Made by a program: the position numbers and the translations under genes
Shown: one piece after another, positions 1 through 64,000 of the stretch
How the letters are laid out: every line of letters starts with the position of its first letter
Position numbering within the stretch: the stretch's first letter is position 1
Notes under the pieces: generated by a model
Told to the model about the DNA's origin: nothing
Seen by the model: the letters and a program-made list of their open reading frames with translations, nothing else
Databases searched by the model: none
IMG/VR virus record: IMGVR_UViG_3300035145_003993
Location: 147,365-211,364 of that record
Length of the DNA: 64,000 nt
Source: a virus
Direction: 5' to 3' (one strand)

Positions 1-269
1 CTAAATTTGTAACCTAACTCAGGATCAAATTTGTCAACAGCTTTAAGAAGTCCTATTGTACTTTCTTGAATAAGATCATCAAAATCTAAACCATTTCTAT
101 GATATTTTTTTGCAATTGAAATAACTAATCGATAATTTGACTCAATTAGCTTTTTTCTTGCTTTTTCATCACCTTTTTTAATTCTTCTTGATAATTCAAT
201 TTCCTCTTTTTTCTTTAATAAGGGATTTTCTTTAATAACTTTAGAGAAACTAGAGTGAATATTAACCAT
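1..269 (-). CDS. sigma-70 family RNA polymerase sigma factor, N-terminal part (runs off left edge)
   Basis: My own translation from the ATG at 269 gives an open frame to the window edge (89 complete codons). After a short lead with NPLL and a charged helix comes [20 protein letters not shown], then [10 protein letters not shown] and [12 protein letters not shown]. This matches region 1.2/2.1-2.2 of primary-type sigma factors (RpoD/RpoH group), including the core-RNAP-binding segment. It is far closer to a bacterial housekeeping sigma than to T4 gp55. The promoter-binding regions (2.4, 4.2) lie outside the window. The likely role is to redirect host RNA polymerase to a class of phage promoters. 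The gene lies downstream of groEL on the same strand. Confidence 0.9.
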
Positions 270-308
270 TAATTGTCCTTTAATTATATAGGTTTTTTGT
301 TAATTATA

Positions 309-509
309 CTATATATCAATTATAATTACACGCGATTTTTCTTTTTCTTTTAATCTTTCATTAGGTACACGATCATAGTCGTATGGATTAGGAATTTCAA
401 TTCTTAACATTCTATCATTTTCATCATAGAAATTTTCTTTTTGTTTTTCATAAATAGATTTTTTAATTAAAAGGTCATCTATAATACTGATTTCAATTTT
501 AGAATTCAT
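309..509 (-). CDS. hypothetical 66-aa protein
   Basis: Small charged protein between groEL and the sigma gene, same strand, 23 bp after groEL. A possible ribosome site (AAGGAAAAT) lies just before its ATG. The C-terminus is Lys/Glu/Arg-rich and ends in a hydrophobic VIIIDI. No recognised family; supported by operon position and the AAGG-type ribosome site. Confidence 0.6.
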   Translation of the reverse strand: MNSKIEISIIDDLLIKKSIYEKQKENFYDENDRMLRIEIPNPYDYDRVPNERLKEKEKSRVIIIDI

Positions 510-532
510 AATTTTCCTTTCATGACTCTATA

Positions 533-2164
533 TTAATACATATCATCTGATAGTTGAACTAATTGAACTCCTCCATGACCGTCATTACTATTTAAAACAA
601 TACACCCTACTGATATTAGACTATTACATACACTAACTGCGTTTGATATTGCAGTTGCAGTAACTTTTTGTGGATCAATAATTCCTTCATCAATCATATC
701 AACATACGATTCAGTACGAACATCATATCCATAATTCCAATCTCTATTGTTTTTTATCATTTCAATAATATAATCAACTGGTTTATCTCCATTTTGCAAA
801 ATCTTTTTCAATGGAGACATACATGCGTCAGAAACAATTTTTGAAACAGTGCTATCTAGCAAGGATTCTTCTTTGCTTTCTTCTAAAAGATTTATTCCTG
901 CTCTTGCCAAAGCAATCCCACCACCTGGCAAGAATCCACTTTCAATAGCAGCTTTCGTTGCATGAAGAGCATCATCGATTCTATCTACTAATTCTAATAA
1001 CTCAGATTCTGTATGAGCTCCAATTGAAAGAACAGCAACAATACCTTTATTAATAATAAGCCTTTGTTTATAAAAGACTTCATCTTCCTTTGAAAGAGTT
1101 TTATCTTCTAATTTTTTCTCAACAGCCTTCGAAATTTCATCAGAGTTTTCACAAGAAGCACATTCAACAAAAAGAGTTGAATTATGATTTGTTTCGATCT
1201 TTTTAGAATTCCCTAAGTCTGAAAGGAGAACATTAGACATTTCTCTTTCATCTAAATCATAGAAAACTTTTGTTCCTAAAGCTTTAGCGAGATCATTTAA
1301 AATTTGATTTCTTTTTTCACCATAAAATGGAGATCTAACTGCACAAACTTGCAAAGTACCTTTTGAAACATTAGCTAACAAAGATTGAATTACTTCTTGT
1401 TCATAGTCATTTGCAATAATAAATAAAGATTTTCCAGTTTGATGTATTTTTTCTAAAATCGGAAGAATTTGTGAAAGACTATTTAATTTACAACTTAGGA
1501 TTAAAATTAAAGGATCATCTAAAACTGTTTTTGATTTTTCATTGTCATTAATAAAATAAGGTGAAACATATCCACGATCAATTTTAACACCACGAACTAA
1601 TTTAAGCTCTGTATTTGTAGTTTTAGATTTTTCGACTGTAACTAGTCCAGAAGAACCTACTTCTGACATTGCGTTAGCAATCAAGTTACCAATATATTCG
1701 TCACCGTTAGCACTAATTGTTGCAACTTGCCTTATTTCTTCATTAGAAGAAACTTTCTTTGATTTTTTAGATAATATTTCAACAACATCAGAAACCTTTT
1801 TATTTAAGTAAGAAGTGATTTCTGATGGTGATCCTATTCCTGTTTGCAAAGCTTGAGATGCTCTAAAATATAATTCTTTAGCTAAAACAGTTGAAGTTGT
1901 ACTTCCATCACCCGCTACAGTTGCTGTATTTTCGCTAGCTTGTTTTAAAAGTTTTGCGCCAAGATCTTCAACTCTATTTTGTAGAACAATACTTTTAGCT
2001 ACTGTTGCACCATCTTTAGTTAAATGAGGAGGTTCGTTATTTTTTTCTATTAATACTAATTTACCTCTTGGTCCCATTGTGATTGAAACAGCATCACAAA
2101 GTTTTTTTACTCCACTTTTTAGATGATTTTGTGCTTCTTCATCAAAGTATATTAAGTCTGACAT
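533..2164 (-). CDS. groEL: GroEL-type chaperonin (Hsp60)
   Basis: Group I chaperonin of 543 aa, near the usual 540-550. Equatorial nucleotide-binding motifs are intact: ITMGPRGKL near residues 28-35, TKDGATVAKSI (49-59), AGDGSTTSTVLA (85-95), and the ATPase aspartate of DDALHATKAAIESG (Asp398) followed by PGGGIAL. The apical domain is clear but divergent. The C-terminus lacks the Gly-Gly-Met tail of bacterial GroEL. No GroES homologue is visible here, so it either uses the host co-chaperonin or works without one, as proposed for some jumbo-phage chaperonins. It probably folds phage capsid or replication proteins. It follows the 72-aa gene by 9 bp. Confidence 0.96.
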   Translation of the reverse strand: MSDLIYFDEEAQNHLKSGVKKLCDAVSITMGPRGKLVLIEKNNEPPHLTKDGATVAKSIVLQNRVEDLGAKLLKQASENTATVAGDGSTTSTVLAKELYFRASQALQTGIGSPSEITSYLNKKVSDVVEILSKKSKKVSSNEEIRQVATISANGDEYIGNLIANAMSEVGSSGLVTVEKSKTTNTELKLVRGVKIDRGYVSPYFINDNEKSKTVLDDPLILILSCKLNSLSQILPILEKIHQTGKSLFIIANDYEQEVIQSLLANVSKGTLQVCAVRSPFYGEKRNQILNDLAKALGTKVFYDLDEREMSNVLLSDLGNSKKIETNHNSTLFVECASCENSDEISKAVEKKLEDKTLSKEDEVFYKQRLIINKGIVAVLSIGAHTESELLELVDRIDDALHATKAAIESGFLPGGGIALARAGINLLEESKEESLLDSTVSKIVSDACMSPLKKILQNGDKPVDYIIEMIKNNRDWNYGYDVRTESYVDMIDEGIIDPQKVTATAISNAVSVCNSLISVGCIVLNSNDGHGGVQLVQLSDDMY

Positions 2165-2173
2165 TATTGTTGT

Positions 2174-2392
2174 TTATCCTTTCAACAAAGTCTTTTGTGT
2201 GTTTTCTGACAAAGACTCGTTTTTTGTCATTGTTGCGATTGAAGATGCACTAAGCATCCTTTTTTCATTAGTCAATACATCCTTGGCAAAATATAAATCA
2301 CCTGATTGGATTGCAACCTCATTTTCACTAATGATATTTTTATTTCTTAATTCTAACAAAATACTATTTGATAATACACTTTCAGTCGTCAT
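2174..2392 (-). CDS. hypothetical 72-aa protein upstream of groEL
   Basis: Starts at an ATG 11 bp inside the end of the exonuclease gene and ends 9 bp before groEL, so it is probably cotranscribed with both. Begins MTTESVLSNSILLELRNKNI and is polar throughout. I tested it as a GroES or gp31 substitute because of its position. It lacks the mobile-loop and roof-loop pattern and is shorter than the family's 95-110 aa. Function unknown. Confidence 0.7.
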   Translation of the reverse strand: MTTESVLSNSILLELRNKNIISENEVAIQSGDLYFAKDVLTNEKRMLSASSIATMTKNESLSENTQKTLLKG

Positions 2393-3203
2393 TATTTATA
2401 TTCCTTTCTAAAGATTTAAAAGTTTGTATATACTTTTCCCATGACTTATCTTTTCCTATTATAGAATTAAATTTAAAATTTATAAATTCTTTTTTTAATA
2501 AGTCCCAATTAAAAATTTTATTTTCACTTAATACGAAGTTTTTTTCTTCATCAACTAAATCATGAAATTTTATCATAAATTTGTTTTTATTAAATTTTTC
2601 TCTATTATTTTCTTCTGTTAAAAAATTCTCTAATAATTCTTTATTAGAAAGAAGCTTTTGAGCTTTTTTATTACCGATCCCGTTAAATCCTATAATATTA
2701 TCTGATTTGTCTCCTACAAGAGATTTCCAATCAACATAGTTGTATTCTGTTTTTTCTAGAAAACACTTTCTTACTGGATTATATAGTTTTATATTACTTG
2801 AAATTATTTGTATAAAGTCAGTATCTGATGAAACGATTGTGACATTTTCGTTATGATGTTTTTGTGTTGCAATATGTGCTATGACATCATCACATTCATA
2901 GTCATCATGTTTAATAATTTTAAAAGGAAAATATTCTTTTAAAAGTCTTATAATTTCTTTTTTTTGTGACTGAAAATTGTCTTTATCGTGATAAACTCTT
3001 TGTCCTTTATAATCAGGAGAAATTTCTAATCTTTTTTTAGGAATACCTTCCAAAACAAAATAACAAACATCAGGATCGAATTTTTCTACTAAAGGTCTTA
3101 AACTTCTAAAAAAATTAAATATAGTTGAATAATCTCCTTTATTCATTCTAGAATAACGCGATCTATAAATTAAATTATATCCATCAAGAAGTAGTACTTT
3201 CAT
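2382..3203 (-). CDS. 5'-3' exonuclease / flap endonuclease (T4 RNase H type, PIN-FEN fold), copy 1
   Basis: FEN-family nuclease of 273 aa. It has an N-terminal LLLDGYNLIYRSR with the first metal-binding Asp, DYECDDVIAHI, IVSSDTDFIQI, and the helix-hairpin-helix segment VGDKSDNIIGFNGIGNKKA. Expected to remove RNA primers and 5' flaps during phage replication. I chose the ATG at 3203 because the fold begins at MKVLLLDGYN; an in-frame ATG at 3230 would add nine Lys-rich residues and deepen the overlap with the upstream gene. A second FEN homologue lies at 44384-45352, so the phage carries two. Confidence 0.9.
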   Translation of the reverse strand: MKVLLLDGYNLIYRSRYSRMNKGDYSTIFNFFRSLRPLVEKFDPDVCYFVLEGIPKKRLEISPDYKGQRVYHDKDNFQSQKKEIIRLLKEYFPFKIIKHDDYECDDVIAHIATQKHHNENVTIVSSDTDFIQIISSNIKLYNPVRKCFLEKTEYNYVDWKSLVGDKSDNIIGFNGIGNKKAQKLLSNKELLENFLTEENNREKFNKNKFMIKFHDLVDEEKNFVLSENKIFNWDLLKKEFINFKFNSIIGKDKSWEKYIQTFKSLERNINNDD

Positions 3204-3669
3204 TATTGATTTCTTCTTTTTCTTTACCATTAATAATACTAGTATTTAAAATATTTGTATTGTCAATAATATTTGCTGTTTGACCATTATCTAAATTAAT
3301 CTTTATTTGATTATTTTTTATAATACTATTATTTGTCTCATTTTTACACTTTAAAGAATCTCTATTTAATTTTTCTTCCACTATATTAAAGAATTCTTCT
3401 TCGAGATTAATTGCACTTTCAATCATTTTACTAATAGAAGATTTTGCTCTTTCTAAAATAAATTCATTAACTTCATCTAAATCTTCAAAAGTATTATCTA
3501 ACTTATCTATACTAATTTTTTTACCTTTTTTATTAGGTAATAAAACTTTATAATTAGTTACTTCACCTTCTAGATCTTTTATGACAATTTGCTCTACTAT
3601 CTTTACAGGTATAATAGCTTGCTTGTCTTTTAAAATAGTATATAAAATTTGCCCTACTTCATATGACAT
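3184..3669 (-). CDS. conserved-looking hypothetical protein (161 aa)
   Basis: N-terminal half (MSYEVGQILYTILKDKQ, then a lysine-flanked beta-rich segment with KVLLPNKKG) looks like a small beta-barrel domain. A helix of acidic and hydrophobic repeats follows, then an Asn-rich low-complexity tail. Overlaps the exonuclease start by 20 bp and follows the 108-aa gene by 2 bp, so translation is probably coupled. I do not recognise the family. Confidence 0.75.
   Translation of the reverse strand: MSYEVGQILYTILKDKQAIIPVKIVEQIVIKDLEGEVTNYKVLLPNKKGKKISIDKLDNTFEDLDEVNEFILERAKSSISKMIESAINLEEEFFNIVEEKLNRDSLKCKNETNNSIIKNNQIKINLDNGQTANIIDNTNILNTSIINGKEKEEINNESTTS
3320..3349 (-). promoter_or_regulatory. 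possible intragenic promoter before exonuclease 1 (weak)
   Basis: GTGTAAA (3343-3349) followed after 17 bp by TATTAT (3320-3325), inside the 161-aa gene and about 115 bp upstream of the exonuclease start. Spacing is one base longer than in the eight strong sites and it lies in coding DNA, so it may be chance. Confidence 0.3.
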
Positions 3670-3671
3670 TT

Positions 3672-3998
3672 TTATTTCTCTTTTATGTTTTTATTTATTT
3701 TATCATTTATTTTATTTCCAAGTTTTGATGCTTTATTTAAAGGCATTAATCCTAATGCCTCCCTAACTTGGTCGTATAATTCTTCGCTTAATTTGCTTTT
3801 TAATTGCATCATATTTGCGTATGAATGTAAAACTATTTCTCTTTCAACATCATCTTCTTCAATTTTTCTAGATTCATACATAAACAAAACAGAAGGCATG
3901 TTTTCTTCATTATTTAAATTAACAAAAGGAAGTCCTCCAGTTATTGTTTCCTCACCTTTACTAAAATCTTCATAACATATTTCTGGCTGTCTTTTCAT
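3672..3998 (-). CDS. hypothetical 108-aa protein
   Basis: Acidic N-terminal half with ITGGLPFVNLNNEENMPSVL, then a helical region (YANMMQLKSKLSEELYDQVREAL) and a lysine-rich end. AAAGGATATTGT precedes the ATG. First gene of the run leading through exonuclease 1 and groEL to the sigma factor. The 49-bp gap upstream is AT-rich with TATAAT-like hexamers but no clear -35. Function unknown. Confidence 0.75.
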   Translation of the reverse strand: MKRQPEICYEDFSKGEETITGGLPFVNLNNEENMPSVLFMYESRKIEEDDVEREIVLHSYANMMQLKSKLSEELYDQVREALGLMPLNKASKLGNKINDKINKNIKEK

Positions 3999-4047
3999 AC
4001 AATATCCTTTTTTTGTCTATTATATGAAATATAATGTCTTATTAAAA

Positions 4048-6453
4048 TTATAATTTCATTTTTTTAATTTTATCATCTATTGTATTTTTGACCTGGACTC
4101 TTTTGATACTGTCTTTTAAATAATTATCTTTTATAACACTGTTATTTTTAAAAACATATTCATTAAAATCTTGAAGCATTTTTTTCGTTTCAGAAAATGA
4201 CGAATTATTAATTTCTTTTAATTTTTTCCCGTATTCTGATTTTTGAAAATCTTTTGGATCATAATCTATATCAAATAAATTTGTGTCTGATAGATATTTT
4301 AATCCGTCGATTTTTTCTAAATCTTCATATCTTTTATCAAGTTCGTCATTTAAATTATTATATTTTTGTTCTGTCATTTTTTTATTATCATCATATAATT
4401 TAAGAACATTTTGATATTCTTTTGAAAATAAAGACTGAAAGTATTCAATCACTTTAATATACGTTTCAGCAATTTCTTTTTGAATAAAACCTTCAATATT
4501 AGATATTTCATCGTCGTCAGTACTTAAAATTTCGTTAATAAAGTCTTCGTTATTTTCTAATTCATTTATTTTCATAAAATTTGTATTTAACCAATTAAAT
4601 ATAGCAATATATTTTTCTTGATAACTCATTTCAAAAAATTTAAGACTAAAAATAATTCTATCAGTAATTATCTTCTCTAATTCTTGAAGATAATTGCTAT
4701 TCTCTATTGAGTCTTTAAAAGTTTTATATGAACTTTCATTTTTAAAGTCTTCAAAATTGTGATCAATATTTTTTTTAAATAAATTTTTATCTTTACTCTT
4801 AATTTTAATATCATCTAATAATAAATTATAATATTGTTTTATATACGAATCAGAATCTTCTTGTATACTTTTTTTAATATTACTAATTTCTTCTTGTTTT
4901 AATTTATCGTCAGAATTTTTTAAATCGTCTATTTTTTCTTCGAAATTTTTTAATTCTTTTTTATATATATCTTTTTCGTCAATAAATATTTGATCAGTTA
5001 GATAGTCATTTATGTAACCTTTGAGATCATTATCTTTGATGTAATTTAAAAAACCTCCAATGTTATCTTGAATTTTATTTTGAATTAGTTCATTAAAAGT
5101 TTTATCTTGAATTTTATTTACTTTTTTAAAATCTGTATTAGAAACAAGGCTTTTGTCTACACCATAATCAAGATTATATTCATTAACAGCTTTTACTAAA
5201 AGTAAGTCAATTATAATGCAAGAAGCAAGTCTATATTGATCTTTATAATATTTATTTATTTTATCTAAATCTTCATCAGATTTTTCTATTTCAAAAGTTT
5301 TATTATTTAAATCTTTTTTTTCTGATTCAGAACTGTTTTCAATCTTATCTCCTAGATCATTAAATTTTTTATTAGTTTTTTCGTTTTTATTAACTTGTTT
5401 TAAAGATTCTGTTTTAAAGTCAAATTTCCCATCATTGATAATCTTTTGAATTTCTTCATTTTCTAAAAGAACTGCTACAGCTATAGAATTGGATAATTCT
5501 AGAATTAAAGAAGCAAATTTATCAATTTCAAAATCATTACCAATATTTTCTTTTAATATAATATTTTTATTATTAATTTGCAAAACTTTTTTTAATCTAT
5601 ATGAAGACTCGTTCTTTTTTGTGTCAACTAAAGAAGTTTTTTTTATCGATTTTAAATAACTTTTAAGTTTCTCTAAGAATTTTTTTGATGTTTTGTTTTT
5701 TATAATGTTATAAGAAGTATAAGTTCGATTTTCTAATACTTTTTTTATTAAATTGAAAGTTTCTTTGTCTTTTTTCTTAAGAACCTCGTTGTTCATAATA
5801 TCAAAAAATTCTGGGTGAGCTTTTTTACTTAAAAATAAATTTAATTTAGGTTTAAGTTTATTAACTTTTTGTATGTTTTTTCTTAAAAGTTGATCAATAA
5901 TAGTTTTTGTAGGTGATTCTATTTTATTATCTTCATTAGATATAAGTTCAATTTCATAAATCATCCAAAAGATTATAAGTTGATACATATCATGGTCAAT
6001 ATTATTGTATTTTGCATATAAATTTTTATTATACAATTTCCCAGTTAAAAGATCAGATAAATTAATTTTGTCAAATATTGTTACACCTGGAACACTTAAA
6101 GCAAAAGTAGATAATTCTGAATTTGATATTCCTGCTTTGTTTAACATAGACTTTGTTGTATTGTCTATATTAGATATTGTTCTATCACTTGAATCAACAA
6201 AACTTACTCTTGCGTCTTTTAATGCTCTTTTAAAATCTTCATCTGACATGTTTTTTAATATTTTTGCTCTAAAGGTAAGCCATCCAGATTTTATTGTGAA
6301 TTTTGCTAATTGTGATAAAAACTTAGAACTATCACCCATAAATGAACTAACATCTCCAACAACGTCGGTTGTTATACCTTTTAATAATTCCTTATCAGAG
6401 CTGTCTTCTAAAATAATTTTTTTATTAAAAATCTTTAATACTTTATTTTTCAT
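4048..6453 (-). CDS. large hypothetical protein, probably virion-associated (801 aa)
   Basis: Long Lys/Asn/Glu-rich, largely helical protein with extended coiled-coil-like stretches in its middle and C-terminal parts and no recognisable enzyme motif. The N-terminal 100 residues include SSFMGDSSKFLSQLAKFTIKSG, which could be amphipathic. I prefer the ATG at 6453 (preceded by AAGAAGAT, 11-bp overlap with the upstream gene); an in-frame ATG at 6471 is also possible. Size, composition and its place in a run of similar proteins suggest an internal or structural virion protein, but that is inference. Confidence 0.8.
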   Translation of the reverse strand: MKNKVLKIFNKKIILEDSSDKELLKGITTDVVGDVSSFMGDSSKFLSQLAKFTIKSGWLTFRAKILKNMSDEDFKRALKDARVSFVDSSDRTISNIDNTTKSMLNKAGISNSELSTFALSVPGVTIFDKINLSDLLTGKLYNKNLYAKYNNIDHDMYQLIIFWMIYEIELISNEDNKIESPTKTIIDQLLRKNIQKVNKLKPKLNLFLSKKAHPEFFDIMNNEVLKKKDKETFNLIKKVLENRTYTSYNIIKNKTSKKFLEKLKSYLKSIKKTSLVDTKKNESSYRLKKVLQINNKNIILKENIGNDFEIDKFASLILELSNSIAVAVLLENEEIQKIINDGKFDFKTESLKQVNKNEKTNKKFNDLGDKIENSSESEKKDLNNKTFEIEKSDEDLDKINKYYKDQYRLASCIIIDLLLVKAVNEYNLDYGVDKSLVSNTDFKKVNKIQDKTFNELIQNKIQDNIGGFLNYIKDNDLKGYINDYLTDQIFIDEKDIYKKELKNFEEKIDDLKNSDDKLKQEEISNIKKSIQEDSDSYIKQYYNLLLDDIKIKSKDKNLFKKNIDHNFEDFKNESSYKTFKDSIENSNYLQELEKIITDRIIFSLKFFEMSYQEKYIAIFNWLNTNFMKINELENNEDFINEILSTDDDEISNIEGFIQKEIAETYIKVIEYFQSLFSKEYQNVLKLYDDNKKMTEQKYNNLNDELDKRYEDLEKIDGLKYLSDTNLFDIDYDPKDFQKSEYGKKLKEINNSSFSETKKMLQDFNEYVFKNNSVIKDNYLKDSIKRVQVKNTIDDKIKKMKL

Positions 6454-6715
6454 AGTGTTTATCTTCTTCATATAATTTTAAACTAATACCATAATTATCA
6501 GAACAGTAATTAATTAAGCTTATTTCGAAGTCATTTAATGTATGTTTATACGATTGACTATTCCTAGTAGAAAAATATTTTCTAATTTTAGGTTGCGAAT
6601 ATCTCATAATATATTTTTTAACAATTAACCAATTGTCTTCTTTATATATATCTAATAACTCTTCAAGAAGTTCTATAATTGTTTCCTTATGGTTTTGATC
6701 TATAGTGTTAAACAT
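6443..6715 (-). CDS. hypothetical 90-aa protein
   Basis: Starts MFNTIDQNHKETIIELLEELL; mixed helical protein with aromatic and basic residues in the middle. Overlaps the upstream gene by one base (TAATG type) and the downstream gene by 11 bp, typical of coupled phage genes. No recognised family. Confidence 0.7.
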   Translation of the reverse strand: MFNTIDQNHKETIIELLEELLDIYKEDNWLIVKKYIMRYSQPKIRKYFSTRNSQSYKHTLNDFEISLINYCSDNYGISLKLYEEDKHYEK

Positions 6716-7674
6716 TAAAATACTCCAAAATAATTTAGTTCAATACAATTATTATTTGATAAATCATCTATTTGTTTATTACTTTGAGTTATTTTAAAGT
6801 CTTGTAATAAAATATTTTTTTCTAAACCAGGTTCATAAATTAAAATCGACTCTAGATTAGTAAGACTTTTTAAATAAGAAACGAACTCTTTATATAGTAG
6901 ATATTGTATTAAACTTTTACAATCATTTTTTTTATTTAAATGACTTTGATTAAGAATAATATCTTTGCAGTAATTTGAAGAAATTTTATATTCATATTTA
7001 ACGTTTAAATAATCATACAATTTAAAATCAAACTTTTCTTCATTAGTATTAAAACTATATGATTTATTCATAATGATTGATTTAAAATCATTAAAACAAC
7101 TTAAATAAGATTTTAATTGATAACTTTCTGGGATTTTTATAAAAGAATTATTTAAACAATCATAAATATTAGATTTTGTTTCGTAAGAATTGTCAATTAA
7201 AATAGACCTATTATTTTTATTTGTAAAAGTTCCTTCTCTATTTTTATAATGACAAAAATTATAAATTCCTTCTAAATAAATTATATCTAAGTTAGAATCC
7301 CATAATATCGGAATAAATTTGGTTTCATTTTTTTTTATATTGATTTGTTGCCAATAATTTTTATTTTTTGATTTATTAAACAATTCTAATATTATAGAAA
7401 TAATTCTGTAGATGTTCGAATTAGTTTTGTAAAAGTTATTGATATTTTCGAGACTAATTCCTTTTATATCTCTTAGTTTTTGTGTTCTAAAGTCTATAAC
7501 AAATTCAGATCTTTCTTTAGACCATCTTACTGGAAATAACATGTTTGATGTAAATTCATAGCACTTCTTTTTTGAAATGATTCTTAATAAGTTTTTGTAA
7601 AAAACTAAACTTTTATTAATTGTATTAATTTGATTTAAATGATATGGTTTTGTAACATTAATAATTTCAAACAT
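6715..7674 (-). CDS. hypothetical 319-aa protein
   Basis: Asn/Tyr/Lys-rich protein with alternating hydrophobic strands (FIPILWDSNLDIIYLEG; ESILIYEPGLEKNILL) but no motif I can assign. Its neighbours on both sides are also unassigned and coupled. By place and composition it could be a tail or head accessory protein; I cannot test this. Confidence 0.7.
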   Translation of the reverse strand: MFEIINVTKPYHLNQINTINKSLVFYKNLLRIISKKKCYEFTSNMLFPVRWSKERSEFVIDFRTQKLRDIKGISLENINNFYKTNSNIYRIISIILELFNKSKNKNYWQQINIKKNETKFIPILWDSNLDIIYLEGIYNFCHYKNREGTFTNKNNRSILIDNSYETKSNIYDCLNNSFIKIPESYQLKSYLSCFNDFKSIIMNKSYSFNTNEEKFDFKLYDYLNVKYEYKISSNYCKDIILNQSHLNKKNDCKSLIQYLLYKEFVSYLKSLTNLESILIYEPGLEKNILLQDFKITQSNKQIDDLSNNNCIELNYFGVF

Positions 7675-7680
7675 CTACAA

Positions 7681-8388
7681 TTAAGAATTAATTTTTTTTA
7701 AAAATTCAATTATTTCTTTTTTCTCTTGGATAGACTCTTCGACTTCTGTATCGACATTACCTACCTTTATTACTGAAATTGGTGATGCCAATTTTTCTTC
7801 TGCTTTCTCTTTTGGCATATCTTGTAAATCTTCTAATTGATCTTTTCTACTTTGTGATCTTTTTAATTCACTTTTTGTTGCTTCTGATTTTCCAATAATA
7901 ATTTTTAAATCTTTAGGGCTATAAGCTGCTTTTCCGTTTACGTCAAGTAAAGTTATTTGTACGAGACCTTTTAAGAATACGTGTAAAGCCTTTTTTTCGT
8001 CACCTGTAAGCTTGTTAAAATATTTTTCTAAATCTTCATGAACACTTTTCTTAGAAAGAGAATGCGACGCTCTAAACTGATTTAGAATACTTTTAAGTTT
8101 ATCAAAATTATCAGCATCTGCTAAGTTAATAGTAGAAGGAGATTCATCTGGAGTATCATCAATCATTTCTTCTTTATCGTCAACTCTTTCTTCTTTATTA
8201 TCATCTCCTATTTCAGATGAGTCATTAGATTCTTCTTCATCTTCTTTGAGATTTTTTTCTAAATCTTGATGATAAGTTCCTCTACTTCTAGAGTCAGCAA
8301 TAAATTCATTTTGATTTTCTTTAACTTTTTCCCAAGAGTTTTCTTCTTTTAATATTTCTTCAAGTTTGTTTAAAATATCAAAATTCAT
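7681..8388 (-). CDS. hypothetical protein with acidic linker (235 aa)
   Basis: Short amphipathic N-terminal helix (MNFDILNKLEEILKEENSW), then an Asp/Glu/Ser-rich linker at about residues 40-90, then a helical domain (FDKLKSILNQFRAS, LTGDEKKALHVFLKGLVQI) and a charged C-terminus. The N-terminal helix plus acidic linker layout recurs in the neighbour at 13396-14184. Function unknown. Confidence 0.75.
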   Translation of the reverse strand: MNFDILNKLEEILKEENSWEKVKENQNEFIADSRSRGTYHQDLEKNLKEDEEESNDSSEIGDDNKEERVDDKEEMIDDTPDESPSTINLADADNFDKLKSILNQFRASHSLSKKSVHEDLEKYFNKLTGDEKKALHVFLKGLVQITLLDVNGKAAYSPKDLKIIIGKSEATKSELKRSQSRKDQLEDLQDMPKEKAEEKLASPISVIKVGNVDTEVEESIQEKKEIIEFLKKINS

Positions 8389-8558
8389 TATTTATCCTCC
8401 CAGACAATTCTGTTTTGCCATCTTTCATTATACTGAGCATTTCGAAGTCTTCTTCTTTCGTCTTCTTCTCTAATATGATTTTCAATTTGACGTCTTTGTT
8501 GATTATCAATTTGTCTTTTATCTAGATCTTTTATAAACTTATCAAATTCAAATTCCAT
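8388..8558 (-). CDS. hypothetical 56-aa basic protein
   Basis: Found by direct translation. ATG at 8558, stop TAA sharing one base with the ATG of the next gene (8388). Highly charged single helix: MEFEFDKFIKDLDKRQ, then RRQ, EEDERRRLRN and ending RIVWEDK. An AAGGAAATAA ribosome site precedes it. It fills the gap between 8388 and 8573 exactly, which supports it being real. Confidence 0.7.
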   Translation of the reverse strand: MEFEFDKFIKDLDKRQIDNQQRRQIENHIREEDERRRLRNAQYNERWQNRIVWEDK

Positions 8559-8572
8559 TGTTATTTCCTTAT

Positions 8573-8923
8573 CTATTTGTATATAATTATTTTAATTTTA
8601 TAATTATTTTCAAAAACGTTATATAATTTATATTTTAATAATGATTTTTTACCATTAAATATAGATTCTTCAAAGTCTTCTAACCCAATTGAAATGTTAA
8701 TTTCTTTATTTATAAATAACTTCTGTAAAGACTTTTTATTAATTTTGAATGTAACCTTATATTTACTTTTTGAATTAACGTATGATAAAATAGAAAACTT
8801 TTCATTAAATAACTTAATCCATAGATTATTGTTATTAATATTAGAAGAAGAAAGATTATCTAAATCAATTATATCTTCTAGATCCTTAGACAAAAATAAT
8901 CTTTCTTCTTCACTATTCTGCAT
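8573..8923 (-). CDS. hypothetical 116-aa protein
   Basis: Acidic N-terminus (NSEEERLFLSKDLEDIIDLDNL) followed by a beta-rich part rich in Lys/Ile/Phe, ending KIKIIIYK. Overlaps the upstream gene by 11 bp. No recognised family. Confidence 0.7.
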   Translation of the reverse strand: MQNSEEERLFLSKDLEDIIDLDNLSSSNINNNNLWIKLFNEKFSILSYVNSKSKYKVTFKINKKSLQKLFINKEINISIGLEDFEESIFNGKKSLLKYKLYNVFENNYKIKIIIYK

Positions 8924-9260
8924 AATAATACATTACATCTTTTTTGATTTTGTCTATATCTTTTGAAGCTTCTAATTCTAGTTCTGAAACTCTTCCTGAA
9001 TAAGAATGGATAATAATTCCTACAGATAATTTTCTAAATCTCAATTCAATATCAGCATCACATTCATTAGTATATTTTAGTATTTCTACAATAAATGACT
9101 CAAAAAACTTTACACTTTCAAACAAATATACTTTTTTTAATTTCTTCTCTTCGACATTTATCCATTTAGACTTTTTTACTTTTAAAGGTTTAAAACTGTC
9201 TTGAACCTTTAAATTAGAATTTTCATTTAAATAGTTTTGCATCAGGTTTTTTAAATACAT
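8913..9260 (-). CDS. pterin-4a-carbinolamine dehydratase-like fold protein
   Basis: Residues 45-115 follow the layout of the small PCD/DCoH family: a long helix FFESFIVEILKYTNECDADI, a strand LRFRKLSVGIIIHS, a SGRVSELELEASKDIDKI stretch matching the family's T-x-x-D-x-x-L-A-x-x-I-D end. The catalytic His-His-Pro is replaced by Cys-Asp-Ala, so pterin dehydration is unlikely. This is recognition by pattern only, and a structural or DNA-binding use of the fold is as likely as an enzyme. Confidence 0.5.
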   Translation of the reverse strand: MYLKNLMQNYLNENSNLKVQDSFKPLKVKKSKWINVEEKKLKKVYLFESVKFFESFIVEILKYTNECDADIELRFRKLSVGIIIHSYSGRVSELELEASKDIDKIKKDVMYYYAE

Positions 9261-9275
9261 TATTATTCCTTGAAT

Positions 9276-12200
9276 TTACTTTGTCTTTTTTCTAGACTTT
9301 CTAGTTTTAGGCAACTTAATAGTTTCTAAACCAAACTCAGAATCTAAATAATCTGCAAAGTCTTTTCCAATTAATAAACTTCCATATAATTCTTTGTAAT
9401 TTTCAAGAGCTTCCTTTGAATCTTTACCAATTTTATCAAATACTTTTGGAATTAATACATCGAAATCTGTTCTATTTTTAAATTCTGATGATGCAAATGC
9501 TTTAATAATTGATTCATCAATATCACTATCAGACATAGAATAAATGTGATTTATTAATTCATCTGCTGTTGTTTTAGTTAATATTTTTAGATCTTCATAT
9601 ACTGATCCAATGATTCCATTTGGACTAAACATATCATCTAATAATTTTTCAACGTCTTTTCTATTAAATTCGCCACCAAAAAAACTTTTAAGCTGATCAT
9701 CTTCATCCCTATTAGAATTTAATTTTTCTACTTTACCTATAAGATATCCTTTTCCTGGATTTAAAAAATAATCTCTTTGACTATCTCTTGTACTTTTTGC
9801 AGATGATTTTGATATCCCTTTAGATCCGGAAGATCCTAGTCCCGATAGTTTTTGAACTACATTAGCAATTGAAACAAAAATATTTTGTCCTTCATCTTTT
9901 TTGATTTGCTCAATTCTTGGACTAGATGGACTTAATCCTGGTGCAAGAATATCTTTTCCATAATGAGTATCAAAATATTCTTTAGTTGCTTTAATAATAC
10001 TATTTTTTGTTCTTCCTTGGATTTTTTTCTTATAGAAATTATCAAGTAAACCTATAACATATAAAGAAAAACCTGATTGATTTCCAAGAGAAGCTTCAAG
10101 AACTAAGTAAGAAGAAAAACCTTTATCATTTTTCGATAAATCCTTTAGTAATTCATTATAACTAGCTTCATCATCATCTGATAGTATTTTAATAGAATTT
10201 ATTTTTTCTGAAATTTCTTGTGCGACAGAATCATCTCTAGCTTCATCAAAATATCTTTGGAGTAATTTAGTATCTGTTAATATTTTACTAATTTCTGAAA
10301 AGTAATCTGAAACGTCTTCTAGTTTCTTTGATCTTTTGTATTTTCCTTGTAATTCTAATTGTTTTAATTGTGAAGAAGAAATAGCCACATCTGCTTCGTC
10401 TTCGTTTTTAGAAGGAACTCTTACGAATGATTTATCATCAATCAAATCAAGCTTAACCAAACGTTCAGTCCATCTATCTGCTGCTGCAGAATATATTCGA
10501 GCTTTTTCATCTGGATTACATGAATAAAACAACTCTTGAGACCAAGCCTTTTGAGCTAATTGTCTAACACCTGCTCCACTTGCAAACTGGCCATAGGACA
10601 TATGAGAAATATCAACGTCAGTAAGGTTTTCTTTTTTATCAAGACCAAACTTAGAAACATGTTCTTGTGTCTTTTTAATTACATCATCTATAGATGCATA
10701 ATTGTCATATAAGTCTCTATAGAACTTTCTTTTTTTATCTACATTAATAATATTAATTTTATCTTTGTATGATAGTCTTTCTAGAATTTCTTTAATTTCA
10801 TTTTCTTCTTCTTCACTCAAATCTTCAGCAGGAATAGTGTCTGGTATATTAATAATATTACCAAATTCATCTTCTTCGATTGGATTAAAAATATCTGGAT
10901 TAACTCTTTCTGTAGATTTCTTATATAAATCATTTAAACGTTTAATATCATCAGAAATTTGTTTCATATATTTCTGAAGTTCGAAAACAGTTAATGATAA
11001 ATTTCTATTTTTACTAGAATAATCTTCTAATTCTTTTGTAACATTAATTTCTTCTTCAATATAAAAATTGTCATCTTGATCAGGATCATCAGATATTCTT
11101 TTATCAAATTCAATATTTTGCTGTTTAAGCTTTTCTAATTCATCGTCAGATAATCTAGGTTCTAAATCAAAATCAGCAGTATATTCTTGATTTAAAGGGT
11201 ACATAATATCTAATTCTTGTTTGAGTTCTTGAATACTTTTATTTCTAGAAGAACCAGATCTAGACCATAGTCTTAATAGTACTTGTTCTCTAATTAAATC
11301 ACTTTCTAAGTCAAAGTCGCCTCTAGATAATTCTTCTTTAACATCTACAATAATTGATCTTATTTCTTCACTAGACAAACTTTTTCCAAGACCGACACTT
11401 CTTCTAAAACTCGAAACAGCGTTTTTAAGATTTAATTTTTGCGCTTTGTCTAGGGAAGAAATCATTCTGTCTTTTTCTGAATCACTAATTCCTAACATCA
11501 TATTAGACTGAGATTCGAGTGTTAAATAAACTTCTATTGACATTATTATCCAAAGTTTTCTTTTTGCTAATAGAGATAAATCATTTTCTTGACTAACACC
11601 CGAATTTTTGAGCTTATTTGAAACATAAACAACTAATTGATCCCAAGGTTGTAATACAGCAGACTTTTGACCGGCAACATATTTACCTGTTCCCGTAAAA
11701 CCTAAAGCTTTTGCTATTTTGTTATTTGAAGGACCTTTTGAAAATCTTTTTTGTTCTTTAGATTTAACTTTTTTATAAATAGATTCAACAGGTTGTGATA
11801 AACTAGGTGCTGGTTTTAAATCACTATCAGGCAAATCATCTAAATCTATTTCTGAAAAGTCTTCTTCGTCTTTTTTCTGTTGAACGCTATCTAAATCTTC
11901 AGATCCAAATTCATCGTCTAATTGTTGTTGAATCATTTCTAGTTCTTCTTGAGAAGGACCCTCAATATTATCTAAACTTCTTCTTCTTCTTCTTGAAGTT
12001 CTTGATTCTAATAAATCAATTTTATCTTCTATTGATTTAATTAATATATTCTCTAGTTTTAAATCTAATTCTTTGTTAACATAGTTAACTTTATCTAATT
12101 CTTCGTTAATTAAAGAGTCAAAGTCTCTAATACTTTTTGAATATTTTAAATCAATAGATTCTTTTATTTCTTTAATAAAATCATTCGTGATATTATTTTT

Positions 12201-12410
12201 CAAAAATTCAAAAATATATTTTTCATTTGGAAGATCTCCATTAGTTAAATTTAAAGATCTAACTAAACATTTGAATTCTTCAAAAAGAACTTTATTTTTA
12301 TTTAAATCACTCTCGCTTAATCTTGAAAGAGCATAAAACTTTCTTTGATAATCTTTGTTTTTAAAAGAAAGAAGTTTATTAACTCTATATTTTAGTTTGT
12401 TATTCGTCAT
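9276..12410 (-). CDS. very large hypothetical protein, probably virion-associated (1044 aa)
   Basis: Second largest unassigned protein in the window. N-terminal helical region, a run of five arginines near residue 140, acidic linkers (about 155-200 and 430-470), then helical domains including FASGAGVRQLAQKAW. The C-terminus is basic (KTRKSRKKTK). No transmembrane segment or enzyme motif seen. The composition resembles phage internal-head or scaffold-type proteins, but nothing proves it. Overlaps the upstream 124-aa gene by one base. Confidence 0.8.
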   Translation of the reverse strand: MTNNKLKYRVNKLLSFKNKDYQRKFYALSRLSESDLNKNKVLFEEFKCLVRSLNLTNGDLPNEKYIFEFLKNNITNDFIKEIKESIDLKYSKSIRDFDSLINEELDKVNYVNKELDLKLENILIKSIEDKIDLLESRTSRRRRRSLDNIEGPSQEELEMIQQQLDDEFGSEDLDSVQQKKDEEDFSEIDLDDLPDSDLKPAPSLSQPVESIYKKVKSKEQKRFSKGPSNNKIAKALGFTGTGKYVAGQKSAVLQPWDQLVVYVSNKLKNSGVSQENDLSLLAKRKLWIIMSIEVYLTLESQSNMMLGISDSEKDRMISSLDKAQKLNLKNAVSSFRRSVGLGKSLSSEEIRSIIVDVKEELSRGDFDLESDLIREQVLLRLWSRSGSSRNKSIQELKQELDIMYPLNQEYTADFDLEPRLSDDELEKLKQQNIEFDKRISDDPDQDDNFYIEEEINVTKELEDYSSKNRNLSLTVFELQKYMKQISDDIKRLNDLYKKSTERVNPDIFNPIEEDEFGNIINIPDTIPAEDLSEEEENEIKEILERLSYKDKINIINVDKKRKFYRDLYDNYASIDDVIKKTQEHVSKFGLDKKENLTDVDISHMSYGQFASGAGVRQLAQKAWSQELFYSCNPDEKARIYSAAADRWTERLVKLDLIDDKSFVRVPSKNEDEADVAISSSQLKQLELQGKYKRSKKLEDVSDYFSEISKILTDTKLLQRYFDEARDDSVAQEISEKINSIKILSDDDEASYNELLKDLSKNDKGFSSYLVLEASLGNQSGFSLYVIGLLDNFYKKKIQGRTKNSIIKATKEYFDTHYGKDILAPGLSPSSPRIEQIKKDEGQNIFVSIANVVQKLSGLGSSGSKGISKSSAKSTRDSQRDYFLNPGKGYLIGKVEKLNSNRDEDDQLKSFFGGEFNRKDVEKLLDDMFSPNGIIGSVYEDLKILTKTTADELINHIYSMSDSDIDESIIKAFASSEFKNRTDFDVLIPKVFDKIGKDSKEALENYKELYGSLLIGKDFADYLDSEFGLETIKLPKTRKSRKKTK

Positions 12411-12784
12411 TATTTTTGACCTTTATTAATAATTTGTGTTGCTGATTTCCAAATTTTTTCTGCTAAATCATCTGAAATGTCTTTATTATCATCTAATATT
12501 GATATCATAGCAGAAGATAACTCAACAGATTTCGGGACATAATTTTTATCTCTTACATTATGATTTTTTTTTAACATTGATACAGAGACAAAGTCATCTG
12601 CTGTAAGAGGAGTATTTAATTCTAAGTCTAGTTCTTTTTGATCTCCGTTTAATTTAGATCCTGTAGTATCAAACATTGTTGTTCGACTGCTTGTAAATCC
12701 ATCTGGAAACATTTCTTTTATGCTATTTTCAAACAAAATGTTTTTAACAATATCTCTAAGATCTTTTTTTGTCAAGTTACTCAT
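12410..12784 (-). CDS. hypothetical 124-aa protein
   Basis: N-terminal amphipathic helix (MSNLTKKDLRDIVKNILFEN), then SSRTTMFDTTGSKLNGDQ and a helical C-terminal part. Begins after a 47-bp AT-rich gap. One-base overlap with the 1044-aa gene. N-terminal helices of this kind, ending in a short L-x-E-like element, recur in neighbouring genes. Function unknown. Confidence 0.75.
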   Translation of the reverse strand: MSNLTKKDLRDIVKNILFENSIKEMFPDGFTSSRTTMFDTTGSKLNGDQKELDLELNTPLTADDFVSVSMLKKNHNVRDKNYVPKSVELSSAMISILDDNKDISDDLAEKIWKSATQIINKGQK

Positions 12785-12831
12785 ATTACTATAGCCTTAT
12801 TTTTATAATAATTATTTAATGTAAAAAGATT

Positions 12832-13149
12832 TTAGTGATATTTTATTTTATTTTCAAATCCTTCTTCATTAAGGACTATACTTTCTAAAACTAAATTAAG
12901 TATATTTATTGAATAAGAAAGACTTGATATATCTTTTTGTAATAAAAAGTTATTCTCTTCTATAGCATTAATTCTTTTTTTTAAAAAAATATTTTCTTCT
13001 TGAAGAGAATTTAATTCTTTTTTGTTTTCTTCTATTTGATTATTAAGATTATTAAGACTTTGTAATACTTCAAAAAAATTATTAATATTTTTTTTAATCT
13101 TTTTTAAATGGTGAATTTTCTTCGATTGCACTGTACAAGTCCTTTTCAT
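12832..13149 (-). CDS. hypothetical coiled-coil protein (105 aa)
   Basis: Residues 25-90 form a clear heptad coiled coil (LNNLNNQIEENKKELNSLQE and so on). The annotated ATG overlaps the upstream ribbon-helix-helix gene by 56 bp. That is long for this genome, so the true start may be an internal GTG (codon 7) or another near-cognate codon. A small coiled-coil partner of the RHH protein is possible but unproven. Confidence 0.6.
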   Translation of the reverse strand: MKRTCTVQSKKIHHLKKIKKNINNFFEVLQSLNNLNNQIEENKKELNSLQEENIFLKKRINAIEENNFLLQKDISSLSYSINILNLVLESIVLNEEGFENKIKYH

Positions 13150-13396
13150 TAATATCTTTAAGATTGTTTACTTTTTTATTTTTTAATTCATCAATTCTTT
13201 CGTGAACAAGTTCTTTTAAGTAAAGATCGTCATTAACATATTTTTCGGCCATTAATCTAAAAAATTTTTGCATTGACATTTCATCTAAAAAAAGCTTTGT
13301 CCTAAGTTTCTTGTGTAATTCTCCAGGAAACTCAACATGAATTGTTTTATTATTAATAATTTTTTTGACTTGTTTATTTAATCGTTTATTTTTCAT
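13094..13396 (-). CDS. ribbon-helix-helix-like DNA-binding protein
   Basis: Residues 18-55 read IHVEFPGELHKKLRTKLFLD, then EMSMQKFFRLMAEKYV: one beta strand, helix, turn and helix as in Arc/CopG/MetJ-type RHH repressors, in the 'IPEELHKKLK...SMNEFI' style. A basic N-terminus and a charged C-terminal tail flank it. RHH proteins bind operators as dimers; the target here is unknown. One-base overlap with the upstream gene. Confidence 0.6.
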   Translation of the reverse strand: MKNKRLNKQVKKIINNKTIHVEFPGELHKKLRTKLFLDEMSMQKFFRLMAEKYVNDDLYLKELVHERIDELKNKKVNNLKDINEKDLYSAIEENSPFKKD

Positions 13397-14184
13397 TATC
13401 CTTGTTTAACTGCACCTGTTGCTGTATTATGTTTTGTGTTGTCTAAAACATGTTCAGGATATTCAATACCAAATTTACTATAAAGTTCTTTGTGATATAA
13501 ATCATCAAATTCTTGAACATTTTTTTCTATATTATCTCCACTATTTAATACTAATACATTTTTAGCTGCTTGTTTAACAATAAGTTCTTTAGCAAAAAGT
13601 TTATCAAAATTTTTATATGCTTTTATAGCTGCTTTAACATACTCTTTGACATCTGCTTCTTTTTCACTTATTTTTTTTACTAATGATGTACCTTGAGAAA
13701 CAACATTATCTAAAGATTTAATAGAACTCTCTAAATTTTCTACAGAGTCTTCTAGATCTTTTTCTGATTCTTCAAATATAAAATAATTTTTTAATGAATT
13801 TTTTCCAATTTTGAAGTTTTCATCTAGTTGACTTTCTATATAATCTTCAATTTTATTTATTTCTTCACCATTGATATGCTTCTTTTGCTCTTTTTCTAAT
13901 TTATTTATTTTTTTTGTAAGAGTTTCAACAGCTGCAATACTATAACCAATATCTTGAGTTTCTTGTTCACTTTTGTCAACAGGGTCTTCAGTGATATCTT
14001 CGTTAGAAGTCTCAGAACTTTCATCGGGAGTCTCAGAACCTTCATCGGGAGTCTCAGAACCTTCACCATCTTCGTCAGGCATATCAAAAGAAGGATTTTC
14101 ATCTTCTTCTACTAATAAACTTTTAAGACTTAAAAAACTATTTTTTTCTGTTAACACTTTATCAACTTTATTTAAAAAATTCAT
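13396..14184 (-). CDS. hypothetical protein with GSETPDE repeats (262 aa)
   Basis: Short N-terminal helix, then an acidic linker (about residues 30-80) with three tandem heptapeptides of the type GSETPDE encoded by a 21-bp DNA repeat, then a long helical/coiled-coil region and a C-terminal domain ending AVKQG. The helix plus acidic linker plus helical body suggests a scaffold or internal virion protein; this is inference. Directly downstream of the SOD-like gene. Confidence 0.75.
   Translation of the reverse strand: MNFLNKVDKVLTEKNSFLSLKSLLVEEDENPSFDMPDEDGEGSETPDEGSETPDESSETSNEDITEDPVDKSEQETQDIGYSIAAVETLTKKINKLEKEQKKHINGEEINKIEDYIESQLDENFKIGKNSLKNYFIFEESEKDLEDSVENLESSIKSLDNVVSQGTSLVKKISEKEADVKEYVKAAIKAYKNFDKLFAKELIVKQAAKNVLVLNSGDNIEKNVQEFDDLYHKELYSKFGIEYPEHVLDNTKHNTATGAVKQG
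14008..14070. repeat. 21-bp tandem repeat, three copies, in frame
   Basis: Units at 14008-14028, 14029-14049 and 14050-14070; the first two differ at one base and the third diverges at its end. Twenty-one bases keep the reading frame, so copy-number change would lengthen or shorten the acidic linker without breaking the protein. Confidence 0.9.
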
Positions 14185-14193
14185 TATAACACC

Positions 14194-14916
14194 TTACAAT
14201 ATTTGTGATATTTTATCTGCTTTTTTAATTCTATCTTCAATAACTGACCATTTAAGTTCTTTCATCATTGCGAATACATACATTTTTCTATTTTTTAAAT
14301 AGTCCCTATAATAACTGTGTTCCCAACAATCCATTACAATAACTGGTATCATTCCAATCATTACATTTAAACTATGTAAATCTATAATAGTATTAACATA
14401 TCTTTTAAGATATATGTCATAATAAGTAACTGCCCAACCATTTCTAGCTGAAAGACAACATGCAATAAAATCTTCTTGCCACGCATCAAAACTTCCAAAG
14501 TCTCTAGCAAGCCTCATATAGCTTAATGAATTCATAGTAATATTACTATTTAAATCAGAAATATTTTCAAAATATAATCCATGAAGAAATGCTGCATTGT
14601 GATTATATGTTTCGTCTACTTTTAAGCTTCTAAATGATGAATGATTTAAATTAGCTAAAGATTTATCAACGCCATCAAGATTAGCAGAAATTTCATTTAA
14701 TTGTTTAGCATAACCTTCTAATAATTCTTGATGAGATTTTTTAGTTTTTGAAGATAAAAGTTCAGTCTGTAAATCAAACTTTCCTGCTTCAATAACATAA
14801 GCCTCTGATAGAAGACTTTTTGGATTACTTGTTTCTTTCTTATTGTTTTTATTCAATCCATTTTCGCTCAAAGATGAATCTACAGCTTCTTTAATAATTT
14901 TATCTAAATTTTTCAT
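14194..14916 (-). CDS. Fe/Mn superoxide dismutase-like protein with N-terminal extension
   Basis: Residues about 60-230 match the Fe/Mn-SOD family. The signature D-x-W-E-H-[STA]-[FY]-[FY] is met exactly by DCWEHSYY (metal ligands Asp196 and His200). YNHNAAFLH supplies the second-domain His106, and FGSFDAWQEDF with NGWAVTYYD matches the family core. The first ligand is uncertain: the segment SHQELLEGYAKQLN has His62 seven residues before the conserved Tyr, where SODs have it eight before, and the gateway His is Leu. A 55-residue polar N-terminal extension is absent in cellular SODs. It may be an active SOD or a virion protein reusing the fold; its neighbours are unassigned, probably structural genes. 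Overlaps the upstream gene by 4 bp. Confidence 0.85.
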   Translation of the reverse strand: MKNLDKIIKEAVDSSLSENGLNKNNKKETSNPKSLLSEAYVIEAGKFDLQTELLSSKTKKSHQELLEGYAKQLNEISANLDGVDKSLANLNHSSFRSLKVDETYNHNAAFLHGLYFENISDLNSNITMNSLSYMRLARDFGSFDAWQEDFIACCLSARNGWAVTYYDIYLKRYVNTIIDLHSLNVMIGMIPVIVMDCWEHSYYRDYLKNRKMYVFAMMKELKWSVIEDRIKKADKISQIL

Positions 14917-15374
14917 AAACTAAAATTGTCCTCAAATTCTTTAATAGGTACGTCTAAATATTCTTCGTTAGAGTCTATATCATATACATTTGATTTTATA
15001 TCAACATTAAAAGACTTTTTATATTTAACTTTTTTATTAGGTGGAAAAATTTCACCTTTATTATTTTTACTAGGTTTCTTAGATTCTTTATCTTTTTCGT
15101 TTATTTGATAATAAGATTTTGACATTTCTAAACTATCAAGGCCTTCACCCGGAAATAGTAATCTAACAAAAAATTCACCACCTTTTTCAATAACATTAAT
15201 TACTGTATATAAAAAACCCGCTTTGTCTTTAACTTTTAAACCTCTAGCAGAAGCTATTAAGTCATTATCATCTTTGTCTCTAACTTCAATTTCATTTAAA
15301 TTTAAATAATGATCAATTCTTTTTTCATATTCTTCTTTTAAAAGATCAAATATTTGATTACTATTATTTTTCAT
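14913..15374 (-). CDS. hypothetical 153-aa protein
   Basis: Helical N-terminus (QIFDLLKEEYEKRIDHYLNL), a beta-rich middle (GFLYTVINVIEKGGEFFVRLLFPG) and a lysine-rich linker before the C-terminal strand region. Translationally coupled (ATGA) with the SOD-like gene. Not recognised. Confidence 0.75.
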   Translation of the reverse strand: MKNNSNQIFDLLKEEYEKRIDHYLNLNEIEVRDKDDNDLIASARGLKVKDKAGFLYTVINVIEKGGEFFVRLLFPGEGLDSLEMSKSYYQINEKDKESKKPSKNNKGEIFPPNKKVKYKKSFNVDIKSNVYDIDSNEEYLDVPIKEFEDNFSL

Positions 15375-15473
15375 TTAATTTATCTTTCTTGTGTAATACG
15401 CTAATAGAAAGCATACTAAAATTATATATATTATATATTAATTATATTTGTTTATTTAATCAATACAGGTAAA
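15375..15473. other. 99-bp AT-rich intergenic region
   Basis: Contains several overlapping TATAAT/TATATA hexamers on the minus strand (15420-15450) and is the likely promoter region for the 14913-15374 and SOD-like genes. No GTGTAAA element at the right spacing, no convincing hairpin terminator and no open frame of note. Confidence 0.4.
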
Positions 15474-15890
15474 TTATTCTTTGTATTGTTCAACAATAAT
15501 AGAAGACTGTTTAAGAATACAAACTCCTGACATATCTCTATATTCTTCTTTGTATACAACCTTCTTGATTCCACTATTAATAATTGCCATAGCACAGTTT
15601 TCGCAAGGACTTAATGTTATATACATTACCTTATCTTTTGGATTATTATAATCAAGTTTTAAAAGAGCATTTATTTCAGCATGCAACAATCCGCTACATC
15701 CAGGTTCACTAGATTTAGGTTCGTTTAGCATTCCAGAAGCTCGTCCATTATATCCTAAAGAAAGTACTTGTGTGTTATCTGACGTTACTATAAGTGCTCC
15801 AACTTTAAAATCTGGATGATGACTTCTTTGTGCAATTGTTTCTGTCATTTTCATCCATATTTTATCCCATGAGGGCCTATTTATATTCAT
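15474..15890 (-). CDS. dCMP deaminase
   Basis: Zinc-dependent deoxycytidylate deaminase, 138 aa. HAEINAL carries the zinc His70 and catalytic Glu72; SPCENCAMAI carries the zinc cysteines 96 and 99. Converts dCMP to dUMP, the substrate of the ThyX proteins at 33782 and possibly 31062. Starts 21 bp from the divergent HAD gene; GGAG lies upstream of its ATG. Confidence 0.95.
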   Translation of the reverse strand: MNINRPSWDKIWMKMTETIAQRSHHPDFKVGALIVTSDNTQVLSLGYNGRASGMLNEPKSSEPGCSGLLHAEINALLKLDYNNPKDKVMYITLSPCENCAMAIINSGIKKVVYKEEYRDMSGVCILKQSSIIVEQYKE

Positions 15891-15911
15891 AACTATTTTC
15901 TCCGAGGTTTT

Positions 15912-16388
15912 ATGTCTTATTTGTTATTAGAAAATTATATTAAATCTATTATAGAAAAAAATACAATTAAAGAACTACATGTTTTTGATTTTGATATGAC
16001 TTTATACAATCATAATAAAAAAGATTGGTTTGAAGATGTCATGTTAAATTTAAAAAAATCTTTAAAAGATCCAAGTGTAAGAGTTATTTTATGCACAGCA
16101 AGAGAAAAAAGCGAAAATTTTATATTAAAAACTGAGAAGTTGCTTTCTACACGTAAAATGTCTCTTGAAGACTTTAATGAGTGTTATTTTAAATCAATAC
16201 ATAGAAAAGAAAAAACTCCGATTTATAAATCTAATGTCATTTTAGATGAAGTTAGTTCTAACACTAATATTGTAAAAGTAAAGTTTTGGGATGATCGTGA
16301 AGATACTCTTAATCAAGTTAAAAAAGATTTAAAAAAATATAACGAAAATATAATTTATATTCCTGTTAATCCTTTAAAAATTGCATAA
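15912..16388 (+). CDS. HAD-superfamily phosphatase-like protein (Swiss-Army-knife RNA repair HAD type)
   Basis: One of the few plus-strand genes. VFDFDMTLY gives the D-x-D-x-T motif I, VILCTAREKS motif II, and KFWDDREDTL the acidic motif IV. It resembles the HAD domain found in 'Swiss Army knife' nucleic-acid end-repair proteins, so 5'- or 3'-end phosphatase activity is plausible. The N-terminal 17 residues (LLENYIKSIIEKN) are a separate amphipathic helix shared with two other proteins here. A CCGAGG ribosome site precedes it. Its end overlaps the convergent gene by 15 bp. Confidence 0.85.
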   Translation: MSYLLLENYIKSIIEKNTIKELHVFDFDMTLYNHNKKDWFEDVMLNLKKSLKDPSVRVILCTAREKSENFILKTEKLLSTRKMSLEDFNECYFKSIHRKEKTPIYKSNVILDEVSSNTNIVKVKFWDDREDTLNQVKKDLKKYNENIIYIPVNPLKIA

Positions 16389-17228
16389 ATCTTTTTTCCA
16401 AGATAATATTTTTCTTTCAAGTTTTAAACTTTTATCTTTTTCATTTGCGTCTTTCAAAGTTATTCTATTCCAAGGGTATAATTTTCCTGTATTAGAAGAA
16501 GTAGATATTGTTTCTATTCCTTTAATAGAATATAAATAAATTTTACTGTCATCAATTTCAACGTTTCTTTTAAATTTTAAAACTTTTGGTGGTCTTCCCA
16601 TTTCAGACATTTCACTATCTTGTATTAATAATTCTTTACTAGTCCAAGGAATTGCAAATTTAATTGCGTCTTCTTTATAAGGAGTTACATAAGAGTATTT
16701 ATTTAAGCAATTAAATCTACTTTGACTTCCATGATAATATACTCTTTTCGAAATTTCAGGTATATAATATTGAGGTTTTACTTTAAAAGGAATAAAAATA
16801 TGGATTTCTTTTTTATCATCGGGACAAGAAAACCATAGTTTGTAAGCATCTGCAAATCCTTGTATTCCTTTACAGAATATTTTTTCTTTTCTCGCAACGA
16901 ATAAAAATAAACATTTTTCAATTTCATTAGGTAAAAGTTTAAAGTAATATGAATATTCTCTTCTCTGTAATATTTGATCAGGGCTAGATTCGTTTGTTGC
17001 ATTAAAAAAAGAAGCTCTTAGAAAAGATGTATTTTTTTCATGATAAGGAAAATATTTTCTAATCTCTTTTTCAGCTAATTTAAGTCTATGTCCTTCTATG
17101 ACTTTATCGTATCTTAAAGGTCTTAAAACTTTTTTATATTTTTTGTCTTTTGAAATAAACCAAATATCTGATGTTAGAAACTTTGTACCTAAGTTTTTAA
17201 TTTCAATAGGGACATTAATTTTTTTCAT
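16374..17228 (-). CDS. hypothetical 284-aa protein, C-terminal half faintly ADP-ribosyltransferase-like
   Basis: The C-terminal half has RVYYHGSQSRFNCLN, then YSYVTPYKEDAIKFA and a later KIYLYSIKG. A YHGS/T...YVTP...A..FA layout occurs in several ART-like small domains. The match is short and lacks an obvious catalytic Glu context, so I give it as a hint only. The N-terminal half (LRPLRYDKVIEGHRLKL) is unassigned. Convergent overlap with the HAD gene. Confidence 0.7.
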   Translation of the reverse strand: MKKINVPIEIKNLGTKFLTSDIWFISKDKKYKKVLRPLRYDKVIEGHRLKLAEKEIRKYFPYHEKNTSFLRASFFNATNESSPDQILQRREYSYYFKLLPNEIEKCLFLFVARKEKIFCKGIQGFADAYKLWFSCPDDKKEIHIFIPFKVKPQYYIPEISKRVYYHGSQSRFNCLNKYSYVTPYKEDAIKFAIPWTSKELLIQDSEMSEMGRPPKVLKFKRNVEIDDSKIYLYSIKGIETISTSSNTGKLYPWNRITLKDANEKDKSLKLERKILSWKKDLCNF

Positions 17229-17273
17229 TATTTCTCTTTTTATTATGTTTTAATTTTATTTTAAATTATTATA

Positions 17274-18134
17274 TTAAGACAATATTGCTTTGACATAATC
17301 TTTAATTAATTTGTGAGCATTTATAACTGTTTTACCTTGTACTCTTGACATCGTTAAAGAGTTAATAATCATGTTTCTATTAGCCAAACTAAGTTGATCA
17401 GGTGAAAGTATAAACTGCCTAAAACATTCTGCAAAAAACTCTCTTTCATCTGTAGATCCATATTCTGAAGGCATGTGTTTCATAATTGACTCAATCATGT
17501 TTTCTATTTTAGATAATGGTGTAAACTTATCAGATAACTCATAATCTTTACAAATTTGAGAAGAAATACTAGAAAAGCCACCTTCAGAATTATTATCAAG
17601 AAAGTCAGCAAAATCATAAAATGATTCTTCAGCATCGTTTAAAAGTTTTTCGTTTCTTTCATCATCATTATTGTTTTCTATTATATCTTTTATAGACTTA
17701 AGCTCTCTAATAATATTTGTATAAGTTTCTCCTATTAATGTTATATACTCACTTGAATCTGATGAAACAAAATTAACGTGTATACAATGACCTATTTCAT
17801 GTACTAAAGTGTTTATAAGTTGTTCTTCATTTTTAAATTTACTTAAATCAAAAACAATAGCTTTAATATCAGTTTCTAAAAAAGCTTTCCAGTTATGTAA
17901 AGCTGATTTAAAATTTTTATCAATTTCAGCTCTTTCTTTATTACCCTTAACAATGACAAGACTTTTAAACAATTCTGATAATGGTGTGTTTATTCTGAAC
18001 TGTTTAAATTTAATATTAACGTTTTCTAACCCACTAATCAAATTATTTGTCATATAAAAATCATCTTCTGCATTTTTTGAAAAATAAACTTTTATACCAT
18101 AATAGTTTTCTATTCTCGTAAATTCAATATTCAT
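17274..18134 (-). CDS. zinc metalloprotease (HExxH)
   Basis: LVHEIGHCIH provides His112, Glu113 and His116 of a zincin active site. DEREFFAECFRQF, 120 residues later, supplies a probable third ligand (Glu236) in the arrangement common to phage and gluzincin-like peptidases. 286 aa, no signal peptide, so probably intracellular or virion-associated. Substrate unknown; prohead processing or host protein cleavage are options. Overlaps the thymidine kinase gene by 4 bp. Confidence 0.8.
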   Translation of the reverse strand: MNIEFTRIENYYGIKVYFSKNAEDDFYMTNNLISGLENVNIKFKQFRINTPLSELFKSLVIVKGNKERAEIDKNFKSALHNWKAFLETDIKAIVFDLSKFKNEEQLINTLVHEIGHCIHVNFVSSDSSEYITLIGETYTNIIRELKSIKDIIENNNDDERNEKLLNDAEESFYDFADFLDNNSEGGFSSISSQICKDYELSDKFTPLSKIENMIESIMKHMPSEYGSTDEREFFAECFRQFILSPDQLSLANRNMIINSLTMSRVQGKTVINAHKLIKDYVKAILS

Positions 18135-18739
18135 ATATCACCTAACTTGATTAAATGTCTAATTAAATTATTATCTTTCTCTTTAAAAGTCGTATAATGT
18201 TTTGCACAACGTGGCTCGTACATTCCTTTTGAACCAACTCTCTCTTCAGCAGATGCATTATTTATATCAAACATAGCTTCAGTAAAATAAGCATCTTGAT
18301 CACAATCAGTACAGACTGCTGGGCATATTTCTATTTTTGTTGCCCAAGGCATTATATTTTTTATATTCTCAAAAGGTACCTCGTTTGCGTCTAATTGAAT
18401 TGATGACACAATTATATTAATACCTTTACGATATAAAGAAATTAAAACAGAATCAATATCATGTATCATAAATGCTTCATCTACAGCAATCACTGTATTC
18501 GAATTATACATGTCTTCATTGACATAGCACAATATTTCTTCAGCATGATTAATACAAAATGCAGGATATGTTGCTCCTGTATGTGTGCTTATAGCTTCTT
18601 TCGTATAACGATTATCTCTTTTAGCTTTAAATGCTATTACTTTACGACCTTTATATAAAGATCGGTCTATATCTGACATTAGTTTTGTCGTTTTAGATCC
18701 GAACATAGGCCCTGTATATATTTTAAATGTTGGATTCAT
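18131..18739 (-). CDS. tdk: thymidine kinase (TK1 type II)
   Basis: 202 aa. P-loop GPMFGSKTTKL (residues 10-20), a DEAFM Walker-B-like motif, and the lasso zinc site CTDC...C-A-K-H near the C-terminus. Phosphorylates salvaged thymidine. Begins in ATGA overlap with a 30-codon frame. Part of a dCMP deaminase/TK/dNMP-kinase cluster. Confidence 0.95.
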   Translation of the reverse strand: MNPTFKIYTGPMFGSKTTKLMSDIDRSLYKGRKVIAFKAKRDNRYTKEAISTHTGATYPAFCINHAEEILCYVNEDMYNSNTVIAVDEAFMIHDIDSVLISLYRKGINIIVSSIQLDANEVPFENIKNIMPWATKIEICPAVCTDCDQDAYFTEAMFDINNASAEERVGSKGMYEPRCAKHYTTFKEKDNNLIRHLIKLGDI

Positions 18740-18828
18740 CTTCTATTTCTACTATCTTTATCATTTTCAATAACTTCTAATATCTCATTTTTACTAAATT
18801 TTTCTGGATTTAAAATTTCTTTAGACAC
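18736..18828 (-). CDS. possible 30-aa peptide with GTG start
   Basis: GTG at 18828 preceded by AAGGAAAAA, stop TGA overlapping the ATG of the thymidine kinase. Reads VSKEILNPEKFSKNEILEVI and a charged end. It fills the gap between the kinase gene and TK exactly; it may serve as a translational coupler. Confidence 0.45.
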   Translation of the reverse strand: MSKEILNPEKFSKNEILEVIENDKDSRNRR

Positions 18829-18837
18829 TTTTTCCTT

Positions 18838-19728
18838 TCAAGGTACGATATAAGCTGACCTAATATTAATTGTAAGTTCGATATCTACATCTTCTGGTAA
18901 AGAAATCTCACCAGCCGCTCTTACACTAAGTATCTTAAGAAATTCATAATCTGTCCATAAATCTTTTAAAACATTAGACTGTTTAAGAGTTACATCAACA
19001 TTTAAAGATTGATTTCTCCAAAGAAGATGAACGAATGAAATATTTTTATTTCCAGAATATGAAAAATTCCTATTATCTAATTTATTTTTTTTGCGTGAAT
19101 TACTTAAACCTGATCTTTCTAGAAATATTCTATTAGATAATTTATCTATAATTTGATTATAATATTTATTTTTTTCGGGATTATTTAATATTGTGTAATC
19201 AATATTATTGATGTCGATTTTTTCTTTACATTTTATGTCTAATAGTTCATTTTTTCCGCTCTTTATCACTAAAGATTTTATTAATTCTTGCGTAGGAATT
19301 TCGTTTAAAGAATTAATAAAAGAAATAGATTTTTGGCAATTTTCTTCAAGATTTTCACTTTCTATAAGTAAAACATTTGGATAATATTTTAAATTTGATT
19401 TAAGCAAATCTTCATAATATTTTCTTACTATTAGTATGCTATTTTCATCTTGACATTCATCACCTCTGATTTTTAATCTTTCTAAGATTGTTTTTTCACT
19501 AGGTAATAAAACAATATAAAGTATGTCAAGTCTATTTAGTTCTTTTAAAAGTTTATCATACCAAATCGATTCTATTCCTCTATCATAGAGTTTTGAATAA
19601 ACAATCATTGACATACAACTTCTATCTTGAATATTATAGATATAACCTGTTTCTTTATGAATTTTATTAAATAATGTAGTTTTACCACTACAGTCAGGTC
19701 CTTCAATAATAATATGTTGAAATCTCAT
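18838..19728 (-). CDS. thymidylate-kinase-like protein with C-terminal thymidylate-synthase-like domain
   Basis: Residues 1-170 are a P-loop dNMP kinase (IIIEGPDCSGKTTL, DR-x-x-x-S motif, ILERLKIRGDE). After a linker, residues about 205-296 (FVHLLWRNQSLNVDVTLKQS, then WTDYEFLKILSVRAAGEISL, then ELTINIRSAYIV) follow the C-terminal half of ThyA-type thymidylate synthases up to the nucleotide-binding 'GSAHIY' strand. The catalytic Cys region (PC) is absent, so the tail could bind nucleotide but not methylate. Fusion of phosphorylation and a TS-like binding domain is unusual. Divergent to the 69-aa plus-strand gene. Confidence 0.75.
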   Translation of the reverse strand: MRFQHIIIEGPDCSGKTTLFNKIHKETGYIYNIQDRSCMSMIVYSKLYDRGIESIWYDKLLKELNRLDILYIVLLPSEKTILERLKIRGDECQDENSILIVRKYYEDLLKSNLKYYPNVLLIESENLEENCQKSISFINSLNEIPTQELIKSLVIKSGKNELLDIKCKEKIDINNIDYTILNNPEKNKYYNQIIDKLSNRIFLERSGLSNSRKKNKLDNRNFSYSGNKNISFVHLLWRNQSLNVDVTLKQSNVLKDLWTDYEFLKILSVRAAGEISLPEDVDIELTINIRSAYIVP

Positions 19729-19762
19729 TTAAAACCTTTTTATATTTTATTGTATTAACTAA

Positions 19763-19778
19763 TATGTATATTTACATA
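19763..19778. promoter_or_regulatory. inverted repeat in a divergent intergenic region
   Basis: TATGTA at 19763-19768 and TACATA at 19773-19778 form a perfect 6-bp inverted repeat around a 4-bp spacer in the 63-bp region between the divergent kinase and 69-aa genes. It could be a small operator, for example for an RHH protein, or chance in AT-rich DNA. Confidence 0.3.
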
Positions 19779-19791
19779 CAAAGGAAAAACA

Positions 19792-20001
19792 ATGTACCAA
19801 ATTTTAGAAAATTATATACAACTTGTATTTGAAAACGAAAAAAATAAAAACAAAACGTTTAAAGATATACTTAATAGTTTAAAAAATAGTCAAAATCCTA
19901 AAAAGGTACTAAGAAATACAGATCCTATAGAAAGAAATACAGATCAAATAGGATTTGACCAATTAATTAAAAAATCTAGTAATTCTAATCAAACGCGTTA
20001 A
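19792..20001 (+). CDS. hypothetical 69-aa protein
   Basis: Plus-strand gene with a good AAAGGAAAA ribosome site. The N-terminal MYQILENYIQLVFENEKNK resembles the first residues of the HAD protein at 15912 and of the protein at 37562. The remainder is polar with two RNTD repeats. Its end overlaps the convergent dnaE stop by 17 bp. Function unknown. Confidence 0.65.
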   Translation: MYQILENYIQLVFENEKNKNKTFKDILNSLKNSQNPKKVLRNTDPIERNTDQIGFDQLIKKSSNSNQTR

Positions 20002-23000
20002 TCTTTTTAAGCTTAGCTAAACTTGATGACATACCCCAGTTAACATCATTACTAATATCAGCCAACCAAGTTGTAAATTCAATTTCACCTTCCATATCTC
20101 CCCATACTCGAAGCCATCCACTTCGATTATCAATATCGACGCATTTCCATCTCATAAATGATTTACCGTTTTTAGTTGTTTTTCTAATAACTTCTGTAAC
20201 AGTAAACCATCCAATTCCACGCTCACCTTTTGGTATATCAAAAATACTATTGATTTGCTTCTGTTTTAGTTTTTTAACTAAGCTTGGTGGAAACAATAAA
20301 TCGTCATTTGCATCATTACTGAGTTCAAAATAGTTTTTAATTTTAGTACTTCTTGACCAATCACTAACAACTCTGTATTGTGAGATTAACTTTTCGACAA
20401 TTGGAATGATTTCTTCACCATTTTTATTTGCTTTTTTAATAGCAGTTTTTGTCATTCCAAAGCTTCCTTTCTTTAAAATCATATAATTATCCAAGATTAA
20501 ATCATGCATTTGTTTGTGATTGTCTAGTGTTCCATCTTGAAATTCTTGGAGTGACTTAAATGCTTCCATCTTTGTTAGTGATGAAAAAGCTGTTTTATTC
20601 ATTTTTGAATGTTTCCATTCTCCTTCTTTATTGTAAAAAAGATCTTGTAAATTATTATATGGTCTATTTACAAATATTTCTTCAACAGCTTTGTCACCTA
20701 CTCCTTTAAGAGATGTCAACGGAGGAACAAACGATTTTAAATCTTCTGAATATTCCCATTGAGATCCTGAGTGATTTATATCAATTGCTGATATGTCATA
20801 TCCTAGTGCCTTAATTTCTGCAATTACTTTGGACATTCCTTTAGGATTACCATTTTCTGATTGTAAAACAGTTGCTAGCCAGTCTGTTTCGTAGTGTGTA
20901 TGAAGCCACGCAGCGTAATATGAGTCGATTGCATAAGAAACAGCATGACTTTTATTGAAACCGTAAACAGCAAAACCTTCTATTTCTTCCCAAAGTTTTT
21001 TAGATATATGTTCGGGTACATCATTAATTTCTTTTGCACCTTTAATAAACTTTTCTCTTGCAATTGTTTTTTCATCTTTTTTATTTCCCATTGTTGCGAG
21101 ATTATTCTTAACAAGGGTTTTTCTCAGCTTATCAGCTTCACCTGGATCAAAACCTGATAGTTTTTGTGCAAGTAACATAAATTGCTCTTGAAATACAACG
21201 TAAGAAAATGTTGGTCCTAAAACTTCTTCGATAATCGGATGATCGTATTTAATTTGTTCTGCGTTTTGTTTAGATTTAACATATTTTTTATGAACATTAG
21301 CTTTAAGAGGTCCAGGACGATAAATAGCAGTTAAAGCTGCTAATTCTTCAATACTTTCTGGTTTAGCTTCTAATGAAAAGTTTCTAGCTCCTGTATTTGT
21401 AAATTGGAATATTCCTACAAATCTTCCATCATGATATACATGCTTCCAGACATCTTGATCATTTTGTTCGTGAAATCTACAATTTAAATGTTTATCAAAG
21501 AATTTTTTAGCATCACTAAATTGTGGATTATTATTACCCTCCTTTTTAAGGATTCTATAAATACAATTTTCAATATCTTTTAATAAGGATAAACCTAAGA
21601 AATCAAATTTAATAAAACCATTATCTTCTAAGTTTCTAAAATTTAATCCTTCTGACCATGGTGTTTGTAATTCTCCTCTTACACCTACGATAGGCATAGT
21701 TGTTTCTAAATGTTCAGGATCAGCTACTAACACACCCCCTGCATGACGACCAATTGCTCTATTCTGCATAAACAAAGAAGCAATATGAGTTTCAACTTCA
21801 GGATATCTTTCCATAAAATCTTTATATTCTGGAGAATACTTTTTACAATCTTCATGCTTAAGAACAAAAACAGATTTTTCTTGATCGTCACCTTTTGCCA
21901 TTTTCATAACTTGATCGTGAAGAGGACCAGTTACTTTATTTACTTCATCATACGGAATATCATAAAACTTAGATATATCTTTAATAAGAGACTTAAGCTT
22001 TAAAGTATTAAAGTTAGAAACAGGAATAACAGCATCGTTTCCATATAATTCTTTTGCAGCATTAATTAACTCATCACGATCACCAGCATCTGTATCAATA
22101 TCAGGCCATGAAACCCTATGCCTTCCTAAGAATCTTGCCCAAAGAAGATCGTATGGAAGAGGGTCAACTTGTGTAATGCCTAATAAATAATTAACTAAAG
22201 AGCCAGCTCCTGATCCTCTTCCTGGCCCTAATAAAGTTTTCTTTTCAGCCTTCTTAAAAATTTCATACATCGTAATAAAATATGCTTCGTGACCAAGATA
22301 CTTTATATCTGATAATTCTTCTTTAGCACGATCAACATAAACTTGGTTTGTATGAAAACCATGGCTAACGAGTGAATCTTTAACTAAAGAAGATAAGTGT
22401 TGAAAAGGAGTTTTATTTGGAACGTTTATTGTAGGTAGTTTAACTCCTGTATCAATCCAAGTATCTTCAAATTCATTCCAAACGATATCATGAGTTCGAT
22501 TAATAGCATCACGAACTAATTCTTCATTACCTTTATAAAATTCATAAGTAGGATATGAATCAAGAAATTCTTCCCACATTTGAGAAGCATTTTTTGGATA
22601 TAATTCACACTTAAGATCTTCAAATTCTGGAAGAGAAAGATTATCTCTTTTTCCTAACCAACCAAGTTTTTTATATAATTCTCGAGCTTGCCATTTTTCA
22701 TTTGAAGGGTAATGTGAATCTGCTGTACAAATAAGAGGAATACCTGTTAATTTATGGTGTTCTATAAGATAATCATTAACAGTATGCTGTTTTTCTAATT
22801 TATTAAACTGTAATTCAAGTTTAAAATTGTTTTCTCCAACACAAGAAACAAACCTATCTGTTAGATTTAATAATTCTTTCTGAATTTGTTCACGTGATTG
22901 ATTATGAACTTCACCTCTTAAAATACGATTACTATAAATACCACCAAGGCAGTTGTGCACTAAAATATTGTTAGCAAAAAAATTGTGATTACCTTCAACA

Positions 23001-23080
23001 GTAATGTCGTAAACGTCAGAAGTCTCATCTATTTCTTCAATAATTTCAACTTCAATAAATTTTGTTTGAATGTCTTTCAA
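19985..23080 (-). CDS. dnaE: DNA polymerase III alpha subunit, C-terminal fragment carrying split-intein C half
   Basis: Residues 1-43 are an intein C-terminal half (block F VYDITVEGNHNFFANNI, block G LVHN followed by Cys44). From Cys44 the protein continues as family-C polymerase: rest of the PHP domain with TADSHYPS, catalytic aspartates in WPDIDTDAGD and FIKFDFLGL, finger and beta-binding regions, and an OB-like C-terminus. With the 203 N-terminal residues encoded at 24409-25017, splicing would give an 1191-aa DnaE, the normal length. The start is TTG with AAAAAGGAAT upstream, served by the promoter at 23100-23128. The phage replicative polymerase is thus bacterial-type, with no T4-like family-B polymerase in view. 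Confidence 0.95.
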   Translation of the reverse strand: MKDIQTKFIEVEIIEEIDETSDVYDITVEGNHNFFANNILVHNCLGGIYSNRILRGEVHNQSREQIQKELLNLTDRFVSCVGENNFKLELQFNKLEKQHTVNDYLIEHHKLTGIPLICTADSHYPSNEKWQARELYKKLGWLGKRDNLSLPEFEDLKCELYPKNASQMWEEFLDSYPTYEFYKGNEELVRDAINRTHDIVWNEFEDTWIDTGVKLPTINVPNKTPFQHLSSLVKDSLVSHGFHTNQVYVDRAKEELSDIKYLGHEAYFITMYEIFKKAEKKTLLGPGRGSGAGSLVNYLLGITQVDPLPYDLLWARFLGRHRVSWPDIDTDAGDRDELINAAKELYGNDAVIPVSNFNTLKLKSLIKDISKFYDIPYDEVNKVTGPLHDQVMKMAKGDDQEKSVFVLKHEDCKKYSPEYKDFMERYPEVETHIASLFMQNRAIGRHAGGVLVADPEHLETTMPIVGVRGELQTPWSEGLNFRNLEDNGFIKFDFLGLSLLKDIENCIYRILKKEGNNNPQFSDAKKFFDKHLNCRFHEQNDQDVWKHVYHDGRFVGIFQFTNTGARNFSLEAKPESIEELAALTAIYRPGPLKANVHKKYVKSKQNAEQIKYDHPIIEEVLGPTFSYVVFQEQFMLLAQKLSGFDPGEADKLRKTLVKNNLATMGNKKDEKTIAREKFIKGAKEINDVPEHISKKLWEEIEGFAVYGFNKSHAVSYAIDSYYAAWLHTHYETDWLATVLQSENGNPKGMSKVIAEIKALGYDISAIDINHSGSQWEYSEDLKSFVPPLTSLKGVGDKAVEEIFVNRPYNNLQDLFYNKEGEWKHSKMNKTAFSSLTKMEAFKSLQEFQDGTLDNHKQMHDLILDNYMILKKGSFGMTKTAIKKANKNGEEIIPIVEKLISQYRVVSDWSRSTKIKNYFELSNDANDDLLFPPSLVKKLKQKQINSIFDIPKGERGIGWFTVTEVIRKTTKNGKSFMRWKCVDIDNRSGWLRVWGDMEGEIEFTTWLADISNDVNWGMSSSLAKLKKINAFD
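22952..23080 (-). other. split intein C-terminal half (DnaE)
   Basis: 43 residues ending HN, followed by Cys as the +1 extein residue. Contains the block F/G pattern DITVEGNHNFFANNILVHN. Expected to pair with the N half at 24100-24408 and splice in trans; there is no endonuclease inside either half. Confidence 0.93.
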
Positions 23081-23099
23081 AATTATTCCTTTTTATTAG

Positions 23100-23128
23100 A
23101 ATATAATACAATTAGTTAATATTTACAC
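23100..23128 (-). promoter_or_regulatory. GTGTAAA-N16-TATATT promoter for dnaE C fragment
   Basis: GTGTAAA at 23122-23128 and TATATT at 23100-23105 with exactly 16 bp between. The -35 box lies in the last codons of the homing endonuclease, and the start site would fall just before the AAAAAGGAAT ribosome site of dnaE-C. It makes the second dnaE fragment independent of the first. Confidence 0.75.
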
Positions 23129-24062
23129 TTTCATTAATTAAATCAATTGTATTATCAATTTCATTTTCCCATATAATCAAGTAGTTATAGTTTCTTTTTT
23201 TTGCTATCTTCATTTTGTAAGAATCAGCATTCCAAATATCACCTGCTTTTATTTTTCCTCTTGGGAAATCAAGAATGCTATTTTCATTATATAGAGAAGG
23301 GTGTGCGTGCCAAAATAGACCATGGCATTCAATGATTAAATTAAACTTTGGCAGATAAAAATCATATATGTAACATCTTTTGTTGTATAATAATTCATCT
23401 TTTGTCAAATTAATTCGATATTGAATAGAATAGTCAATGTTATTTTCTCTTAATAATCTTTCAATTCTTTTTTCTGTTTTAGGTTGTGATGTTTTTTTAA
23501 GAGCACCAATTGCACCTTTAACAGCTCTTTCTGAAATTATTGCATTTGCATTATCCTTACTTAATCCTTTCTTAAGCCAAAACTCAATGCAAAATGGAGA
23601 ATTTGATCGTTTATAGTTAGATAAACTTTCTTTTGCATCTTCAATATTTTCCGTTTTTTCTATCCAATACTCTAAAGTTTGTTTTTGGTTGTAAGGTTTA
23701 CCTGACTTTTTTCTAGTTTTAACTGTTCCTTTTTGTCCTTTTAAAGAAGTCTTCAAATAGTAACTTTCAATTTCTTTTATTGAAGTGTTTTTTGGAAATT
23801 TAAACTGACTTCTGAATGCTGTTGAAGTTTTTTGATTATCTACATGAAGCTTAAAACCGATTTTGTCTTTTAAAAGAATAGAAAAAGTTTGCTGTGATAT
23901 ATTTAACTCATTAAAGCATTTTCTATTGTCACGATTAATCATTTGATATAACATTGAAAACGAGTAAAGTTTATTAATAAAACCTTGTATTTCTTCTTTT
24001 GAGTAATAAGAAAAAAGTATTTCTTCTCTAATTTTCCATATATTTGTTTTTTTTGTTTTCAT
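23112..24062 (-). CDS. Vsr-like (EDxHD) homing endonuclease between the two dnaE fragments
   Basis: 316 aa. The C-terminal 100 residues hold IYDFYLPKFNLIIECHGLFW, HAHP, a later KMKIAKK and YLIIWENEI: the very-short-patch-repair endonuclease fold with Asp, Glu, His and Trp in the EDxHD arrangement described for endonucleases inside fractured split-intein genes. The N-terminal part is basic, repeat-like and probably DNA-recognising (NUMOD-like). A strong AGGAGG ribosome site precedes the ATG. Presumably cuts intein-free dnaE alleles at the insertion site and spreads the whole cassette. Confidence 0.88.
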   Translation of the reverse strand: MKTKKTNIWKIREEILFSYYSKEEIQGFINKLYSFSMLYQMINRDNRKCFNELNISQQTFSILLKDKIGFKLHVDNQKTSTAFRSQFKFPKNTSIKEIESYYLKTSLKGQKGTVKTRKKSGKPYNQKQTLEYWIEKTENIEDAKESLSNYKRSNSPFCIEFWLKKGLSKDNANAIISERAVKGAIGALKKTSQPKTEKRIERLLRENNIDYSIQYRINLTKDELLYNKRCYIYDFYLPKFNLIIECHGLFWHAHPSLYNENSILDFPRGKIKAGDIWNADSYKMKIAKKRNYNYLIIWENEIDNTIDLINESVNIN

Positions 24063-24099
24063 TATATTATCCTCCTAGGCACATATTATATATTCTGCT

Positions 24100-24408
24100 T
24101 CAGAGGTTAATATTAATAATTATATCACCTTTAACAATATCTTTTGTATCAATCCATCCTTTGTCTTTAACAAGAACACGATGATCAGGTGTAAGTTTGA
24201 TTTCGTTACCTTCTTTGTCTTTAATTCTCATAAGCTTAGCACCTCCTCGGGTTTTGTCACCCCAGATTACTTTTTTAAATTCAGCTTTGCTAGTATATTC
24301 ATTATAAGAAAGAACTTGGATTTCTTCACCTTTATTAAATCTTTCTACAACTTCTTTAATAGATAGATTTCCAGATGAAGTTTGTAAAGTTGTGTCAGGA
24401 TGAAGACA
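24100..24408 (-). other. split intein N-terminal half (DnaE)
   Basis: 102 residues from Cys204. Block A is CLHPDTTLQT and block B is IKLTPDHRVLV with the catalytic Thr-x-x-His. It ends at a stop codon with no endonuclease domain, as in naturally split inteins. Confidence 0.93.
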
Positions 24409-25017
24409 AGCTGTAGATATGTGTAATCCTTCACCATGTTCTTGAAGCATTTGAAAATCAATACGTGGGTATCTATAAAAACCATATTTATACGATTTTT
24501 TAACTAAAGTAAATAAATTGTGAAGACCTTTTTGGTTTTTTGCTGTAACTACCAAATGATATCTTCTTTTCCACTCATCTTTAAGGATATCAACATTTTT
24601 TGTTTCATCTTCGTCTTCAACAACTAATCCGCCACTTTCATCATCTGCGTCAATATCAACTTTTTCTTTTGATTTCCTTTCAGCAGCAGCGGCAGATTTT
24701 GCGTCTTTTACTGCTTGTTTGTGAGCAGCATATTCTTCAGACCATTGTTGAAGTGAAGGAACAAAATAAAATTCAACTCCATAAATTTGTCTATAATTCC
24801 TTCCTGATTTTTGCATTCTAATTGTATGAGATCTTGCATGAGCAAGACCATTACCGTTACCATGGTCTGTTAGTGCCCATGCATCCATACCCTGAGATTC
24901 AGACAAAACAAAATCAATATGATCAGATGGGTATCCTAATCCATCGAATGTTGAAAACGTGCTGTGTGCATGAAGACCGACAAATCTATCTGGTGGTGTT
25001 ATTAAATCAATAGACAA
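24100..25017 (-). CDS. dnaE: DNA polymerase III alpha subunit, N-terminal fragment carrying split-intein N half
   Basis: Residues 1-203 are the PHP domain start: FVGLHAHSTFS, ALTDHGNGNGL, IYGVEFYF and RRYHLVVTAKN retain PHP metal ligands, so PHP-linked proofreading is conceivable. A charged insert lies at residues 85-125. At HISTA/CLHPDT the sequence switches to an intein N half (102 aa). The host gene resumes at CLGG in the other fragment; SxACLGG is a conserved DnaE stretch, which fixes the junction. The start is TTG with AAAGG upstream; an ATG is absent. Confidence 0.95.
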   Translation of the reverse strand: MSIDLITPPDRFVGLHAHSTFSTFDGLGYPSDHIDFVLSESQGMDAWALTDHGNGNGLAHARSHTIRMQKSGRNYRQIYGVEFYFVPSLQQWSEEYAAHKQAVKDAKSAAAAERKSKEKVDIDADDESGGLVVEDEDETKNVDILKDEWKRRYHLVVTAKNQKGLHNLFTLVKKSYKYGFYRYPRIDFQMLQEHGEGLHISTACLHPDTTLQTSSGNLSIKEVVERFNKGEEIQVLSYNEYTSKAEFKKVIWGDKTRGGAKLMRIKDKEGNEIKLTPDHRVLVKDKGWIDTKDIVKGDIIININL

Positions 25018-25045
25018 ATTATATACCTTTCTTTTTTTATTTATT

Positions 25046-25294
25046 TTATTTTTCTGATTTTAAAATGTTAATAACTTTTATATCACGAGTTTTAATATCA
25101 TATATTTTATTACTATTTACATCAAGCATTTTATAACTAAAAAATCTTTTATTTCCGTATTTTGTTTTATTTTCAAATAAAAAATTTCTATCTAAAACCA
25201 AAGCTGTTCTCGGACCTGAAAATTGATTTCTAAATATTTTATGTTCAAATGTTACAAGATCAGAAACTTCTAATCCTTTTGAATAAGAAGACAT
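25046..25294 (-). CDS. hypothetical 82-aa protein
   Basis: Beta-rich small protein (VSDLVTFEHKIF, TALVLDRNFLFENKTKYGNK, SYKMLDVNSNKIYDI), reminiscent of the small SH3-like barrels also seen in the 69-aa and 76-aa proteins at 29054 and 26773. Lies between a strong promoter and dnaE-N, so it is probably the leader gene of that transcript. Function unknown. Confidence 0.75.
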   Translation of the reverse strand: MSSYSKGLEVSDLVTFEHKIFRNQFSGPRTALVLDRNFLFENKTKYGNKRFFSYKMLDVNSNKIYDIKTRDIKVINILKSEK

Positions 25295-25341
25295 ATAAAT
25301 TCCTTATTTTTATATTTCATTTAAATGTTTTTTTATAGTTT

Positions 25342-25370
25342 ATTATATTTATTAAATAATTAATTTACAC
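25342..25370 (-). promoter_or_regulatory. GTGTAAA-N16-TATAAT promoter (25046 gene and dnaE-N)
   Basis: GTGTAAA at 25364-25370 and a perfect TATAAT at 25342-25347. The only upstream element for the 82-aa gene and the N-terminal dnaE fragment. Confidence 0.8.
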
Positions 25371-25394
25371 TTAAAAAATACAATAAGGTTTATA

Positions 25395-25493
25395 ATGAAA
25401 ACTAAAGAAATATTAAGAGAATGGAATTTATTTTTAAAAAATATATTGAGACTCTTATTTCTTAAATATTGTATTATACTAATCGTTCAATAA
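25395..25493 (+). CDS. possible 32-aa plus-strand peptide or gene remnant
   Basis: ATG at 25395 with AAGG upstream; reads MKTKEILREWNLFLKN and then a hydrophobic stretch. The start resembles the N-terminus of the 140-aa protein at 36564 (W-x-x-FL). It overlaps the photolyase stop by 15 bp. It may be a remnant of a longer plus-strand gene. Confidence 0.3.
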   Translation: MKTKEILREWNLFLKNILRLLFLKYCIILIVQ

Positions 25494-26657
25494 TTTTAAA
25501 GTTCTTTCTTGATTAAATCTCATAACTTTTCCATATTGTAATTTAAAACTTTCAACACAGTTTACAATATTATTTGGACTTTGAGCATCTTCACAGTGTG
25601 TATTAAAAAAATCAATTAAAGTTTCTAATGATTTTAAACCTCCACCAAGATTCCAATAACATTCTCCTGCGAACCACATTCTAGATCTATTAGGCATCCA
25701 CCTATTTTTAATACACTGTTTTATTTCTTTGTTAAGGTAATCATTTTTTGTATTTCCATTCATAATATCTTTTTTTGATAAAACGGGAGTAAAAGTATTA
25801 TTTAATAAATTGTTATAAGACTTTTCATCTAAAAGTTTTTTTGAAATACTATCTACACTATCTAAAAAACTTATTTCTTTAATTCTACATTTTCTAATAC
25901 AAATTTCTCTAAATGCTAATTGTCTAAGAATAGGTATAATTGGATTATCCTTTTCAATAAACCTTGGAGAAAGTGATAAAACTAAATGTGTTATTACCCT
26001 TGGATCAATTAAACCATGATGTAAAAATTTAGAAAGTTTTGTACTTCCTTCTCTTTCATTTCTTGTTTTATGATAAGATAAAACCTTTTCTTTGAATCTT
26101 TTTAAAATGTTACAAACATTTTTATGAGTTTTCAAAGATAAATTATGATTAATTTTATATAATTCGCCTATACTCCCAAAATCATTTATTTTATTATAAT
26201 TACAAAATATTTCTTCTTTCTTTAGTCTATTTTTTGTCCAATAGATCCATCTACTTTTTGCTGTCATTTTTGTACAAGACTCAATATAAGAGTCAGAATC
26301 GACTTCTTCTACATTAATATTATTAAATTTTAATTTTTCTGAAAAAAGAGGTTTATCGTAATATACTTTTTCGATATTTTCATTTTTACAAAAATCTTCA
26401 ATTAATGCAACAGGATTTTTTGATTTAATTATTTTAAGATTTAAATCATAATTTTCTTTTAATCTGCTTGAAAAATAATTTAATGATTCGTAATAAAATA
26501 GATTATTATTATTTTTATAATAATTTTTATTATTATCATTTAAATAATAATTTGAAATATATACAACACAAATATTTTTATAAGAAGATATAGCTTTTTT
26601 AAAAATAAAACTGTTTGTTCTAAAAGAATGATCAATTATAATTAGACATTTAGACAT
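25479..26657 (-). CDS. photolyase/cryptochrome-family protein
   Basis: 392 aa. The N-terminal Rossmann-like domain starts CLIIIDHSFRTNSF. The C-terminal FAD-domain signatures are GSTKLSKFLHHGLIDPR (residues 204-220), RQLAFREICIRKC (245-257) and WMPNRSRMWFAGECYW (320-335), the counterpart of the family's 'W-x-H-N-R-x-R-M'. The middle is shorter and more divergent than in cellular photolyases. The likely role is light-driven repair of UV dimers in phage DNA; substrate and FAD binding need confirmation. Two tandem GTGTAAA promoters lie directly upstream. Confidence 0.8.
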   Translation of the reverse strand: MSKCLIIIDHSFRTNSFIFKKAISSYKNICVVYISNYYLNDNNKNYYKNNNNLFYYESLNYFSSRLKENYDLNLKIIKSKNPVALIEDFCKNENIEKVYYDKPLFSEKLKFNNINVEEVDSDSYIESCTKMTAKSRWIYWTKNRLKKEEIFCNYNKINDFGSIGELYKINHNLSLKTHKNVCNILKRFKEKVLSYHKTRNEREGSTKLSKFLHHGLIDPRVITHLVLSLSPRFIEKDNPIIPILRQLAFREICIRKCRIKEISFLDSVDSISKKLLDEKSYNNLLNNTFTPVLSKKDIMNGNTKNDYLNKEIKQCIKNRWMPNRSRMWFAGECYWNLGGGLKSLETLIDFFNTHCEDAQSPNNIVNCVESFKLQYGKVMRFNQERTLKLLND

Positions 26658-26691
26658 ATAAACTCTTTTTATTAATTATTATTTATTTTTT

Positions 26692-26720
26692 AATATAATC
26701 ATTATTATTCTTATTTACAC
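26692..26720 (-). promoter_or_regulatory. GTGTAAA-N16-TATATT promoter (proximal, photolyase)
   Basis: GTGTAAA at 26714-26720, TATATT at 26692-26697, 16 bp apart. Nearer of two tandem copies before the photolyase gene. Confidence 0.75.
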
Positions 26721-26725
26721 ATAAA

Positions 26726-26754
26726 ACTATAATTAATTAATATTTAATTTACAC
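26726..26754 (-). promoter_or_regulatory. GTGTAAA-N16-TATAGT promoter (distal, photolyase)
   Basis: GTGTAAA at 26748-26754, TATAGT at 26726-26731, 16 bp apart. Together with the proximal copy, offset by 34 bp, it fills the 115-bp gap upstream of the photolyase. Confidence 0.75.
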
Positions 26755-26772
26755 GCAAAAGTATGGTATAAG

Positions 26773-27003
26773 CTAAGTCTCAGATTTAGTTACCCACAGA
26801 CCGTCTTGATTTTCTAAATCCATTGTTTCTCTAGACGATCCATTTAAGTAAACAATTAGACCTTTAACAAAGTAATGATCTTGAATAATTTCTGTAACTA
26901 AACAGTTATTTTTTATCCTTTCACCATAAAAAAATATATCAATCATGTCACCTTCTTTTAACTGTGATACTTCGTGTATTTCATTTTTATAATTACTGGA
27001 CAT
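26773..27003 (-). CDS. hypothetical 76-aa protein
   Basis: Small beta-rich protein: VSQLKEGDMIDIFFYGER, NNCLVTEIIQDHYFVKGLIV. The 'L-K-E-G-D' turn followed by strands suggests an SH3-like barrel. Overlaps the end of the vWA gene by 11 bp. Function unknown. Confidence 0.75.
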   Translation of the reverse strand: MSSNYKNEIHEVSQLKEGDMIDIFFYGERIKNNCLVTEIIQDHYFVKGLIVYLNGSSRETMDLENQDGLWVTKSET

Positions 27004-28174
27004 TGATTTTAGGTTTTCCCCATCTAAGTGTTATTTGTGTATTGTTATTTAACATGTTTGTGCAAATATTAAAAGGTTCTACGTCATAGAATTTTAAAAT
27101 CTTATAAAGATCATCATACAAATAATCTATTCCTTCTTCCAAGATTTGGGTACCATTAAAAACATTTAAATCACCTTCAGCAATTACAGGACCTATCCTA
27201 CACATTATCTCTTCTATAATTGCATTAAATGCTGATTCAACTTGATTTGCATTAACAACGAAAGAGAATTCATTAGGAATTGTATTGAGTGTGTTTCCGC
27301 TTATAGACTGTAGTGCGCTTGTATTTGCATTGTCTACACCTAAAGTATATACAGTAATACAAGGATCTATTGCTGTAGAGTAAATGCAATTGTTATCATT
27401 AATATTTCTTATGTTGTTTTGAACAAAAGACTGAGAAGGCCCTGATCCTTCATTTGGCGATCCATCTGATATTAAGAGAATGTAATAAGACTCGTAGTTT
27501 GTCGTCTGTATTTGTGTCATTGCTTCTTGTAAAGGTGCTATAAAGTTTGTTCCACCTCCCGGACTTCTATTATTAACAATTGAAAGAACAGATTGCTTAT
27601 GCTGTTGATTTTTTCCTATACTTGAAGAAACTATTATATTACTATTGTATAATATAACAGAGTAACTTAAATTAAAATCAGAGTTAACAAATTGACTAAC
27701 TGTATCTCTAAGTTGAACTATTCTGTTTCCACTCATTGAACCACTATAATCTAAAAGCATTATTACAGCTGCATCTATTAAGTCAACGTCATGAACTTCT
27801 TCAGGGACAGTTATTATAACTGACTTGGTAGTTTGTCCGCGTCCTGGGTTATAAGAAGAAGTTATTCCGTATTTTCTATTACAATAGTTTTCAACACTAC
27901 ACTCTAGTCCTAGATCTATACATTGAAAGTTTGGTGTAACGTTAGTTGAAAGTGACGAAGCGCAATTATTTAAAAAATTAGGTGTACAAATTTCTTCAGT
28001 ACTATTTGTCTCAATAATAGAAATTCCTAGATTTACACTACAAGAATCTAAAACTTGTTTTTCTTCCAATATGTTTAAAGATATTCTACCGTATTGTATT
28101 GTTATAAATGCTAAAGTTGATAACACAGCAGACAATAACATAATAGTTAGTGCTGCAAATCCTTTGTTTTTCAT
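26993..28174 (-). CDS. von Willebrand factor A domain protein with prepilin-like N-terminus
   Basis: Residues 1-30 (KNKGFAALTIMLLSAVLSTL) form a short basic lead, a Gly-Phe junction and one hydrophobic helix, as in PilX/TadE-type pseudopilins. The segment at 40-110 has seven cysteines, suggesting an exported, disulfide-bonded domain. Residues 130-330 are a vWA domain with a complete MIDAS: DYSGS (142-146), Thr209 in GGGTN, and Asp237 in ISDGSPNEG. The C-terminal region is beta-rich. vWA domains with pilin-like leads occur in surface adhesins and pilus-tip proteins; in a phage this suggests export to the infected cell's envelope. No other secretion gene is nearby. Confidence 0.85.
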   Translation of the reverse strand: MKNKGFAALTIMLLSAVLSTLAFITIQYGRISLNILEEKQVLDSCSVNLGISIIETNSTEEICTPNFLNNCASSLSTNVTPNFQCIDLGLECSVENYCNRKYGITSSYNPGRGQTTKSVIITVPEEVHDVDLIDAAVIMLLDYSGSMSGNRIVQLRDTVSQFVNSDFNLSYSVILYNSNIIVSSSIGKNQQHKQSVLSIVNNRSPGGGTNFIAPLQEAMTQIQTTNYESYYILLISDGSPNEGSGPSQSFVQNNIRNINDNNCIYSTAIDPCITVYTLGVDNANTSALQSISGNTLNTIPNEFSFVVNANQVESAFNAIIEEIMCRIGPVIAEGDLNVFNGTQILEEGIDYLYDDLYKILKFYDVEPFNICTNMLNNNTQITLRWGKPKINVQ

Positions 28175-28194
28175 GATTTATCTCTCCATATATT

Positions 28195-28223
28195 ATAATA
28201 TAAGGATTTGTTTTAAATTACAA
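28195..28223 (-). promoter_or_regulatory. weak promoter-like site before vWA gene
   Basis: TTGTAAT (28217-28223), 16 bp, TATTAT (28195-28200): same spacing as the GTGTAAA family but with two mismatches in the upstream box. GGAGAGA, the vWA ribosome site, follows. Confidence 0.35.
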
Positions 28224-28988
28224 ATTAGACTTTTTTAGATAAATAAGATGTCTTGTACCATGATAATTTTTATTTTCTATATTATCAATAGTCCAGTAAT
28301 GATTTGTTTTTTTAATGTTTCTATAAAAATCTTTCATTAATAAAACGTCTATATTAACGCCTTGATTTTTTAATATATCAACAGCTAATAAGTTTGAATT
28401 AAATTTTCTATCTCTACGAATAGCCTTTAATTCAACATATTTATCTTCATCAGGATGGTAAAAATCTGGCGTATATTGCTTGTCTCTTCCTGCATAATTT
28501 ACAGTAAAAGTTTTATGTTCATAAATATAAGGCTTATTTGTTGCTTCGCACCATCTTGCATAATCTGCCTCTAATCCTGATTTGAAAAAATAATTACTTG
28601 GTAAATCTCTTCTAAATCCTAATCTTCCATTTGAAGGTATTTCGTGTAAACCACTACTTTGAGCTTTATATTGGCAATCTTTACTACAATATTTAGTAGC
28701 TTGTCCTATTGGCTTTTGATATGATTTTCCACAAAAATTACAATTTAAATCGATTCTTTCATGACGATTTTCTTTTAAATAACATTCTCGTCTACAATAT
28801 TTTTTATCTCTTTTAGCTTTAAATTTATTGTTACAAGAAAGACAATTTTTATAAACATATTTTGAAGAATTTTTGTCTTTACAGACCTTTGAACAAAACT
28901 TTGATGAAGAAGCTCTTGATGCTGGTTTTTTATAAATAGATTTACACTCTTGACACGTTAACTCTACTTGATTACTTTTTCTAGGCAT
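28218..28988 (-). CDS. zinc-knuckle PD-(D/E)XK homing endonuclease, free-standing
   Basis: Residues 1-120 contain repeated Cys-x2-Cys pairs (LTCQECKS, KFCSKVCK, NCLSCNNKFK, KYCRRECY, LNCNFCGKSY, KYCSKDCQ), about three zinc fingers of an MRL/HNH-associated type. Residues 140-205 carry FKSGLEADYARWCE, QYTPDFYHP and YVELKAIRR, matching the PD...ExK nuclease core of phage homing endonucleases. The ATG is preceded by AAGGAGAT. It sits between genes rather than in an intron or intein, so it probably homes as a free-standing element near the fpg/nei and vWA genes. Confidence 0.82.
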   Translation of the reverse strand: MPRKSNQVELTCQECKSIYKKPASRASSSKFCSKVCKDKNSSKYVYKNCLSCNNKFKAKRDKKYCRRECYLKENRHERIDLNCNFCGKSYQKPIGQATKYCSKDCQYKAQSSGLHEIPSNGRLGFRRDLPSNYFFKSGLEADYARWCEATNKPYIYEHKTFTVNYAGRDKQYTPDFYHPDEDKYVELKAIRRDRKFNSNLLAVDILKNQGVNIDVLLMKDFYRNIKKTNHYWTIDNIENKNYHGTRHLIYLKKSNL

Positions 28989-29053
28989 AGTTTATCTCCT
29001 TATAAAGTAATTATCTTACAGTACAGATAGTTGTCATAACAAATTATTTATTT

Positions 29054-29263
29054 TTATAAGACATTAAAAGACATTATATTGTAAGGAACAATTTCAATTT
29101 CATTATTAATTAACAAGTAAATCATTGCATAAAAATTATTATCTTTTTTAATGTCTATTACTAAACCTACTTTTTCTTTTTCGTTCGAATATAAAAAATT
29201 ATATTTAATTATTTGACCTATTTTTAAATCTAAAATTAATTTTTTATTATTCTTAAACTCCAA
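29054..29263 (-). CDS. hypothetical 69-aa protein (TTG start)
   Basis: Beta-rich, SH3-barrel-like: LDLKIGQIIKYNFLYSNEKE, VGLVIDIKKDNNFYAMIYLL. Starts with TTG at 29263 overlapping the glycosylase stop by 11 bp; the ribosome site is weak. Resembles the 76-aa protein at 26773 in layout. Unknown function. Confidence 0.6.
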   Translation of the reverse strand: MEFKNNKKLILDLKIGQIIKYNFLYSNEKEKVGLVIDIKKDNNFYAMIYLLINNEIEIVPYNIMSFNVL

Positions 29264-30047
29264 TGACTTGTCTTTCTTTTACCCAATGTGTAGTTCTATT
29301 ATCTGGAGTTATTTCTTTAATTACTTTATATTTGTTATAATCTCTTTTTCTACCATAAACAACAAAACCTTGTGTAGCAGAACCAGATTCACCGTCAAAA
29401 GTATAATAGCTTTGAATTGTAGCTCCTTGCTGGTTGTATGACTTATTTATTACAAATCTAATTGCTTTGTCTAGTGTTACTAGGTTTTCGTCTGTTAAAT
29501 CTTTTATAAAAGAATAAGGATTAATACATGAATACCATAAAGACTCTGCTTTAATATAATTTCCAATTCCAGAAATTATATTTTGATTCATTAGAACACA
29601 ACATATATTTTTATGATTATACTTTCTTAAAATATTGACAAAATTATTAGGTGGATTAGAAAGCATATCAGGACCTATAGACTTAAGTTTTTTTTCTAAG
29701 TCTAATCTTTTTTTAATTTGAAAAGTGCCAAAATTTCTGGTGTCATTAAAGTAAAGAGTATCATTCTCATAGAAAGTAAACTCTATTCTTGAATGTTTTG
29801 ACTTTTCTCGAGACCAATTACCAGTCATTCCTAAAGTATTAAAAACAATTACATCACCTAAATCCATCCAGATGAACTTACCTTTGCAATTAAAGGATTC
29901 AATTTCTTTACCAAATAAAGATTTTATTCCTGGTATTGGCTTTTTTACATATCGTCCACTCAATACATTAACAGATTTAATCATATAGTATCTAAAGTTT
30001 TGATTTAGTCTTTCAACAAATAGTTTAACTTCAGGTCCCTCTGGCAT
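29253..30047 (-). CDS. Fpg/Nei-family DNA glycosylase with zincless finger
   Basis: 264 aa. MPEGPEV supplies the catalytic N-terminal Pro and Glu. IISGIGNYIKAESLW is the helix-two-turn-helix. The C-terminal finger keeps FVVYGRK and the hairpin Arg (NRTTHWVKERQ), but all four zinc cysteines are gone, as in the 'zincless finger' of NEIL1, plant MutM and mimivirus Nei. Removes oxidised bases by glycosylase/AP-lyase chemistry. With the photolyase it makes a small repair group in this region. Confidence 0.93.
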   Translation of the reverse strand: MPEGPEVKLFVERLNQNFRYYMIKSVNVLSGRYVKKPIPGIKSLFGKEIESFNCKGKFIWMDLGDVIVFNTLGMTGNWSREKSKHSRIEFTFYENDTLYFNDTRNFGTFQIKKRLDLEKKLKSIGPDMLSNPPNNFVNILRKYNHKNICCVLMNQNIISGIGNYIKAESLWYSCINPYSFIKDLTDENLVTLDKAIRFVINKSYNQQGATIQSYYTFDGESGSATQGFVVYGRKRDYNKYKVIKEITPDNRTTHWVKERQVIGV

Positions 30048-30051
30048 ATTG

Positions 30052-30264
30052 TTAGTCCTTTAAAATAGATTTATTAACTTCTGGATCATCAATTTCAGTG
30101 TTTACAACATTCTTTTCAAAAACACCTTTTTTAGGTAATGTTTGATCATGAATTTTATTAGCTAAATCATTTTTACCTATCCAGCTTAAAATTTCCATTA
30201 AAGGATGAGCAATGATATTATGTACTGCATAATTTTTAAAAAATTTTTCATATTTAAGATTCAC
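30052..30264 (-). CDS. hypothetical 70-aa protein (GTG start)
   Basis: Contains AVHNIIAHPLMEILSWIG and later HDQTLPK, a pattern I associate with small conserved phage proteins of unknown role. Start is GTG at 30264 with a good AGAGGT ribosome site and 11-bp overlap with the upstream gene. Confidence 0.75.
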   Translation of the reverse strand: MNLKYEKFFKNYAVHNIIAHPLMEILSWIGKNDLANKIHDQTLPKKGVFEKNVVNTEIDDPEVNKSILKD

Positions 30265-30550
30265 TAAATACCTCTAATATATCTTCATCTCTAAAATATA
30301 CTTTTTCATTATTTTCTCCTAATGCAACGTAATAGCCTAAAGGAAAATTCTTTGTTTGAAAATGTATAGGAATTGCTGTTATTTTTTCATTAGATTCTTT
30401 ATCAATAAATGATATTAAATAAGACTTTTCGAAAAAAAATCTTCTTTCAACCATTGTGTTATAAAGATCTTCGTATTTTGCTTTTTTATAGTGTTTTGTA
30501 TCTTTAAAAGACCAAAATTTAAGTGTATCTTTATTCAATCGCGTCTTCAT
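30254..30550 (-). CDS. hypothetical 98-aa protein
   Basis: Starts MKTRLNKDTLKFWSFKDTK; beta-rich second half (SYLISFIDKESNEKITAIPI, GYYVALGENNEKVYFRDED). I prefer the ATG at 30550 (GAAG upstream, 20-bp overlap) to the one at 30574, which has no ribosome site and a longer overlap. Unknown function. Confidence 0.7.
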   Translation of the reverse strand: MKTRLNKDTLKFWSFKDTKHYKKAKYEDLYNTMVERRFFFEKSYLISFIDKESNEKITAIPIHFQTKNFPLGYYVALGENNEKVYFRDEDILEVFSES

Positions 30551-30980
30551 AAGGTTCTTCAATAAATTCACCATTTTCTACTATTCTGTCAAGGTAATCT
30601 TCTAATTGTTCAAATGAAGTACAGACCTTAATACCACTTCTTGCTAACATTAAATTAAATTTAGCACCTTCAGGTAAACCTGCACAAAAATAAATAATAG
30701 GTTTGTTAAATGCAAAAGCATAACCAGCTTCCCAAATTGTTCCAATATCTTTGTCTCTAGTGTTTACTAACAAAAAGTCAGCTGTTTGAATGTGGTGAAG
30801 ATTACCTGTAAAAGTTTCGTCTTGCACACTTTTTGGTGCATTTGGAGGACAAATAAAAATTCTGCGAGGTGAAGCTAATTCAAAATTATTTGATCGATCA
30901 TCAAAAATTTTTTCAAGTTGAGTAAGTTCTTCGTCTTGTGTAGGATTAAACCAACCACTAGCTAAATAAATCTTTTTCAT
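30531..30980 (-). CDS. nucleoside 2-deoxyribosyltransferase-like protein
   Basis: 149 aa from the ATG at 30980 (AAAAGGAATATT ribosome site); the open frame extends further upstream. KIYLASGWFNPTQDEE and DKDIGTIWEAGYAFAFNKPIIYFC match the N-deoxyribosyltransferase fold, with the catalytic Glu in WEAGYAFA. Would exchange bases between deoxynucleosides or hydrolyse dNMPs, i.e. salvage or removal of unwanted nucleotides. Confidence 0.85.
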   Translation of the reverse strand: MKKIYLASGWFNPTQDEELTQLEKIFDDRSNNFELASPRRIFICPPNAPKSVQDETFTGNLHHIQTADFLLVNTRDKDIGTIWEAGYAFAFNKPIIYFCAGLPEGAKFNLMLARSGIKVCTSFEQLEDYLDRIVENGEFIEEPYEDAIE

Positions 30981-31061
30981 TAAAATATTCCTTTTATAAT
31001 AATTTTTTCTAAGTTTGTAATTGTTTTTCAATAAAGTTTACTATTTTTAATAACTTTAAAA

Positions 31062-32027
31062 TTAATTGTTGAATTGTTTTTTAACTTGATTTATGGCTCT
31101 TACATCATCATTCCACATCCTTGTAAAGATTTTTTCTTCACCAGATTTATTGCCGTTTAATTCTTCGCGGCGACAAGGGTAAATTGAATCTTCTTCATTG
31201 AATTCAAACAAATCGTTTTTAGGCTCTGGATGATATAAATTAGTTCCTTTTGAAGTAAAAGTACCATCTGCTTGTTTAACTCTAAATGTTCTAACATAAT
31301 GCATGTCAGGTTTTTCAAAATCTAAGCAAGTTGCAACTTCAGGAATTCTTTCAACAACTAGTCTTGCTATTTTAGTAGCAATAATATTATCAACCTCAGG
31401 CTGAATTTGTACATCTTGTCTTTGTTTAATAAGACCAATTAAATCTTTTAAATTAAACCTTGCAATATAAAATGTTTCGATAGATTTTGGCATAATAACT
31501 CTAGCGTCCATTAAAGAAATTAGTTTTGAATCTACCATATCAGAATATAATTGTTTTGCAGCAGCAGCAACTTCAATAAATCTATGGTAAAAATCAGAAT
31601 TTTCAATAGACTCTGGAACTAAAATATTATCGTGTCGTAGGTCTCTATCACCTGTGCATTGAGCAGCAAATGATCCTGCTCTGTGTCTAATTAAGTGTGT
31701 TACGGTTTGAGTATCAATACCACTTATCCTAAAAGTAAATCCTAAACATTCCATAGGCGTTGGTAAGGCTCTAAAATTTAGTACGTCTTGAAGGTTTTGT
31801 GAGGCCTCTTCAGGTGAAGCATTATTAAAGTCAGTTTCAAAAGGTCGATCAGCCCATGTTGCCTTGGTCATATTCCAAGCTATTTCTTGTGCTTGCTTTT
31901 GTGTTGGAGCATCAATCACTTCAATTTTAAGTGATTCTAAATTGTTAATATAGTTTGTAACAGGAACTTCGTTAAACTTTAAAAGCATAGGAAGTTGAAT
32001 CTTATCTAAATCATTATTAATTGGCAA
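31062..32027 (-). CDS. divergent ThyX-family flavoprotein (Cys in place of active-site Ser)
   Basis: 321 aa. It has the ThyX nucleotide/flavin core HLIRHRAGSF: Arg114-His115-Arg116 of the RHR motif are kept. Where classical ThyX has the conserved Ser ten residues after the first Arg, this protein has Cys124 (AAQCTGDRDLRH), and the following SRRY is lost. A C-terminal extension of about 60 aa follows. The start is TTG with AAGGAG and the promoter at 32055-32083. With a normal ThyX at 33782, this copy may modify a different pyrimidine, for example as a hydroxymethylase, or be a back-up synthase. Confidence 0.8.
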   Translation of the reverse strand: MPINNDLDKIQLPMLLKFNEVPVTNYINNLESLKIEVIDAPTQKQAQEIAWNMTKATWADRPFETDFNNASPEEASQNLQDVLNFRALPTPMECLGFTFRISGIDTQTVTHLIRHRAGSFAAQCTGDRDLRHDNILVPESIENSDFYHRFIEVAAAAKQLYSDMVDSKLISLMDARVIMPKSIETFYIARFNLKDLIGLIKQRQDVQIQPEVDNIIATKIARLVVERIPEVATCLDFEKPDMHYVRTFRVKQADGTFTSKGTNLYHPEPKNDLFEFNEEDSIYPCRREELNGNKSGEEKIFTRMWNDDVRAINQVKKQFNN

Positions 32028-32054
32028 ATTTTTTCTCCTTGTTATTTACCATTC

Positions 32055-32083
32055 ATTATAAAATTAAAAATTTTATTTTACAC
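32055..32083 (-). promoter_or_regulatory. GTGTAAA-N16-TATAAT promoter (divergent ThyX gene)
   Basis: GTGTAAA at 32077-32083, overlapping the stop of the upstream gene, and a perfect TATAAT at 32055-32060. A start site near 32048 leaves a short leader with AAGGAG. Confidence 0.8.
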
Positions 32084-32752
32084 TAAATTATTCTTTTTAC
32101 TAATCATATCTTCTAATTGTTCTAGTAAAACAATATTTTCTTTAAAAATTAAATTTTCTTTTTTTATTTTTGCAACTGCTTCATCAAATGTTAATTTATT
32201 TAAATCTTGATATGTTTTTAACACTTCATAATCACTATCTAATTCTGCTTTAATTGAATCAGACCTTTGTATGTCTATGTAAAAAATATTTCTATTAATT
32301 GCATATTGTATTTCTTTAACTAAATTTAAAAATATATCTTTTTTAAATGAAAAAATATTTTCTATATTAAGATTAGTAATAGAAGAATATTCAATTATTC
32401 CTTCATCATTTTTTTTGTCTGACTGAAAATAGAGTTTGCAATATTTATTTTTAATAAAAAAGAAAGAATAAGAATTTACTATTTGTAAATCGATTTCAAT
32501 TGTAAATTCATCGCAAAAATCTAAAGAGTGATTAAAGTTTGTTTGATATTTTTTACTAAATAACTGTGTATAGTTGCTTGTAAACGTTAAGTACATTATT
32601 CCTGGATCAATAACTAAAGTCATATTTCCAGTTTGAATGAGACCTAAAGAATAAATAATATCGTATTCGATTGTGTCCCAAACTTTACTTAAAAATTCAT
32701 AAGATCTAAATTTCTTGTTAGTATAAAAATCTAGATCTTCATGAAAAAACAT
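32078..32752 (-). CDS. hypothetical 224-aa protein
   Basis: Aromatic- and Ile-rich, mostly beta in the first 150 residues (DYDIIYSLGLIQTGNMTLVI is typical), then helical with a charged C-terminus. No motif recognised. Starts one base after the all-alpha dUTPase-like gene. Confidence 0.75.
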   Translation of the reverse strand: MFFHEDLDFYTNKKFRSYEFLSKVWDTIEYDIIYSLGLIQTGNMTLVIDPGIMYLTFTSNYTQLFSKKYQTNFNHSLDFCDEFTIEIDLQIVNSYSFFFIKNKYCKLYFQSDKKNDEGIIEYSSITNLNIENIFSFKKDIFLNLVKEIQYAINRNIFYIDIQRSDSIKAELDSDYEVLKTYQDLNKLTFDEAVAKIKKENLIFKENIVLLEQLEDMISKKNNLV

Positions 32753-32753
32753 T

Positions 32754-33140
32754 TTAATAACCTTTTTGTAGCCTTTTTCTAATTATTTCGTCTTTAATAT
32801 TAAATGCATTATAAAATTCATTAACATCAACGCCGATTAAAATCATTAATGAGAAAAAATAATTAAAAGCATCTACTATTTCTTCTAAAAATTCATCTCT
32901 ATCAATTTCAGGCATATCTGTTTCTCGATGAGGCTTCCAATTTTTTAAATGTTGAAGTGCCTCAAACATTTCTTCAACTCCTTTTAAAGCTGTTTCACGT
33001 AATAAATTTTGATTTTCTTTTTTTGAAATATCTACAGGCCATTCGTTTGTATAAGAATCAGGAAACTTATCTTGAATAAGTTTCATAAACGATTGTCTTT
33101 TATTAAAGATTTCAACAAGTTTATCATTTTCTAATGTCAT
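32754..33140 (-). CDS. all-alpha NTP pyrophosphatase, dimeric dUTPase-like
   Basis: 128 aa. LRETALKGVEEMFEALQHLK gives the EExxE metal motif, and FLEEIVDAFNYFFSLMILIG the ExxD helix. The C-terminal IRKRLQKGY matches the family's substrate-binding end. Closest in layout to dimeric dUTPases/dCTPases of phages. A trimeric dUTPase is also encoded at 42542, so this one may act on another dNTP such as dCTP. Confidence 0.82.
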   Translation of the reverse strand: MTLENDKLVEIFNKRQSFMKLIQDKFPDSYTNEWPVDISKKENQNLLRETALKGVEEMFEALQHLKNWKPHRETDMPEIDRDEFLEEIVDAFNYFFSLMILIGVDVNEFYNAFNIKDEIIRKRLQKGY

Positions 33141-33142
33141 AT

Positions 33143-33373
33143 TTATTGTACTTTTTCTTCTTGAGTTTCGCTTAACTTTTCTTGTGAATTAGATAACATT
33201 TTATTAATTTGTTCGTTAAAAATTTCTTGATATTGTTCGTTAACTGTAAGTTTGTTTTCTTCATTAATTTCTAATGATACCATCCTGAGATGGTCAACAA
33301 TGTCTGTTCCAGTTAAGATTGCCATTTGAATTAGTTTAGCAATATGTGCTATTGTAGTATCATGTAATAACAA
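33143..33373 (-). CDS. hypothetical 76-aa protein (TTG start)
   Basis: Helical: LLHDTTIAHIAKLIQMAILT, GTDIVDHLRMVSLEI, then a Gln/Glu-rich tail. TTG start with a strong AAGGAG site. Short coupled gene; the helical pattern could be a tail-end regulator or assembly protein. Unknown. Confidence 0.7.
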   Translation of the reverse strand: MLLHDTTIAHIAKLIQMAILTGTDIVDHLRMVSLEINEENKLTVNEQYQEIFNEQINKMLSNSQEKLSETQEEKVQ

Positions 33374-33383
33374 AATTTTCTCC

Positions 33384-33746
33384 TTAAATTACTACTGGTG
33401 ATTTGCTTAATTTTTGTGTTATAATATCTGAATCGTGATCTAATGCTTTAAGCATAGAAATACCTTCTATCGTTTTAATTGATTTTAAAACTGTTATGAA
33501 TTTATCTTTTCCTTCAACAAATTTTTCAATATATGAAACGTTTAATTCAATTATTCTATGACCATTTGAAGATACAATATCTGAAACTGGTCTTGTTTGT
33601 CTGACTGTTACGATTCCTGGTAAGGCCCTCATGTCAGTCATAATATCAAGAACTGTAGGGTCTTCTCTATCTTCTATTTTAATTCTACATCTAATTAAAG
33701 TATTAATTAAGTCTTCATGTCTTTCAACGAGTAATTTTTTCTTCAT
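33384..33746 (-). CDS. hypothetical 120-aa protein, ferredoxin-like fold suspected
   Basis: Pattern of strand-helix-strand repeats: NTLIRCRIKIEDREDPTVLD, MRALPGIVTVRQTRPV, HRIIELNVSYI, then helix and short strands. This suggests an ACT- or ferredoxin-like fold. No catalytic motif. Ribosome site AAGGAG. Not recognised. Confidence 0.7.
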   Translation of the reverse strand: MKKKLLVERHEDLINTLIRCRIKIEDREDPTVLDIMTDMRALPGIVTVRQTRPVSDIVSSNGHRIIELNVSYIEKFVEGKDKFITVLKSIKTIEGISMLKALDHDSDIITQKLSKSPVVI

Positions 33747-33781
33747 TAATAATCTCCTTTATAATGTAGTAATTATTTCTT

Positions 33782-34504
33782 TTACTCGTGATTATTAATA
33801 TAACTGTTAACAGTTTCTGGCCAAAGATCTTTAATAATATCTAACATTCTAAATGCTAATTGTTGAATTTCCCATTGAGCTCCTTCATGTGTTCTTAAAT
33901 TTATAAACTTTAATATGTTATTTAAATTCGCAGAAGCGTAATATTCTGTATAAAGATTTTGTGGTAAAATTCCACGCGCTTGTTCTCTGCATATACCATT
34001 GTTTACTAAATCATCAAATAATTTTAAAGAATTTTTGTGATAATTTTTAATAACATTCGATGCTTTAGTTTTAATTTTAACGCTACTTACTGCAGAGTCA
34101 ATTTCTAATATAGGATCAATTAATTCATCTTGATTTGAAGATTGTCTATTTGATTTGTGTTGAGTTCTAAATTGATTAGGTTCATAAAATTCTATATTAG
34201 AATCTGTATATCTTCTAGAGATTTCGTTGTATGACCAAGTTCTGTGTCTATGATGTTGTGATCGAACAAATAATGGAACTTTAATTCTAAAAGTTGCAAA
34301 ATTATGTTCTAAAGTAGATGTATGTTTATGTTTAATTAAATAATTAATTAACTTTTTATCTTTATTATCAAGACTTTCTTTGTGAACTCCGAATGATACC
34401 CTTGCTGAATTTACTATTGTAATATCTTCGCCAACATATTGAACTAATTCTATTTTTCCTATGCCATCTTCATACAGATTTTTTTCAATAGTATCTATTT
34501 TCAA
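33782..34504 (-). CDS. thyX: flavin-dependent thymidylate synthase (classical ThyX)
   Basis: 240 aa. The complete ThyX signature RHRTWSYNEISRRYT at residues 86-100 includes the RHR motif and Ser96. N-terminal LVQYVGEDITIVNSARVSFG and the C-terminal LNNILKFINLRTHEGAQWEI are typical. Converts dUMP to dTMP using methylene-THF and FAD/NADPH. TTG start with AAGGAT. With dCMP deaminase, TK and dNMP kinase it completes phage dTMP supply. Confidence 0.95.
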   Translation of the reverse strand: MKIDTIEKNLYEDGIGKIELVQYVGEDITIVNSARVSFGVHKESLDNKDKKLINYLIKHKHTSTLEHNFATFRIKVPLFVRSQHHRHRTWSYNEISRRYTDSNIEFYEPNQFRTQHKSNRQSSNQDELIDPILEIDSAVSSVKIKTKASNVIKNYHKNSLKLFDDLVNNGICREQARGILPQNLYTEYYASANLNNILKFINLRTHEGAQWEIQQLAFRMLDIIKDLWPETVNSYINNHE

Positions 34505-34509
34505 ATTTA

Positions 34510-35274
34510 TTATCCTTCACTTTTTTGATTATTTAATGGCTTTTCAAAGTGATAAAAAGCTCCTCCTGTGTGACCGTCGTGAATTAGAGTTGCAAAACAC
34601 CTTGCAACAGGACCACCTAATTTATCCTTAAGTTTTTTATAAAAAGGATGATTTTTAATTTCTTTTGGAATTCTCCACGAAGAAGATGTAGAATATCCTG
34701 TATCATATTTAATAAAGTCAAACCCTGTATCTGTACCTAGCTTAATAAAATTTTCATGAACTGGAAAGTTAACATGTCCAATTTTATGTTCCTTTTCAGG
34801 TGAATGAAATTGTGTGTCTTGTGTATTCATTGGGAATCCTAGTACCATTCTCCCACCAGGTCGAAGAACTCTATAAAGCTCTTTCATAATATATGGATAA
34901 TTGTGGTCTTCAATATGTTCAAAAACTTCTGACGAAACCATGATATCAAACATTTCGTCACTATATGGGAGTCCTGTTGTGATATCATGTTGCTTTAATT
35001 GAAATTTGTTACTTTGCTTAGACCAAGCCATATCGATATATTTTTGTTGATAGTCAATACCATAATACTCAGTAAAAACAAAAAGACTTTTCATAAATGT
35101 CCAGAGTCTACCATTATAACATCCAATATCAAGAAGTTTTGGCTGATTTTTTCCATCATATCCATTTGAAGAGCACCACTTACGAACAGCTTCAACTAAA
35201 TAATTTTGAGAAAAAACAATAAATTGACAATCAATTAAAGTTTGTGGGTGAGACTTTTTTTGTATCGCAGCCAT
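34510..35274 (-). CDS. class I SAM-dependent methyltransferase
   Basis: 254 aa. Motif I LLDIGCYNGRL, motif II YYGIDYQQKYIDMA, MFDIMVSSEVFEHIED (motif IV) and VLRPGGRMVLGFP are standard for Methyltransferase_11-type enzymes. There is no DNA-MTase DPPY/NPPY motif, so the substrate may be a small molecule, glycan or protein. Sits between ThyX and the endolysin, under the promoter at 35325-35353. Confidence 0.9.
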   Translation of the reverse strand: MAAIQKKSHPQTLIDCQFIVFSQNYLVEAVRKWCSSNGYDGKNQPKLLDIGCYNGRLWTFMKSLFVFTEYYGIDYQQKYIDMAWSKQSNKFQLKQHDITTGLPYSDEMFDIMVSSEVFEHIEDHNYPYIMKELYRVLRPGGRMVLGFPMNTQDTQFHSPEKEHKIGHVNFPVHENFIKLGTDTGFDFIKYDTGYSTSSSWRIPKEIKNHPFYKKLKDKLGGPVARCFATLIHDGHTGGAFYHFEKPLNNQKSEG

Positions 35275-35324
35275 ATGGTTACATACCTTTCTTATTTTTT
35301 ATAATTTTATTAATTTGTTTTATT

Positions 35325-35353
35325 ATTATATTAATATTAGTTTTATTTTACAC
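35325..35353 (-). promoter_or_regulatory. GTGTAAA-N16-TATAAT promoter (methyltransferase, thyX)
   Basis: GTGTAAA at 35347-35353 and a perfect TATAAT at 35325-35330. Located between the endolysin and methyltransferase genes; would drive methyltransferase, thyX and following genes. Confidence 0.8.
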
Positions 35354-35359
35354 TAAAAA

Positions 35360-36142
35360 TTAATCAATATTGTAATATAATTTTTCTGCCCAAGGTATAA
35401 CATCCCATTTTTTTGCTGAAATGTTGTGGTGTCCTACAATACTATATTTAGAAGCTTCTTTCACAGACATTACATCTAAACTTTCACAAACTGGTTTGTC
35501 TGTGAGATTAGTTGCTTCTCTTAATGATTGTAAAAATTGTTTGCAAACATCTGCAAAATCGTCACCAATCATTACTAATTTTCTTCCTTTTACTCTATTA
35601 TCTGGTATTTTACAAACTTGAAGTGATGCATCTGGGTACCAATTTTTAGTTTTTTCCCAATATTTTTCATCTGGATGCATGCAAATATCAATACCAATAG
35701 AGTATTTATTAAATTTTCCTGCATGATAAGCAGCTAAACCTGTATCTAAGCATTGTAAAATTTCATATTCACCTGTTTTATGATTTCTTCCAATTAAAAA
35801 ATGTGAAGAAACGTGTCTTCCTCTTGCAAGATTAAAAACATTATAACAGTGTCTAGAATTTAATCCTCCCCAATGTACACAAATAGATGTAGGATCAGAT
35901 TTTCTTTTATACCAATTTTTTGTACCATCATCAAGTTCGTATAAAGGCGCAGACCAATCAATTTCTAAAGGAGAATCAATTGGAACGACTTTTCCCATAT
36001 GCATTATGATAGGCATCCCATAATATTGTCTAACTGCTCTATGAGTTGCTGGTCCATATATACCATCTGCTTTAACACCTACTTCTTGTTGAAGTGATAT
36101 TACATATTCTTTGTTTTTATTTAAAGTACTAAACTGTTCCAT
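35360..36142 (-). CDS. N-acetylmuramoyl-L-alanine amidase endolysin
   Basis: 260 aa. Residues 12-42 (LQQEVGVKADGIYGPATHRA) are a peptidoglycan-binding repeat. The amidase_2 domain follows: SICVHWGGLNSRHCYN (zinc His), VSSHFLIGR, IGIDICMH and GHHNISAKKWDVIPW (second zinc His and general acid). No signal peptide, so release needs a holin that I could not identify. A gene of this kind among nucleotide genes is common in compact phages. Confidence 0.9.
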   Translation of the reverse strand: MEQFSTLNKNKEYVISLQQEVGVKADGIYGPATHRAVRQYYGMPIIMHMGKVVPIDSPLEIDWSAPLYELDDGTKNWYKRKSDPTSICVHWGGLNSRHCYNVFNLARGRHVSSHFLIGRNHKTGEYEILQCLDTGLAAYHAGKFNKYSIGIDICMHPDEKYWEKTKNWYPDASLQVCKIPDNRVKGRKLVMIGDDFADVCKQFLQSLREATNLTDKPVCESLDVMSVKEASKYSIVGHHNISAKKWDVIPWAEKLYYNID

Positions 36143-36564
36143 TATCTATTATTACCTTCAATTCTATCTTTAATTCTATCTTTAATTATTTCTTCCTTGT
36201 TAGGATAAGATTTTATAACTATTTTAAGACATTTTTCTGTTAATTTTATTAAAGATTTTACATCATCATCAGTTATAGGTTCATTTTTATTTTTTTTAAA
36301 ACTTTTTTTAAGTTTAAAAAGACTTTCATCATCTGTAGACATTTCTAAATATTCTAAATAAGAATTAATATTTAACAATAATGAATTAATCATTCTGTCT
36401 GCAGATTCTGGTGTTTTTAAACTTAGTTTAACAAATCCTATAGCTTCATCATAGTCTAAATCCATCTGCTTTTCACTAATTTCTGTAATGATTTCTTTAT
36501 TTGGCAAATTTTCATCTAGTAGAAATTGTCTCCATTGATTAAACATTTCGTATATATTTTTCAT
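36142..36564 (-). CDS. hypothetical 140-aa helical protein
   Basis: Starts MKNIYEMFNQWRQFLLDEN, an amphipathic N-terminal helix with a W-x-x-FL core that recurs in the plus-strand peptide at 25395. The rest is helical, lysine- and leucine-rich (ADRMINSLLLNINSYLEYLE). One-base overlap with the endolysin gene. Unknown. Confidence 0.75.
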   Translation of the reverse strand: MKNIYEMFNQWRQFLLDENLPNKEIITEISEKQMDLDYDEAIGFVKLSLKTPESADRMINSLLLNINSYLEYLEMSTDDESLFKLKKSFKKNKNEPITDDDVKSLIKLTEKCLKIVIKSYPNKEEIIKDRIKDRIEGNNR

Positions 36565-36575
36565 AAATAATCCTT

Positions 36576-37562
36576 TTAATAATCTAAATTTTCTTCGTAA
36601 TCATCATATTCATCAGAATCACCAAATTCAGTAAATGCAGTTGCTGTATTTAAAACATATTTTCCTAAGACATTTTGTAAGTCTTCTGTTCCAACTTCAT
36701 TTTTTGCTCTATTTATCATATCCTCATTGATATTACTACCGTCGAGAGCGCCACAAATTTTCAAAGATCCAAGAGCTGTCATTAGATTTATTATTTCGTC
36801 ACTTGCATTTTGAGTTCTTAGAAAATTAATTTTTTCTTGAACGCTATCTTTAATTCTTTTCTTTTCAGAAGGTTTTACATTATAGACACCTCCTTGAGAA
36901 AATAAATCGTTTTCATCTTCAGACTGCTCTAAATTTAGTGGCTGTCTAAAGAAACTAATAACATCATCATTTTTTCCTGAAATGACATTTTGACTCCACT
37001 CTTCTAGGCTATCAAATTTATTAATACCTAAATCACCTTCAATATCATCTTTATTTAAGCTCAATTCTTCATAGACATCATCTGATAAGTTTAAAGAATT
37101 TGACAGTAATTCTTGAAATAAAAGAACTAAAGGATTTTCTTGATTTTCTTGATTTATAGGATTAGAATCGATTCCAAAAACAGATTTAATAGCAGATAAT
37201 TCTTTGTCTGTAAGTTGTTTAAAATCATTATTATTAATCCTTCTAGTAAAAGAATCTTTAACGCTATTAGGAATACTATTAGGATTGCCAATCTCTTTTG
37301 CTGTGTTTACTATAGCTGTTTCTTCGTTAGGTTTTAATTTAGTATTTTTCCCTATTTGAGTTCCTAAAATACCTGTTGTTCCTATTGCTAATATTAATAT
37401 TTTTTCTAATGGTGTTGTATTAGAAACGAATTTTTTTATATTTTTTAAAAAATTTTCGTCTATTCTATTATTTTTATTTAAAATACTTTCAAATATATAG
37501 TCTATTTCATCGTAGTAAAATATTTGATTTTTAATATAACTTTCTAATAATTGATTTGTCAT
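36576..37562 (-). CDS. hypothetical 328-aa protein with possible membrane or amphipathic helix
   Basis: N-terminal MTNQLLESYIKNQIFYYDEID shares the LLE-x-YIK element with the HAD protein and the 69-aa protein. Residues 52-72 (PLEKILILAIGTTGILGTQI) are hydrophobic enough for one membrane pass. An acidic, mainly helical remainder ends in an Asp/Glu/Tyr-rich tail. Its position next to the amidase could fit a lysis or virion role, but nothing specific is recognised. Confidence 0.75.
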   Translation of the reverse strand: MTNQLLESYIKNQIFYYDEIDYIFESILNKNNRIDENFLKNIKKFVSNTTPLEKILILAIGTTGILGTQIGKNTKLKPNEETAIVNTAKEIGNPNSIPNSVKDSFTRRINNNDFKQLTDKELSAIKSVFGIDSNPINQENQENPLVLLFQELLSNSLNLSDDVYEELSLNKDDIEGDLGINKFDSLEEWSQNVISGKNDDVISFFRQPLNLEQSEDENDLFSQGGVYNVKPSEKKRIKDSVQEKINFLRTQNASDEIINLMTALGSLKICGALDGSNINEDMINRAKNEVGTEDLQNVLGKYVLNTATAFTEFGDSDEYDDYEENLDY

Positions 37563-37595
37563 ATAATATTCTTTCTATTAAATTTATAATAAATA

Positions 37596-38201
37596 TTATT
37601 CTAAATCAAAACTTACAGAAACTTTTCCTTTTAATCGTGGTATTCTTAATTGCTGGACTATATTGTGTTCTTTTGCCTCTTCAGCTTCTAAAAACCAATC
37701 TGCGTGACCTTTGTCATGAATTAAGTTTAAGAAATAATCATCCGGCTTTCCACAATTTCGTGCCATCATAGTATATAATTTTTTATTTAATCGTTCAGAC
37801 TCGCGTGCATCAGCTTTAAGTTCTTCAACTTTACCAAAAGCCATTGAAGAAACATCATGAATCATTAGTACAGAATCTTTGTCCATAAATCGTAAACCTT
37901 CGTCACCAAAAGAAGCTAATAAAGCTCCACATGACATTGCTTTTCCTTTAACAATAGTTGCTACAGGAATTGTTGATGATTTAATTGTAGCTATCATTGA
38001 TAATAGTGAATAAGCTTGACCTCCAAATGAATCAATAACAATAGGTATAATTTTTTGCCCAGTATTTTGAGCAGCACTAACGAGAGTTGAAAATTCGCTA
38101 GCAGACTCTTCAGTAAATTCATTTACAGTTATAACTACAGGATCGTTTCTTAGCTCAAGATCCTTGATTAGTGGAGATATCTCAGCAACAAAATTAATCA
38201 T
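37596..38201 (-). CDS. clpP: ClpP-like serine protease (S14)
   Basis: 201 aa, as for ClpP. Triad in place: Ser90 in KAMSCGALLA, His115 in VLMIHDVS, Asp168 in HADWFLEAEEA. VIDSFGGQAYSLLSMI is the oligomerising strand region. No propeptide is obvious. It could assemble with host ClpX/ClpA, degrade host proteins, or process virion proteins; no phage ATPase partner is nearby. Overlaps thioredoxin by 8 bp. Confidence 0.92.
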   Translation of the reverse strand: MINFVAEISPLIKDLELRNDPVVITVNEFTEESASEFSTLVSAAQNTGQKIIPIVIDSFGGQAYSLLSMIATIKSSTIPVATIVKGKAMSCGALLASFGDEGLRFMDKDSVLMIHDVSSMAFGKVEELKADARESERLNKKLYTMMARNCGKPDDYFLNLIHDKGHADWFLEAEEAKEHNIVQQLRIPRLKGKVSVSFDLE

Positions 38202-38445
38202 TTAACATTCCTCTCAAAGAATCAATTGTCATTAATCCAACTTTTCTTGACACTTCTTTGTCATCAACTACCTTAATAAATGTAGGAACATTCATAACAT
38301 GATATTTACATGACTTAACAGTATCTTCAGATATATCAATAATCTCAATTGATAATTCGTTTTTAATATTTTCTGTTAGTCTATTTTTCATTTGCTTACA
38401 CGGCCCACACCAAGGAGCACTAAAAAATAAAATTTTTGTATTCAT
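38194..38445 (-). CDS. thioredoxin/glutaredoxin-like protein
   Basis: 83 aa, shorter than bacterial thioredoxin (about 105) and like phage versions. WCGPC at 12-16 and the cis-Pro NVPTF are present. The natural electron donor for the neighbouring ribonucleotide reductase. AAAGGTGG precedes its start. Confidence 0.93.
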   Translation of the reverse strand: MNTKILFFSAPWCGPCKQMKNRLTENIKNELSIEIIDISEDTVKSCKYHVMNVPTFIKVVDDKEVSRKVGLMTIDSLRGMLND

Positions 38446-38502
38446 AAACCACCTTTTTAATTTTTATATATTATATTAATAAAAAGTTTTTTTTATTAAT
38501 TA

Positions 38503-39468
38503 TTAAGCTATATTTTCCCAACCCCAACTGTCACCACTCATACCATCAGCATTATAGTCTGTAACAGTTCCTTCGAAGAAGTTTTTAAAACTGTCACCAT
38601 TAATAATCCAGTCTAACCAATCTAGCGGATTATGTTTGACTTTAAAATTAGGCTTTAAACCTAACTGAATTAAGCGACGGTCTGCAAGATATCTGATGTA
38701 TTGCTTAACCTCTTCTTTGTCTAATCCTTCAATATGACCCATTTCATAAGCTAAATCAATAACTTTGTCTTCTAATTTTACAGCTTGACGATACATTTTA
38801 TAAATTGATTTTTTAAATTCGTCATTTACAATTCGTGGATGTTCTTTTACAAACTCTCTAAATAGATGAGTCATGCCTTGAACGTGCATCGTCTCGTCGC
38901 GGATAGACCATTCAACGATTTCACACATTCCTTTCATTTTTCCAAACCTTTGGTAATTTAATAACATTACAAATGCTGAAAATAGACTCATTCCTTCATT
39001 ACACGCAGACTGCGCAAGAGCTAGTCCTAGTCCTTTTTTAGTACTTACATCGTTTTGTTGCATGAACTCAATTTTATCACTCATTTCTTTATATTCAAGA
39101 AACGCGCCATATTCTTCTTCAGACAATCCTAGTGTATCGTTCAAGAGAGCATAGCTTCTTTGATGTGTGCCTTCACGATTTGCAAAACTTAATAGCATAC
39201 TCCTAATTTCATTATTTTTAAACTTAGGAATAAACAGATCACAATAATTACCACCTACTTGCACATCACTTTGTGTAAATAGTCTAAGAATTTGTGTAAT
39301 ATGGTTTTTTTCTTCTAAAGATATTTTTCCACCTTTCCACTGATTGACATCTTCAGCTAACTTTGCTTCCCAACTTCCCCAGTGAATCTTTTCATGACTT
39401 TCTGCGATTTCCATTGCCCAAGCATACTTGAAGGGCTTATATGTTGTATTGTATTTTAGTAATGACAT
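38503..39468 (-). CDS. nrdB: class I ribonucleotide reductase beta subunit
   Basis: 321 aa. Di-iron ligands Asp68, Glu99/His102 (NREGTHQRSY), Glu158 (NEGMSLF) and Glu192/His195 (RDETMHVQG). The radical Tyr106 lies four residues after His102, as in class Ia NrdB. The C-terminus ends in an aromatic SWGWENIA tail that would dock to NrdA. Follows the NrdA C fragment by 33 bp. Confidence 0.96.
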   Translation of the reverse strand: MSLLKYNTTYKPFKYAWAMEIAESHEKIHWGSWEAKLAEDVNQWKGGKISLEEKNHITQILRLFTQSDVQVGGNYCDLFIPKFKNNEIRSMLLSFANREGTHQRSYALLNDTLGLSEEEYGAFLEYKEMSDKIEFMQQNDVSTKKGLGLALAQSACNEGMSLFSAFVMLLNYQRFGKMKGMCEIVEWSIRDETMHVQGMTHLFREFVKEHPRIVNDEFKKSIYKMYRQAVKLEDKVIDLAYEMGHIEGLDKEEVKQYIRYLADRRLIQLGLKPNFKVKHNPLDWLDWIINGDSFKNFFEGTVTDYNADGMSGDSWGWENIA

Positions 39469-39501
39469 ACGTTTAACCTTTGTAAAAACCTTGTATAATA
39501 A

Positions 39502-40563
39502 TTATCCTTGACAGCTTAAACATTCATCAGGATCAGCGAAATCTTGTAACTTATCTTGCTTAACCTTCTGACTAACCTTTTCAGCTGAAGCTCCTGCGTT
39601 TGTCCTTAGATAATATAATCCTTTTAACTTCTTTTTCCAAGCTCTAATATGTACTGCATTAACATAAGATTTATCAGTACCAGCGGGAAAGAATAAATTA
39701 ACACTTTGACCTTGGCAAATAAATTCTTGTCTATCACCTGCGTGATCTATAATCCATCTTTGATCTAATTCAAATGCTGTTTTAAATACTTCTTTATGCC
39801 AATCTGACATGTATTCAAGGTGTTGAACAGATCCTTCTGCTAAGATAATAGATTTCCATTGTTCATTCATCCAAGATTCAATATCAATTTTTTCTACATT
39901 GTCAGCATACTCTCTTAAAACTTTTTCTAAGTGATGATTTTTCACTAAATAAGAACCTACTCTTGTTCTATGTGTATATGCATTACTTTTCCAAGGTTCA
40001 ATAGATGGTGAAGTCCCTGCAATAATAGAAGAATTAGCATTTGGAGCAATTGCTAATAGATGAGAATTCCTAACTCCGTAACCAGATCCATCAGGACATT
40101 CACCTTTTTTAATCGCCAACTCTTTTGTACGCTGTTTTGCTTTTTCTTTAATTAATGAGAATATATTAATATTTGTTGCTTTTGCAATCCCTGATTCAAA
40201 CGGAATATTTTTTGATTGAAGATAGGAGTGAAATCCCATTGCACCTAAACCAAGTGATCTTTCTCTCATAGCGGAAAATTTTGCTTTGTGCAAATAGTCA
40301 GGAGCATTTTCAATAAAAAATTGTAGGACGTTATCTAAATACTCTATTAAATCTTCAACAATATTTGTGTCTTTCCATTCATCAAACTTTTCAACATTTA
40401 GTGAGCTTAAACAACATACTGCACTTCTTTCAGGAGATGTTGCCAAATGGATCTCATTACAATTGTGAACGAGCATGTTATTTGCAAAAAAATTTTTATT
40501 GTCTTTAACAGTTATGTCAAAAACAGGTTCTTTTGTTTCTCTTTTAATTATTTTTAATCCCAT
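39502..40563 (-). CDS. nrdA: ribonucleotide reductase alpha subunit, C-terminal fragment carrying split-intein C half
   Basis: Residues 1-34 are an intein C half (VFDITVKDNKNFFANNMLVHN). From Cys35 the NrdA sequence runs CNEIHLAT, then SAVCCLSSLNV, the barrel and a C-terminal CLSCQG redox pair. Cys35 aligns with the thiyl-radical cysteine of the N-L-C-x-E motif, so the splicing nucleophile and the radical residue are the same. With residues 1-282 encoded at 41682-42527 the spliced enzyme would have 601 aa and no ATP-cone. A start with AAAGGTAG lies inside the end of the GIY-YIG gene (20-bp overlap). Confidence 0.95.
   Translation of the reverse strand: MGLKIIKRETKEPVFDITVKDNKNFFANNMLVHNCNEIHLATSPERSAVCCLSSLNVEKFDEWKDTNIVEDLIEYLDNVLQFFIENAPDYLHKAKFSAMRERSLGLGAMGFHSYLQSKNIPFESGIAKATNINIFSLIKEKAKQRTKELAIKKGECPDGSGYGVRNSHLLAIAPNANSSIIAGTSPSIEPWKSNAYTHRTRVGSYLVKNHHLEKVLREYADNVEKIDIESWMNEQWKSIILAEGSVQHLEYMSDWHKEVFKTAFELDQRWIIDHAGDRQEFICQGQSVNLFFPAGTDKSYVNAVHIRAWKKKLKGLYYLRTNAGASAEKVSQKVKQDKLQDFADPDECLSCQG
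40462..40563 (-). other. split intein C-terminal half (NrdA)
   Basis: 34 residues, block F/G KNFFANNMLVHN, followed by Cys at +1. Similar in style to, but not the same as, the DnaE C half at 22952-23080. Confidence 0.93.
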
Positions 40564-41302
40564 ATTTTCTACCTTTTATCCATTCTTCACTGTTAAGTGC
40601 ATCGATTTCTTTTTTGCTCATTTGTTTTGAAACTTTAAGTTTTTCGTTAGTGTACCAATTTTTTCCTGATAATGACTTAGAAAGTTTATTATTATGGCTA
40701 TTCGTTCTTTTATATTTAAAATCACTGTCATTTAAGTTATACAAATCTTTCATTGCGTTTACAAAACCTTTTAAGCCCGATCCATATTTTTTAAATCTAA
40801 ATTTTGAATAAGACTTTGGAAAACCATAAACTTCTGAACTATATATTTGCCACTTTCTTTTAGGTAGCTGTCCTTCTTTTTGAAAATAAGTAAAAGCTGA
40901 TTTTAATATTTCTTCATCAGTAAAACCTGTGTATGTTGGATTTTTTTCTCCTGATGTTGCAATAGAATTTTTTAGTCGCCATTCACTATATTTTTCATCA
41001 GGAACTATCCATCCACCATCACCACCCGTAGTCATATTATAACCCTTTTTAAAAGTATCATAATATTCAATGTAATACTTTTCTTTTTCTAAAGCTTCTT
41101 TTTTAGTATAACATTCAAAAATTATTTTAGATACTATATTTTTAGGACCGTATTTTCTAATTGCTTTATAAAAATGTGTATCATGACCTGATTGTGCATT
41201 TGTAATATGTTTGTGTAGTCTTTTTGACAAAGTTAGTCCAGTGTATCCAATGTATGACTTGTTTGTTTGTTTAAAAGTGTGCATGTATATTATATATTTC
41301 AA
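40544..41302 (-). CDS. GIY-YIG homing endonuclease between the two nrdA fragments
   Basis: 252 aa. YIIYMHTFKQTNKSYIGYTG is the GIY-YIG motif, followed by the conserved Arg/His region LHKHITNAQ and the catalytic Glu in ALEKEKYYIEYY, then YNMTTGGDGG. The C-terminal part is basic and probably binds DNA. TTG start with AAGGAG. It is unrelated to the Vsr-like enzyme in dnaE, so two different endonuclease families occupy the same niche. Confidence 0.93.
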   Translation of the reverse strand: MKYIIYMHTFKQTNKSYIGYTGLTLSKRLHKHITNAQSGHDTHFYKAIRKYGPKNIVSKIIFECYTKKEALEKEKYYIEYYDTFKKGYNMTTGGDGGWIVPDEKYSEWRLKNSIATSGEKNPTYTGFTDEEILKSAFTYFQKEGQLPKRKWQIYSSEVYGFPKSYSKFRFKKYGSGLKGFVNAMKDLYNLNDSDFKYKRTNSHNNKLSKSLSGKNWYTNEKLKVSKQMSKKEIDALNSEEWIKGRKYGIKNN

Positions 41303-41360
41303 ACTATCTCCTTATGTTAGTAAATGAATTTCAACATTAAATATACATCTAACAATCAAA

Positions 41361-41681
41361 TTAAGAAAAAACTAATTCATCGTCTTCTTTAAGATCTTTA
41401 GCTTTTACATATCCTCTATTTACAGTATATACTTTGTGATCAGGAGTACAAACAATTTTTTTACCAGTTTCTTCATCTATTATTTCAAGTACTTCTGCAC
41501 TTTTACTAATTAATCCTGCATCAGTAATTTCTTTGTATTCAATTTCTTTTGTATCAATATTATAAGACAACACAAAAATTTCTTTTCCTTCATGAAAAAG
41601 ATCAACAACTTCTTCTAATGATACCTGTGCATTTGGCACATTGTCAATTAACACATCAATCTTCGTATCTCCTGTTAAGCA
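41361..41681 (-). other. split intein N-terminal half (NrdA)
   Basis: 106 residues from Cys283. Block A CLTGDTKIDV, block B KIVCTPDHKVYT, ending NRGYVKAKDLKEDDELVFS at a stop codon. The ending strongly recalls the NRGYVRADEL-type end of the NrdJ-1 split intein, known from environmental phage sequence. Confidence 0.93.
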
Positions 41682-42527
41682 AAGATTTGATCCATGTATC
41701 TTAAGTCCTAAATCTTTTTGATATTGAGGTAAGTGTTTATTTGCTTCTGAAATGAAGTTAATATATGGCTCGCCTGTTCTAAATCTGACTTTTAGTATTC
41801 TTTGCCATAATTCTCTTGCGTCAACTGTGTCTCTTATTGTTTTATCATTAGGATCAATTAAATTCCATTTTTCGCCTTTAGATACTGCTTCCATAAATTC
41901 GTCTGTTACATTTACTGCATTGTTTAAATTAAAACATTTACGATTTACGTCTCCTCCTGTTGGAAGTCGAATACTTAAAAATTCAATAATATCAGGATGA
42001 GAAACATCCATATAAGCTGCATAGCTTCCTTTCCTAGTTTTTCCTTGTCTATAAGCAGTCATATCACTATCTGCAGATTTTAAAAAAGGAATTGGTCCTG
42101 GTGATATTGAAGAATTAGATCTAACTTTAGACCAATGACCTCCTACACCACCACCTTTTACAGACATCCAACGTAATTCATTTGAATGATCTATAAGACC
42201 TTCTAAAGAGTCATCAACATAACTTAAAAAACAAGAAATAGGAAGTCCTAATTCTGTACCACCGGGAACGGGAGCATTAGATAAGATTGGAGAACTAAAC
42301 ATAAACCAACCTTTTGCCGCGTAATTATAAATTCTTTGTGCAAGTGACAAATCATATTTTTTATTTTGAAAATCGTAAGAGAATGCTACAGCTGCCCTTG
42401 CAAAACTTTCTTGAGGAGACTCCTCGTGATCTTGCATATAATAGTCTCTAAGTAATTTTCGTGAAAAATTTGTTAATTTATCGTCATAATCTAAGTTAAT
42501 ACTAATACCATAGCATTCTTTTTTCAT
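41361..42527 (-). CDS. nrdA: ribonucleotide reductase alpha subunit, N-terminal fragment carrying split-intein N half
   Basis: Residues 1-282 are NrdA: FSSPILSNAPVPGG, LPISCFLSYVDDS (first active-site Cys99), WMSVKGGGVGGHWSKVRS and HGSNL at the junction. The allosteric ATP-cone is absent. Residues 283-388 are an intein N half of the NrdJ/NrdA-type. Reduces ribonucleoside diphosphates after trans-splicing with the downstream fragment. Directly follows dut by 14 bp. Confidence 0.95.
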   Translation of the reverse strand: MKKECYGISINLDYDDKLTNFSRKLLRDYYMQDHEESPQESFARAAVAFSYDFQNKKYDLSLAQRIYNYAAKGWFMFSSPILSNAPVPGGTELGLPISCFLSYVDDSLEGLIDHSNELRWMSVKGGGVGGHWSKVRSNSSISPGPIPFLKSADSDMTAYRQGKTRKGSYAAYMDVSHPDIIEFLSIRLPTGGDVNRKCFNLNNAVNVTDEFMEAVSKGEKWNLIDPNDKTIRDTVDARELWQRILKVRFRTGEPYINFISEANKHLPQYQKDLGLKIHGSNLCLTGDTKIDVLIDNVPNAQVSLEEVVDLFHEGKEIFVLSYNIDTKEIEYKEITDAGLISKSAEVLEIIDEETGKKIVCTPDHKVYTVNRGYVKAKDLKEDDELVFS

Positions 42528-42541
42528 ATTTTATTCCTTAT

Positions 42542-43015
42542 TCAATCTGAACTTCCGATTTTACCTTTTTTTCTTGTAGAAAGTTTGGATAGATTTAAGT
42601 ATTCTTCTTCGCCAATTTCAGAATATTCGTTGTCACACTTAACTACAATAATTTGAACAGGAAGTTTTTCGCCATGTTTTATATTATACTCTTCGTTACT
42701 AACGTTTACAAGATTTACAAATATTTCACCAGTATAACCTTCATCAATTACTCCAGCACGATATTTCAAAGGAGTTTTTGTAATTGATCCTCTTTCTTTA
42801 ATTAAAGTTACATATCCAGGAGGAGTAAAAACGTGTAAACCTGTTGAGACCATTGATCCTTTTTTATTATTTAAGGAAGGCATTATTGATACATCATCAC
42901 CTGAATTGTACAGATCTAGTCCCGCACTTTCACCGTTATATGCTGGAACATAATTACTTATATTATTAGATTTTAAAACTTTCTTTAATTCTTCTTTACA
43001 ATAAATCTTAATCAT
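42542..43015 (-). CDS. dut: dUTPase (trimeric)
   Basis: 157 aa with the five trimeric-dUTPase motifs: AGLDLY, KERGSITK, the uracil-binding hairpin YRAGVIDEGYTGEIFV, the K-LPVQIIV strand and the C-terminal RKKGKIGSSD arm. Makes dUMP for ThyX and keeps uracil out of DNA. Overlaps the helicase gene by 8 bp. Confidence 0.95.
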   Translation of the reverse strand: MIKIYCKEELKKVLKSNNISNYVPAYNGESAGLDLYNSGDDVSIMPSLNNKKGSMVSTGLHVFTPPGYVTLIKERGSITKTPLKYRAGVIDEGYTGEIFVNLVNVSNEEYNIKHGEKLPVQIIVVKCDNEYSEIGEEEYLNLSKLSTRKKGKIGSSD

Positions 43016-44384
43016 CTTTTTTATTGACTTCTTTCCACTTTTCTCTTAATTTTTCTTTCATTGTGTGATTATCTTGTGATACAACTTCATTTAAAGTTAA
43101 TTCTGTATCATCTATAATTTCAAATTTTGACTTAGCAGTATCAATATTAATTGGAAATAATAAACCATCTCGCCCTGCTCTATTTTTTGCTACAAAAATT
43201 CTTCCACTTCCAGTTGATTTTTCCATAGGTTTTCTACTTATCGAAATAACAACATCAGCGACTTGAGCTTTACCATACGATTCACCTAAATTTTCTAAAC
43301 CTACAACGTCAGACTTAGATGAATCTTTATTTGCTTGAGAAGCTGTCCAAATAGGGATATTAAGTTCTACTGCAAGATTTCTTAATTCTGTATATATTAA
43401 TTTTAATTCATGCCTTAATGAATCATAAGCTTTTGATGATTTCATAACATCAGCATAATCAACTGTTACAAGACTTGGTTTAAACCCTTTTAAAGTAAGT
43501 TTTTCAATATGATTCCTTAATGTCATTACTGAAGCTGAACCTGTCGGGTATTCTTTGATAATAAGTTTTCCTAATTCCATAGACTTATATTTATCAATAA
43601 CTTCATTTTTCCTATCAATGATTTCATTTGAAGGAATGTCGCATAGATTAGAATCGTATCTTTTTCCTGTATCATGTTCTGATAGTTCGAAAGTATAATG
43701 AATTACATTTTTGCCTGCCCTCATTGCTGAACAGCCCATAGCTACCAAAAAATGTGATTTACCAACACCTGTATTAGCTGCAACGACGCCTAATTCTCCT
43801 CTTCCTAAACCACCTCTAAGAATATCTGGAGCATCAATTCTATCAAGACCCGTTGGACAAACTTGACGATTTATTTGAACAAACCTAGCTTCAATGTCAT
43901 CAAAAAAATTGTGACCTGCAGTATTTGGAAGACCTACTGAAATAGCTTCTTTCATTATATTTAATACTGATTCATATTTTTCAGTTTGTATTAATTCTAC
44001 ACTTTGTTCTAAAGCATCTCTAAAGGCTTGTCTTTTACAAAATTCAAGAGACTTATCTTTAACATACTGAAGATCTCCTACATCAGGATTAGTTTTCATT
44101 CGATGAAGATATTCAATAATCTGATCTCTTAAGACAGAATCTTTTGACTTTGATAAATCTTCTTTTATAATTGTAATAAGGATTGTAAGAGTTGGAAATG
44201 TTTTATATTTGTTATAATAAGAGTAGTACCTTTCACAAAGAAAAGAAAGATATTTTAAATCAAAATAATCTGAATTCATTACTTCGATCATTTGAGCAGA
44301 CCAGTTAACGTCAGTAAGCATGCTTTGAAAAACTTTTTCTTGAAAAGCCTTTCCAAATTTAGAAAAGTTTTTTTCTTGACTCAT
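43008..44384 (-). CDS. DnaB/gp41-type replicative helicase
   Basis: 458 aa RecA-fold helicase: N-terminal helical domain, GGLGRGELGVVAANTGVGKS Walker A (residues 203-210), LVTVDYADVM Walker B, IPIWTASQANKD, and an Arg finger region in SISRKPM. Unwinds the fork ahead of DnaE. A primase is not visible in this window. Confidence 0.93.
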   Translation of the reverse strand: MSQEKNFSKFGKAFQEKVFQSMLTDVNWSAQMIEVMNSDYFDLKYLSFLCERYYSYYNKYKTFPTLTILITIIKEDLSKSKDSVLRDQIIEYLHRMKTNPDVGDLQYVKDKSLEFCKRQAFRDALEQSVELIQTEKYESVLNIMKEAISVGLPNTAGHNFFDDIEARFVQINRQVCPTGLDRIDAPDILRGGLGRGELGVVAANTGVGKSHFLVAMGCSAMRAGKNVIHYTFELSEHDTGKRYDSNLCDIPSNEIIDRKNEVIDKYKSMELGKLIIKEYPTGSASVMTLRNHIEKLTLKGFKPSLVTVDYADVMKSSKAYDSLRHELKLIYTELRNLAVELNIPIWTASQANKDSSKSDVVGLENLGESYGKAQVADVVISISRKPMEKSTGSGRIFVAKNRAGRDGLLFPINIDTAKSKFEIIDDTELTLNEVVSQDNHTMKEKLREKWKEVNKKDD

Positions 44385-45352
44385 TAAATATTATTCCTTA
44401 AACAAGATTTGATTGATATTAGAAATTCGTGTATATTATAAAAATTTAATCCTTCGCGATTTAAAATTTTTAATAATTTAAATTTGTTTATTTTAGATTC
44501 TTTATTTTCGTATTGGTAATTAATTTTTTTTATTTGATTAGCACTTAACATTAAAGAGTCTAAATACATTAATTTCCAATTTTTTATTAATTGATCTTTA
44601 TTTTCTATTATATTAGAATAAAGCTTTATTTTACATTTGTTTTTAACTTTTTCATTTGATTCATTAATTATATCATTTATTGTCAAGTCTCTTTTCTGGA
44701 TTAAATCTGGAAACCGTTTGGACATGGTTTTAATACCTGCTCCTTTGATACCTTTTATTCCGTCACTTACGTCACCTGCAAAACATCTTGTTAAACAAAA
44801 ATTATATGCAGGAACTTGCCACTTTTCTAATATATATTTTTCATCAATTAAACACTTCTTGTTAGGAGACCAAATTTTAGTATTTTCATCTAATAATTGA
44901 TAATAGTCCTTATCAGAAGTAACAATTATTTTTTTATCATTTGAAATTTTTGTTTTTACTAAATAAGAAATTATATCATCTGCTTCACAATCATCTACAT
45001 AAATTTGTGTTACAGGAGTTTCGTATAAAATTTCTACTAAAATTTTTAACTGATTGTTTCTATTTTCTGATGTGTCGGGAATGTCTTTATAATATTCACT
45101 TCTATTTAGTCTTACTGGTCTTCTTCCTTCTTTGTAAGAAGGATCAATGTTTCTTCTTCTGAGAGATCCTCCACCTTCCCAAGCAACAATAATTTTTTGT
45201 GGCCTGAATTTGGTAGACAAATACTCAATATTTTTTAAAAAGCCAATAATTCCACCGCATAGCTGTCCATTCAATGATTTTGATGGATTAGCTGCAAAGT
45301 GTCTCATAAAAACATTCAAGCCATCGATGTAAATTATTGGCTTGTCTATCAT
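44384..45352 (-). CDS. 5'-3' exonuclease / flap endonuclease, copy 2
   Basis: 322 aa. IIYIDGLNVFMRHFAAN, IIVAWEGGGSLRRR, YVDDCEADDIISYL, IVTSDKDYYQLL and GDVSDGIKGIKGAGIKT follow the FEN/5'-nuclease family. Sits between recA and the helicase, so it is likely the replisome copy. The shorter homologue at 2382-3203 has a different neighbourhood and may have a separate role. Confidence 0.93.
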   Translation of the reverse strand: MIDKPIIYIDGLNVFMRHFAANPSKSLNGQLCGGIIGFLKNIEYLSTKFRPQKIIVAWEGGGSLRRRNIDPSYKEGRRPVRLNRSEYYKDIPDTSENRNNQLKILVEILYETPVTQIYVDDCEADDIISYLVKTKISNDKKIIVTSDKDYYQLLDENTKIWSPNKKCLIDEKYILEKWQVPAYNFCLTRCFAGDVSDGIKGIKGAGIKTMSKRFPDLIQKRDLTINDIINESNEKVKNKCKIKLYSNIIENKDQLIKNWKLMYLDSLMLSANQIKKINYQYENKESKINKFKLLKILNREGLNFYNIHEFLISIKSCLRNNI

Positions 45353-45357
45353 TTTAC

Positions 45358-46575
45358 CTACTTTAACATTTTAAAAGCTTCTTCATGAACTTCCATTATA
45401 TGTTGAGAAACAGCTTCAATATCTGTATAACTTTCTGGATCAATATCAGGATCTTCTGTTTCATTTTTTCTAATCATAGCTTTTTCAAGAATCATATCAA
45501 TATATTGTCCATATTCAGGATGATTAATGATTTCGTGAAAATCAGCCTTATAAAACTTTTTTGTTACAATTTGTTCACCTTCATTATTATAAACTTCTAA
45601 ATGCTTCCAAGCTCCATTTCCTCCAACTTCAATAGTATATCCGCTATGCTCATCTTGTCCATGTCTTCTTAGCATGTCAAACATTTGTTCGTGTTCTTTG
45701 ATTCCTTTTCCAAAATGAATCTCAAAATTACATGTTCTAAATGGAGCAGAAACTTTGTTTTTTATAGTTTTAGCTGAAACGTTGATTCCAATTGGTTCTT
45801 TATCTTTATTAAGAATTTGAGATCCCGCTCCTAATTTAATTCTTACAGAAGAATGAAAAGGAATTGACATTCCACCGGGTGTTGTAGTAGGATCTCCATA
45901 TAGTACACCAACTTTTGTACGTATTTGATTAAGACATACAAATAAAACTTTTTCATTTGCAATAACACCAGTAATTTTTCTCATTCCTTTTGATATTGCT
46001 CTTGCTTGGAGTCCAATACTTTCTTTTTCATAATCTCCCGTTAATTCAGCTCTAGGTGAAGTTGCTGCAACTGAATCCCAGATAATTGTTACTGGCACAT
46101 CTTTATTCATAGCTTTTGCTTTAATAATAGTACTTTCAGCAATACTTAAAACTTCTTCAGTACAGTGTGTGTCTACATAAACAAATCTTTTTGATATATC
46201 TACACCTAAAATCTTTAGATTTTCTACAGATGTAGCGTTTTCTGTATCGATGTATACAACAATACCACCCATTTGTTGGGTTGATTTTGCAATTTGAGTT
46301 GCAATATGAGATTTACCAATTGAAGGTGGACCAAATATTTCTACGATTCTACCTTCAGGTAAACCACCATTCTTTTGATTTGAGATAATGTAATCTAATT
46401 GTTTAGACCCTGTGCTTATCCATCTACTAACGTGTGTAGGTGACTCGTCAGTACTAAGATTATAAGCTACTCTTGATCCTCTTTCTTTATTTAAGGATTT
46501 AATTAAGTCAGATGTAAAGTCATCTAATTCTTCTTTAGACTCTTTTTTTGACTTTTTTGTTCTTGTTTTAGTCAT
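45358..46575 (-). CDS. recA: RecA recombinase
   Basis: 405 aa, closer to bacterial RecA than to T4 UvsX. Walker A FGPPSIGKS (81-89), VVYIDTENA, VTIIWDSVAATSP (Walker B), the L1/L2 loop region GMRKITGVIANEK...CLNQIRTKVGVLYGDPTTTPGG. The lysine-rich N-terminus differs from cellular RecA. Acts in strand exchange and probably recombination-dependent replication with the SSB encoded upstream. Confidence 0.96.
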   Translation of the reverse strand: MTKTRTKKSKKESKEELDDFTSDLIKSLNKERGSRVAYNLSTDESPTHVSRWISTGSKQLDYIISNQKNGGLPEGRIVEIFGPPSIGKSHIATQIAKSTQQMGGIVVYIDTENATSVENLKILGVDISKRFVYVDTHCTEEVLSIAESTIIKAKAMNKDVPVTIIWDSVAATSPRAELTGDYEKESIGLQARAISKGMRKITGVIANEKVLFVCLNQIRTKVGVLYGDPTTTPGGMSIPFHSSVRIKLGAGSQILNKDKEPIGINVSAKTIKNKVSAPFRTCNFEIHFGKGIKEHEQMFDMLRRHGQDEHSGYTIEVGGNGAWKHLEVYNNEGEQIVTKKFYKADFHEIINHPEYGQYIDMILEKAMIRKNETEDPDIDPESYTDIEAVSQHIMEVHEEAFKMLK

Positions 46576-46635
46576 TTATAATTCCTAGTTTATTTAATAA
46601 AAACCTAATAGTCTGTTTTGAATAGTTAATAATTT

Positions 46636-47421
46636 TTATAGTGAGTCTAGGTCTGCAAATGCATCATCTAAGCTTTTATATTTTCCAGAAATTTGATCAG
46701 GAGAATTTTCATCAACACTTTCTTTATTCGATCCTCCTCTTGTTGTTTCTTGCTTTGGATCATCATCTGAACTATTTAGCCATTCATTAATAATTCTTTC
46801 AAGATCTTCATAAGTTTTAAGTTCGAATAAATTATTAACATCTGGAATAGAGTCTAACCAATTCTTTGACTTTGAAGTATCTTCTGATAGAGGTGAATCT
46901 TTACCACGTGGTCTAACATCAGTAGATGCCCACATTTGTCCTGGATTCTTTTGACAAGTAATTCTTACGTCGCGCCCTTCATGAGGATCAGTAATATCAC
47001 CATAATCTTCATCTAGCATATAATTTAGAAGTGTTTGATAAACAGATTTACCAAATGCCCATAGTCTTACGCCTTTTTCTTCTTCACCTCTAACGATAAC
47101 AGGAGCATAGCATCTCATTTTTGGATAAAGCTTTTTAGCTAATTCATAGGATTCTTTAGTTCCTTCATCACGAAGTTTTGTAATAAGTTCTTGAATTGGA
47201 TCAGGCTTATCAAATTGATAAGGAGCAAGTAAACCAGGATTGTTTCCAATGTTATAATAAAACATTAGCTCTTTAAAAGGTTGACCATCATTATTAGGAT
47301 ATGCAAGAAGGCGAACAGTTGTTTCAGTACCTTCTTCAGGGCGCCACATTGTATTTTTCTTAGAATTTTGACCACTTAGTTGTCCAAGTTTCTTACGGAT
47401 TGCTGCTAGATCAATAGCCAT
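46636..47421 (-). CDS. single-stranded DNA-binding protein, T4 gp32-like
   Basis: 261 aa. N-terminal basic residues, an OB core with TTVRLLAYPNNDGQPFKELM and YGDITDPHEGRDVRI, VRLWAFGKSVYQ, and a C-terminal acidic tail ending DDAFADLDSL. This layout is that of gp32-like SSBs that recruit replication proteins through the acidic tip. First gene of the recA-exo-helicase-dut-nrdA operon, under the promoter at 47503-47531. Confidence 0.9.
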   Translation of the reverse strand: MAIDLAAIRKKLGQLSGQNSKKNTMWRPEEGTETTVRLLAYPNNDGQPFKELMFYYNIGNNPGLLAPYQFDKPDPIQELITKLRDEGTKESYELAKKLYPKMRCYAPVIVRGEEEKGVRLWAFGKSVYQTLLNYMLDEDYGDITDPHEGRDVRITCQKNPGQMWASTDVRPRGKDSPLSEDTSKSKNWLDSIPDVNNLFELKTYEDLERIINEWLNSSDDDPKQETTRGGSNKESVDENSPDQISGKYKSLDDAFADLDSL

Positions 47422-47502
47422 ATTTATTTGCCTTTCGGTTATTTGTTTAAATTTTTAATTGGATAATTTTTTAATTTTTTTGTGAAAACCAATTATGGAA
47501 TG

Positions 47503-47531
47503 ATTATATTTTATAATTTTTATTTTTACAC
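47503..47531 (-). promoter_or_regulatory. GTGTAAA-N16-TATAAT promoter (ssb-recA-replication operon)
   Basis: GTGTAAA at 47525-47531 and a perfect TATAAT at 47503-47508, in the 117-bp gap upstream of the SSB gene. The leader of about 80 nt is AT-rich with no obvious hairpin; GAAAGGCAAA is the ribosome site. Confidence 0.85.
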
Positions 47532-47538
47532 AAAATTA

Positions 47539-47766
47539 TTAATTTTTTTTGTTCAAATAATATTGAACTGATTTGTTTTTAGGTTTTTTACTTCTATGTT
47601 TATTATCAGTTTCTTTAGATGATTTATATTTAATTTTCTTATTAAAATCAACAGGGTTATCATTAGATTCACCTACTGGTAAACTATAACCACTAATTGA
47701 AGCTGAAGTTGAAAATTCTGATAAGAGGTTTTTTAAAACTCTTTCGTATATATCGTTTTCATTCAT
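47539..47766 (-). CDS. hypothetical 75-aa protein
   Basis: Acidic N-terminus (MNENDIYERVLKNLLSEF) with an amphipathic helix, then a strongly basic tail rich in Lys and Arg. Possibly nucleic-acid-binding. Located between the SSB promoter and the degenerate HD gene. Unknown. Confidence 0.7.
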   Translation of the reverse strand: MNENDIYERVLKNLLSEFSTSASISGYSLPVGESNDNPVDFNKKIKYKSSKETDNKHRSKKPKNKSVQYYLNKKN

Positions 47767-47791
47767 ATTATATTCCTTTCTAGAGTAATTA

Positions 47792-48397
47792 TTAAAAAGG
47801 AACTGTATATAAGCCGTCTATTCTATCTTTTTCGTCTTTCATAATAATTTCATGTGCTGTTTGTAATACTAAAGATAATCTTGATTTATGATATCCATAA
47901 AATTTATTACTTTCGGACAAAACATTACCTAAAAGGAAAATTGCTTGCCATTCTTCCCATGAAAGATGAATTTTGTAAAATTGTAATAAATAAAGTGTCA
48001 TATCATTAACTTGATATTTTGGACACGATTCATTCCAATCATAGTATTGTCCTAATTTTTCTTTATGCCATTCTGATTTAGTCTCTACAAACCTATTTCT
48101 AGTTAAGGTCCCAACTCTTCCAATTATAGATAATAAGCAACACTTTATAATTGAAGCCTTATCTAAATCATAATTTAATTCTTTCATTAAAGAATTTGAC
48201 CTTTTAACTAGATTAATTGAATAATCAACTAACCCTCCAATTCCACAAAAAGGTTCTTTATCTTTTTGAGAATAAGAAGACAGTAAAATTCGTTGATCCA
48301 TAGATTCTACAAGTTTATCAATATTTTCATCTTTTAATTTAGAAAGTAAATTTGTATATTGATTCCATAAAACTTCTACGTCTCTTTCTTTGTACAT
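47792..48397 (-). CDS. degenerate HD-domain protein
   Basis: 201 aa. CGIGGLVDYSINLVKRSNSL, followed by an alpha region and FYGYHKSRLSLVLQTAHEII, follows the phage HD-hydrolase layout 'Y-P-GGL-x-x-H-S-L-N-V...'. The expected HD pair is replaced: LLSIIGRVG stands where active enzymes have FHDLGKVG, and the first His is Asp-Tyr. The fold is probably kept without phosphohydrolase activity, e.g. as a replication-associated binding protein. Confidence 0.7.
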   Translation of the reverse strand: MYKERDVEVLWNQYTNLLSKLKDENIDKLVESMDQRILLSSYSQKDKEPFCGIGGLVDYSINLVKRSNSLMKELNYDLDKASIIKCCLLSIIGRVGTLTRNRFVETKSEWHKEKLGQYYDWNESCPKYQVNDMTLYLLQFYKIHLSWEEWQAIFLLGNVLSESNKFYGYHKSRLSLVLQTAHEIIMKDEKDRIDGLYTVPF

Positions 48398-48407
48398 TTA
48401 AATCCTT

Positions 48408-48659
48408 TTATAATTTCCATTTGATTCCTGATATATTTTGGAATTTTTTTGTTAGTTTCTTTTTTTGTTGTGCTAATTCTATAATCTTTTCAGAATTATA
48501 TGTTTCTTTATTTAATTCAGTCATTAAGTCCTTTGATACATTTAAAAGGTCTTGAAGAGTTTCAAGTTGAATATCAGATCCTTTTATACTAATGTTTATA
48601 TCATGACCTTTTATAAACCTTGCAGCAGCTTGATGTAATAAATTTTCGTTAATGTTCAT
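48408..48659 (-). CDS. hypothetical 83-aa helical protein
   Basis: Mostly helical with AAARFIKGHDINISIKGSDI, then a coiled-coil-like segment (LNVSKDLMTELNKETYNSEK) and a basic end. Between the family-A polymerase and the HD-like gene. Unknown function. Confidence 0.7.
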   Translation of the reverse strand: MNINENLLHQAAARFIKGHDINISIKGSDIQLETLQDLLNVSKDLMTELNKETYNSEKIIELAQQKKKLTKKFQNISGIKWKL

Positions 48660-48673
48660 TTTATCCTCTTATT

Positions 48674-49723
48674 CTAATCACACTCTGTGTTAAATTGTGA
48701 TATAGACACGGGAAAGTTTCCTAAGTCTTTATCGTTATATCCTTTCATAATTATACTTTTAAATTCATTTACATAGTCTTTTTCAACATCAAAAACTATT
48801 GCGTCATGAATAATGAATATAGGGATTGCTTTATTTAAATCTAAAATATTAGTTATTTCACTAAAATAAAGTAATGCAATATCTACTGCTGATGATTGAA
48901 CGTAATTATTTATTACTACATTCTTTCTTTTTTCATTCAGATTCCAAATTGGTCGACCATAAAAATTTCTTCTAACATTTTGTTTGTCAATTTTTGATGA
49001 TATTTCATATAAATAATCTAATTCAAAATGATCTTTAATAATTTCAAATATTTTAACTGCTTTGTTTGCTGAAATATTTCTAAGGTTTTCATGGCTTGCA
49101 CCATATAGTACAGATATTATTGCTCTTTTAATAATAGACCTGTCTATATCAAAATCTAACATGCTATTAATAGTTTCATATATATCACCATCAATATCTT
49201 TTCCAACTATTTTTAAACAAAATCTTGGTTCTAAATTTTGAAAATCTATACTTAATAGTTTACCATTATTAAACCTAGATTCGAAAATATTTCGACATCT
49301 TTTAGGTAAGACTAAAATATTTGGACTATTATTAACTGTCAATCTTCCAGAAATATTTTTTGAATTATCATAATTTGCTTTTCTTGAAAAGCCATTTCGT
49401 GGTTTAAATTGCTTTAAAACACTAGATATAGTTTGGTTTGTTTCAACAGAGTTAATTGCTTTATAGGCAATTAAATTAACTTTTGGTTTTTGTATTTTAT
49501 CGAATAAGTTAAAATATAAATTTAATTTATCTAAATAATTTTCTTCATCTAAAGAATTTATATGATTTAATAGTTCTTCTTTATGATTAAGAAATTCTTC
49601 TTGCAAATAGTTAGGTAATATTTCTACTTCATCATAATCTTCTGATAATGATGCTAAGAATTTGAAAAAGATTTTAAATTTATTATCATATTCAACATTG
49701 TATATTCTATATATTTTTTCCAT
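48674..49723 (-). CDS. small DNA polymerase I-like (family A) polymerase
   Basis: 349 aa. The polymerase core only, with no 3'-5' or 5'-3' exonuclease domain. Palm: SGRLTVNNSPNILVLPKR, motif A LLSIDFQNLEPR (Asp160), motif B RSIIKRAIISVLYG (Arg195, Lys199, Tyr207), motif C FIIHDAIVF (Asp307). The residue equivalent to E. coli Phe762 is Ile203, and the Glu after the motif C Asp is Ala308. With a full DnaE encoded too, this may be a repair, gap-filling or specialised polymerase. The promoter's -10 ends six bases before the ATG, so the mRNA may be leaderless. Confidence 0.9.
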   Translation of the reverse strand: MEKIYRIYNVEYDNKFKIFFKFLASLSEDYDEVEILPNYLQEEFLNHKEELLNHINSLDEENYLDKLNLYFNLFDKIQKPKVNLIAYKAINSVETNQTISSVLKQFKPRNGFSRKANYDNSKNISGRLTVNNSPNILVLPKRCRNIFESRFNNGKLLSIDFQNLEPRFCLKIVGKDIDGDIYETINSMLDFDIDRSIIKRAIISVLYGASHENLRNISANKAVKIFEIIKDHFELDYLYEISSKIDKQNVRRNFYGRPIWNLNEKRKNVVINNYVQSSAVDIALLYFSEITNILDLNKAIPIFIIHDAIVFDVEKDYVNEFKSIIMKGYNDKDLGNFPVSISQFNTECD

Positions 49724-49729
49724 AAAAGA

Positions 49730-49758
49730 ATAATATTCTTAAATAATAAAATTTACAC
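49730..49758 (-). promoter_or_regulatory. GTGTAAA-N16-TATTAT promoter (family-A polymerase, leaderless?)
   Basis: GTGTAAA at 49752-49758 and TATTAT at 49730-49735. The ATG at 49723 lies where transcription should begin, and no Shine-Dalgarno is present. Confidence 0.78.
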
Positions 49759-49771
49759 TTTTATATTAAAA

Positions 49772-52306
49772 TTAATTTTTTGTAGGTAAAGGAGGCAAAT
49801 CGCTATTTTGTAAAGTAGGTAAAGGAGGTAAAGGAGGCAACTTTACCTTTTGCGAAGCAGGTAAAGGAGGTAAAGGAGAACTACTTTTTATTCTTTCACC
49901 TTCTCTTTTAAGTCTTTCTAATTCTTCTCTTCTTAAATTACTACTTTTTAATTTACTTTTTTTGTTTTTTATTTCATCTTCTTTATTATTACTATTTTCT
50001 TTGTTTTGCTGCGTTTCAATTTTTATTTCTTTTAATGTATGTTCATTATCATTATTTATAGGGTCATCGAACAAAGGATTTTGTAAATAGTGATAATAAT
50101 ATTTTAAAACTGTATCTACATACAATTTTGTTTTTTGTGATGAAAATATTATATTAGAAGCGTCTGCACCAGGGTTTTGTTTTTTATAACTAGTGATCGC
50201 TTTCCTAGTTCCACCTCCTCCAGCGTGATATGCAGAAAGCATTTGAACTAAATTATCATTAAAATTTGTTTTGTGAATATTAATAAGTTTAGCGGCTCCA
50301 AAAATATTTTGTGCTGGATCATCTTGATCAGTCACTCCCATATCTTTTGCGGTAAAGGGCATAAGTTGCATAAGACCTTGAGCACCCTTAGGACTCTTAG
50401 CGGTAGATATAAAGTCGCTTTCATACTTCATAAAAGCCCATAATAAAGCTTCTGGTAAGTAATACATCTCAGCAGCACCCTTGACTAAGCCTTTCCAGGG
50501 TTCTGCTCTTTTAACTTCGTTTTTATCATTGCGTGTTCTAACATCAGGATTTCTTTTGTAAACTATATATCCGTCTGTCTGATTTGTTTCTTTTTTGTTT
50601 CTTTGATTATTATTTTTTCTTTGATTTGATTTTTGACTGTATTTTGTAATTTCTTGGATAGCTTTTGTTTTATTTTGATCTTTACCATAAACTTTTAAAA
50701 CTTCTTCTTCTTTAACATCTTTTTTTCTAGTGTTTTTTACTTGTCTAAAAGAATCTTCAGACTTTGGCTTAGATTTATTAAGAGGGCTTGCATATACTTT
50801 TTCTTTAGACGACGGTTGACGTACATCTGCAAATCTTTCACGACCTCTTTTTATACTATTTGCTTTTGGTAAAGGTAAAAATGATCTATTTTCGTCGGTA
50901 TAATCTTCATATAAGTTATATGTTTGATCTTGAATAAAAGTAGGAATTTTACTTGTACTAAAAGATGAATTAAATTCTGGTTTAGTTATGTTTAAATCAT
51001 TATATATATTTTGAGAATCAAAATATATAAAACTTTTTTTATAGAAGTTATTTAAATTTATTAGACTAGAATTAGAACTAATATTAGACTTATCAATAAT
51101 ATCTGAAGTTTTTATTGAAAAGGTCATGACCTTTTCAATAAAATATTGTGATAGGAAATCATTGTCTTTAATAGATGAGCTAGATAAAATTTTGTCTTTT
51201 AATTTATATGGCTTGTTATTGACATTAATGAAATATATTTCTGGATCATAAAAATATATTCTATTATCATTTGTTTGAATAAAATCATCATACTGTTGTT
51301 TTTTAATCTTTTTTAAATCAATATCATTATCTTCTTTTTCTTCATCGGCGTAAACTTTTATTATAAGAAAATATTTTAAATTTATATTAATGACTTCATC
51401 AATATCTTGTATAGAGTTAATAATATCAAGACCAGAAGACTCATTCTCTAATGTATTTTTCTGGTCTCCTGGTAAATCGTAATAATAAGTTAAATTATTA
51501 ATTTTGGTTTGATCAATAAGTTTTATAGAATCTTTTATTTTAGATCTAGATTCATTAAGAGATATATTGTCTTGTAAAATTGATAACTTAGTTTCAGTAA
51601 AAAACTTTCTTTTAATATACGTGTTATCTGTATTGTCAAAAAGAGAGAAAAATTTAATTGTAAAAATTTTTTTATTTTTTATATTCTTGAATTGATTTTG
51701 TATTGCTTGTTTGATATCTGATTCACTAGTGACTTGTTTCTTATTGCTAAAATAATAACCTAAGATAAACTTAAGGTCATAATATGAAAGCGATTTTATG
51801 AAAAATCCTAATGTGTCAGATAAGTCTCCTTGTTTATTATTATAACTTGATTTTTGAAATCCAAAAAATGCATTTACTTCTCCTTTAAAATCATTTGTAT
51901 TTTTACTTTTTATAAAGCTTGACATATTTTTTGAATAGTCAATTTCTATTGAATTATTAAAAATAAAAAATTCTGTATTACTAAAAATTAAATCTATATT
52001 TGAACCATGTTCTTTTTTAATAATTAAATCTTTCTCAATTTCAGATTTAACATTTATAATTGGATTGTCACTTATATAAAATTTAAAATCTGAGCTGTCG
52101 ATATTATTATTAAAGATTAATCTAGTATTAAAAATAATTGAACTTTTGTTGATAAAGTCTGTTGCATCACTTAACTTTTCTATTTTTCCATTTACTAAAA
52201 AATTATACATAAAAGTGTTTTTATAAAAAAACAAGCTGTCATAGTTGTTTTTAAAATGACCTAGAGTTTTTATATTTAATTTTATAGGATTAATATTATT
52301 AGACAT
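49772..52306 (-). CDS. virion protein with lytic transglycosylase (SLT) domain
   Basis: 844 aa. Residues 1-600 are a Ser/Asn/Lys-rich, partly beta region of unknown fold. Residues about 601-742 are an SLT domain: LLWAFMKYESDF with catalytic Glu629, SPKGAQGLMQLMPFTAKDMG, and MLSAYHAGGGG. A charged coiled-coil-like segment and a Pro-Leu-rich tail follow. First gene after the replication block and last of the tail module, so it is likely the baseplate- or tail-tip peptidoglycan-degrading enzyme. Confidence 0.9.
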   Translation of the reverse strand: MSNNINPIKLNIKTLGHFKNNYDSLFFYKNTFMYNFLVNGKIEKLSDATDFINKSSIIFNTRLIFNNNIDSSDFKFYISDNPIINVKSEIEKDLIIKKEHGSNIDLIFSNTEFFIFNNSIEIDYSKNMSSFIKSKNTNDFKGEVNAFFGFQKSSYNNKQGDLSDTLGFFIKSLSYYDLKFILGYYFSNKKQVTSESDIKQAIQNQFKNIKNKKIFTIKFFSLFDNTDNTYIKRKFFTETKLSILQDNISLNESRSKIKDSIKLIDQTKINNLTYYYDLPGDQKNTLENESSGLDIINSIQDIDEVININLKYFLIIKVYADEEKEDNDIDLKKIKKQQYDDFIQTNDNRIYFYDPEIYFINVNNKPYKLKDKILSSSSIKDNDFLSQYFIEKVMTFSIKTSDIIDKSNISSNSSLINLNNFYKKSFIYFDSQNIYNDLNITKPEFNSSFSTSKIPTFIQDQTYNLYEDYTDENRSFLPLPKANSIKRGRERFADVRQPSSKEKVYASPLNKSKPKSEDSFRQVKNTRKKDVKEEEVLKVYGKDQNKTKAIQEITKYSQKSNQRKNNNQRNKKETNQTDGYIVYKRNPDVRTRNDKNEVKRAEPWKGLVKGAAEMYYLPEALLWAFMKYESDFISTAKSPKGAQGLMQLMPFTAKDMGVTDQDDPAQNIFGAAKLINIHKTNFNDNLVQMLSAYHAGGGGTRKAITSYKKQNPGADASNIIFSSQKTKLYVDTVLKYYYHYLQNPLFDDPINNDNEHTLKEIKIETQQNKENSNNKEDEIKNKKSKLKSSNLRREELERLKREGERIKSSSPLPPLPASQKVKLPPLPPLPTLQNSDLPPLPTKN
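49785..49878. repeat. GGTAAAGGAG direct repeats (Pro-Leu-Pro coding)
   Basis: Five copies of GGTAAAGGAG at 49785, 49818, 49827, 49860 and 49869. On the coding strand they give P-P-L-P units (SPLPPLPASQ and KLPPLPPLPT) at the C-terminus of the SLT protein. Confidence 0.85.
51110..51143. repeat. perfect 34-bp palindrome inside the SLT gene
   Basis: Two 17-bp arms meet without spacer at 51126/51127 (core AGGTCATGACCT). It encodes FIEKVMTFSIKTS-like sequence on the minus strand. There is no T-run next to it, so it is not an ordinary terminator. Confidence 0.9.
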
Positions 52307-52314
52307 TTTATTAT

Positions 52315-55300
52315 TTACCTCTGTGTAGTTTTAACATTATTTTGTAATATTAATCTTTGATCATAAAAAGGTTCTTTTTTATAATTTTCACCAACTACAA
52401 TAGTAATTTTTTTATTATTTTTTTTATTTTTATTATTTTTAAATTTATCTCTTCTTTTAGATAAATCATTTAAAGTTTTTTCATTTAGCATATCTTCTAT
52501 ATTTTTAAGTTGGCCATAATTGTCTCCATATGAAAGAGTTAACTGTGTAGTAAATTTTCCAGGCGAAAAGTTATGTGTAATTCCTGTTACAATATACTTG
52601 TTATCTAAAGTTGTCCCTGTTTCAAAATCTAAAAAGATACTTTGACCAAAATTGATCCAAGGACAGCCAAAAATTTCTACTGATGCTTGCGTAGGCATGA
52701 TAATAAGAGGTAATTGTTCTGAAATTCTGTCGTTAATAAGAGATTGATCATTCCTATCTGACCTTGTCATAAAAATCGTCGATAATTTATTGTCATTTAA
52801 TGTTGAAACGTTTGCATTCATCATTACAGAATTTTGTGATCCGAAAGATAAAGATGGATATATTTCTTTATAAATGTCTTTAACACTGCCTATAAAATTT
52901 TTATTGTTTATAAATCTAACGTAATTTATTTTATATTTGTCGTTCTCTTTTACTAATAATTTTTTTTCAACAAGATCATCAAGTTCTTTTTTCTGATTTT
53001 TAAAGTAGTTTTCTAAATTTTTTCTATCAACAGACACCTTTTCAGGTCTTTTGTTGTCTTTAAAGTCTTTCCTTGATAATATAAATTCTCCAACTGAATT
53101 GTTTATATTTCCAGAATATAATTCTTGAAGTACTTCAGACGAAGAACTAAATGGCGAATCTACTCTGTCAAAAATAGAAATTCTTAATATAGTTCTTTCT
53201 TCACCATTTTTTAATCCTATTGAAGATAGACAATCAAAATTCATATGGATAATAGGAATTTTAAATTTAATCTTATTAGCTGGAAAATCATCAGATAAAC
53301 CATATATATTTCTTAAAATTTTATTTTTTTCTTTTTCAAAAACACTTGTTCTACTATATGCTTCAAGTGGTCTAACTGGGTTTTTATATGATTTAATAGA
53401 TTTATTTTTTGATTTTGTGTCTCTTGATTCGTATAAAGAAGATAATCCTAAACTAATGTTATCAGGAGATCTAACAAAGTTTTGTATAATTTGTGTAATT
53501 AACGACTCAGGTGTTATTACAATATTTCTATTAAAAATATCTTCTAAAAAGTCTTTTAACATATTTTTATTAATTAAAAAACTTGATATACTTTCGTTTG
53601 ACATTTTTCCAGCATTTTCATTTGCTGTGTAAAATATTGTTTGAATTTCGTCAAATTGAGAAGATTTTTTACCTTTAATTTTAGCTAAATAAATTTGAAC
53701 TATTGTATTTATAATTGAACCTAAACTAACATATTGAATTTGGCTTTTTTCTGGGTAAAGTTTATCCGAAGTAGGATAGAAAAAATCGATAAATTCCAGA
53801 GATCCCATTATATTTTCTAATATTTTTCTTTTATTATCTACTTCTTCTGAGTCTTGTCTTGAAATACTATCTATAAGATTTATGATTTTTCTAATAGAAG
53901 CTAAAATGTTGTTTATTTTAGAAATAATTTCTTTTTTGCTATTAGATATGATATGAAAAAAATCTGGATCTTTACTTCCAAAAAGCAAATTATTAAAAAC
54001 TTTTCTATTATTTTCATCTAATTTATCTTTATAGTTTATTCTAAAGAATGTTTCACTTCCTGAAATTTCGATAACATTTGATAGATTTCCATTTATTATT
54101 GATAGTAGTTGTTCGTATTCTTTTTTAAACGTAGATAAAATACCAATTTGTTTTTTAGTTAATCTTAATGATTCGTTAAAAATCCCTTTTAGATTCTTAG
54201 TATTTAAATTATATCCTTCGAAAAATTTTGAGTCTTCACTATTTCTTAAATCCTTAATAATATTTTCTATATTGCTGAGTTCACTTTCGAATTCTGCTTG
54301 AGTAATTCTATTATCGACTCTTGATGAAATTTGTTGATTTTTAAATTCATGAGGTCCTTTCATTGCAATAGACAAATCAATGTTAACTAATCCTGTATTA
54401 TCTATAGAAAATGAAGAATTTACTATCATATATTTTTCTGCAACTCTAGAGTTACCTATAAAATATCCTAAAGGATTTTTCGGATTATCACTATCTGGAT
54501 TAGACCAGCCATATTCTAATAAAATTTCTGCGCCAAATTCTCCTAACAAATCAGGTTTTATAAAAGGAGCAATATCATTCATTCTAGTTCTATCATGTAA
54601 AACTAAGCTCAATCTTCCACTTTTATATGACATTAATCCTTTTGTAGGGTTTGCATTAATACTAAAACTTTTTAAAGTCATTAAAGGTTGTGTTGGATCA
54701 TTAACAGTAGTTTTTCTATTTGAATTTAAATTATTTTGACTATGTCCTATATTTTCATTTAAATTAACTAAAGTCTGAGGTGATGTAAAAAGAGACATAT
54801 TCGTTTTAAAAACATCATCACTTATTTTATCACCTGAAAATTCGTTATAATTTTTACTTTTATTATTAATATTACCATAAAGAAACGAATTCAGTGTAGA
54901 CGAAGTCGCATTAACAGAAAAACTTCTTATATTTCCTGTATTGTTTACTGAATTTAGATCTTGGCGTGATAATGAAGGCAATATGAATGTTGCATTAAAG
55001 TATGGATATGACTTATTCATTTCAAGTGTTGTAATACTATTAAAAAAAGTTGATACTTCTAAAGAATTTTGTGTTCCTATACGAATATTAGGATTTGTAA
55101 TCAATATCGATGAAACAGAAGTATCATACTTTTTTGGATTTTTAACATCCAAATTTAAAGATCTGTTAAGGAATTTTCTATTAAGATCAAATTTAACATT
55201 TCTTTTGTTTAAATCTATCCCGGTAAAAGAAGACAAAACTTTTATATCTCTTTTAAAAGATTTATTTGAAGCTATTAATTTAGAAGAAGCTTTATTTAAT

Positions 55301-55746
55301 AGTAAACCTATATTAAAGTTATCTTTAGAATCACTATGACCAAAAACAATTTGATCAATTATATTTTTATTATTTTTATTTTTATATATAGGATATTTTG
55401 AATAATCTGTATGTATAAAACAAAATGATTGACTTATGAAGTTTATGATATCTTTTTTTTCGTTATCACTAAAGACACCTTCAGCGTTAATAGTTTCGCA
55501 TATAAAAGAAATTATTTCGTATGTTGTATATCCAATATTAGTTAAAGATTGAAACAAATAGGTTAGTAATTCATAAAATTCTTCTTTTGTTTTAATCGAG
55601 TCACTAACGTCTAATACTTTTTGTTTTAGTATATCTTCACTTGACGAAATTTGTATATAATCTTTAATATTACTATTTTTTAAAACGGTATGGATTTTTC
55701 CAAAACTATTGTTTGATTTTATACTTCCATAGATTGTTGACGACAT
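52315..55746 (-). CDS. baseplate hub / late-control-D-like tail protein (1143 aa)
   Basis: The C-terminal 120 residues (VEIFGCPWINFGQSIFLDFE, YIVTGITHNFSPGKFTTQLT) have the barrel pattern of phage baseplate hub proteins (T4 gp27, gpD family). The rest is a long beta- and helix-mixed body without motif. It lies directly between the gp53-like wedge gene and the SLT enzyme, the usual place for a hub. Confidence 0.82.
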   Translation of the reverse strand: MSSTIYGSIKSNNSFGKIHTVLKNSNIKDYIQISSSEDILKQKVLDVSDSIKTKEEFYELLTYLFQSLTNIGYTTYEIISFICETINAEGVFSDNEKKDIINFISQSFCFIHTDYSKYPIYKNKNNKNIIDQIVFGHSDSKDNFNIGLLLNKASSKLIASNKSFKRDIKVLSSFTGIDLNKRNVKFDLNRKFLNRSLNLDVKNPKKYDTSVSSILITNPNIRIGTQNSLEVSTFFNSITTLEMNKSYPYFNATFILPSLSRQDLNSVNNTGNIRSFSVNATSSTLNSFLYGNINNKSKNYNEFSGDKISDDVFKTNMSLFTSPQTLVNLNENIGHSQNNLNSNRKTTVNDPTQPLMTLKSFSINANPTKGLMSYKSGRLSLVLHDRTRMNDIAPFIKPDLLGEFGAEILLEYGWSNPDSDNPKNPLGYFIGNSRVAEKYMIVNSSFSIDNTGLVNIDLSIAMKGPHEFKNQQISSRVDNRITQAEFESELSNIENIIKDLRNSEDSKFFEGYNLNTKNLKGIFNESLRLTKKQIGILSTFKKEYEQLLSIINGNLSNVIEISGSETFFRINYKDKLDENNRKVFNNLLFGSKDPDFFHIISNSKKEIISKINNILASIRKIINLIDSISRQDSEEVDNKRKILENIMGSLEFIDFFYPTSDKLYPEKSQIQYVSLGSIINTIVQIYLAKIKGKKSSQFDEIQTIFYTANENAGKMSNESISSFLINKNMLKDFLEDIFNRNIVITPESLITQIIQNFVRSPDNISLGLSSLYESRDTKSKNKSIKSYKNPVRPLEAYSRTSVFEKEKNKILRNIYGLSDDFPANKIKFKIPIIHMNFDCLSSIGLKNGEERTILRISIFDRVDSPFSSSSEVLQELYSGNINNSVGEFILSRKDFKDNKRPEKVSVDRKNLENYFKNQKKELDDLVEKKLLVKENDKYKINYVRFINNKNFIGSVKDIYKEIYPSLSFGSQNSVMMNANVSTLNDNKLSTIFMTRSDRNDQSLINDRISEQLPLIIMPTQASVEIFGCPWINFGQSIFLDFETGTTLDNKYIVTGITHNFSPGKFTTQLTLSYGDNYGQLKNIEDMLNEKTLNDLSKRRDKFKNNKNKKNNKKITIVVGENYKKEPFYDQRLILQNNVKTTQR

Positions 55747-56030
55747 TATTCTATCTCTTCTTTAAGCTTTAGTATCTGTGTTAAATCAACAGGAATTCTT
55801 AAAACAACACCTTCAGGGACTTGAAGCCACCAGCCAATTCCACTAGCAGCAGCAATTATCCACCAGTTATTTGGATCATTGTAATACTCTTGAGAATAAT
55901 GATCAAGCCTTTTTCCTGATTCTGATTCTATCAAATCGTGATCAATGATGCCAGATTCAACAGCTTGGTAGATATAAGGAGATATGTTTACAAACTTGCC
56001 TTTTATTAATTTATATTTATCTATTGCCAT
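55746..56030 (-). CDS. gp53/LysM-like baseplate wedge protein
   Basis: 94 aa. RLDHYSQEYYNDPNNWWIIA, then GIGWWLQVPEGVVLRIPVD: the LysM-like 'Y-D-x-x-WW-x-IA...I-x-G-x-x-L-x-IP' pattern of small baseplate proteins such as T4 gp53. Overlaps the hub gene by one base. Confidence 0.8.
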   Translation of the reverse strand: MAIDKYKLIKGKFVNISPYIYQAVESGIIDHDLIESESGKRLDHYSQEYYNDPNNWWIIAAASGIGWWLQVPEGVVLRIPVDLTQILKLKEEIE

Positions 56031-56039
56031 TGTAATTCC

Positions 56040-58805
56040 TTATTTTTTTTCTATTTCATCATTAAAGAAAGTTTTATTAACAGCTCCAACATTGTAAATA
56101 GGTGCTCTCATAATTCCTTCGTGATCTAATCCAGGTGCTATATCGTGAATTGGAGAGAATCCCATTGTTATTTTTACCCCATGAGGAGCATTTGATCCTG
56201 GACTATTTGTATTCCATACTGATTCTTGATAGTTAACATCTAAACTTGTTATAAACCCAGCAAGTCCTTTTCCTTTTGACGATTCAAATGCTTTTGTATA
56301 AGGATTGTTTATATTACCTAACTCATCTTCAGAACTAAAAATATTTATTTGTTTTTGATCTTTGATTAAAGAATCTTTTTCTATTTTAAAAGACTCAGTA
56401 TTATTATTAACATAAATTTTAGGAATAGCTATAAAAGATATTAACCCTGTATCATTTTCTTCAATAAATAAAAAAACAAAAGATTTTTCTAATGAGAAAA
56501 TATTTTTCAAGGTATTATTTCCATCATCACCTGAAAATGCTATAAATCTGGCAAGAGAGTTATTACTTCTTAAACCAGATGCGTCAAATTTTTCTACAAA
56601 AACTGATTTTTTATTCTTAAAATAAGACGTTCTTAATTTATTCAAATCGTATAACATGTTATTTAAAATTTCTGATCCTTGGAAATTATAAGTACTAAGC
56701 TTATAATCATCATTTATATTATTTTGATTAAGAATTTTTTCTATTTTTTCTACGTCGTTTTTAGGTGCTTGAGAAATATCATCAGAAATATTAATTAAAG
56801 CACTTACACTTTTATACGCTTGTTGTTTTAATGCTTCACGATTAAAATCTAAAGTGCTTTTATGACGAGTAAAAAGTACATAAGCTTTTGTTTTACTGTT
56901 AAATATAATATTATTATTATGTTTAAATTTAATTCCTCTTAATTTTTTATTTCCATGTAGTCTTTTTAAATTTTCTAAACTATAATTTGATTTTAAAACA
57001 TCACCAACTCTTAATCTAATTAAAGGAGAAGCTGTTGGTACCTGTGTAAAAGGGAATCTAAAGTCTTTTAAATCTTTAAATTTGCCTGTATTTGCAGGAA
57101 TACCTTGAGACCATTGTGGATAAACCATAGAAACTATCTTGTTAACTTGATACCACATCAAATCAAAATCTTCAGATTGCATAGAATATAAAGAAAAAGT
57201 TAGATTTATAGATCTTGTTGTTTTAACATAATGTTTTACATCGTCAATTCTACCATATCCTGATGTTGAAGAATATTCTGGACTAAAAGAATCTGATATT
57301 GTGTCTAAAAACGCATGCATAGACACAATTTCATTAGTTCTTAAGTCATGCAAATAGAAAGGCATATATTCGTTATCTAAATAAGATTCAACTTGTTCGA
57401 CTAATTCTTGAGGTAGTCTTCTAGCAGAATTTTTAGATCCTGCTGAAAAGTTTTGATAGACTATATGATTTTGACTATCTCTTAATTTATGCTTAAAATA
57501 TTGAGTTGCTTTAAGTAGTTGTGGAAGCGTAGTTATTGATGTATTAAAGCTAGAATATTGATTTGGAAATTTTTCTTTCCATTTATATTTATATTCTTCT
57601 TTAAATAAAATCTCTTGATTATTAAATCTACTTCTATCTAATAAATCTTTTTTATCTTTGTCTTTGTCAAATATTGTTCTTGAAGGATCAAGTAAACGTT
57701 GAGTAGAATTCTTTCGATAGAGAGGATTAACACCAGGAATAGTAGTTTGTGTATTAAGTAAAGGATTATCTTTGTATATAATTAAATATCCTATATTAAT
57801 TCTTTCTAATATAAATTTAAAATAATATTGACTAAATTGGATAAAAAACTTATCAATAATATTTTCTTTTGAATCTTCTTTAGCTTTATAAAGTATTTCT
57901 GAATGCCAGTATGATTCTTGTTGAAATTTTCTAATAAGAAGAAAAAATCTATTTCTTCCTATTTTTGATATTCCTGTTAACGTTCTTCCTATATACTTAA
58001 AAAGTAATTCAAAGTTCGAATCTATTTGAGAATAATTTAGATCATATTTATCATTTTTATATAAATTTTTGTATTTTGGATCTGTATTTATAAACTTATC
58101 AAATCCGATAATAAAATATTTTATTAGATTTGCAAGCGAAAAAGTTTTTGAACTTCGTTTTATTCTTTTATCTCTATAAGAATTTAGTAATTTATCAAAA
58201 TAATATTTAATAGGATCAGGAATTAAATTATTTTTTAAATCATTTCCATAACCTGATAGAAACCAAAAAGATGATAAATAAACAATTGATTCAATTAAAT
58301 AATCAAAAATATAAGTAATTAATGATATATCTATTTTTGATCCATTTGGTCCTGTTTGTAAAAATAAACCTGCTGAATTAAACTCTATACCTGCAATCAT
58401 TTCAAGTTCTTCAGCATAAATTGCTCTATTAGAATCACCTTCAGCAAATATTGAATTATATCTTGAATAATATTTAACAGGTTTATCATATCCAAATGAC
58501 GGATTAACTAATAAATTTTCATTTCCTTGACTATTTTTTTTGGATGGAAAAATATCACTTTCTAAATCTTTTACACCAGATTCAAAAGAAACAATACCCA
58601 CTCCTTTATCTACTAACCCAGTAAGACCTTTAAGTCCTGCAGGCAAAGCGTTTGTTGAAGGTATTACTGTAGTATTATTTCCTGGACTTTTTGAAGAAAA
58701 ATAATCTTCTTGATTTTGTAATTTTTCTTGTGAAGCTTCACCAGGATTTTTAACTTCACCATCAATAATTATTTTTCCACTAGGATCCAAGATATACTTT
58801 GACAT
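56040..58805 (-). CDS. large tail/baseplate protein (921 aa)
   Basis: Residues about 480-575 include MPFYLHDLRTNEIVSMHAFL and SGYGRIDDVKHYVKTTRSIN, a beta-rich element of a kind I have seen in large phage tail proteins. C-terminal SVWNTNSPGSNAPHGVKITM fits a virion-surface strand region. Its place between TMP and the gp53-like gene supports a baseplate role. No enzyme motif. Confidence 0.78.
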   Translation of the reverse strand: MSKYILDPSGKIIIDGEVKNPGEASQEKLQNQEDYFSSKSPGNNTTVIPSTNALPAGLKGLTGLVDKGVGIVSFESGVKDLESDIFPSKKNSQGNENLLVNPSFGYDKPVKYYSRYNSIFAEGDSNRAIYAEELEMIAGIEFNSAGLFLQTGPNGSKIDISLITYIFDYLIESIVYLSSFWFLSGYGNDLKNNLIPDPIKYYFDKLLNSYRDKRIKRSSKTFSLANLIKYFIIGFDKFINTDPKYKNLYKNDKYDLNYSQIDSNFELLFKYIGRTLTGISKIGRNRFFLLIRKFQQESYWHSEILYKAKEDSKENIIDKFFIQFSQYYFKFILERINIGYLIIYKDNPLLNTQTTIPGVNPLYRKNSTQRLLDPSRTIFDKDKDKKDLLDRSRFNNQEILFKEEYKYKWKEKFPNQYSSFNTSITTLPQLLKATQYFKHKLRDSQNHIVYQNFSAGSKNSARRLPQELVEQVESYLDNEYMPFYLHDLRTNEIVSMHAFLDTISDSFSPEYSSTSGYGRIDDVKHYVKTTRSINLTFSLYSMQSEDFDLMWYQVNKIVSMVYPQWSQGIPANTGKFKDLKDFRFPFTQVPTASPLIRLRVGDVLKSNYSLENLKRLHGNKKLRGIKFKHNNNIIFNSKTKAYVLFTRHKSTLDFNREALKQQAYKSVSALINISDDISQAPKNDVEKIEKILNQNNINDDYKLSTYNFQGSEILNNMLYDLNKLRTSYFKNKKSVFVEKFDASGLRSNNSLARFIAFSGDDGNNTLKNIFSLEKSFVFLFIEENDTGLISFIAIPKIYVNNNTESFKIEKDSLIKDQKQINIFSSEDELGNINNPYTKAFESSKGKGLAGFITSLDVNYQESVWNTNSPGSNAPHGVKITMGFSPIHDIAPGLDHEGIMRAPIYNVGAVNKTFFNDEIEKK

Positions 58806-58810
58806 TTAAT

Positions 58811-59077
58811 TTACCCTTTAATAATAGGTTTCTTCTTTAAATATTCGTTAAGATCTACGTCTTCTTTATCTTTTAAGATCTTTACGTTTTCTTCTGTTAA
58901 ACTTTTTTCAAACTTATCAGATAACACATTAGTATGTTTATTAAACTTTTCTGAGATTAATTTAAAAGCTAATTCTTCGTCTATTCCTAAAAGATCTGCA
59001 TATACTTTAGACATTTCTTCTTTTATTTTGTTTAATTCTTTAAAATTACTTATATTTTTTTTTAAATTAAATTTCAT
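58811..59077 (-). CDS. hypothetical 88-aa protein after tape measure
   Basis: Entirely helical and charged: NFKELNKIKEEMSKVYADLL, then LAFKLISEKFNKHTNVLSDK. Between TMP and the 921-aa baseplate gene, perhaps a baseplate linker or TMP-associated protein. Unknown. Confidence 0.7.
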   Translation of the reverse strand: MKFNLKKNISNFKELNKIKEEMSKVYADLLGIDEELAFKLISEKFNKHTNVLSDKFEKSLTEENVKILKDKEDVDLNEYLKKKPIIKG

Positions 59078-59096
59078 GTTATTTCCCCAGTGTTGA

Positions 59097-62063
59097 TTAC
59101 AGAGCTGATATTTCTGTTGATGACCCAGAATAGCTCACTGTTGCACTTTCAGTTAGACCGGGTTGACCTCTAAGATCGCTAGGATTAGTTGCTTGTCTCA
59201 AAAATCCACTTGATAGAAGTCCACTCCCTACTTTTCTGCCGTCTAAGTTAATATTAATAGGTTGTACTTGAGTATTATTATTATTTAAAGATTCTTGAGT
59301 AACTCTATTTCTATTTACTGCAATTTGTTCTTGAGTTTGATTTAAGTCATTCATTACTTGACTTCCAGCATATCTATTTTTATTTAACCCTTCTAAAACA
59401 TTTAAAGAATCTTTGATTTCTTCGTTATAATTCGATAGTATATCAAATCTATATTTAAGTCTATTTTCACTAATATTTAGTAGTTTTTCTTGTATTCTTA
59501 AAAGTTCTTGATTACTTTGACCTGGTCTTTTTTTGATTTCGTTTTCAACAATCGAGATAAGTGCTCCAACGCCTCTAGCTTGTTGCATATCTCCACCTTT
59601 TAATAGATTATATTTAAGCTGTTCATCAATATCAGATGCGTTAAATTCTAATCTTTTAGCTCTTTGTCTTTCTTCAGCTAATTCCCCGCCTGTGCCTGTA
59701 ACGTCAAATAATGCTAAAGTTTTTCCTAGAGTAGTATCTGCAAGTTGTCTTTGTACTTCATTAAAAGCTGTTCTAACAATTTGAATAACCATATCCCTAA
59801 TAAATCTAAAAACAGGCTTACCTAATTGAAACATTGAAGGAAGTATTTTTCCTGTAATTGAATCTAAAATTTTTCTTAAACTAGTTGTTATGCCTAATGC
59901 TTCATCTTCAGAAATGCTGAATATTCTTCTAAAATTTTCTCCTAACGATAAAGTGCTACCACTGTCAAGAAAATCAACTAAACTTACAAAACCATCTGCT
60001 AAAGTATCAATTAAACCTGGACCAATAGCTGCAAAACCTTTTAATAACTGTCCTACTAACTTTCCTCCGGCTTGAAATAAAGTCCCGCCTGGTCCACTTG
60101 AAATATTACTAAAATTTTTAAAGTTAAATATATTTTTTAAATAGTGTGAAAATTCTCTTTGAGCTTTATAAACATTCGTATTATCTTTAAAAGAAAGTCC
60201 TAAAACACTCGTTAGTTTATTCATAAATGGTTTTACAGAATTATCTAAAGCTTTGACATTAAACAAACCTTTTTTACCATTAGTACCTATTAAAATATCT
60301 ATAGTGTCTTCAATAGGTTTAAATGCATTCCTAAAACTTTTCATTAGAGAACTGTCTCTACCAAAATCAATACCTTTAAGATAAAATTCTTCAACTCTTT
60401 TAGACACTGCTTTAAATTTATCACTTAATCCTGTTGCTAGTATTAAAGAAGAACTTAATCCATCCATAAAAGATGACATAAAAGATGTATTTTGCATTAT
60501 ATTTTTAATTTCTTTTAAAGAACCAGACATATCATTAAAAGCTTTAAGTTGCTTAGCTTCAGGAGTATTATCTCTCATCTTTTTCATAGAATCTTCATAA
60601 GACATTCCTGCATTTCTAAAATCCATTAAAGCTTTAAGAGATGCAGCAGAAAGACCTGTAGTTGAAGCCATTAAAGATTTTTCGTGACGATTTAGTTGTT
60701 CGAATGATCTACCAGTAGCCATCATTGAATTTCTAAACATTTCAAATATTTCTTCAGGTTTTTCTGCTCGGATTAGTTTAAGAGCATCAACATTCATACC
60801 AAATGTCTGAGATAGCATAGCAGAGGTTTGTGCAGCAGATTCAAATGTATCTAATTTACTAAACATTGAGATTGCGTCTTGAGCTGAAAGTCCCATCTTT
60901 GTTAATTGAGCTGATGTTTCTTGTAATTCTCTTGTAGATAAATGACCAAAGTTTATAATATCTCTTTGAAGAGTTAGGAAATTTTTTGAAATAATTTTTC
61001 TATTAACACCTGTTTCTTTTGCAACTGCAGAAAGAGATTTTTGAATTCCTAAGAGAGTTACATTTATATTTTCTCCTCTTAGTGCTGCTTCTTGTGCAAT
61101 GAAAGCAACATCTTCAGCAGAAGCTCCTAATGATCTTATATTTTTTTCGAAAAAATTAAATTGCTCTGCAGAACCCATTGTTACTTTTGATAAACTTTCA
61201 CCAAAAATATCTGCATAAGGACCCATTTCATTCAACCTTTGTCCTAATGCTTGAATTCTATTTGCTATTCCCGCTGCACCTTTATCAAATAATTTAACAC
61301 TATCACTTGTAATATCCTTAAATTCTAATAAACTACTCCCAGAATTTTCAGCAAAATTTTGTATTGCTCGACCTGCGCCACTCCCAAATTTATTGGAAAT
61401 ATCAAACAACTCTTTGGTTGATTCGACTGCAGTTCCTATTGTCATCACAAGATCTTGTCTTAATGAATTTCCTATCTTAGCAGATGCAGCTCCTATCTTT
61501 AAAGGAAGAGCAATCATAAATTTTGCAAATTTAGATGCAAACTTTAATACCTGAAAGAATCCTGTCGCAAGAAATTCAACTGCTTTTCTTAACTTTATGG
61601 CAATTTTTATTAATTTAGTAAAAACAATTATTAAAGGATGATTTGCTATTGAATCTAATGCTTCTAACATAAAATCTTTTACTTTTGAAATAGAATTAGT
61701 AACTGGTTTTACAAATTTATTATTTGTAATATTTCCAAGAGCCATAATACTAGCACCTGCACTTGCTGACGCTAGTTTTATTTTAAGTAAACTTTTTTCA
61801 AATTTACCTAATTTAGAACTTTTAATTTTTTCTTTAAACATTTCAAATTGTTCATTGATTTTTTCTTGTGAATTAGTAAATTCTTTATATGACACAGCAA
61901 TTTGACTAAAGATTTTTTCTGTTAAGGCTAATTGGTTTTTTTGTTGATTTTGTAATATTTCTTCCTGATCTATTCTTGTTGATAACATATCAAGATAATT
62001 TGAAAGTAGTTCATTTTGTGTTCTTTGATTTTGAACTTGTTCTTGATTATCTGTGTCTGTCAT
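59097..62063 (-). CDS. tape measure protein
   Basis: 988 aa. Long alpha-helical protein with coiled coils at the N-terminus, two hydrophobic stretches near residues 150-190 (HPLIIVFTKLIKIAIK, FMIALPLKIGAASAKIG), and repeated Ala/Ser-rich helices (GMNVDALKLIRAEKPEEIFE). TMP length sets tail length; the usual rule of about 0.15 nm per residue gives roughly 150 nm. Confidence 0.9.
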   Translation of the reverse strand: MTDTDNQEQVQNQRTQNELLSNYLDMLSTRIDQEEILQNQQKNQLALTEKIFSQIAVSYKEFTNSQEKINEQFEMFKEKIKSSKLGKFEKSLLKIKLASASAGASIMALGNITNNKFVKPVTNSISKVKDFMLEALDSIANHPLIIVFTKLIKIAIKLRKAVEFLATGFFQVLKFASKFAKFMIALPLKIGAASAKIGNSLRQDLVMTIGTAVESTKELFDISNKFGSGAGRAIQNFAENSGSSLLEFKDITSDSVKLFDKGAAGIANRIQALGQRLNEMGPYADIFGESLSKVTMGSAEQFNFFEKNIRSLGASAEDVAFIAQEAALRGENINVTLLGIQKSLSAVAKETGVNRKIISKNFLTLQRDIINFGHLSTRELQETSAQLTKMGLSAQDAISMFSKLDTFESAAQTSAMLSQTFGMNVDALKLIRAEKPEEIFEMFRNSMMATGRSFEQLNRHEKSLMASTTGLSAASLKALMDFRNAGMSYEDSMKKMRDNTPEAKQLKAFNDMSGSLKEIKNIMQNTSFMSSFMDGLSSSLILATGLSDKFKAVSKRVEEFYLKGIDFGRDSSLMKSFRNAFKPIEDTIDILIGTNGKKGLFNVKALDNSVKPFMNKLTSVLGLSFKDNTNVYKAQREFSHYLKNIFNFKNFSNISSGPGGTLFQAGGKLVGQLLKGFAAIGPGLIDTLADGFVSLVDFLDSGSTLSLGENFRRIFSISEDEALGITTSLRKILDSITGKILPSMFQLGKPVFRFIRDMVIQIVRTAFNEVQRQLADTTLGKTLALFDVTGTGGELAEERQRAKRLEFNASDIDEQLKYNLLKGGDMQQARGVGALISIVENEIKKRPGQSNQELLRIQEKLLNISENRLKYRFDILSNYNEEIKDSLNVLEGLNKNRYAGSQVMNDLNQTQEQIAVNRNRVTQESLNNNNTQVQPININLDGRKVGSGLLSSGFLRQATNPSDLRGQPGLTESATVSYSGSSTEISAL

Positions 62064-62119
62064 GTTTTTTACTCACTTAAATAATATAATAATTATTATT
62101 AAAAATAAAAGTCAATAAA

Positions 62120-62371
62120 CTAAAAGCTTTTTTTAAATATATTTTTTGAATTATTTAAACTTTTTGGATTTTGATTTATATTATTTTGTTTTTCTAAATT
62201 TTCTTTTAATTTCTGAATGAACCAAAATCTTTTCCAAACTGGTAAATTATAAGCATCTTTATAGTTAAAATTTAGATTGTTCATTAAAACAAATATTTGT
62301 TCTAATATAACTTCTTTATTTTCAGGAGTCAGGCCAAAAAAACGAGGCTCCGATTGGTAAATCAACCTCAC
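62120..62371 (-). CDS. tail assembly chaperone C-terminal frame (probably made by frameshift)
   Basis: 83 codons overlapping the gp26-like gene by 50 bp in the +1 frame. Reads FGLTPENKEVILEQIFVLMN and NLPVWKRFWFIQKLKENL, the compact pattern of tail chaperone frames beside tape-measure genes. Its own start is a GTG with poor Shine-Dalgarno. The seven-T run in the overlap could shift ribosomes from the upstream gene into this frame. Confidence 0.65.
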   Translation of the reverse strand: MRLIYQSEPRFFGLTPENKEVILEQIFVLMNNLNFNYKDAYNLPVWKRFWFIQKLKENLEKQNNINQNPKSLNNSKNIFKKSF

Positions 62372-63161
62372 TTTCTTCGTGACAATGAGAACAAGTCATA
62401 TGAGATTTCATATCAATTCCTGGTTCATAATCATCTAAAAATCTTCTTAAAGCTAAAGAATCTCTTGCTGGCATATGTTGAACAAATAAATTAATTTTAT
62501 TTCTATCAGAAATTCCTTCAATTGATAAAATAGATCGTGATAGTCTATCTGTGACAGTATTTTCTGTGCTAAGACCACTTCTTTTCTTTCTATCACTAAT
62601 AATCATCATTTCTCTTTCATCGTGTCCTGTTAAAAATTTAACTTTTACAGACTTTTTAGTTACGGGAAGAGTAACTTCAAAAATGTTTTGTCCTAATTCA
62701 ACAGGATCAACTTTAAGTCTTTTAATTTCTAATTGTGAAAGATCAAATGTGCTTTTATTTGTACTACTACATTCAGGACAATTAATTTCTAATGTATAAT
62801 CAGATCCATAACCTGTAATTCTTAAAGCAATTAAAAGAGCATTTCTATCACCTGAAATTAGATCGTCTGGATTAATTTCTTTGTCAATTAAACAACTTTT
62901 AATTAGCTTTGAAATAACAGTACCGTTTTTAATATATGCTCGAGAAGTTAAAATGTCTTCTTCTCTTGCAGTCATAGGTTTAATTTCTACTGATTCTGTA
63001 CCTTGAAGTGAATTATTATTATAAATAACACCTCTAGAAGGTAAAGGAACTGCTTCAACTGCTATATCAATTCCAAAATCATCAAGCATTACATTTCTTT
63101 TTTGAATTGGGCCATTATCGTCAATATCCGACGGTTTAATCGGCTCGTTTAATTTATCCAT
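62322..63161 (-). CDS. T4 gp26-like baseplate/tail assembly protein with zinc ribbon
   Basis: 279 aa. VPLPSRGVIY, VEIKPMTAREEDILTSRAYI, LIKSCLI, and LISGDRNALLIALRITGYG are the conserved core of the T4_baseplate (gp26-type) family. Cysteines 128/131 (INCPEC) and 257/260 (MTCSHC) form a split zinc ribbon, as in other members. It comes immediately before the tape measure gene, where tail chaperones lie. Confidence 0.88.
   Translation of the reverse strand: MDKLNEPIKPSDIDDNGPIQKRNVMLDDFGIDIAVEAVPLPSRGVIYNNNSLQGTESVEIKPMTAREEDILTSRAYIKNGTVISKLIKSCLIDKEINPDDLISGDRNALLIALRITGYGSDYTLEINCPECSSTNKSTFDLSQLEIKRLKVDPVELGQNIFEVTLPVTKKSVKVKFLTGHDEREMMIISDRKKRSGLSTENTVTDRLSRSILSIEGISDRNKINLFVQHMPARDSLALRRFLDDYEPGIDMKSHMTCSHCHEESEVDLPIGASFFWPDS
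62336..62342 (-). promoter_or_regulatory. candidate programmed frameshift site (T7 run)
   Basis: On the coding strand, codons TCG-TTT-TTT-TGG of the gp26-like gene. A +1 or -2 slip on the T run moves ribosomes into the frame of 62120-62371, giving a 346-aa fusion (275 + 71). Phe-tRNA can re-pair perfectly. Confidence 0.45.
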
Positions 63162-63179
63162 TACAACTCCAAATATACA

Positions 63180-64000
63180 TTAATTGTTTATATCAATTAT
63201 AGAAGTATTATTATCTTCTGTAAAATCATTTATATCATTAATTAAATTATCTAATTTAATAGATGTAAATATATTTGATTTGAGTTCGTCACCAAAAAAT
63301 GATATTCCAATTGTTCCAGATAATGTATTCTCTAGTTTTTGTTGTCTAAATTTTTCTGTATTTAGAACAGAAACATCAACAAAATAATCTTTAATAACTC
63401 CTGCAGATTGATAACTTGATAAAAATTCTTCTAAAGAAGAAGATAATATAGATCGAGTATTAAATAAAGAATCGTTTTCTGAGTTTAAGCTGAACAGTAA
63501 AGGACTTCCATTAATTACTGGACTAGTAAGAAGTAAGTTTTTTAAATTTCTTTTAATATCTAAATAAATTCTTGTATTATGATATAAAGAAAAAACATTT
63601 TTTCTATCTTGGATTAATGTATTTGCTGATAGAGGTTTAATTTGTCTATTAGCTGAAATGATGCCTATAGGGTTAATATTATAATCTTTCTTTTTAGAAT
63701 TAATTAATAATTGATCGAAATCATTATTATTATAAATAAATTTTGAGTTAACAATATTAGTAATTGTTAGTATACTATTATCATAAGAAACATTATCTAT
63801 AGACTGACCTATTGATAAAGATTGTGATAAAGAATTAATAAAAACTAAAGAAGCTGGAATCTCTATTACTTTATCGTTAATTGATGCTTCACATCTATTT
63901 AATAAACTTATACTATATTTTGAATTAAAAAATCTTAAGTATTGATTATTAAAAGAATTATTAGTTCCATCTATTAGAGAAGATTTTATATTATCTCTTT
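63180..64000 (-). CDS. tail sheath-like protein, C-terminal part (runs off right edge)
   Basis: My translation of the minus strand is open without a stop for 273 codons to the window edge, ending with TAA at 63180-63182. The part near residues 120-230 of this fragment (NTRIYLDIKRNLKNLLL, then SLEEFLSSYQSAGVIKDYFV and VSVLNTEKFRQQKLENT) has the helix-then-'gai-x-dy-x-V' order of contractile tail sheath C-termini. The match is approximate, and a different tail protein is possible. Confidence 0.6.
   Translation of the reverse strand, partial: RDNIKSSLIDGTNNSFNNQYLRFFNSKYSISLLNRCEASINDKVIEIPASLVFINSLSQSLSIGQSIDNVSYDNSILTITNIVNSKFIYNNNDFDQLLINSKKKDYNINPIGIISANRQIKPLSANTLIQDRKNVFSLYHNTRIYLDIKRNLKNLLLTSPVINGSPLLFSLNSENDSLFNTRSILSSSLEEFLSSYQSAGVIKDYFVDVSVLNTEKFRQQKLENTLSGTIGISFFGDELKSNIFTSIKLDNLINDINDFTEDNNTSIIDINN

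What the first reader, a model, noticed from the sequence alone, without database searches (positions are those of the whole stretch)
19985..25017. Fractured dnaE with a trans-splicing split intein and a Vsr-like endonuclease between the halves
The DnaE N fragment (203 residues of PHP domain) ends in a 102-aa intein N half. The C fragment begins with a 43-aa intein C half and then the remaining 988 residues. A free-standing EDxHD endonuclease gene sits between them. This is the 'fractured gene' layout described from environmental sequence for gp41, NrdJ and IMPDH, here in the replicative polymerase of a phage. The insertion falls inside the PHP core at the conserved S-x-A|C-L-G-G, which differs from the well-known cyanobacterial DnaE site. 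I cannot tell whether this site is already catalogued.
Basis: partly seen in the sequence, partly recalled or inferred. Interest (0 to 1): 0.85.

Follow-up and report, generated by a model that had tools for sequence, protein, structure and literature searches.

The report
Phage DNA polymerase encoded in pieces
A large uncultivated phage encodes its replicative DNA polymerase as two separate proteins that a split intein very probably joins, with a selfish DNA-cutting gene lodged between the halves; relatives carry the same polymerase in up to four pieces, which makes this gene a rich natural test bed for gene-breaking mobile elements.

Summary
dnaE is read as PHP part (203 aa)+IntN (102 aa), a free-standing 316-aa endonuclease, then IntC (43 aa)+988 aa. 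Intein models hit both halves above cut-off and all splicing residues are present. Among 93 scorable related alleles the site is empty in 91 and filled in two (L001, L012), which lie apart on the dnaE tree. Between window and L001 the cassette has dS 0.09-0.28 against about 1.4 in the exteins, with omega about 0.1: a mobile, functional element. The endonuclease's modelled catalytic domain matches Vsr and I-Bth0305I (EDxHD). So this is a fractured gene, new to DnaE as far as I could check. Splicing and cleavage are inferred.

Beyond the window, dnaE of this clade has six split-intein sites; relative L012 fills three, so its polymerase comes as four polypeptides summing exactly to 1191 residues. 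A side discovery may be more novel: in about 20 relatives the dnaE 5' end has a Ser codon, a stop, a 6-35 nt gap and (all types but one) another Ser codon, with an upstream hairpin and often an endonuclease gene, resembling T4 gene-60 ribosome bypassing.

The parts
24409..25017 (-). ExtN: PHP-domain part of DnaE, residues 1-203, TTG start
   Evidence: PF02811 9e-20; reading frame
24103..24408 (-). IntN: intein N half, 102 aa, C1 and TPDH present; stop TGA at 24100-24102
   Evidence: PF14890 41.0 bits, TIGR01445 52.2 bits
23112..24062 (-). Free-standing 316-aa Vsr-like/EDxHD-type homing endonuclease gene (with stop), AGGAGG ribosome site upstream
   Evidence: Weak Vsr sequence match; model matches 1cw0 and 3r3p; omega 0.12
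22952..23080 (-). IntC: intein C half, 43 aa, TTG start, block F and ILVHN
   Evidence: PF14890 37.7 bits, TIGR01443 33.7 bits
19985..22951 (-). ExtC: DnaE residues 204-1191 (polymerase core incl. PDIDTD) with stop
   Evidence: TIGR00594 482 bits; PF07733, PF17657, PF14579

Best explanation
The phage's PolIII-alpha-type replicase gene is a fractured gene. Shown from sequence: three same-strand genes in the order PHP-IntN, endonuclease, IntC-polymerase; complete intein catalytic residues (C1, TxxH, block F D and H, final HN, +1 Cys); and a cassette that is a clean insertion at A203|C204 of an otherwise continuous 1191-aa protein, sporadic and horizontally acquired. Inferred: (1) each half is translated from its own start; (2) IntN and IntC associate, fold as one HINT domain and splice in trans by the class-1 pathway, giving intact DnaE; (3) because splicing makes the insertion nearly harmless, the EDxHD endonuclease can spread the whole IntN-HE-IntC cassette into intein-free dnaE alleles during co-infection by cutting the empty PHP site, after which break repair copies the cassette across.
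For: Both intein halves above curated cut-offs. Extein parts sum to the length of intact relatives. 91 empty and 2 filled related alleles; the filled ones are scattered on the extein tree, 3 changes forced by well-supported branches. dS 0.28/0.27/0.09 for IntN/HE/IntC against 1.47/1.33 for the exteins between window and L001; omega about 0.1 for each part. Identity drops sharply at the splice junctions. Endonuclease fold Vsr/I-Bth0305I with invariant D234, E245, H252, D280. Nearest solved intein is NrdJ-1, which by my own knowledge comes from a fractured gene.
Against: No expression or biochemical data. No co-conversion tract in the flanks. The site is rarely filled. The endonuclease model is confident only in its C-terminal third.
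Confidence: 0.9

Rival explanations
1. The halves do not splice; PHP and polymerase fragments work as a two-chain enzyme, as in phage RNR genes split by a homing endonuclease without an intein.
For: HEG-split phage nucleotide reductases that work as separate peptides are known (PMC10448857, introduction).
Against: Both intein halves keep every catalytic residue and evolve under purifying selection (omega 0.09 and 0.11); useless tails would decay.
Confidence: 0.05
2. The split intein is a domesticated switch that delays or conditions polymerase assembly, and the endonuclease gene is a dead remnant.
For: Condition-dependent splicing is reported for other inteins (PMC7360933).
Against: The endonuclease is intact in all three filled alleles and conserved (omega 0.12); the cassette is recent and sporadic and close relatives do without it.
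Confidence: 0.04
3. Assembly or sequencing artefact that broke one continuous intein gene.
For: The record is a metagenome contig.
Against: The same three-gene order with the same stops occurs in the independent contigs of L001 and L012.
Confidence: 0.01

Closest known systems
Fractured genes with split inteins and free-standing endonucleases (Dassa et al. 2009 NAR 37:2560; known to me through PMC7090010, PMC3653736 and PMC10448857, the paper itself is not held)
   Same: Gene order N half, endonuclease gene, C half; split inteins; EDxHD/Vsr-like endonuclease; NrdJ-1 intein is the nearest solved relative
   Different: Host gene is dnaE, site in the PHP domain; up to three split inteins in one gene in relatives
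Fractured DNA polymerase B of Pseudomonas jumbo phage MIJ3 (PMC6892783)
   Same: Split intein in a phage replicative polymerase with an endonuclease gene between the halves
   Different: Family B polymerase, intein with Ser at +1, HNH endonuclease
Cyanobacterial DnaE split intein (Npu/Ssp DnaE)
   Same: Split intein that joins a DnaE in trans
   Different: Other site (Y|CFNKSH, own knowledge), halves encoded far apart, no endonuclease; sequence only distantly related
I-Bth0305I homing endonuclease (3r3p; Taylor 2011, via PMC3943268)
   Same: Catalytic-domain fold and catalytic residue set
   Different: I-Bth0305I is intron-associated; the ~195 N-terminal residues here are not confidently modelled
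T4 gene 60 bypass element with the adjoining endonuclease (PMC5009743), for the side discovery only
   Same: Take-off codon, immediate stop, 5' hairpin, landing codon, endonuclease insertion next to it
   Different: Gaps of 6-9 or 35 nt rather than 50; Ser codons; gene dnaE; not demonstrated

Membership tests
Fractured gene / naturally split intein | Host gene in two ORFs, first ending in an intein N half, second starting with an intein C half | tested here: met
Fractured gene / naturally split intein | Free-standing endonuclease gene between the halves | tested here: met
   23112-24062; fold and residues
Fractured gene / naturally split intein | Catalytic residues of a splicing intein | tested here: met
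   C1, TPDH, block F D/H, VHN|C
Fractured gene / naturally split intein | Protein trans-splicing | not testable with these tools
   Needs expression
EDxHD homing endonuclease | Vsr-like catalytic fold as in I-Bth0305I | tested here: met
   Foldseek best hits 1cw0, 3r3p, 1vsr, probability 1.00, E about 0.003-0.006, TM (target) 0.65 for 3r3p
EDxHD homing endonuclease | Conserved E, D, H, D residues | tested here: met
   D234, H252, D280 invariant in six homologues; E of KTEKRIE in five of six; position match to I-Bth0305I not aligned residue by residue
EDxHD homing endonuclease | Cleaves the insertion-free site | not testable with these tools
   Needs protein
Vsr mismatch endonuclease proper | TIGR00632 cut-off 97.85 bits | tested here: not met
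   20 bits; so Vsr-like only
Cyanobacterial DnaE split intein | Insertion at Y|CFNKSH | tested here: not met
   Site is residue 203|204, STA|CLGG; VYGFNKSH is uninterrupted in the window
Continuous intein with embedded endonuclease | One open frame across both halves | tested here: not met
   Stops after IntN and after the endonuclease

The most novel reading that the evidence does not exclude
dnaE of this phage clade is a battleground of homing elements that are repaired at two levels. At the protein level there are six split-intein sites, and one relative makes its polymerase from four polypeptides through three divergent split inteins. At the translation level, in sister lineages, an endonuclease insertion near codons 19-21 left a Ser codon, a stop and a 6-35 nt gap that ribosomes must hop: a widespread natural counterpart of T4 gene 60 bypassing, including in-frame stop hops of which PMC5009743 says no occurrences were known.
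Probability: 0.6. Interest if true: 0.92.

Novelty: new variant of a known kind. Interest (0 to 1): 0.7.

Why it matters
It places a naturally split intein in the PHP core of a replicative PolIII-alpha, with dozens of empty natural alleles against which homing can be tested, and relatives offer at least six distinct split inteins in one protein. Natural three-intein, four-polypeptide assembly of an essential enzyme would be a direct test of intein orthogonality in vivo and a source of new orthogonal tools. The candidate ribosome-hop elements found on the way would turn a single textbook phage case (T4 gene 60) into a family with natural variation in gap length, frame, stop codon and hairpin.

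Tried and rejected
Streptomyces phage DnaE hits that span the IntN region were read and carry no intein: a gapped-alignment artefact. A genome-wide pattern for bacterial DnaE with an intein ending VHN at CLxGE gave 11 hits, all chance; it tests only that ending and that motif. The AlphaFold model of intact DnaE was too poor to map the sites and was dropped. Co-conversion of the flanks was looked for and not found. Stop readthrough or +1 frameshifting as the single explanation of the dnaE 5' elements was rejected because gaps of 6, 7, 8, 9 and 35 nt fall in all three frames.

Full report
OBSERVATION. The window is the last 64 kb of a 211-kb virus record. On its minus strand dnaE lies in two genes with a third between them. 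The N gene is 203 residues of PHP domain plus a 102-residue intein N half and stops at TGA. A 316-codon gene with its own AGGAGG follows. The C gene starts at TTG with a 43-residue intein C half and runs on for 988 residues. Pfam and NCBIfam intein models hit both halves above their curated cut-offs. Without the intein the protein has 1191 residues, the exact length of the uninterrupted DnaE of relative L002.

SPLICING COMPETENCE. C1, block B TPDH, block F VYDITVEGNHNFFANN, block G ILVHN and +1 Cys are present, as expected of a class-1 intein. The nearest solved intein is NrdJ-1 (8ubs, E 5e-16), ahead of the Spl DnaX and a DNA-polymerase intein; a DnaE intein is far weaker (7qil, E 6e-4). Splicing itself is inference.

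EMPTY AND FILLED SITES. Five scans of viral contigs brought 101 distinct related alleles. At this site 91 are continuous and two (L001, L012) carry the same IntN-HE-IntC cassette. The three filled alleles, window included, sit in three places on a maximum-likelihood tree of the adjoining extein, each beside empty alleles; well-supported branches force three changes. Window against L001: dS is 1.47 and 1.33 in the two exteins but 0.28, 0.27 and 0.09 in IntN, HE and IntC; omega is 0.09, 0.12 and 0.11, so the parts are kept for function. Third-position identity drops at the splice junctions themselves, so little flank moved with the cassette. This fits homing, although no co-conversion tract was seen.

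ENDONUCLEASE. Sequence search finds only weak Vsr matches, far below the Vsr cut-off. An alignment with its homologues at sites D and E of relatives leaves D234, E245, W251, H252 and D280 invariant. The model's C-terminal domain (about residues 195-316, pLDDT about 80) has as best PDB matches Vsr 1cw0, I-Bth0305I 3r3p and Vsr 1vsr, probability 1.00. It is an EDxHD-type homing endonuclease by fold and residues; cleavage is untested.

OTHER SITES IN THE SAME GENE. Relatives show five further split-intein sites in DnaE: B GPGRG|SGAGS; C GRHR|(T)SWPDIDTD at the catalytic aspartates; D QNRS|CGRHAGG; E just before CFQEQF; F GFNK|SHAV, four residues from the cyanobacterial site (the latter from my own knowledge). 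At most of them a free-standing endonuclease gene lies between the halves. L012 has A, C and D: four polypeptides with 203, 279, 120 and 589 extein residues that sum to 1191 and align without a gap to the window protein at 79%. Its three inteins share 27-35% (N halves) and 25-37% (C halves) identity, so cross-pairing may be limited; that is inference. The window's own record holds just two split inteins, in dnaE and in nrdA.

SIDE DISCOVERY: 5' END OF dnaE IN RELATIVES, NOT IN THE WINDOW. In about 20 contigs the reading frame stops inside HxH(S/T)xFS|TFDG. Types: TCC or TCG, then TAG plus three bases, then TCT (6-nt gap; L001, L004, L008, L013 and others); L024 TCC TGAATGG TCT (7); L143 TCG TAATAATA TCA (8); L063 TCG TAAATAAAA TCA (9); L132/L135 TCG TGACCTAAA TCG (9); L067 TCG, a 35-nt gap holding TAG and a 10-bp hairpin, TCG; L066 TCG TAAAGTT ACG (7, landing codon not Ser). 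Hopping from one Ser codon to the next restores the native protein exactly in every type whatever the frame, except that L066 would need an imperfect landing. The 5' codons fold into a long hairpin ending at or beside the take-off codon: z-scores -3.5 to -6.4 in seven sequences and -1.7 in L066, against +0.2 to +0.9 for three uninterrupted alleles. The paired arms differ between types (GAGAAGGTTG/CAACCTTCTC, GAGAACGTTG/CAACGTTCTC), a compensatory change. One endonuclease family (45-100% identity to that of L004) lies directly upstream in 12 of these contigs, in at least seven of them with a truncated old 5' end left before it. This is the anatomy of T4 gene 60 as described in PMC5009743, which also says that no natural in-frame stop hop was known. 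No expression data exist: readthrough (6- and 9-nt gaps) or a +1 shift (7-nt gaps) could serve some types singly, not the 8- and 35-nt ones.

NOVELTY. Fractured genes (Dassa 2009, via PMC7090010 and PMC3653736) and a fractured phage PolB (PMC6892783) are known, and so are DnaE-bearing jumbo phages (PMC7824862, PMC9123017). I found no fractured phage DnaE: no isolate phage carries this intein in DnaE, and no bacterial DnaE among 84,980 species genomes matched VHN|CLxGE. The original list in Dassa 2009 could not be read, so the site may be catalogued there.

Noticed in passing
L001:4055-4140, L013:5365-5470, L024:5400-5500, L063:2440-2540, L066:5980-6080, L067:5950-6070, L132:6975-7085, L143:1900-2000 (about 20 contigs in all): Candidate ribosome-bypass elements at the dnaE 5' end: Ser codon, immediate stop (TAG, TGA or TAA), gap of 6, 7, 8, 9 or 35 nt, Ser codon (L066: Thr), upstream hairpin; hopping restores the exact protein in all three frames. 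Looks like T4 gene 60.
   Followed up: partly
L012:2662-9572: dnaE in four pieces with three different split inteins (sites A, C, D); extein parts of 203+279+120+589 aa sum to exactly 1191.
   Followed up: partly
39502-42527: Second fractured gene in the window: nrdA N part with an intein N half (41361-42527), a GIY-YIG endonuclease gene (40544-41302), and a C part beginning with an intein C half (39502-40563). The same N half is found in several relatives.
   Followed up: partly
28218-28988: Free-standing endonuclease-like gene, 43% identical to the endonucleases between the intein halves at dnaE site C of L017 and L019; a possible homing gene detached from its intein, near an Fpg-like gene.
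   Followed up: partly
L069:4002-6162, L058:729-6825, L082:4700-5014, L143:800-1000: One or more truncated copies of dnaE codons 1-21 remain upstream of the present 5' end, as if the 5' end had been replaced by insertions, in L069 and L058 more than once.
   Followed up: partly
L170:6105-7080: The bypass-associated endonuclease family lies directly upstream of a dnaE whose 5' end is uninterrupted (MTNILRPPAQFISLHSHSHFSTYDGLG); may show a state without the hop.
   Followed up: no
48674-49723: Short family-A DNA polymerase-like gene (349 aa, PF00476 1e-11) in the same genome as the PolIII-alpha type dnaE.
   Followed up: no
533-2164; 25479-26657; 26993-28174: GroEL-like chaperonin, photolyase-like protein and a protein with a von Willebrand-type DYSGSMSG motif, all read by eye from the translations and not searched.
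   Followed up: no

Follow-up and report, generated by a model that had tools for sequence, protein, structure and literature searches.

A predicted GTGTAA-N17/18-TATAAT promoter family of early, replication and nucleotide genes in large, uncultured T4-like marine phages

Introduction

The early promoters of T4-type phages (T4, RB69, RB49, 44RR, RB43 and Aeh1) are two-box promoters of the sigma70 type that are conserved across related phages, and the T4 early -35 box, which is GTTTAC and not TTGACA, is read by the host sigma70 (PMC1524935). The boxes bound by the middle-mode activator MotA lie 11-13 bp from the -10 box (PMC1524935). Here we describe a family of GTGTAA-N17/18-TATAAT sites in a virus genome. 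Among known systems it is most like the T4 early promoters, with which it shares the many copies, a -35 box beginning with GT, a TATAAT-like -10 box and a frequent location before small novel ORFs. It differs from them in that the -35 box is GTGTAA or (G/T)TG(T/C)AA, that replication and nucleotide genes would be served by the boxes as well and that a CATAAGG is conserved in the early sub-class where transcription presumably starts. The middle-type genes and the sigma70 -10 box recall T4 middle promoters, but the boxes are 17-18 bp apart and would also drive early-type genes. The 17-bp spacer, the TATAAT and the (G/T)TG core of the -35 box are those of the bacterial sigma70 consensus, whereas TTGACA is nearly absent before TATAAT. 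Among the papers covered by a literature search, none reports GTGTAA or GTGTAAA as a phage promoter.

Results

Promoter sites in the window

The window is a stretch of 64,000 nucleotides, positions 147365-211364 and thus the end of a virus record of 211,364 bases (genome G000), and the whole record was read. ORFs were simple longest-ORF calls, and the records used may be incomplete. A sequence-only reading of the window had described eight minus-strand sites with GTGTAAA, exactly 16 bp and a TATAAT-like box. All eight were recovered as described, with TATAAT or a one-base variant of it, each between genes or at the end of one, and each with a minus-strand gene downstream; an exact site upstream of the phage sigma gene and a larger set outside the window had been overlooked. 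The predicted promoters in the window are as follows (exact, GTGTAA-N17-TATAAT).

303..331, minus strand: exact, GTGTAAT form, about 27 bp before the phage sigma gene
23100..23128, minus strand: GTGTAAA-N16-TATATT, before the dnaE C-terminal half, ORF 19985-23080 (DNA polymerase III alpha)
25342..25370, minus strand: exact, before small ORF 25046-25294
26692..26720, minus strand: TATATT, downstream member of a tandem pair before ORF 25479-26657
26726..26754, minus strand: TATAGT, upstream member of the same pair, before ORF 25479-26657
32055..32083, minus strand: exact, 21 bp before the ThyX gene 31062-32027; kept in relative G005 at the same distance
35325..35353, minus strand: exact, before methyltransferase ORF 34510-35274; kept in G005
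47503..47531, minus strand: exact, before the gp32-like SSB gene 46636-47421; kept in G005
49730..49758, minus strand: TATTAT, directly before PolA-type polymerase ORF 48674-49723; at identical distance in G005

The bases of the 303-331 promoter also code for the C-terminal RVIIIDI* of ORF 309-509. The N17/18 spacing upstream of the sigma gene is kept in many relatives, including G005 and G034. The G005 ortholog of the 26726 promoter is GTGTAAA-N17-TATAAT (N18 counted from GTGTAA), and the 23100 promoter has no counterpart before the dnaE ortholog of G005. The downstream genes had been read as replication, repair or nucleotide genes or small genes that lead into them, and Pfam and PHROGs agree, assigning the C-terminal half of DnaE, ThyX, a gp32-like SSB, a PolA-type polymerase and a methyltransferase.

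The dnaE gene is fractured (window 19985-25017), its PHP half ending in an N-intein and its polymerase half starting with a C-intein; the ORF between the halves (23112-24062) has a weak Vsr-like match, below cutoff, and the predicted 23100 promoter would serve the second half. The ribonucleotide reductase large subunit (window 39502-42527) appears fractured in the same way, with a C-intein-like start in ORF 39502-40563 (Pfam match below cutoff) preceded by a GIY-YIG-like ORF, 40544-41302. Besides its DnaE-type polymerase, the phage encodes a 349-aa protein (ORF 48674-49723) that matches family A DNA polymerase.

Spacing and placement

The constant spacing of the eight sites had been taken as proof against chance. 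As it stood this argument was circular, since the sites had been selected on their spacing, but the spacing holds independently: the record contains 156 GTGTAA hexamers, which are followed by an exact TATAAT 28 times at N17, five times at N18 and twice at all remaining spacings from 12 to 22 combined. In the window GTGTAA-N17-TATAAT had 12 matches at no more than one mismatch against 1.44 +/- 1.17 in shuffled sequences, and none of 100 shuffles reached 12. An unsupervised scan of hexamer pairs ranked GTGTAA/TATAAT first both in G000 (27 against 0.26) and in G005 (19 against 0.15). The very high A+T content of the record (73%) and the many TATAATs in its gaps would favour chance matches, but 28 matches at one spacing against 0.26 expected, oriented, located in gaps and conserved, are not what such DNA would give. 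The spacing test, the pair scan and orthology together refute a base-composition artefact, and we regard it as extremely improbable.

The sequence-only reading had named equal density of the motif within coding sequence as grounds for giving it up; instead, 30 of the 33 exact N17/N18 sites of the record fall within its noncoding DNA, which totals about 15 kb. Site 147695 overlaps only the 3' end of the upstream ORF, site 104939 is 41 bp before a gene and site 96766 is inside a called ORF (record positions). A same-strand gene begins within 250 bp downstream of 29/33 exact sites, compared with 46% for a random noncoding position and strand.

The arrangement is thus a TATAAT -10 box with a -35 box at 17 +/- 1 bp, as in sigma70-type promoters, and it is repeated in relatives. 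The -35 box itself is neither the sigma70 consensus nor that of T4: TTGACA shows no spacing peak before TATAAT in the record and TTGACA-N15-19-TATAAT does not occur there, and GTTTAC-TATAAT was found only once in G000, at N18. Taken together, these observations support a promoter family of sigma70 geometry, and we infer that its members are transcription start sites.

An alternative is that a MotA-like activator binds GTGTAA beside a sigma70 -10 box, as in the T4 middle mode. The departure from TTGACA and the position of sites before genes of the T4 middle type would fit, but a spacing of 17/18 bp is the geometry of sigma70 and not the 11-13 bp of a MotA box, early-type genes share the box, and no motA-like gene was identified, the search for one not being systematic. 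A MotA-like box was rejected on the spacing, and we consider an activator of this kind improbable.

Two sub-classes and the genes they precede

The sites of the record fall into two classes. Class A consists of 32 plus-strand sites at record 88.7-121.4 kb, in a block of mostly small, early-type genes, with GTGTAAC/T and rarely GTGTAT as the -35 box (GTGTAT also occurs in G005). In these sites, which lie about 45 bp upstream of the genes, TATAAT is immediately followed by a strongly conserved A(A/T)A(C/T)CATAAGG (AWAYCATAAGG), its CATAAGG standing where a start, 6-8 bp after the -10 box, would be expected. The same sequence is seen in the early-type promoters of G005, again where the transcript presumably begins; it may act in promoter escape, as an RNA leader or as a binding site. 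Class B consists of 17 mostly minus-strand sites at record 130-197 kb, which contain the eight first described and precede replication, repair and nucleotide genes. They have an A/T-rich spacer, lack CATAAGG and are GTGTAAA nearly throughout, with A at position 7 in 17/17. A promoter family as first proposed is upheld, but its definition as GTGTAAA was too narrow and was rejected because position 7 varies.

When upstream regions were grouped by presumed gene stage, GTGTAA occurred 25 times against 1.4 expected before early genes, 18 against 1.2 before middle genes and 2 against 0.8 before late genes. The last figure is at background, in agreement with the earlier statement that virion regions are essentially free of the family. 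The data support a predicted promoter family that accompanies early, replication and nucleotide genes and is missing before virion genes.

Conservation in related phages

In G005, a relative of 239.5 kb, the layout of the classes recurs, yet position 7 does not separate them. Among G000/G005 orthologs outside the early block, 12 have a site in both genomes, 9 (4 and 5) have it in just one of the two, and the remaining 132 lack it (Fisher p=4e-11); at the orthologous sites the boxes are kept while the spacers have diverged. In relatives with a UvsX 79-90% identical (L009-L061), 50 N17 and 18 N18 sites made up 68/76 exact matches at spacings 8-27, and position 7 was A in 67/67 N17 matches with at most one mismatch; many of these counts, being taken over related sequences, are not independent. 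The whole records of relatives, 14 in number, gave 52 exact N17 matches, spread over 11 of them; the reversed pattern did not occur. In more distant uvsX relatives (L062-L088; GC 0.42, short fragments) the motif was absent in about 260 kb.

Distant phages were also reached through the sigma gene, and in these GTGTAA at exactly N17 was the top hexamer before TATAAT (12 against 0.13), with GTGCAA next. In seven further records that share these sigma genes the pattern is (G/T)TG(T/C)AA- or GTAAAA-N17-TATA(A/C)T; variants in six records besides G000 and G005 include GTGCAA (13 against 0.09), TTGTAA (12 against 0.43) and GTGTAA with TATACT (9 against 0.05), among others. Each genome has GTGTAA, GTGCAA, TTGTAA or GTAAAA as its -35 box, always at N17. 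The -35 box departs from TTGACA in 8/8 genomes studied (GC 0.25-0.40), with at most two TTGACA-TATAAT pairs at N15-19 per genome. A gene for a MoxR-type ATPase (MDIKTF..) lies under the promoter in G000, G005, G031, G034 and G023.

On the best explanation, these sites appear to be the promoters of both early and middle genes in a lineage of large, uncultured, T4-like marine phages. In the stretches that were read, contigs L214 (305 kb), L216 (158 kb) and L215 resemble phages of this lineage. The GTDB bins that hold them are a Methylococcaceae MAG, a Flavobacteriales MAG and an uncultured bin; they are phage contigs within these bins and do not assign a host.

A candidate late promoter

In gene gaps without the family, ATATTTA was the most strand-biased 7-mer across eight genomes (66 sense against 21 antisense). 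In G023, G037, G034 and G031 the longer form ATAYTTAW precedes genes of structural type, among them tail-sheath- and portal-type genes, typically by 25-45 nt, the genes checked by PHROGs being only the sheath, plus the portal in G000. This oriented single box was also noted in gene gaps of G005. On this pattern ATAYTTAW is a candidate late promoter. The genome of the window itself does not visibly have it (5 sense against 6 antisense), and G000 and G005 pooled gave only weak -10-like enrichments, TATATAATA (10 against 1.9) and TATAAATA (13 against 4.6).

A split phage sigma factor

The site at 303-331 precedes the first of two overlapping genes.

Record 146881-147633 (5' part at window 1..269), minus strand: phage sigma gene, coding for regions 1.2-3 plus the first part of region 4 and lacking region 4.2
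Record 146616-146891: separate region 4.2-like helix-turn-helix (HTH) ORF, downstream of the sigma gene and overlapping it

In the sigma protein, which is 250 aa long, Pfam recognizes regions 1.2, 2 and 3 but not region 4, and the chain ends shortly after EEKIIRLRFGI, so that the four regions do not occur together in one chain. A sigma gene with a separate HTH gene was found at 39/39 sigma loci and at 56/56 HTH loci with the upstream sigma visible, two sets that overlap (L097-L135, L217-L289). In L216 (9218-10291) the two are fused in one chain (HTH profile E=7.5e-18), and therefore the HTH is part of the sigma factor. Its identity as region 4.2 depends on this fusion and on position, because the HTH alone found no significant relative in the PDB by profile or by fold. 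It had no match in INPHARED and no significant match in Pfam, and its profile matched canonical region 4 weakly (3/25 members, best E 0.02). AlphaFold predicted the HTH with a mean pLDDT of 85; the model of the fused chain is of low confidence (pTM 0.38) and aligns to SigmaS/SigA structures over about 300-305 columns.

The recognition helix is nearly invariant among the HTH proteins, KMNH(S/A)(T/S)(A/V)RN, and is KMNHSTVRN in the window's phage. The residues E458 and T440 of RpoD/SigA make the extended -10 and -12 contacts. The phage sigma has L at both places, which suggests that these contacts are altered or lost and favours the host sigma70 as reader. A hand count in G031 showed an extended -10, TGnTATAAT, at 8 of 15 exact N17 sites.

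Discussion

The leading rival to reading by the host is that the split phage sigma itself reads the family, its 250-aa part recognizing TATAAT and the HTH, acting in trans as region 4.2, recognizing GTGTAA. The sigma would either enter the cell with the virion or first arise from leaky transcription, and would then autoregulate. In favour of this reading, the pair occurs in 8/8 genomes having the family, GTGTAA-N17 leads at the distant sigma loci, the recognition helix hardly varies, the HTH is fused to sigma in one relative, and L119, with the helix NHNNVRA, has TTGTAA. The strongest counter-argument to host reading is that the -35 box departs from TTGACA in every split-sigma genome, which, if the hosts differ, suggests a reader made by the phage. 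But presence of the split sigma in 8/8 genomes cannot by itself separate a host from a phage reader. Further, L120 and L132 have identical recognition helices (KMNHSTARN) yet different -35 boxes, GTAAAA and GTGTAA, and TTGTAA also occurs with the helix NHASARN (G037). The sigma gene lies under the family's own promoter and early-type genes use the family, although a sigma can autoregulate and a self-promoter is therefore not decisive. The phage sigma appears to have lost the extended -10 contacts, and the late box, a separate element, would otherwise have no reader. We consider reading of the family by the split sigma less likely than not, and give the same standing to the broader proposition of a two-subunit sigma, split at region 4.1/4.2, imposing its own -35 code from early infection in a broad lineage of uncultured phages.

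The sigma gene under the family, the altered -10 contacts, the mismatch between helix and -35 box and the separate late box together favour the host sigma70, which is the most likely reader of the GTGTAA class. The earlier proposal of a phage sigma or an activator is not supported in that form, given that 17/18 bp is ordinary sigma70 geometry, that the T4 early promoters provide a precedent and that the sigma gene is under the family; the sequence-only reading is thus partly supported overall. We lean, with only modest conviction, towards a scheme of two readers. The host sigma70-RNAP would fire GTGTAA-N17/18-TATAAT as with T4 early promoters, the phage sigma would be made from one such promoter, and it would then read a late class without GTGTAA, with the single box ATAYTTAW in relatives, so that the split sigma probably serves the later, virion genes. 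The lack of a visible late box in the genome of the window itself counts against this explanation.

The single 8-bp late box and the two-piece late sigma proposed here resemble T4 late transcription with gp55 and gp33. Unlike in T4, the box is ATAYTTAW and not TATAAATA, the sigma is RpoD-like (regions 1.2-3 with the beginning of 4) and its partner is region 4.2-like. The split sigma may represent a stage on the way to the reduced gp55/gp33 pair found in T4. The conserved non-consensus -35 box combined with a split RpoD-like sigma makes it directly testable whether the reader is the enzyme of the host or a phage sigma in two pieces. For abundant uncultured large marine phages, the sites would provide a promoter map, early-middle versus late, by which the stages of genes may be assigned from sequence alone.

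Follow-up and report, generated by a model that had tools for sequence, protein, structure and literature searches.

Two ThyX-type genes and their neighbours

The window analysed is a 64,000-nucleotide stretch of the genome of a large marine phage (positions 147,365 to 211,364 of IMG/VR record IMGVR_UViG_3300035145_003993), within which two PF02511 proteins are encoded, both on the minus strand and at the positions given in the initial annotation. One (33782-34504, 240 aa) is a canonical FAD-dependent thymidylate synthase, ThyX, with RHRTWSYNEISRRY intact, as had been claimed, and with scores of 173.7 bits against TIGR02170 (thyX; cut-off 87.9) and 161.9 bits against PF02511. The other, a divergent ThyX-fold protein termed ThyX-C here (31062-32027, 321 aa), has a TTG start (MPINN) with a 50-nt gap and a good AAGGAG ribosome-binding site, carries LIRHRAGSFAAQCTGDR and has the motif LIRHRAGSFAAQC124TGD127R. 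It scores 65.5 bits against PF02511, above the curated cut-off of 24.8, and 49.3 bits against TIGR02170, under the equivalog cut-off of 87.9. The PF02511 cut-off was exceeded in all 40 ThyX-C records, and the best TIGR02170 match among 38 relatives had an E value of 3.3e-16.

The substrate-recognition segment of ThyX-C, VTH111LIR114HR116AGSFAAQC124TGD127 (residues 109-127; 31647-31703, minus strand, coordinates computed from the ORF), retains RHR and places Cys124 seven residues past it, at the position of T. maritima Ser88. The RHR-x7-S-x-R-Y recognition motif is absent, with RHR-x7-C-T-G-D in its place, which bears out both the cysteine substitution and the loss of SRRY noted originally. The T. 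maritima equivalents are Q75 for H111, R78 for R114, R80 for R116, S88 for C124, R90 for G126 and Y91 for D127. Because a MAFFT alignment of mixed canonical and variant sequences introduced a gap into the recognition segment, positions were assigned by counting from RHR without gaps, a numbering consistent with the M. tuberculosis ThyX sequence, in which the distance between Ser and Pro is the same. The C-terminal tail, previously put at 60 aa, is present but about 86 aa long (approximately residues 236-321; 31062-31322, minus strand), because the ThyX domain extends only to about residue 235. It is missing from canonical ThyX, conserved (HYxxTFR..TNLYxP..ND.F...D.IY..RxExNG) and confidently folded in the predicted model. 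The suggestion that ThyX-C has its own strong promoter found no support, since promoter-like matches numbered 25 across 30400-34700, against a shuffle mean of 28.3, and none better than 9/12 lay near 32027 in that scan.

The neighbouring genes described here also lie on the minus strand. A nucleoside 2-deoxyribosyltransferase-family protein (NDT; 30531-30980; PF05014, 1e-12; nearest structure 6evs) probably begins with the ATG at 30980, although the open frame itself extends to 31031 with TTG. An all-alpha NTP pyrophosphohydrolase-like protein of the dUTPase_2/PRA-PH/MazG type (NTP-PPase; 32754-33140; phrog_12184, 6.9e-16) carries GVEEMFEALQHLKNWK..EEIVDAF, and a dUTPase_2 match was obtained for 13 of 14 relatives. 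NDT and NTP-PPase genes were found near ThyX-C in 64 and 66 of 72 loci, respectively. In the count made alongside a control they stood at 63/71 and 66/71, versus 0/80 in each case near cyanophage ThyX, a control set that comprises this one ThyX type only (n=80) and in which ThyX-C profile matches, being cross-matches to canonical ThyX, were ignored. Less constant neighbours are a 224-aa protein encoded directly upstream of ThyX-C (32078-32752; 18/72 loci), proteins of 76 aa (33143-33373; 48/72) and 120 aa (33384-33746; 21/72), and, downstream in the same gene run, an Fpg/Nei-like protein (29253-30047; MPEGPEV start; 25/72), the family of which was named by eye from the sequence rather than by profile.

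Further nucleotide genes in the window, again on the minus strand, encode a trimeric-type dUTPase (42542-43015; phrog_135, 3e-21; PF00692), predicted to be a second dUTPase-like activity of the genome, a dCMP deaminase-family protein (15474-15890; PF00383, 4.3e-23) and a thymidylate/deoxynucleotide kinase-like P-loop protein (18838-19728; phrog_761, 7.9e-14). The dNMP kinase-like family (phrog_761 type) occurs near ThyX-C in 20/72 loci. Among 22 ThyX-C records, the trimeric dUTPase accompanies the all-alpha one in nine, and dCMP deaminase is present in 16, being missing from Geobacillus phage GR1 and from Bacillus-type records.

Conservation, distribution and predicted structure of ThyX-C

ThyX-C is a widespread, phage-only enzyme family that is also carried on a B. 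subtilis plasmid-prophage. It forms a separate clade (100/100 support) of 123 unique sequences, with over 200 IMG/VR places, and members annotated as thymidylate synthase occur in GR1 and on B. subtilis plasmids of 84 kb (WP_013603328.1). A near-identity DNA search of phage records gave no match, and a scan in which each prokaryote species was represented by one genome returned a single ThyX-C contig, part of a Euryarchaeota MAG and phage-like in character; thus, within the sensitivity of the scan, a viral or plasmid location looks more likely than a chromosomal one.

All 123 unique sequences carry (T. maritima numbering) Cys for Ser88, Asp for Tyr91, Ala for Glu86, His for Gln75 and Gly or Ala for Arg90, much more than a single substitution; the invariance of Cys124 means that this change is not due to chance. 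His53, invariant among the canonical copies aligned, is Leu in 122/123, and H178 is replaced by Gln. The FAD, phosphate and base arginines R78, R80, R147 and R174 are invariant (123/123), and Q180 and H/Y79 are also kept.

The AlphaFold model of ThyX-C (pLDDT 90.8) has best structural matches that are all ThyX (Foldseek E 1.1e-10; VIA-align Z 17.4, rmsd 2.9 over 212, to M. tuberculosis ThyX), and as modelled the protein has the ThyX fold rather than the ThyA fold (PF00303) of phage dCMP/dUMP hydroxymethylases. The missing ThyA fold bears on membership of that hydroxymethylase family only, and not on working alike. Fold, PF02511, RHR and the R147, R174 and Q180 equivalents are common to ThyX-C and canonical ThyX (TIGR02170; T. 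maritima 1o26, M. tuberculosis 3gwc), whereas the S88, R90, Y91, E86, Q75 and H53 positions have all changed in a fixed way, some 25 N-terminal and 86 C-terminal residues have been added, and identity in structure alignments is 18-20%. ThyX-like proteins of the Pbunavirus, Carpasinavirus and Onyinye types branch as sister to ThyX-C (support 97/85, on long branches) and share 'DAR.I.P..ET' and 'FNL..L'-like features, but keep R90 (RTRTGAYQQETSR, RSRRAAFHQQSMR), lack Cys-x-x-Asp and are about 25% identical.

Candidate reactions of ThyX-C

The original argument was that one dTMP synthase suffices for a phage, such that the second copy does something else. This is strengthened by the replacement of the uracil O4 reader and of methylene-transfer residues, by the age and strict conservation of the clade, and by its repeated canonical partners. 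A second ThyX was found in 23/41 ThyX-C records and ThyA in one more; the second copies retain S-x-R-Y in 22/22, and belong to three unrelated canonical lineages.

It is improbable that ThyX-C is a plain, if divergent, dTMP synthase, perhaps with another donor, oligomer or regulation, kept as a redundant or other-stage second copy. Such a role would suit the existing annotation in GR1 and the Bacillus plasmids, and the S88A and S88C variants of T. maritima ThyX fold (3g4a, 3g4c), the Ser-to-Ala variant retaining activity (PMC4913046). However, R90 and Y91, the loss of which strongly slows the T. maritima enzyme (PMC8316439), are absent throughout, the strict conservation of the new residues points to a new role over decay, and neither the pairing with three ThyX lineages and one ThyA nor the linkage to NDT and NTP-PPase, unseen near cyanophage ThyX, is in keeping with it. 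In favour of this role, no Thy1/ThyA protein besides ThyX-C was seen in 17/40 records, complete GR1 among them, although many of the others may be fragments; it could be a dTMP synthase there, which also counts against the reading preferred below, though Bacillus-type hosts have ThyA.

The reading preferred here, with a probability of roughly 0.4, is that ThyX-C is a flavin-dependent C5 one-carbon transferase that acts on a pyrimidine deoxynucleotide other than by converting dUMP to dTMP, the most likely reaction being dCMP to 5-hydroxymethyl- or 5-methyl-dCMP. Its product is probably a modified DNA building block rather than thymine, most likely one derived from cytosine. The proposal that the second ThyX acts on another pyrimidine is supported in part: (hydroxy)methylation of dUMP or dCMP fits, and the evidence leans towards dCMP. 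This substrate is favoured on the grounds that the Arg responsible for reading uracil O4 is gone and that the residue next to it has become an invariant Asp. In PolB, a ThyX-fold UMP/dUMP methylase, R98 (equivalent to R90) binds uracil O4, E94 binds the ribose and substrate choice is influenced by Y99 (PMC5003785), indicating that ThyX-C has lost the O4 reader and gained an adjacent invariant acid; in the ThyA fold, the switch from dUMP to dCMP is a change of Asn to Asp (PMC8670742; PMC5175136). Metagenomic contigs with modified cytosine encode a thymidylate synthase together with domains of the PRA-PH and dCMP deaminase types (PMC8670742), and the corresponding set (TS-like protein, PRA-PH/all-alpha NTP-PPase, dCMP deaminase) is found here with ThyX-C replacing ThyA.

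Several observations count against the dCMP reading. With His53 changed to Leu, the folate handling of ThyX-C may differ or be lost, and R174, proposed as a uracil N3 activator (PMC8316439), would also suit dUMP. GT2 glycosyltransferase and carbamoyltransferase, sought as decorating enzymes, were not found in this genome, and occur in 5/22 and 1/22 ThyX-C records, respectively, GT2 being the sole GT family searched; the absence of dCMP deaminase from GR1 and Bacillus-type records weighs similarly. One GR1 protein bears the annotation 'glycosyltransferase' but matches no Pfam family, and was not counted as support. Bare 5hmC or 5mC requires no decorating enzyme.

The retained R174 is in keeping with a dUMP hydroxymethylase, in which an unreduced methylene intermediate would yield 5-hydroxymethyl-dUMP for partial replacement of thymine, the remaining dTMP coming from the canonical ThyX alongside. 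This is the reaction of the ThyA-type enzyme of SPO1, or that proposed for gp130 of Bacillus phage SP-15. The ThyX reaction intermediate yields 5-hydroxymethyl-dUMP upon acid quench (PMC4913046), which counts for the preferred reading as well, and SP-15, a phage with roughly half of its thymine hypermodified, resembles the present phage in being large, with two Thy1 proteins (gp9 and gp130) and a deoxyribosyltransferase-family gene (gp127) near; its authors proposed that gp130 makes hydroxymethyl-dUMP. Despite these parallels this reading seems unlikely, given that R90 is lost in 123/123 and that gp130 has neither the ThyX-C motif nor detectable blastp similarity to ThyX-C. The DNA of SP-15 is known to be hypermodified. 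On the same alignment result, gp130 is not detectably a member of the ThyX-C family.

The changes at His53, Glu86 and H178 would also suit other flavin chemistry, or none, in a folate-free nucleotide-binding protein such as a reductase or a subunit modulating canonical ThyX. A nitroreductase gene adjoins ThyX-C in GR1, and a structurally atypical ThyX of Corynebacterium glutamicum (3ge9) is reportedly dispensable for thymidylate. Conversely, retention of R78, H/Y79, R80, R147, R174 and Q180 suggests that the nucleotide and flavin site is likely intact, and GR1 and a Bacillus plasmid-type record have no canonical ThyX to modulate; this reading, too, is judged improbable.

In ThyX-C the predicted fold and the flavin and phosphate arginines are retained around a base pocket rebuilt with Cys-x-x-Asp in place of Ser-x-Arg-Tyr. 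If the protein does act on dCMP, reduced flavin (FAD) and methylene-tetrahydrofolate would presumably be used for C5 one-carbon transfer. The linked NTP-PPase may provide the monophosphate while depleting the normal triphosphate, the NDT may dispose of nucleotides or nucleosides that are not wanted, or exchange them, and the phage dNMP kinase would raise the product to the triphosphate for incorporation into DNA by the phage polymerase.

Comparison with known systems and significance

T4 has a dCMP hydroxymethylase (gp42), a dCTPase (gp56) and a dNMP kinase (gp1). The logic proposed here is similar, a TS-like enzyme, an all-alpha NTP pyrophosphohydrolase, a dNMP kinase and a dCMP deaminase being encoded by one phage, but gp42 has the unrelated ThyA fold (PF00303), for which this genome gave no match, and no glucosyltransferase is seen here. 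ThyX-C would act on dCMP as gp42 does, from a different fold. A TS-like pyrimidine hydroxymethylase is also partnered with an N-glycosidase in mildiomycin synthesis, where MilB hydrolyses the product of MilA (PMC5175136); MilA, however, has the ThyA fold and acts on CMP, and the phage deoxyribosyltransferase-family protein differs from MilB in being closest to the N-deoxyribosyltransferase 6evs. The polyoxin C5-methylase PolB (4p5a/4p5b) has the same fold as ThyX-C (Z 16.3) and is likewise a ThyX paralogue with altered substrate range; some Streptomyces encode it together with a normal ThyX. It keeps Ser96, Arg98 and Tyr99, however, is changed in other loops, and is not from a phage.

A bolder claim would make ThyX-C the first flavin-dependent dCMP C5-(hydroxy)methylase, one that together with the linked NTP-PPase and NDT produces modified-cytosine DNA in many phages of marine origin as well as in pBS32, a plasmid-prophage of B. 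subtilis; it is offered as a possibility, albeit a doubtful one. A ThyX-fold enzyme would then have reached the T4 dCMP hydroxymethylase reaction independently, through loss of the O4-reading Arg and fixation of Cys-x-x-Asp. In the literature, no paper was found tying ThyX to 5-hydroxymethyluracil, hypermodified DNA, deoxyribosyltransferase or GR1.

To our knowledge, the known nucleotide-hydroxymethylating enzymes of phages have the ThyA fold. The same gene cluster is carried by plasmid-prophages of B. subtilis (DSM 10) and by GR1, a cultured phage, which means that laboratory strains can settle the question of function. If the proposed role is correct, modified phage DNA would have a second origin, one based on flavin and the ThyX fold; many proteins of large marine phages annotated as a 'second thymidylate synthase' would be explained, and there could be consequences for restriction and other defences that sense DNA.

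Locus organisation and distribution of the ThyX-C clade

The source record is 211,364 bases in length, and the window (bases 147365-211364) encodes two ThyX proteins within a tight run of minus-strand genes. These comprise a SAM methyltransferase (34510-35274), the canonical ThyX (33782-34504), two small ORFs, an all-alpha NTP pyrophosphohydrolase-like protein (32754-33140), a further ORF (32078-32752), the variant ThyX (31062-32027), which represents a clade referred to here as ThyX-C, and a nucleoside 2-deoxyribosyltransferase-family protein (30531-30980). A little beyond lies a minus-strand gene for an Fpg/Nei-like protein (29253-30047; family assigned by its MPEGPEV start), whose targets might be modified pyrimidines that have been damaged or deaminated; members of this DNA glycosylase family were found near ThyX-C in 25 of 72 loci. 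The observation in the initial annotation of two ThyX genes, one retaining RHR with Cys124 at the conserved Ser position, is confirmed, coordinates included, and was understated. However, the C-terminal tail comprises ∼86 residues as opposed to the 60 originally described, and the strong promoter assigned to the variant gene was not borne out, sigma-70-like matches being no more numerous than in shuffled sequence.

The variant scored 65.5 bits against PF02511, and 49.3 bits against the TIGR02170 thyX equivalog (cut-off 87.9). An AlphaFold model based on 38 aligned relatives (pLDDT 90.8, pTM 0.87), in which the C-terminal tail is predicted to be ordered, matched ThyX structures throughout its leading hits, the best being M. 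tuberculosis 3gwc (Z 17.4, rmsd 2.9, 212 residues), with T. maritima 1o26 and PolB 4p5b at Z 16.4 and 16.3, respectively; the model is a ligand-free single chain, whereas the ThyX active site is oligomeric. Successive IMG/VR scans revealed 55, 171 and 206 places encoding relatives. Outside marine contigs, relatives are carried by Geobacillus phage GR1 (43% over almost the full length), by one contig of phage-like character that had been binned as a Euryarchaeote, and by Bacillus plasmids in 36 records, B. subtilis DSM 10 among them; the plasmids listed are ∼84 kb in size. By our own identification the plasmids match pBS32, the 84-kb plasmid of strain 3610 (PMC6751061), in size and gene set. 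When 60 sequences were placed in a tree, all 27 of the variant type formed a single clade (support 100/100; stem 4.55 changes per column), with Pbunavirus (L061 4968-5885), Carpasinavirus (L059 5040-5798) and Onyinye-type (L060 4851-5783) proteins as sister (97/85, long branches). The latter constitute a second unusual group, in which RTR or RSR replaces RHR, position 88 is Thr or Ser, Arg90 is retained, Tyr91 is lost and the C-terminal tail contains Cys. In Carpasinavirus XcP1, a gene annotated as 3-oxoacyl-ACP-reductase lies two genes past the ThyX-like gene.

Elsewhere in the window, DnaE (19985-25017) and ribonucleotide reductase alpha (39502-42527) are each divided between two ORFs with intein-like halves at their facing ends (CLHPDTTLQT and NHNFFANNILVHNC; CLTGDTKIDVL and NKNFFANNMLVHNC), separated by an endonuclease-like ORF (23112-24062) and a GIY-YIG-like ORF (40544-41302), respectively. 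These are probably split inteins with free-standing homing endonucleases, an arrangement known in environmental phages. Also present are a phage-encoded GroEL-like chaperonin (533-2164, 543 aa) and a protein that combines a membrane/pilin-like segment at its N-terminus with a VWA-like domain (26993-28174; VIMLLDYSGSMSG), which is unusual for a phage.

The ThyX-C active site

Residues were counted ungapped from RHR in 123 unique ThyX-C sequences, using T. maritima numbering. Ala86, Cys88, Asp91 and His75 are invariant, as are R78, R80, R147, R174 and Q180; position 53 is Leu in 122, position 89 Thr (113) or Ser (10), position 90 Gly (121) or Ala (2), and position 92 Arg (113) or Lys (10). In T. 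maritima ThyX, S88, R90 and Y91 contribute to methylene transfer, and the enzyme is slower when they are lost, by more than a hundredfold in Y91A; R174 activates dUMP (PMC8316439). In PolB, the residues equivalent by our own alignment to positions 86, 88 and 147 contact ribose O3', phosphate and phosphate, that at 90 contacts uracil O4 and phosphate, that at 174 contacts uracil O2, and that at 91 influences substrate choice (PMC5003785). Taken together, these roles indicate that the ThyX-C site retains its phosphate and O2 ends, whereas the O4 end and catalytic Tyr have been replaced by a new, fixed Cys-x-x-Asp. The change is a new constraint as opposed to decay.

Gene company and candidate substrate

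Among the 72 loci (ThyX-C <88% identical; range of seven genes), a deoxyribosyltransferase-family gene was present in 64 and an NTP pyrophosphohydrolase gene in 66, on the same strand without exception. A profile-based recount gave 63 and 66 of 71 ThyX-C loci, compared with none for either profile around 80 cyanophage-type canonical ThyX genes. Matches of the linked pyrophosphohydrolase family are mostly weak (dUTPase_2 in 13 of 14 members, PRA-PH in five); since a separate trimeric dUTPase occurs in 9 of 22 ThyX-C records, that of the window included, a dUTPase role is not required of it there. dCMP deaminase is encoded in 16 of the 22, and GR1 and the Bacillus plasmid additionally carry a YfbR-like 5'-deoxynucleotidase and thioredoxins. 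One 284-kb record, G002, which also has GT2 genes, is the sole one of these 22 ThyX-C records with a carbamoyltransferase match (PF02543; 134502-135137), a family that decorates hydroxymethylcytosine elsewhere.

A second PF02511 protein was found in 22 of 40 records behind ThyX-C loci (23 of 41 with the window's own), and ThyA in one. All 22 second copies retain S-x-R-Y and fall into three lineages (P0002-like, L189 and cyanophage-like), indicating, with the ThyA case, that ThyX-C has been paired with unrelated dTMP synthases several times. Neither enzyme was found in 17 of the 40 records, many possibly fragments, but GR1 is complete.

ThyX passes a folate-derived methylene via flavin to C5 of dUMP before reduction, and acid-quenched pre-reduction intermediates yield 5-hydroxymethyl-dUMP (PMC4913046, PMC3498832). 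Phages encode dCMP hydroxymethylases of the ThyA fold, which is unrelated to that of ThyX, and there an Asn to Asp change in the base-reading site turns specificity from uracil to cytosine (PMC8670742, PMC5175136). ThyX-C shows a like change at the same base end, with the carbonyl-facing donor Arg lost and an acid fixed beside that position. Its gene company is also that of thymidylate synthase domains in a metagenome of cytosine-modified DNA, namely PRA-PH and dCMP deaminase domains (PMC8670742). Because of this shared company and the altered base end, dCMP is tentatively favoured as substrate (probability roughly 0.4), the product carrying a 5-hydroxymethyl or 5-methyl group. Hydroxymethylation of dUMP ranks second, albeit as a doubtful candidate, ahead of plain dTMP synthesis and then other or lost chemistry, both of them unlikely. 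Weak points of the favoured reading are that R174 is retained and that His53 is lost, which bears on whether folate is used. The original proposal that the second ThyX performs other pyrimidine chemistry is supported in part.

Bacillus phage SP-15, which has hypermodified thymine in its DNA and encodes a pair of Thy1 proteins (PMC5977210), provides a precedent for the general idea of a modified base with a second Thy1, but its gp130 is not detectably of the ThyX-C clade. SP-15 gp130 (L210 2070-3311, 413 aa) is a different, very divergent Thy1, with SDR-like gp129 directly upstream and the deoxyribosyltransferase gp127 nearby. Phage GR1 and the pBS32-type plasmids of B. subtilis offer a clear route for laboratory study of ThyX-C.
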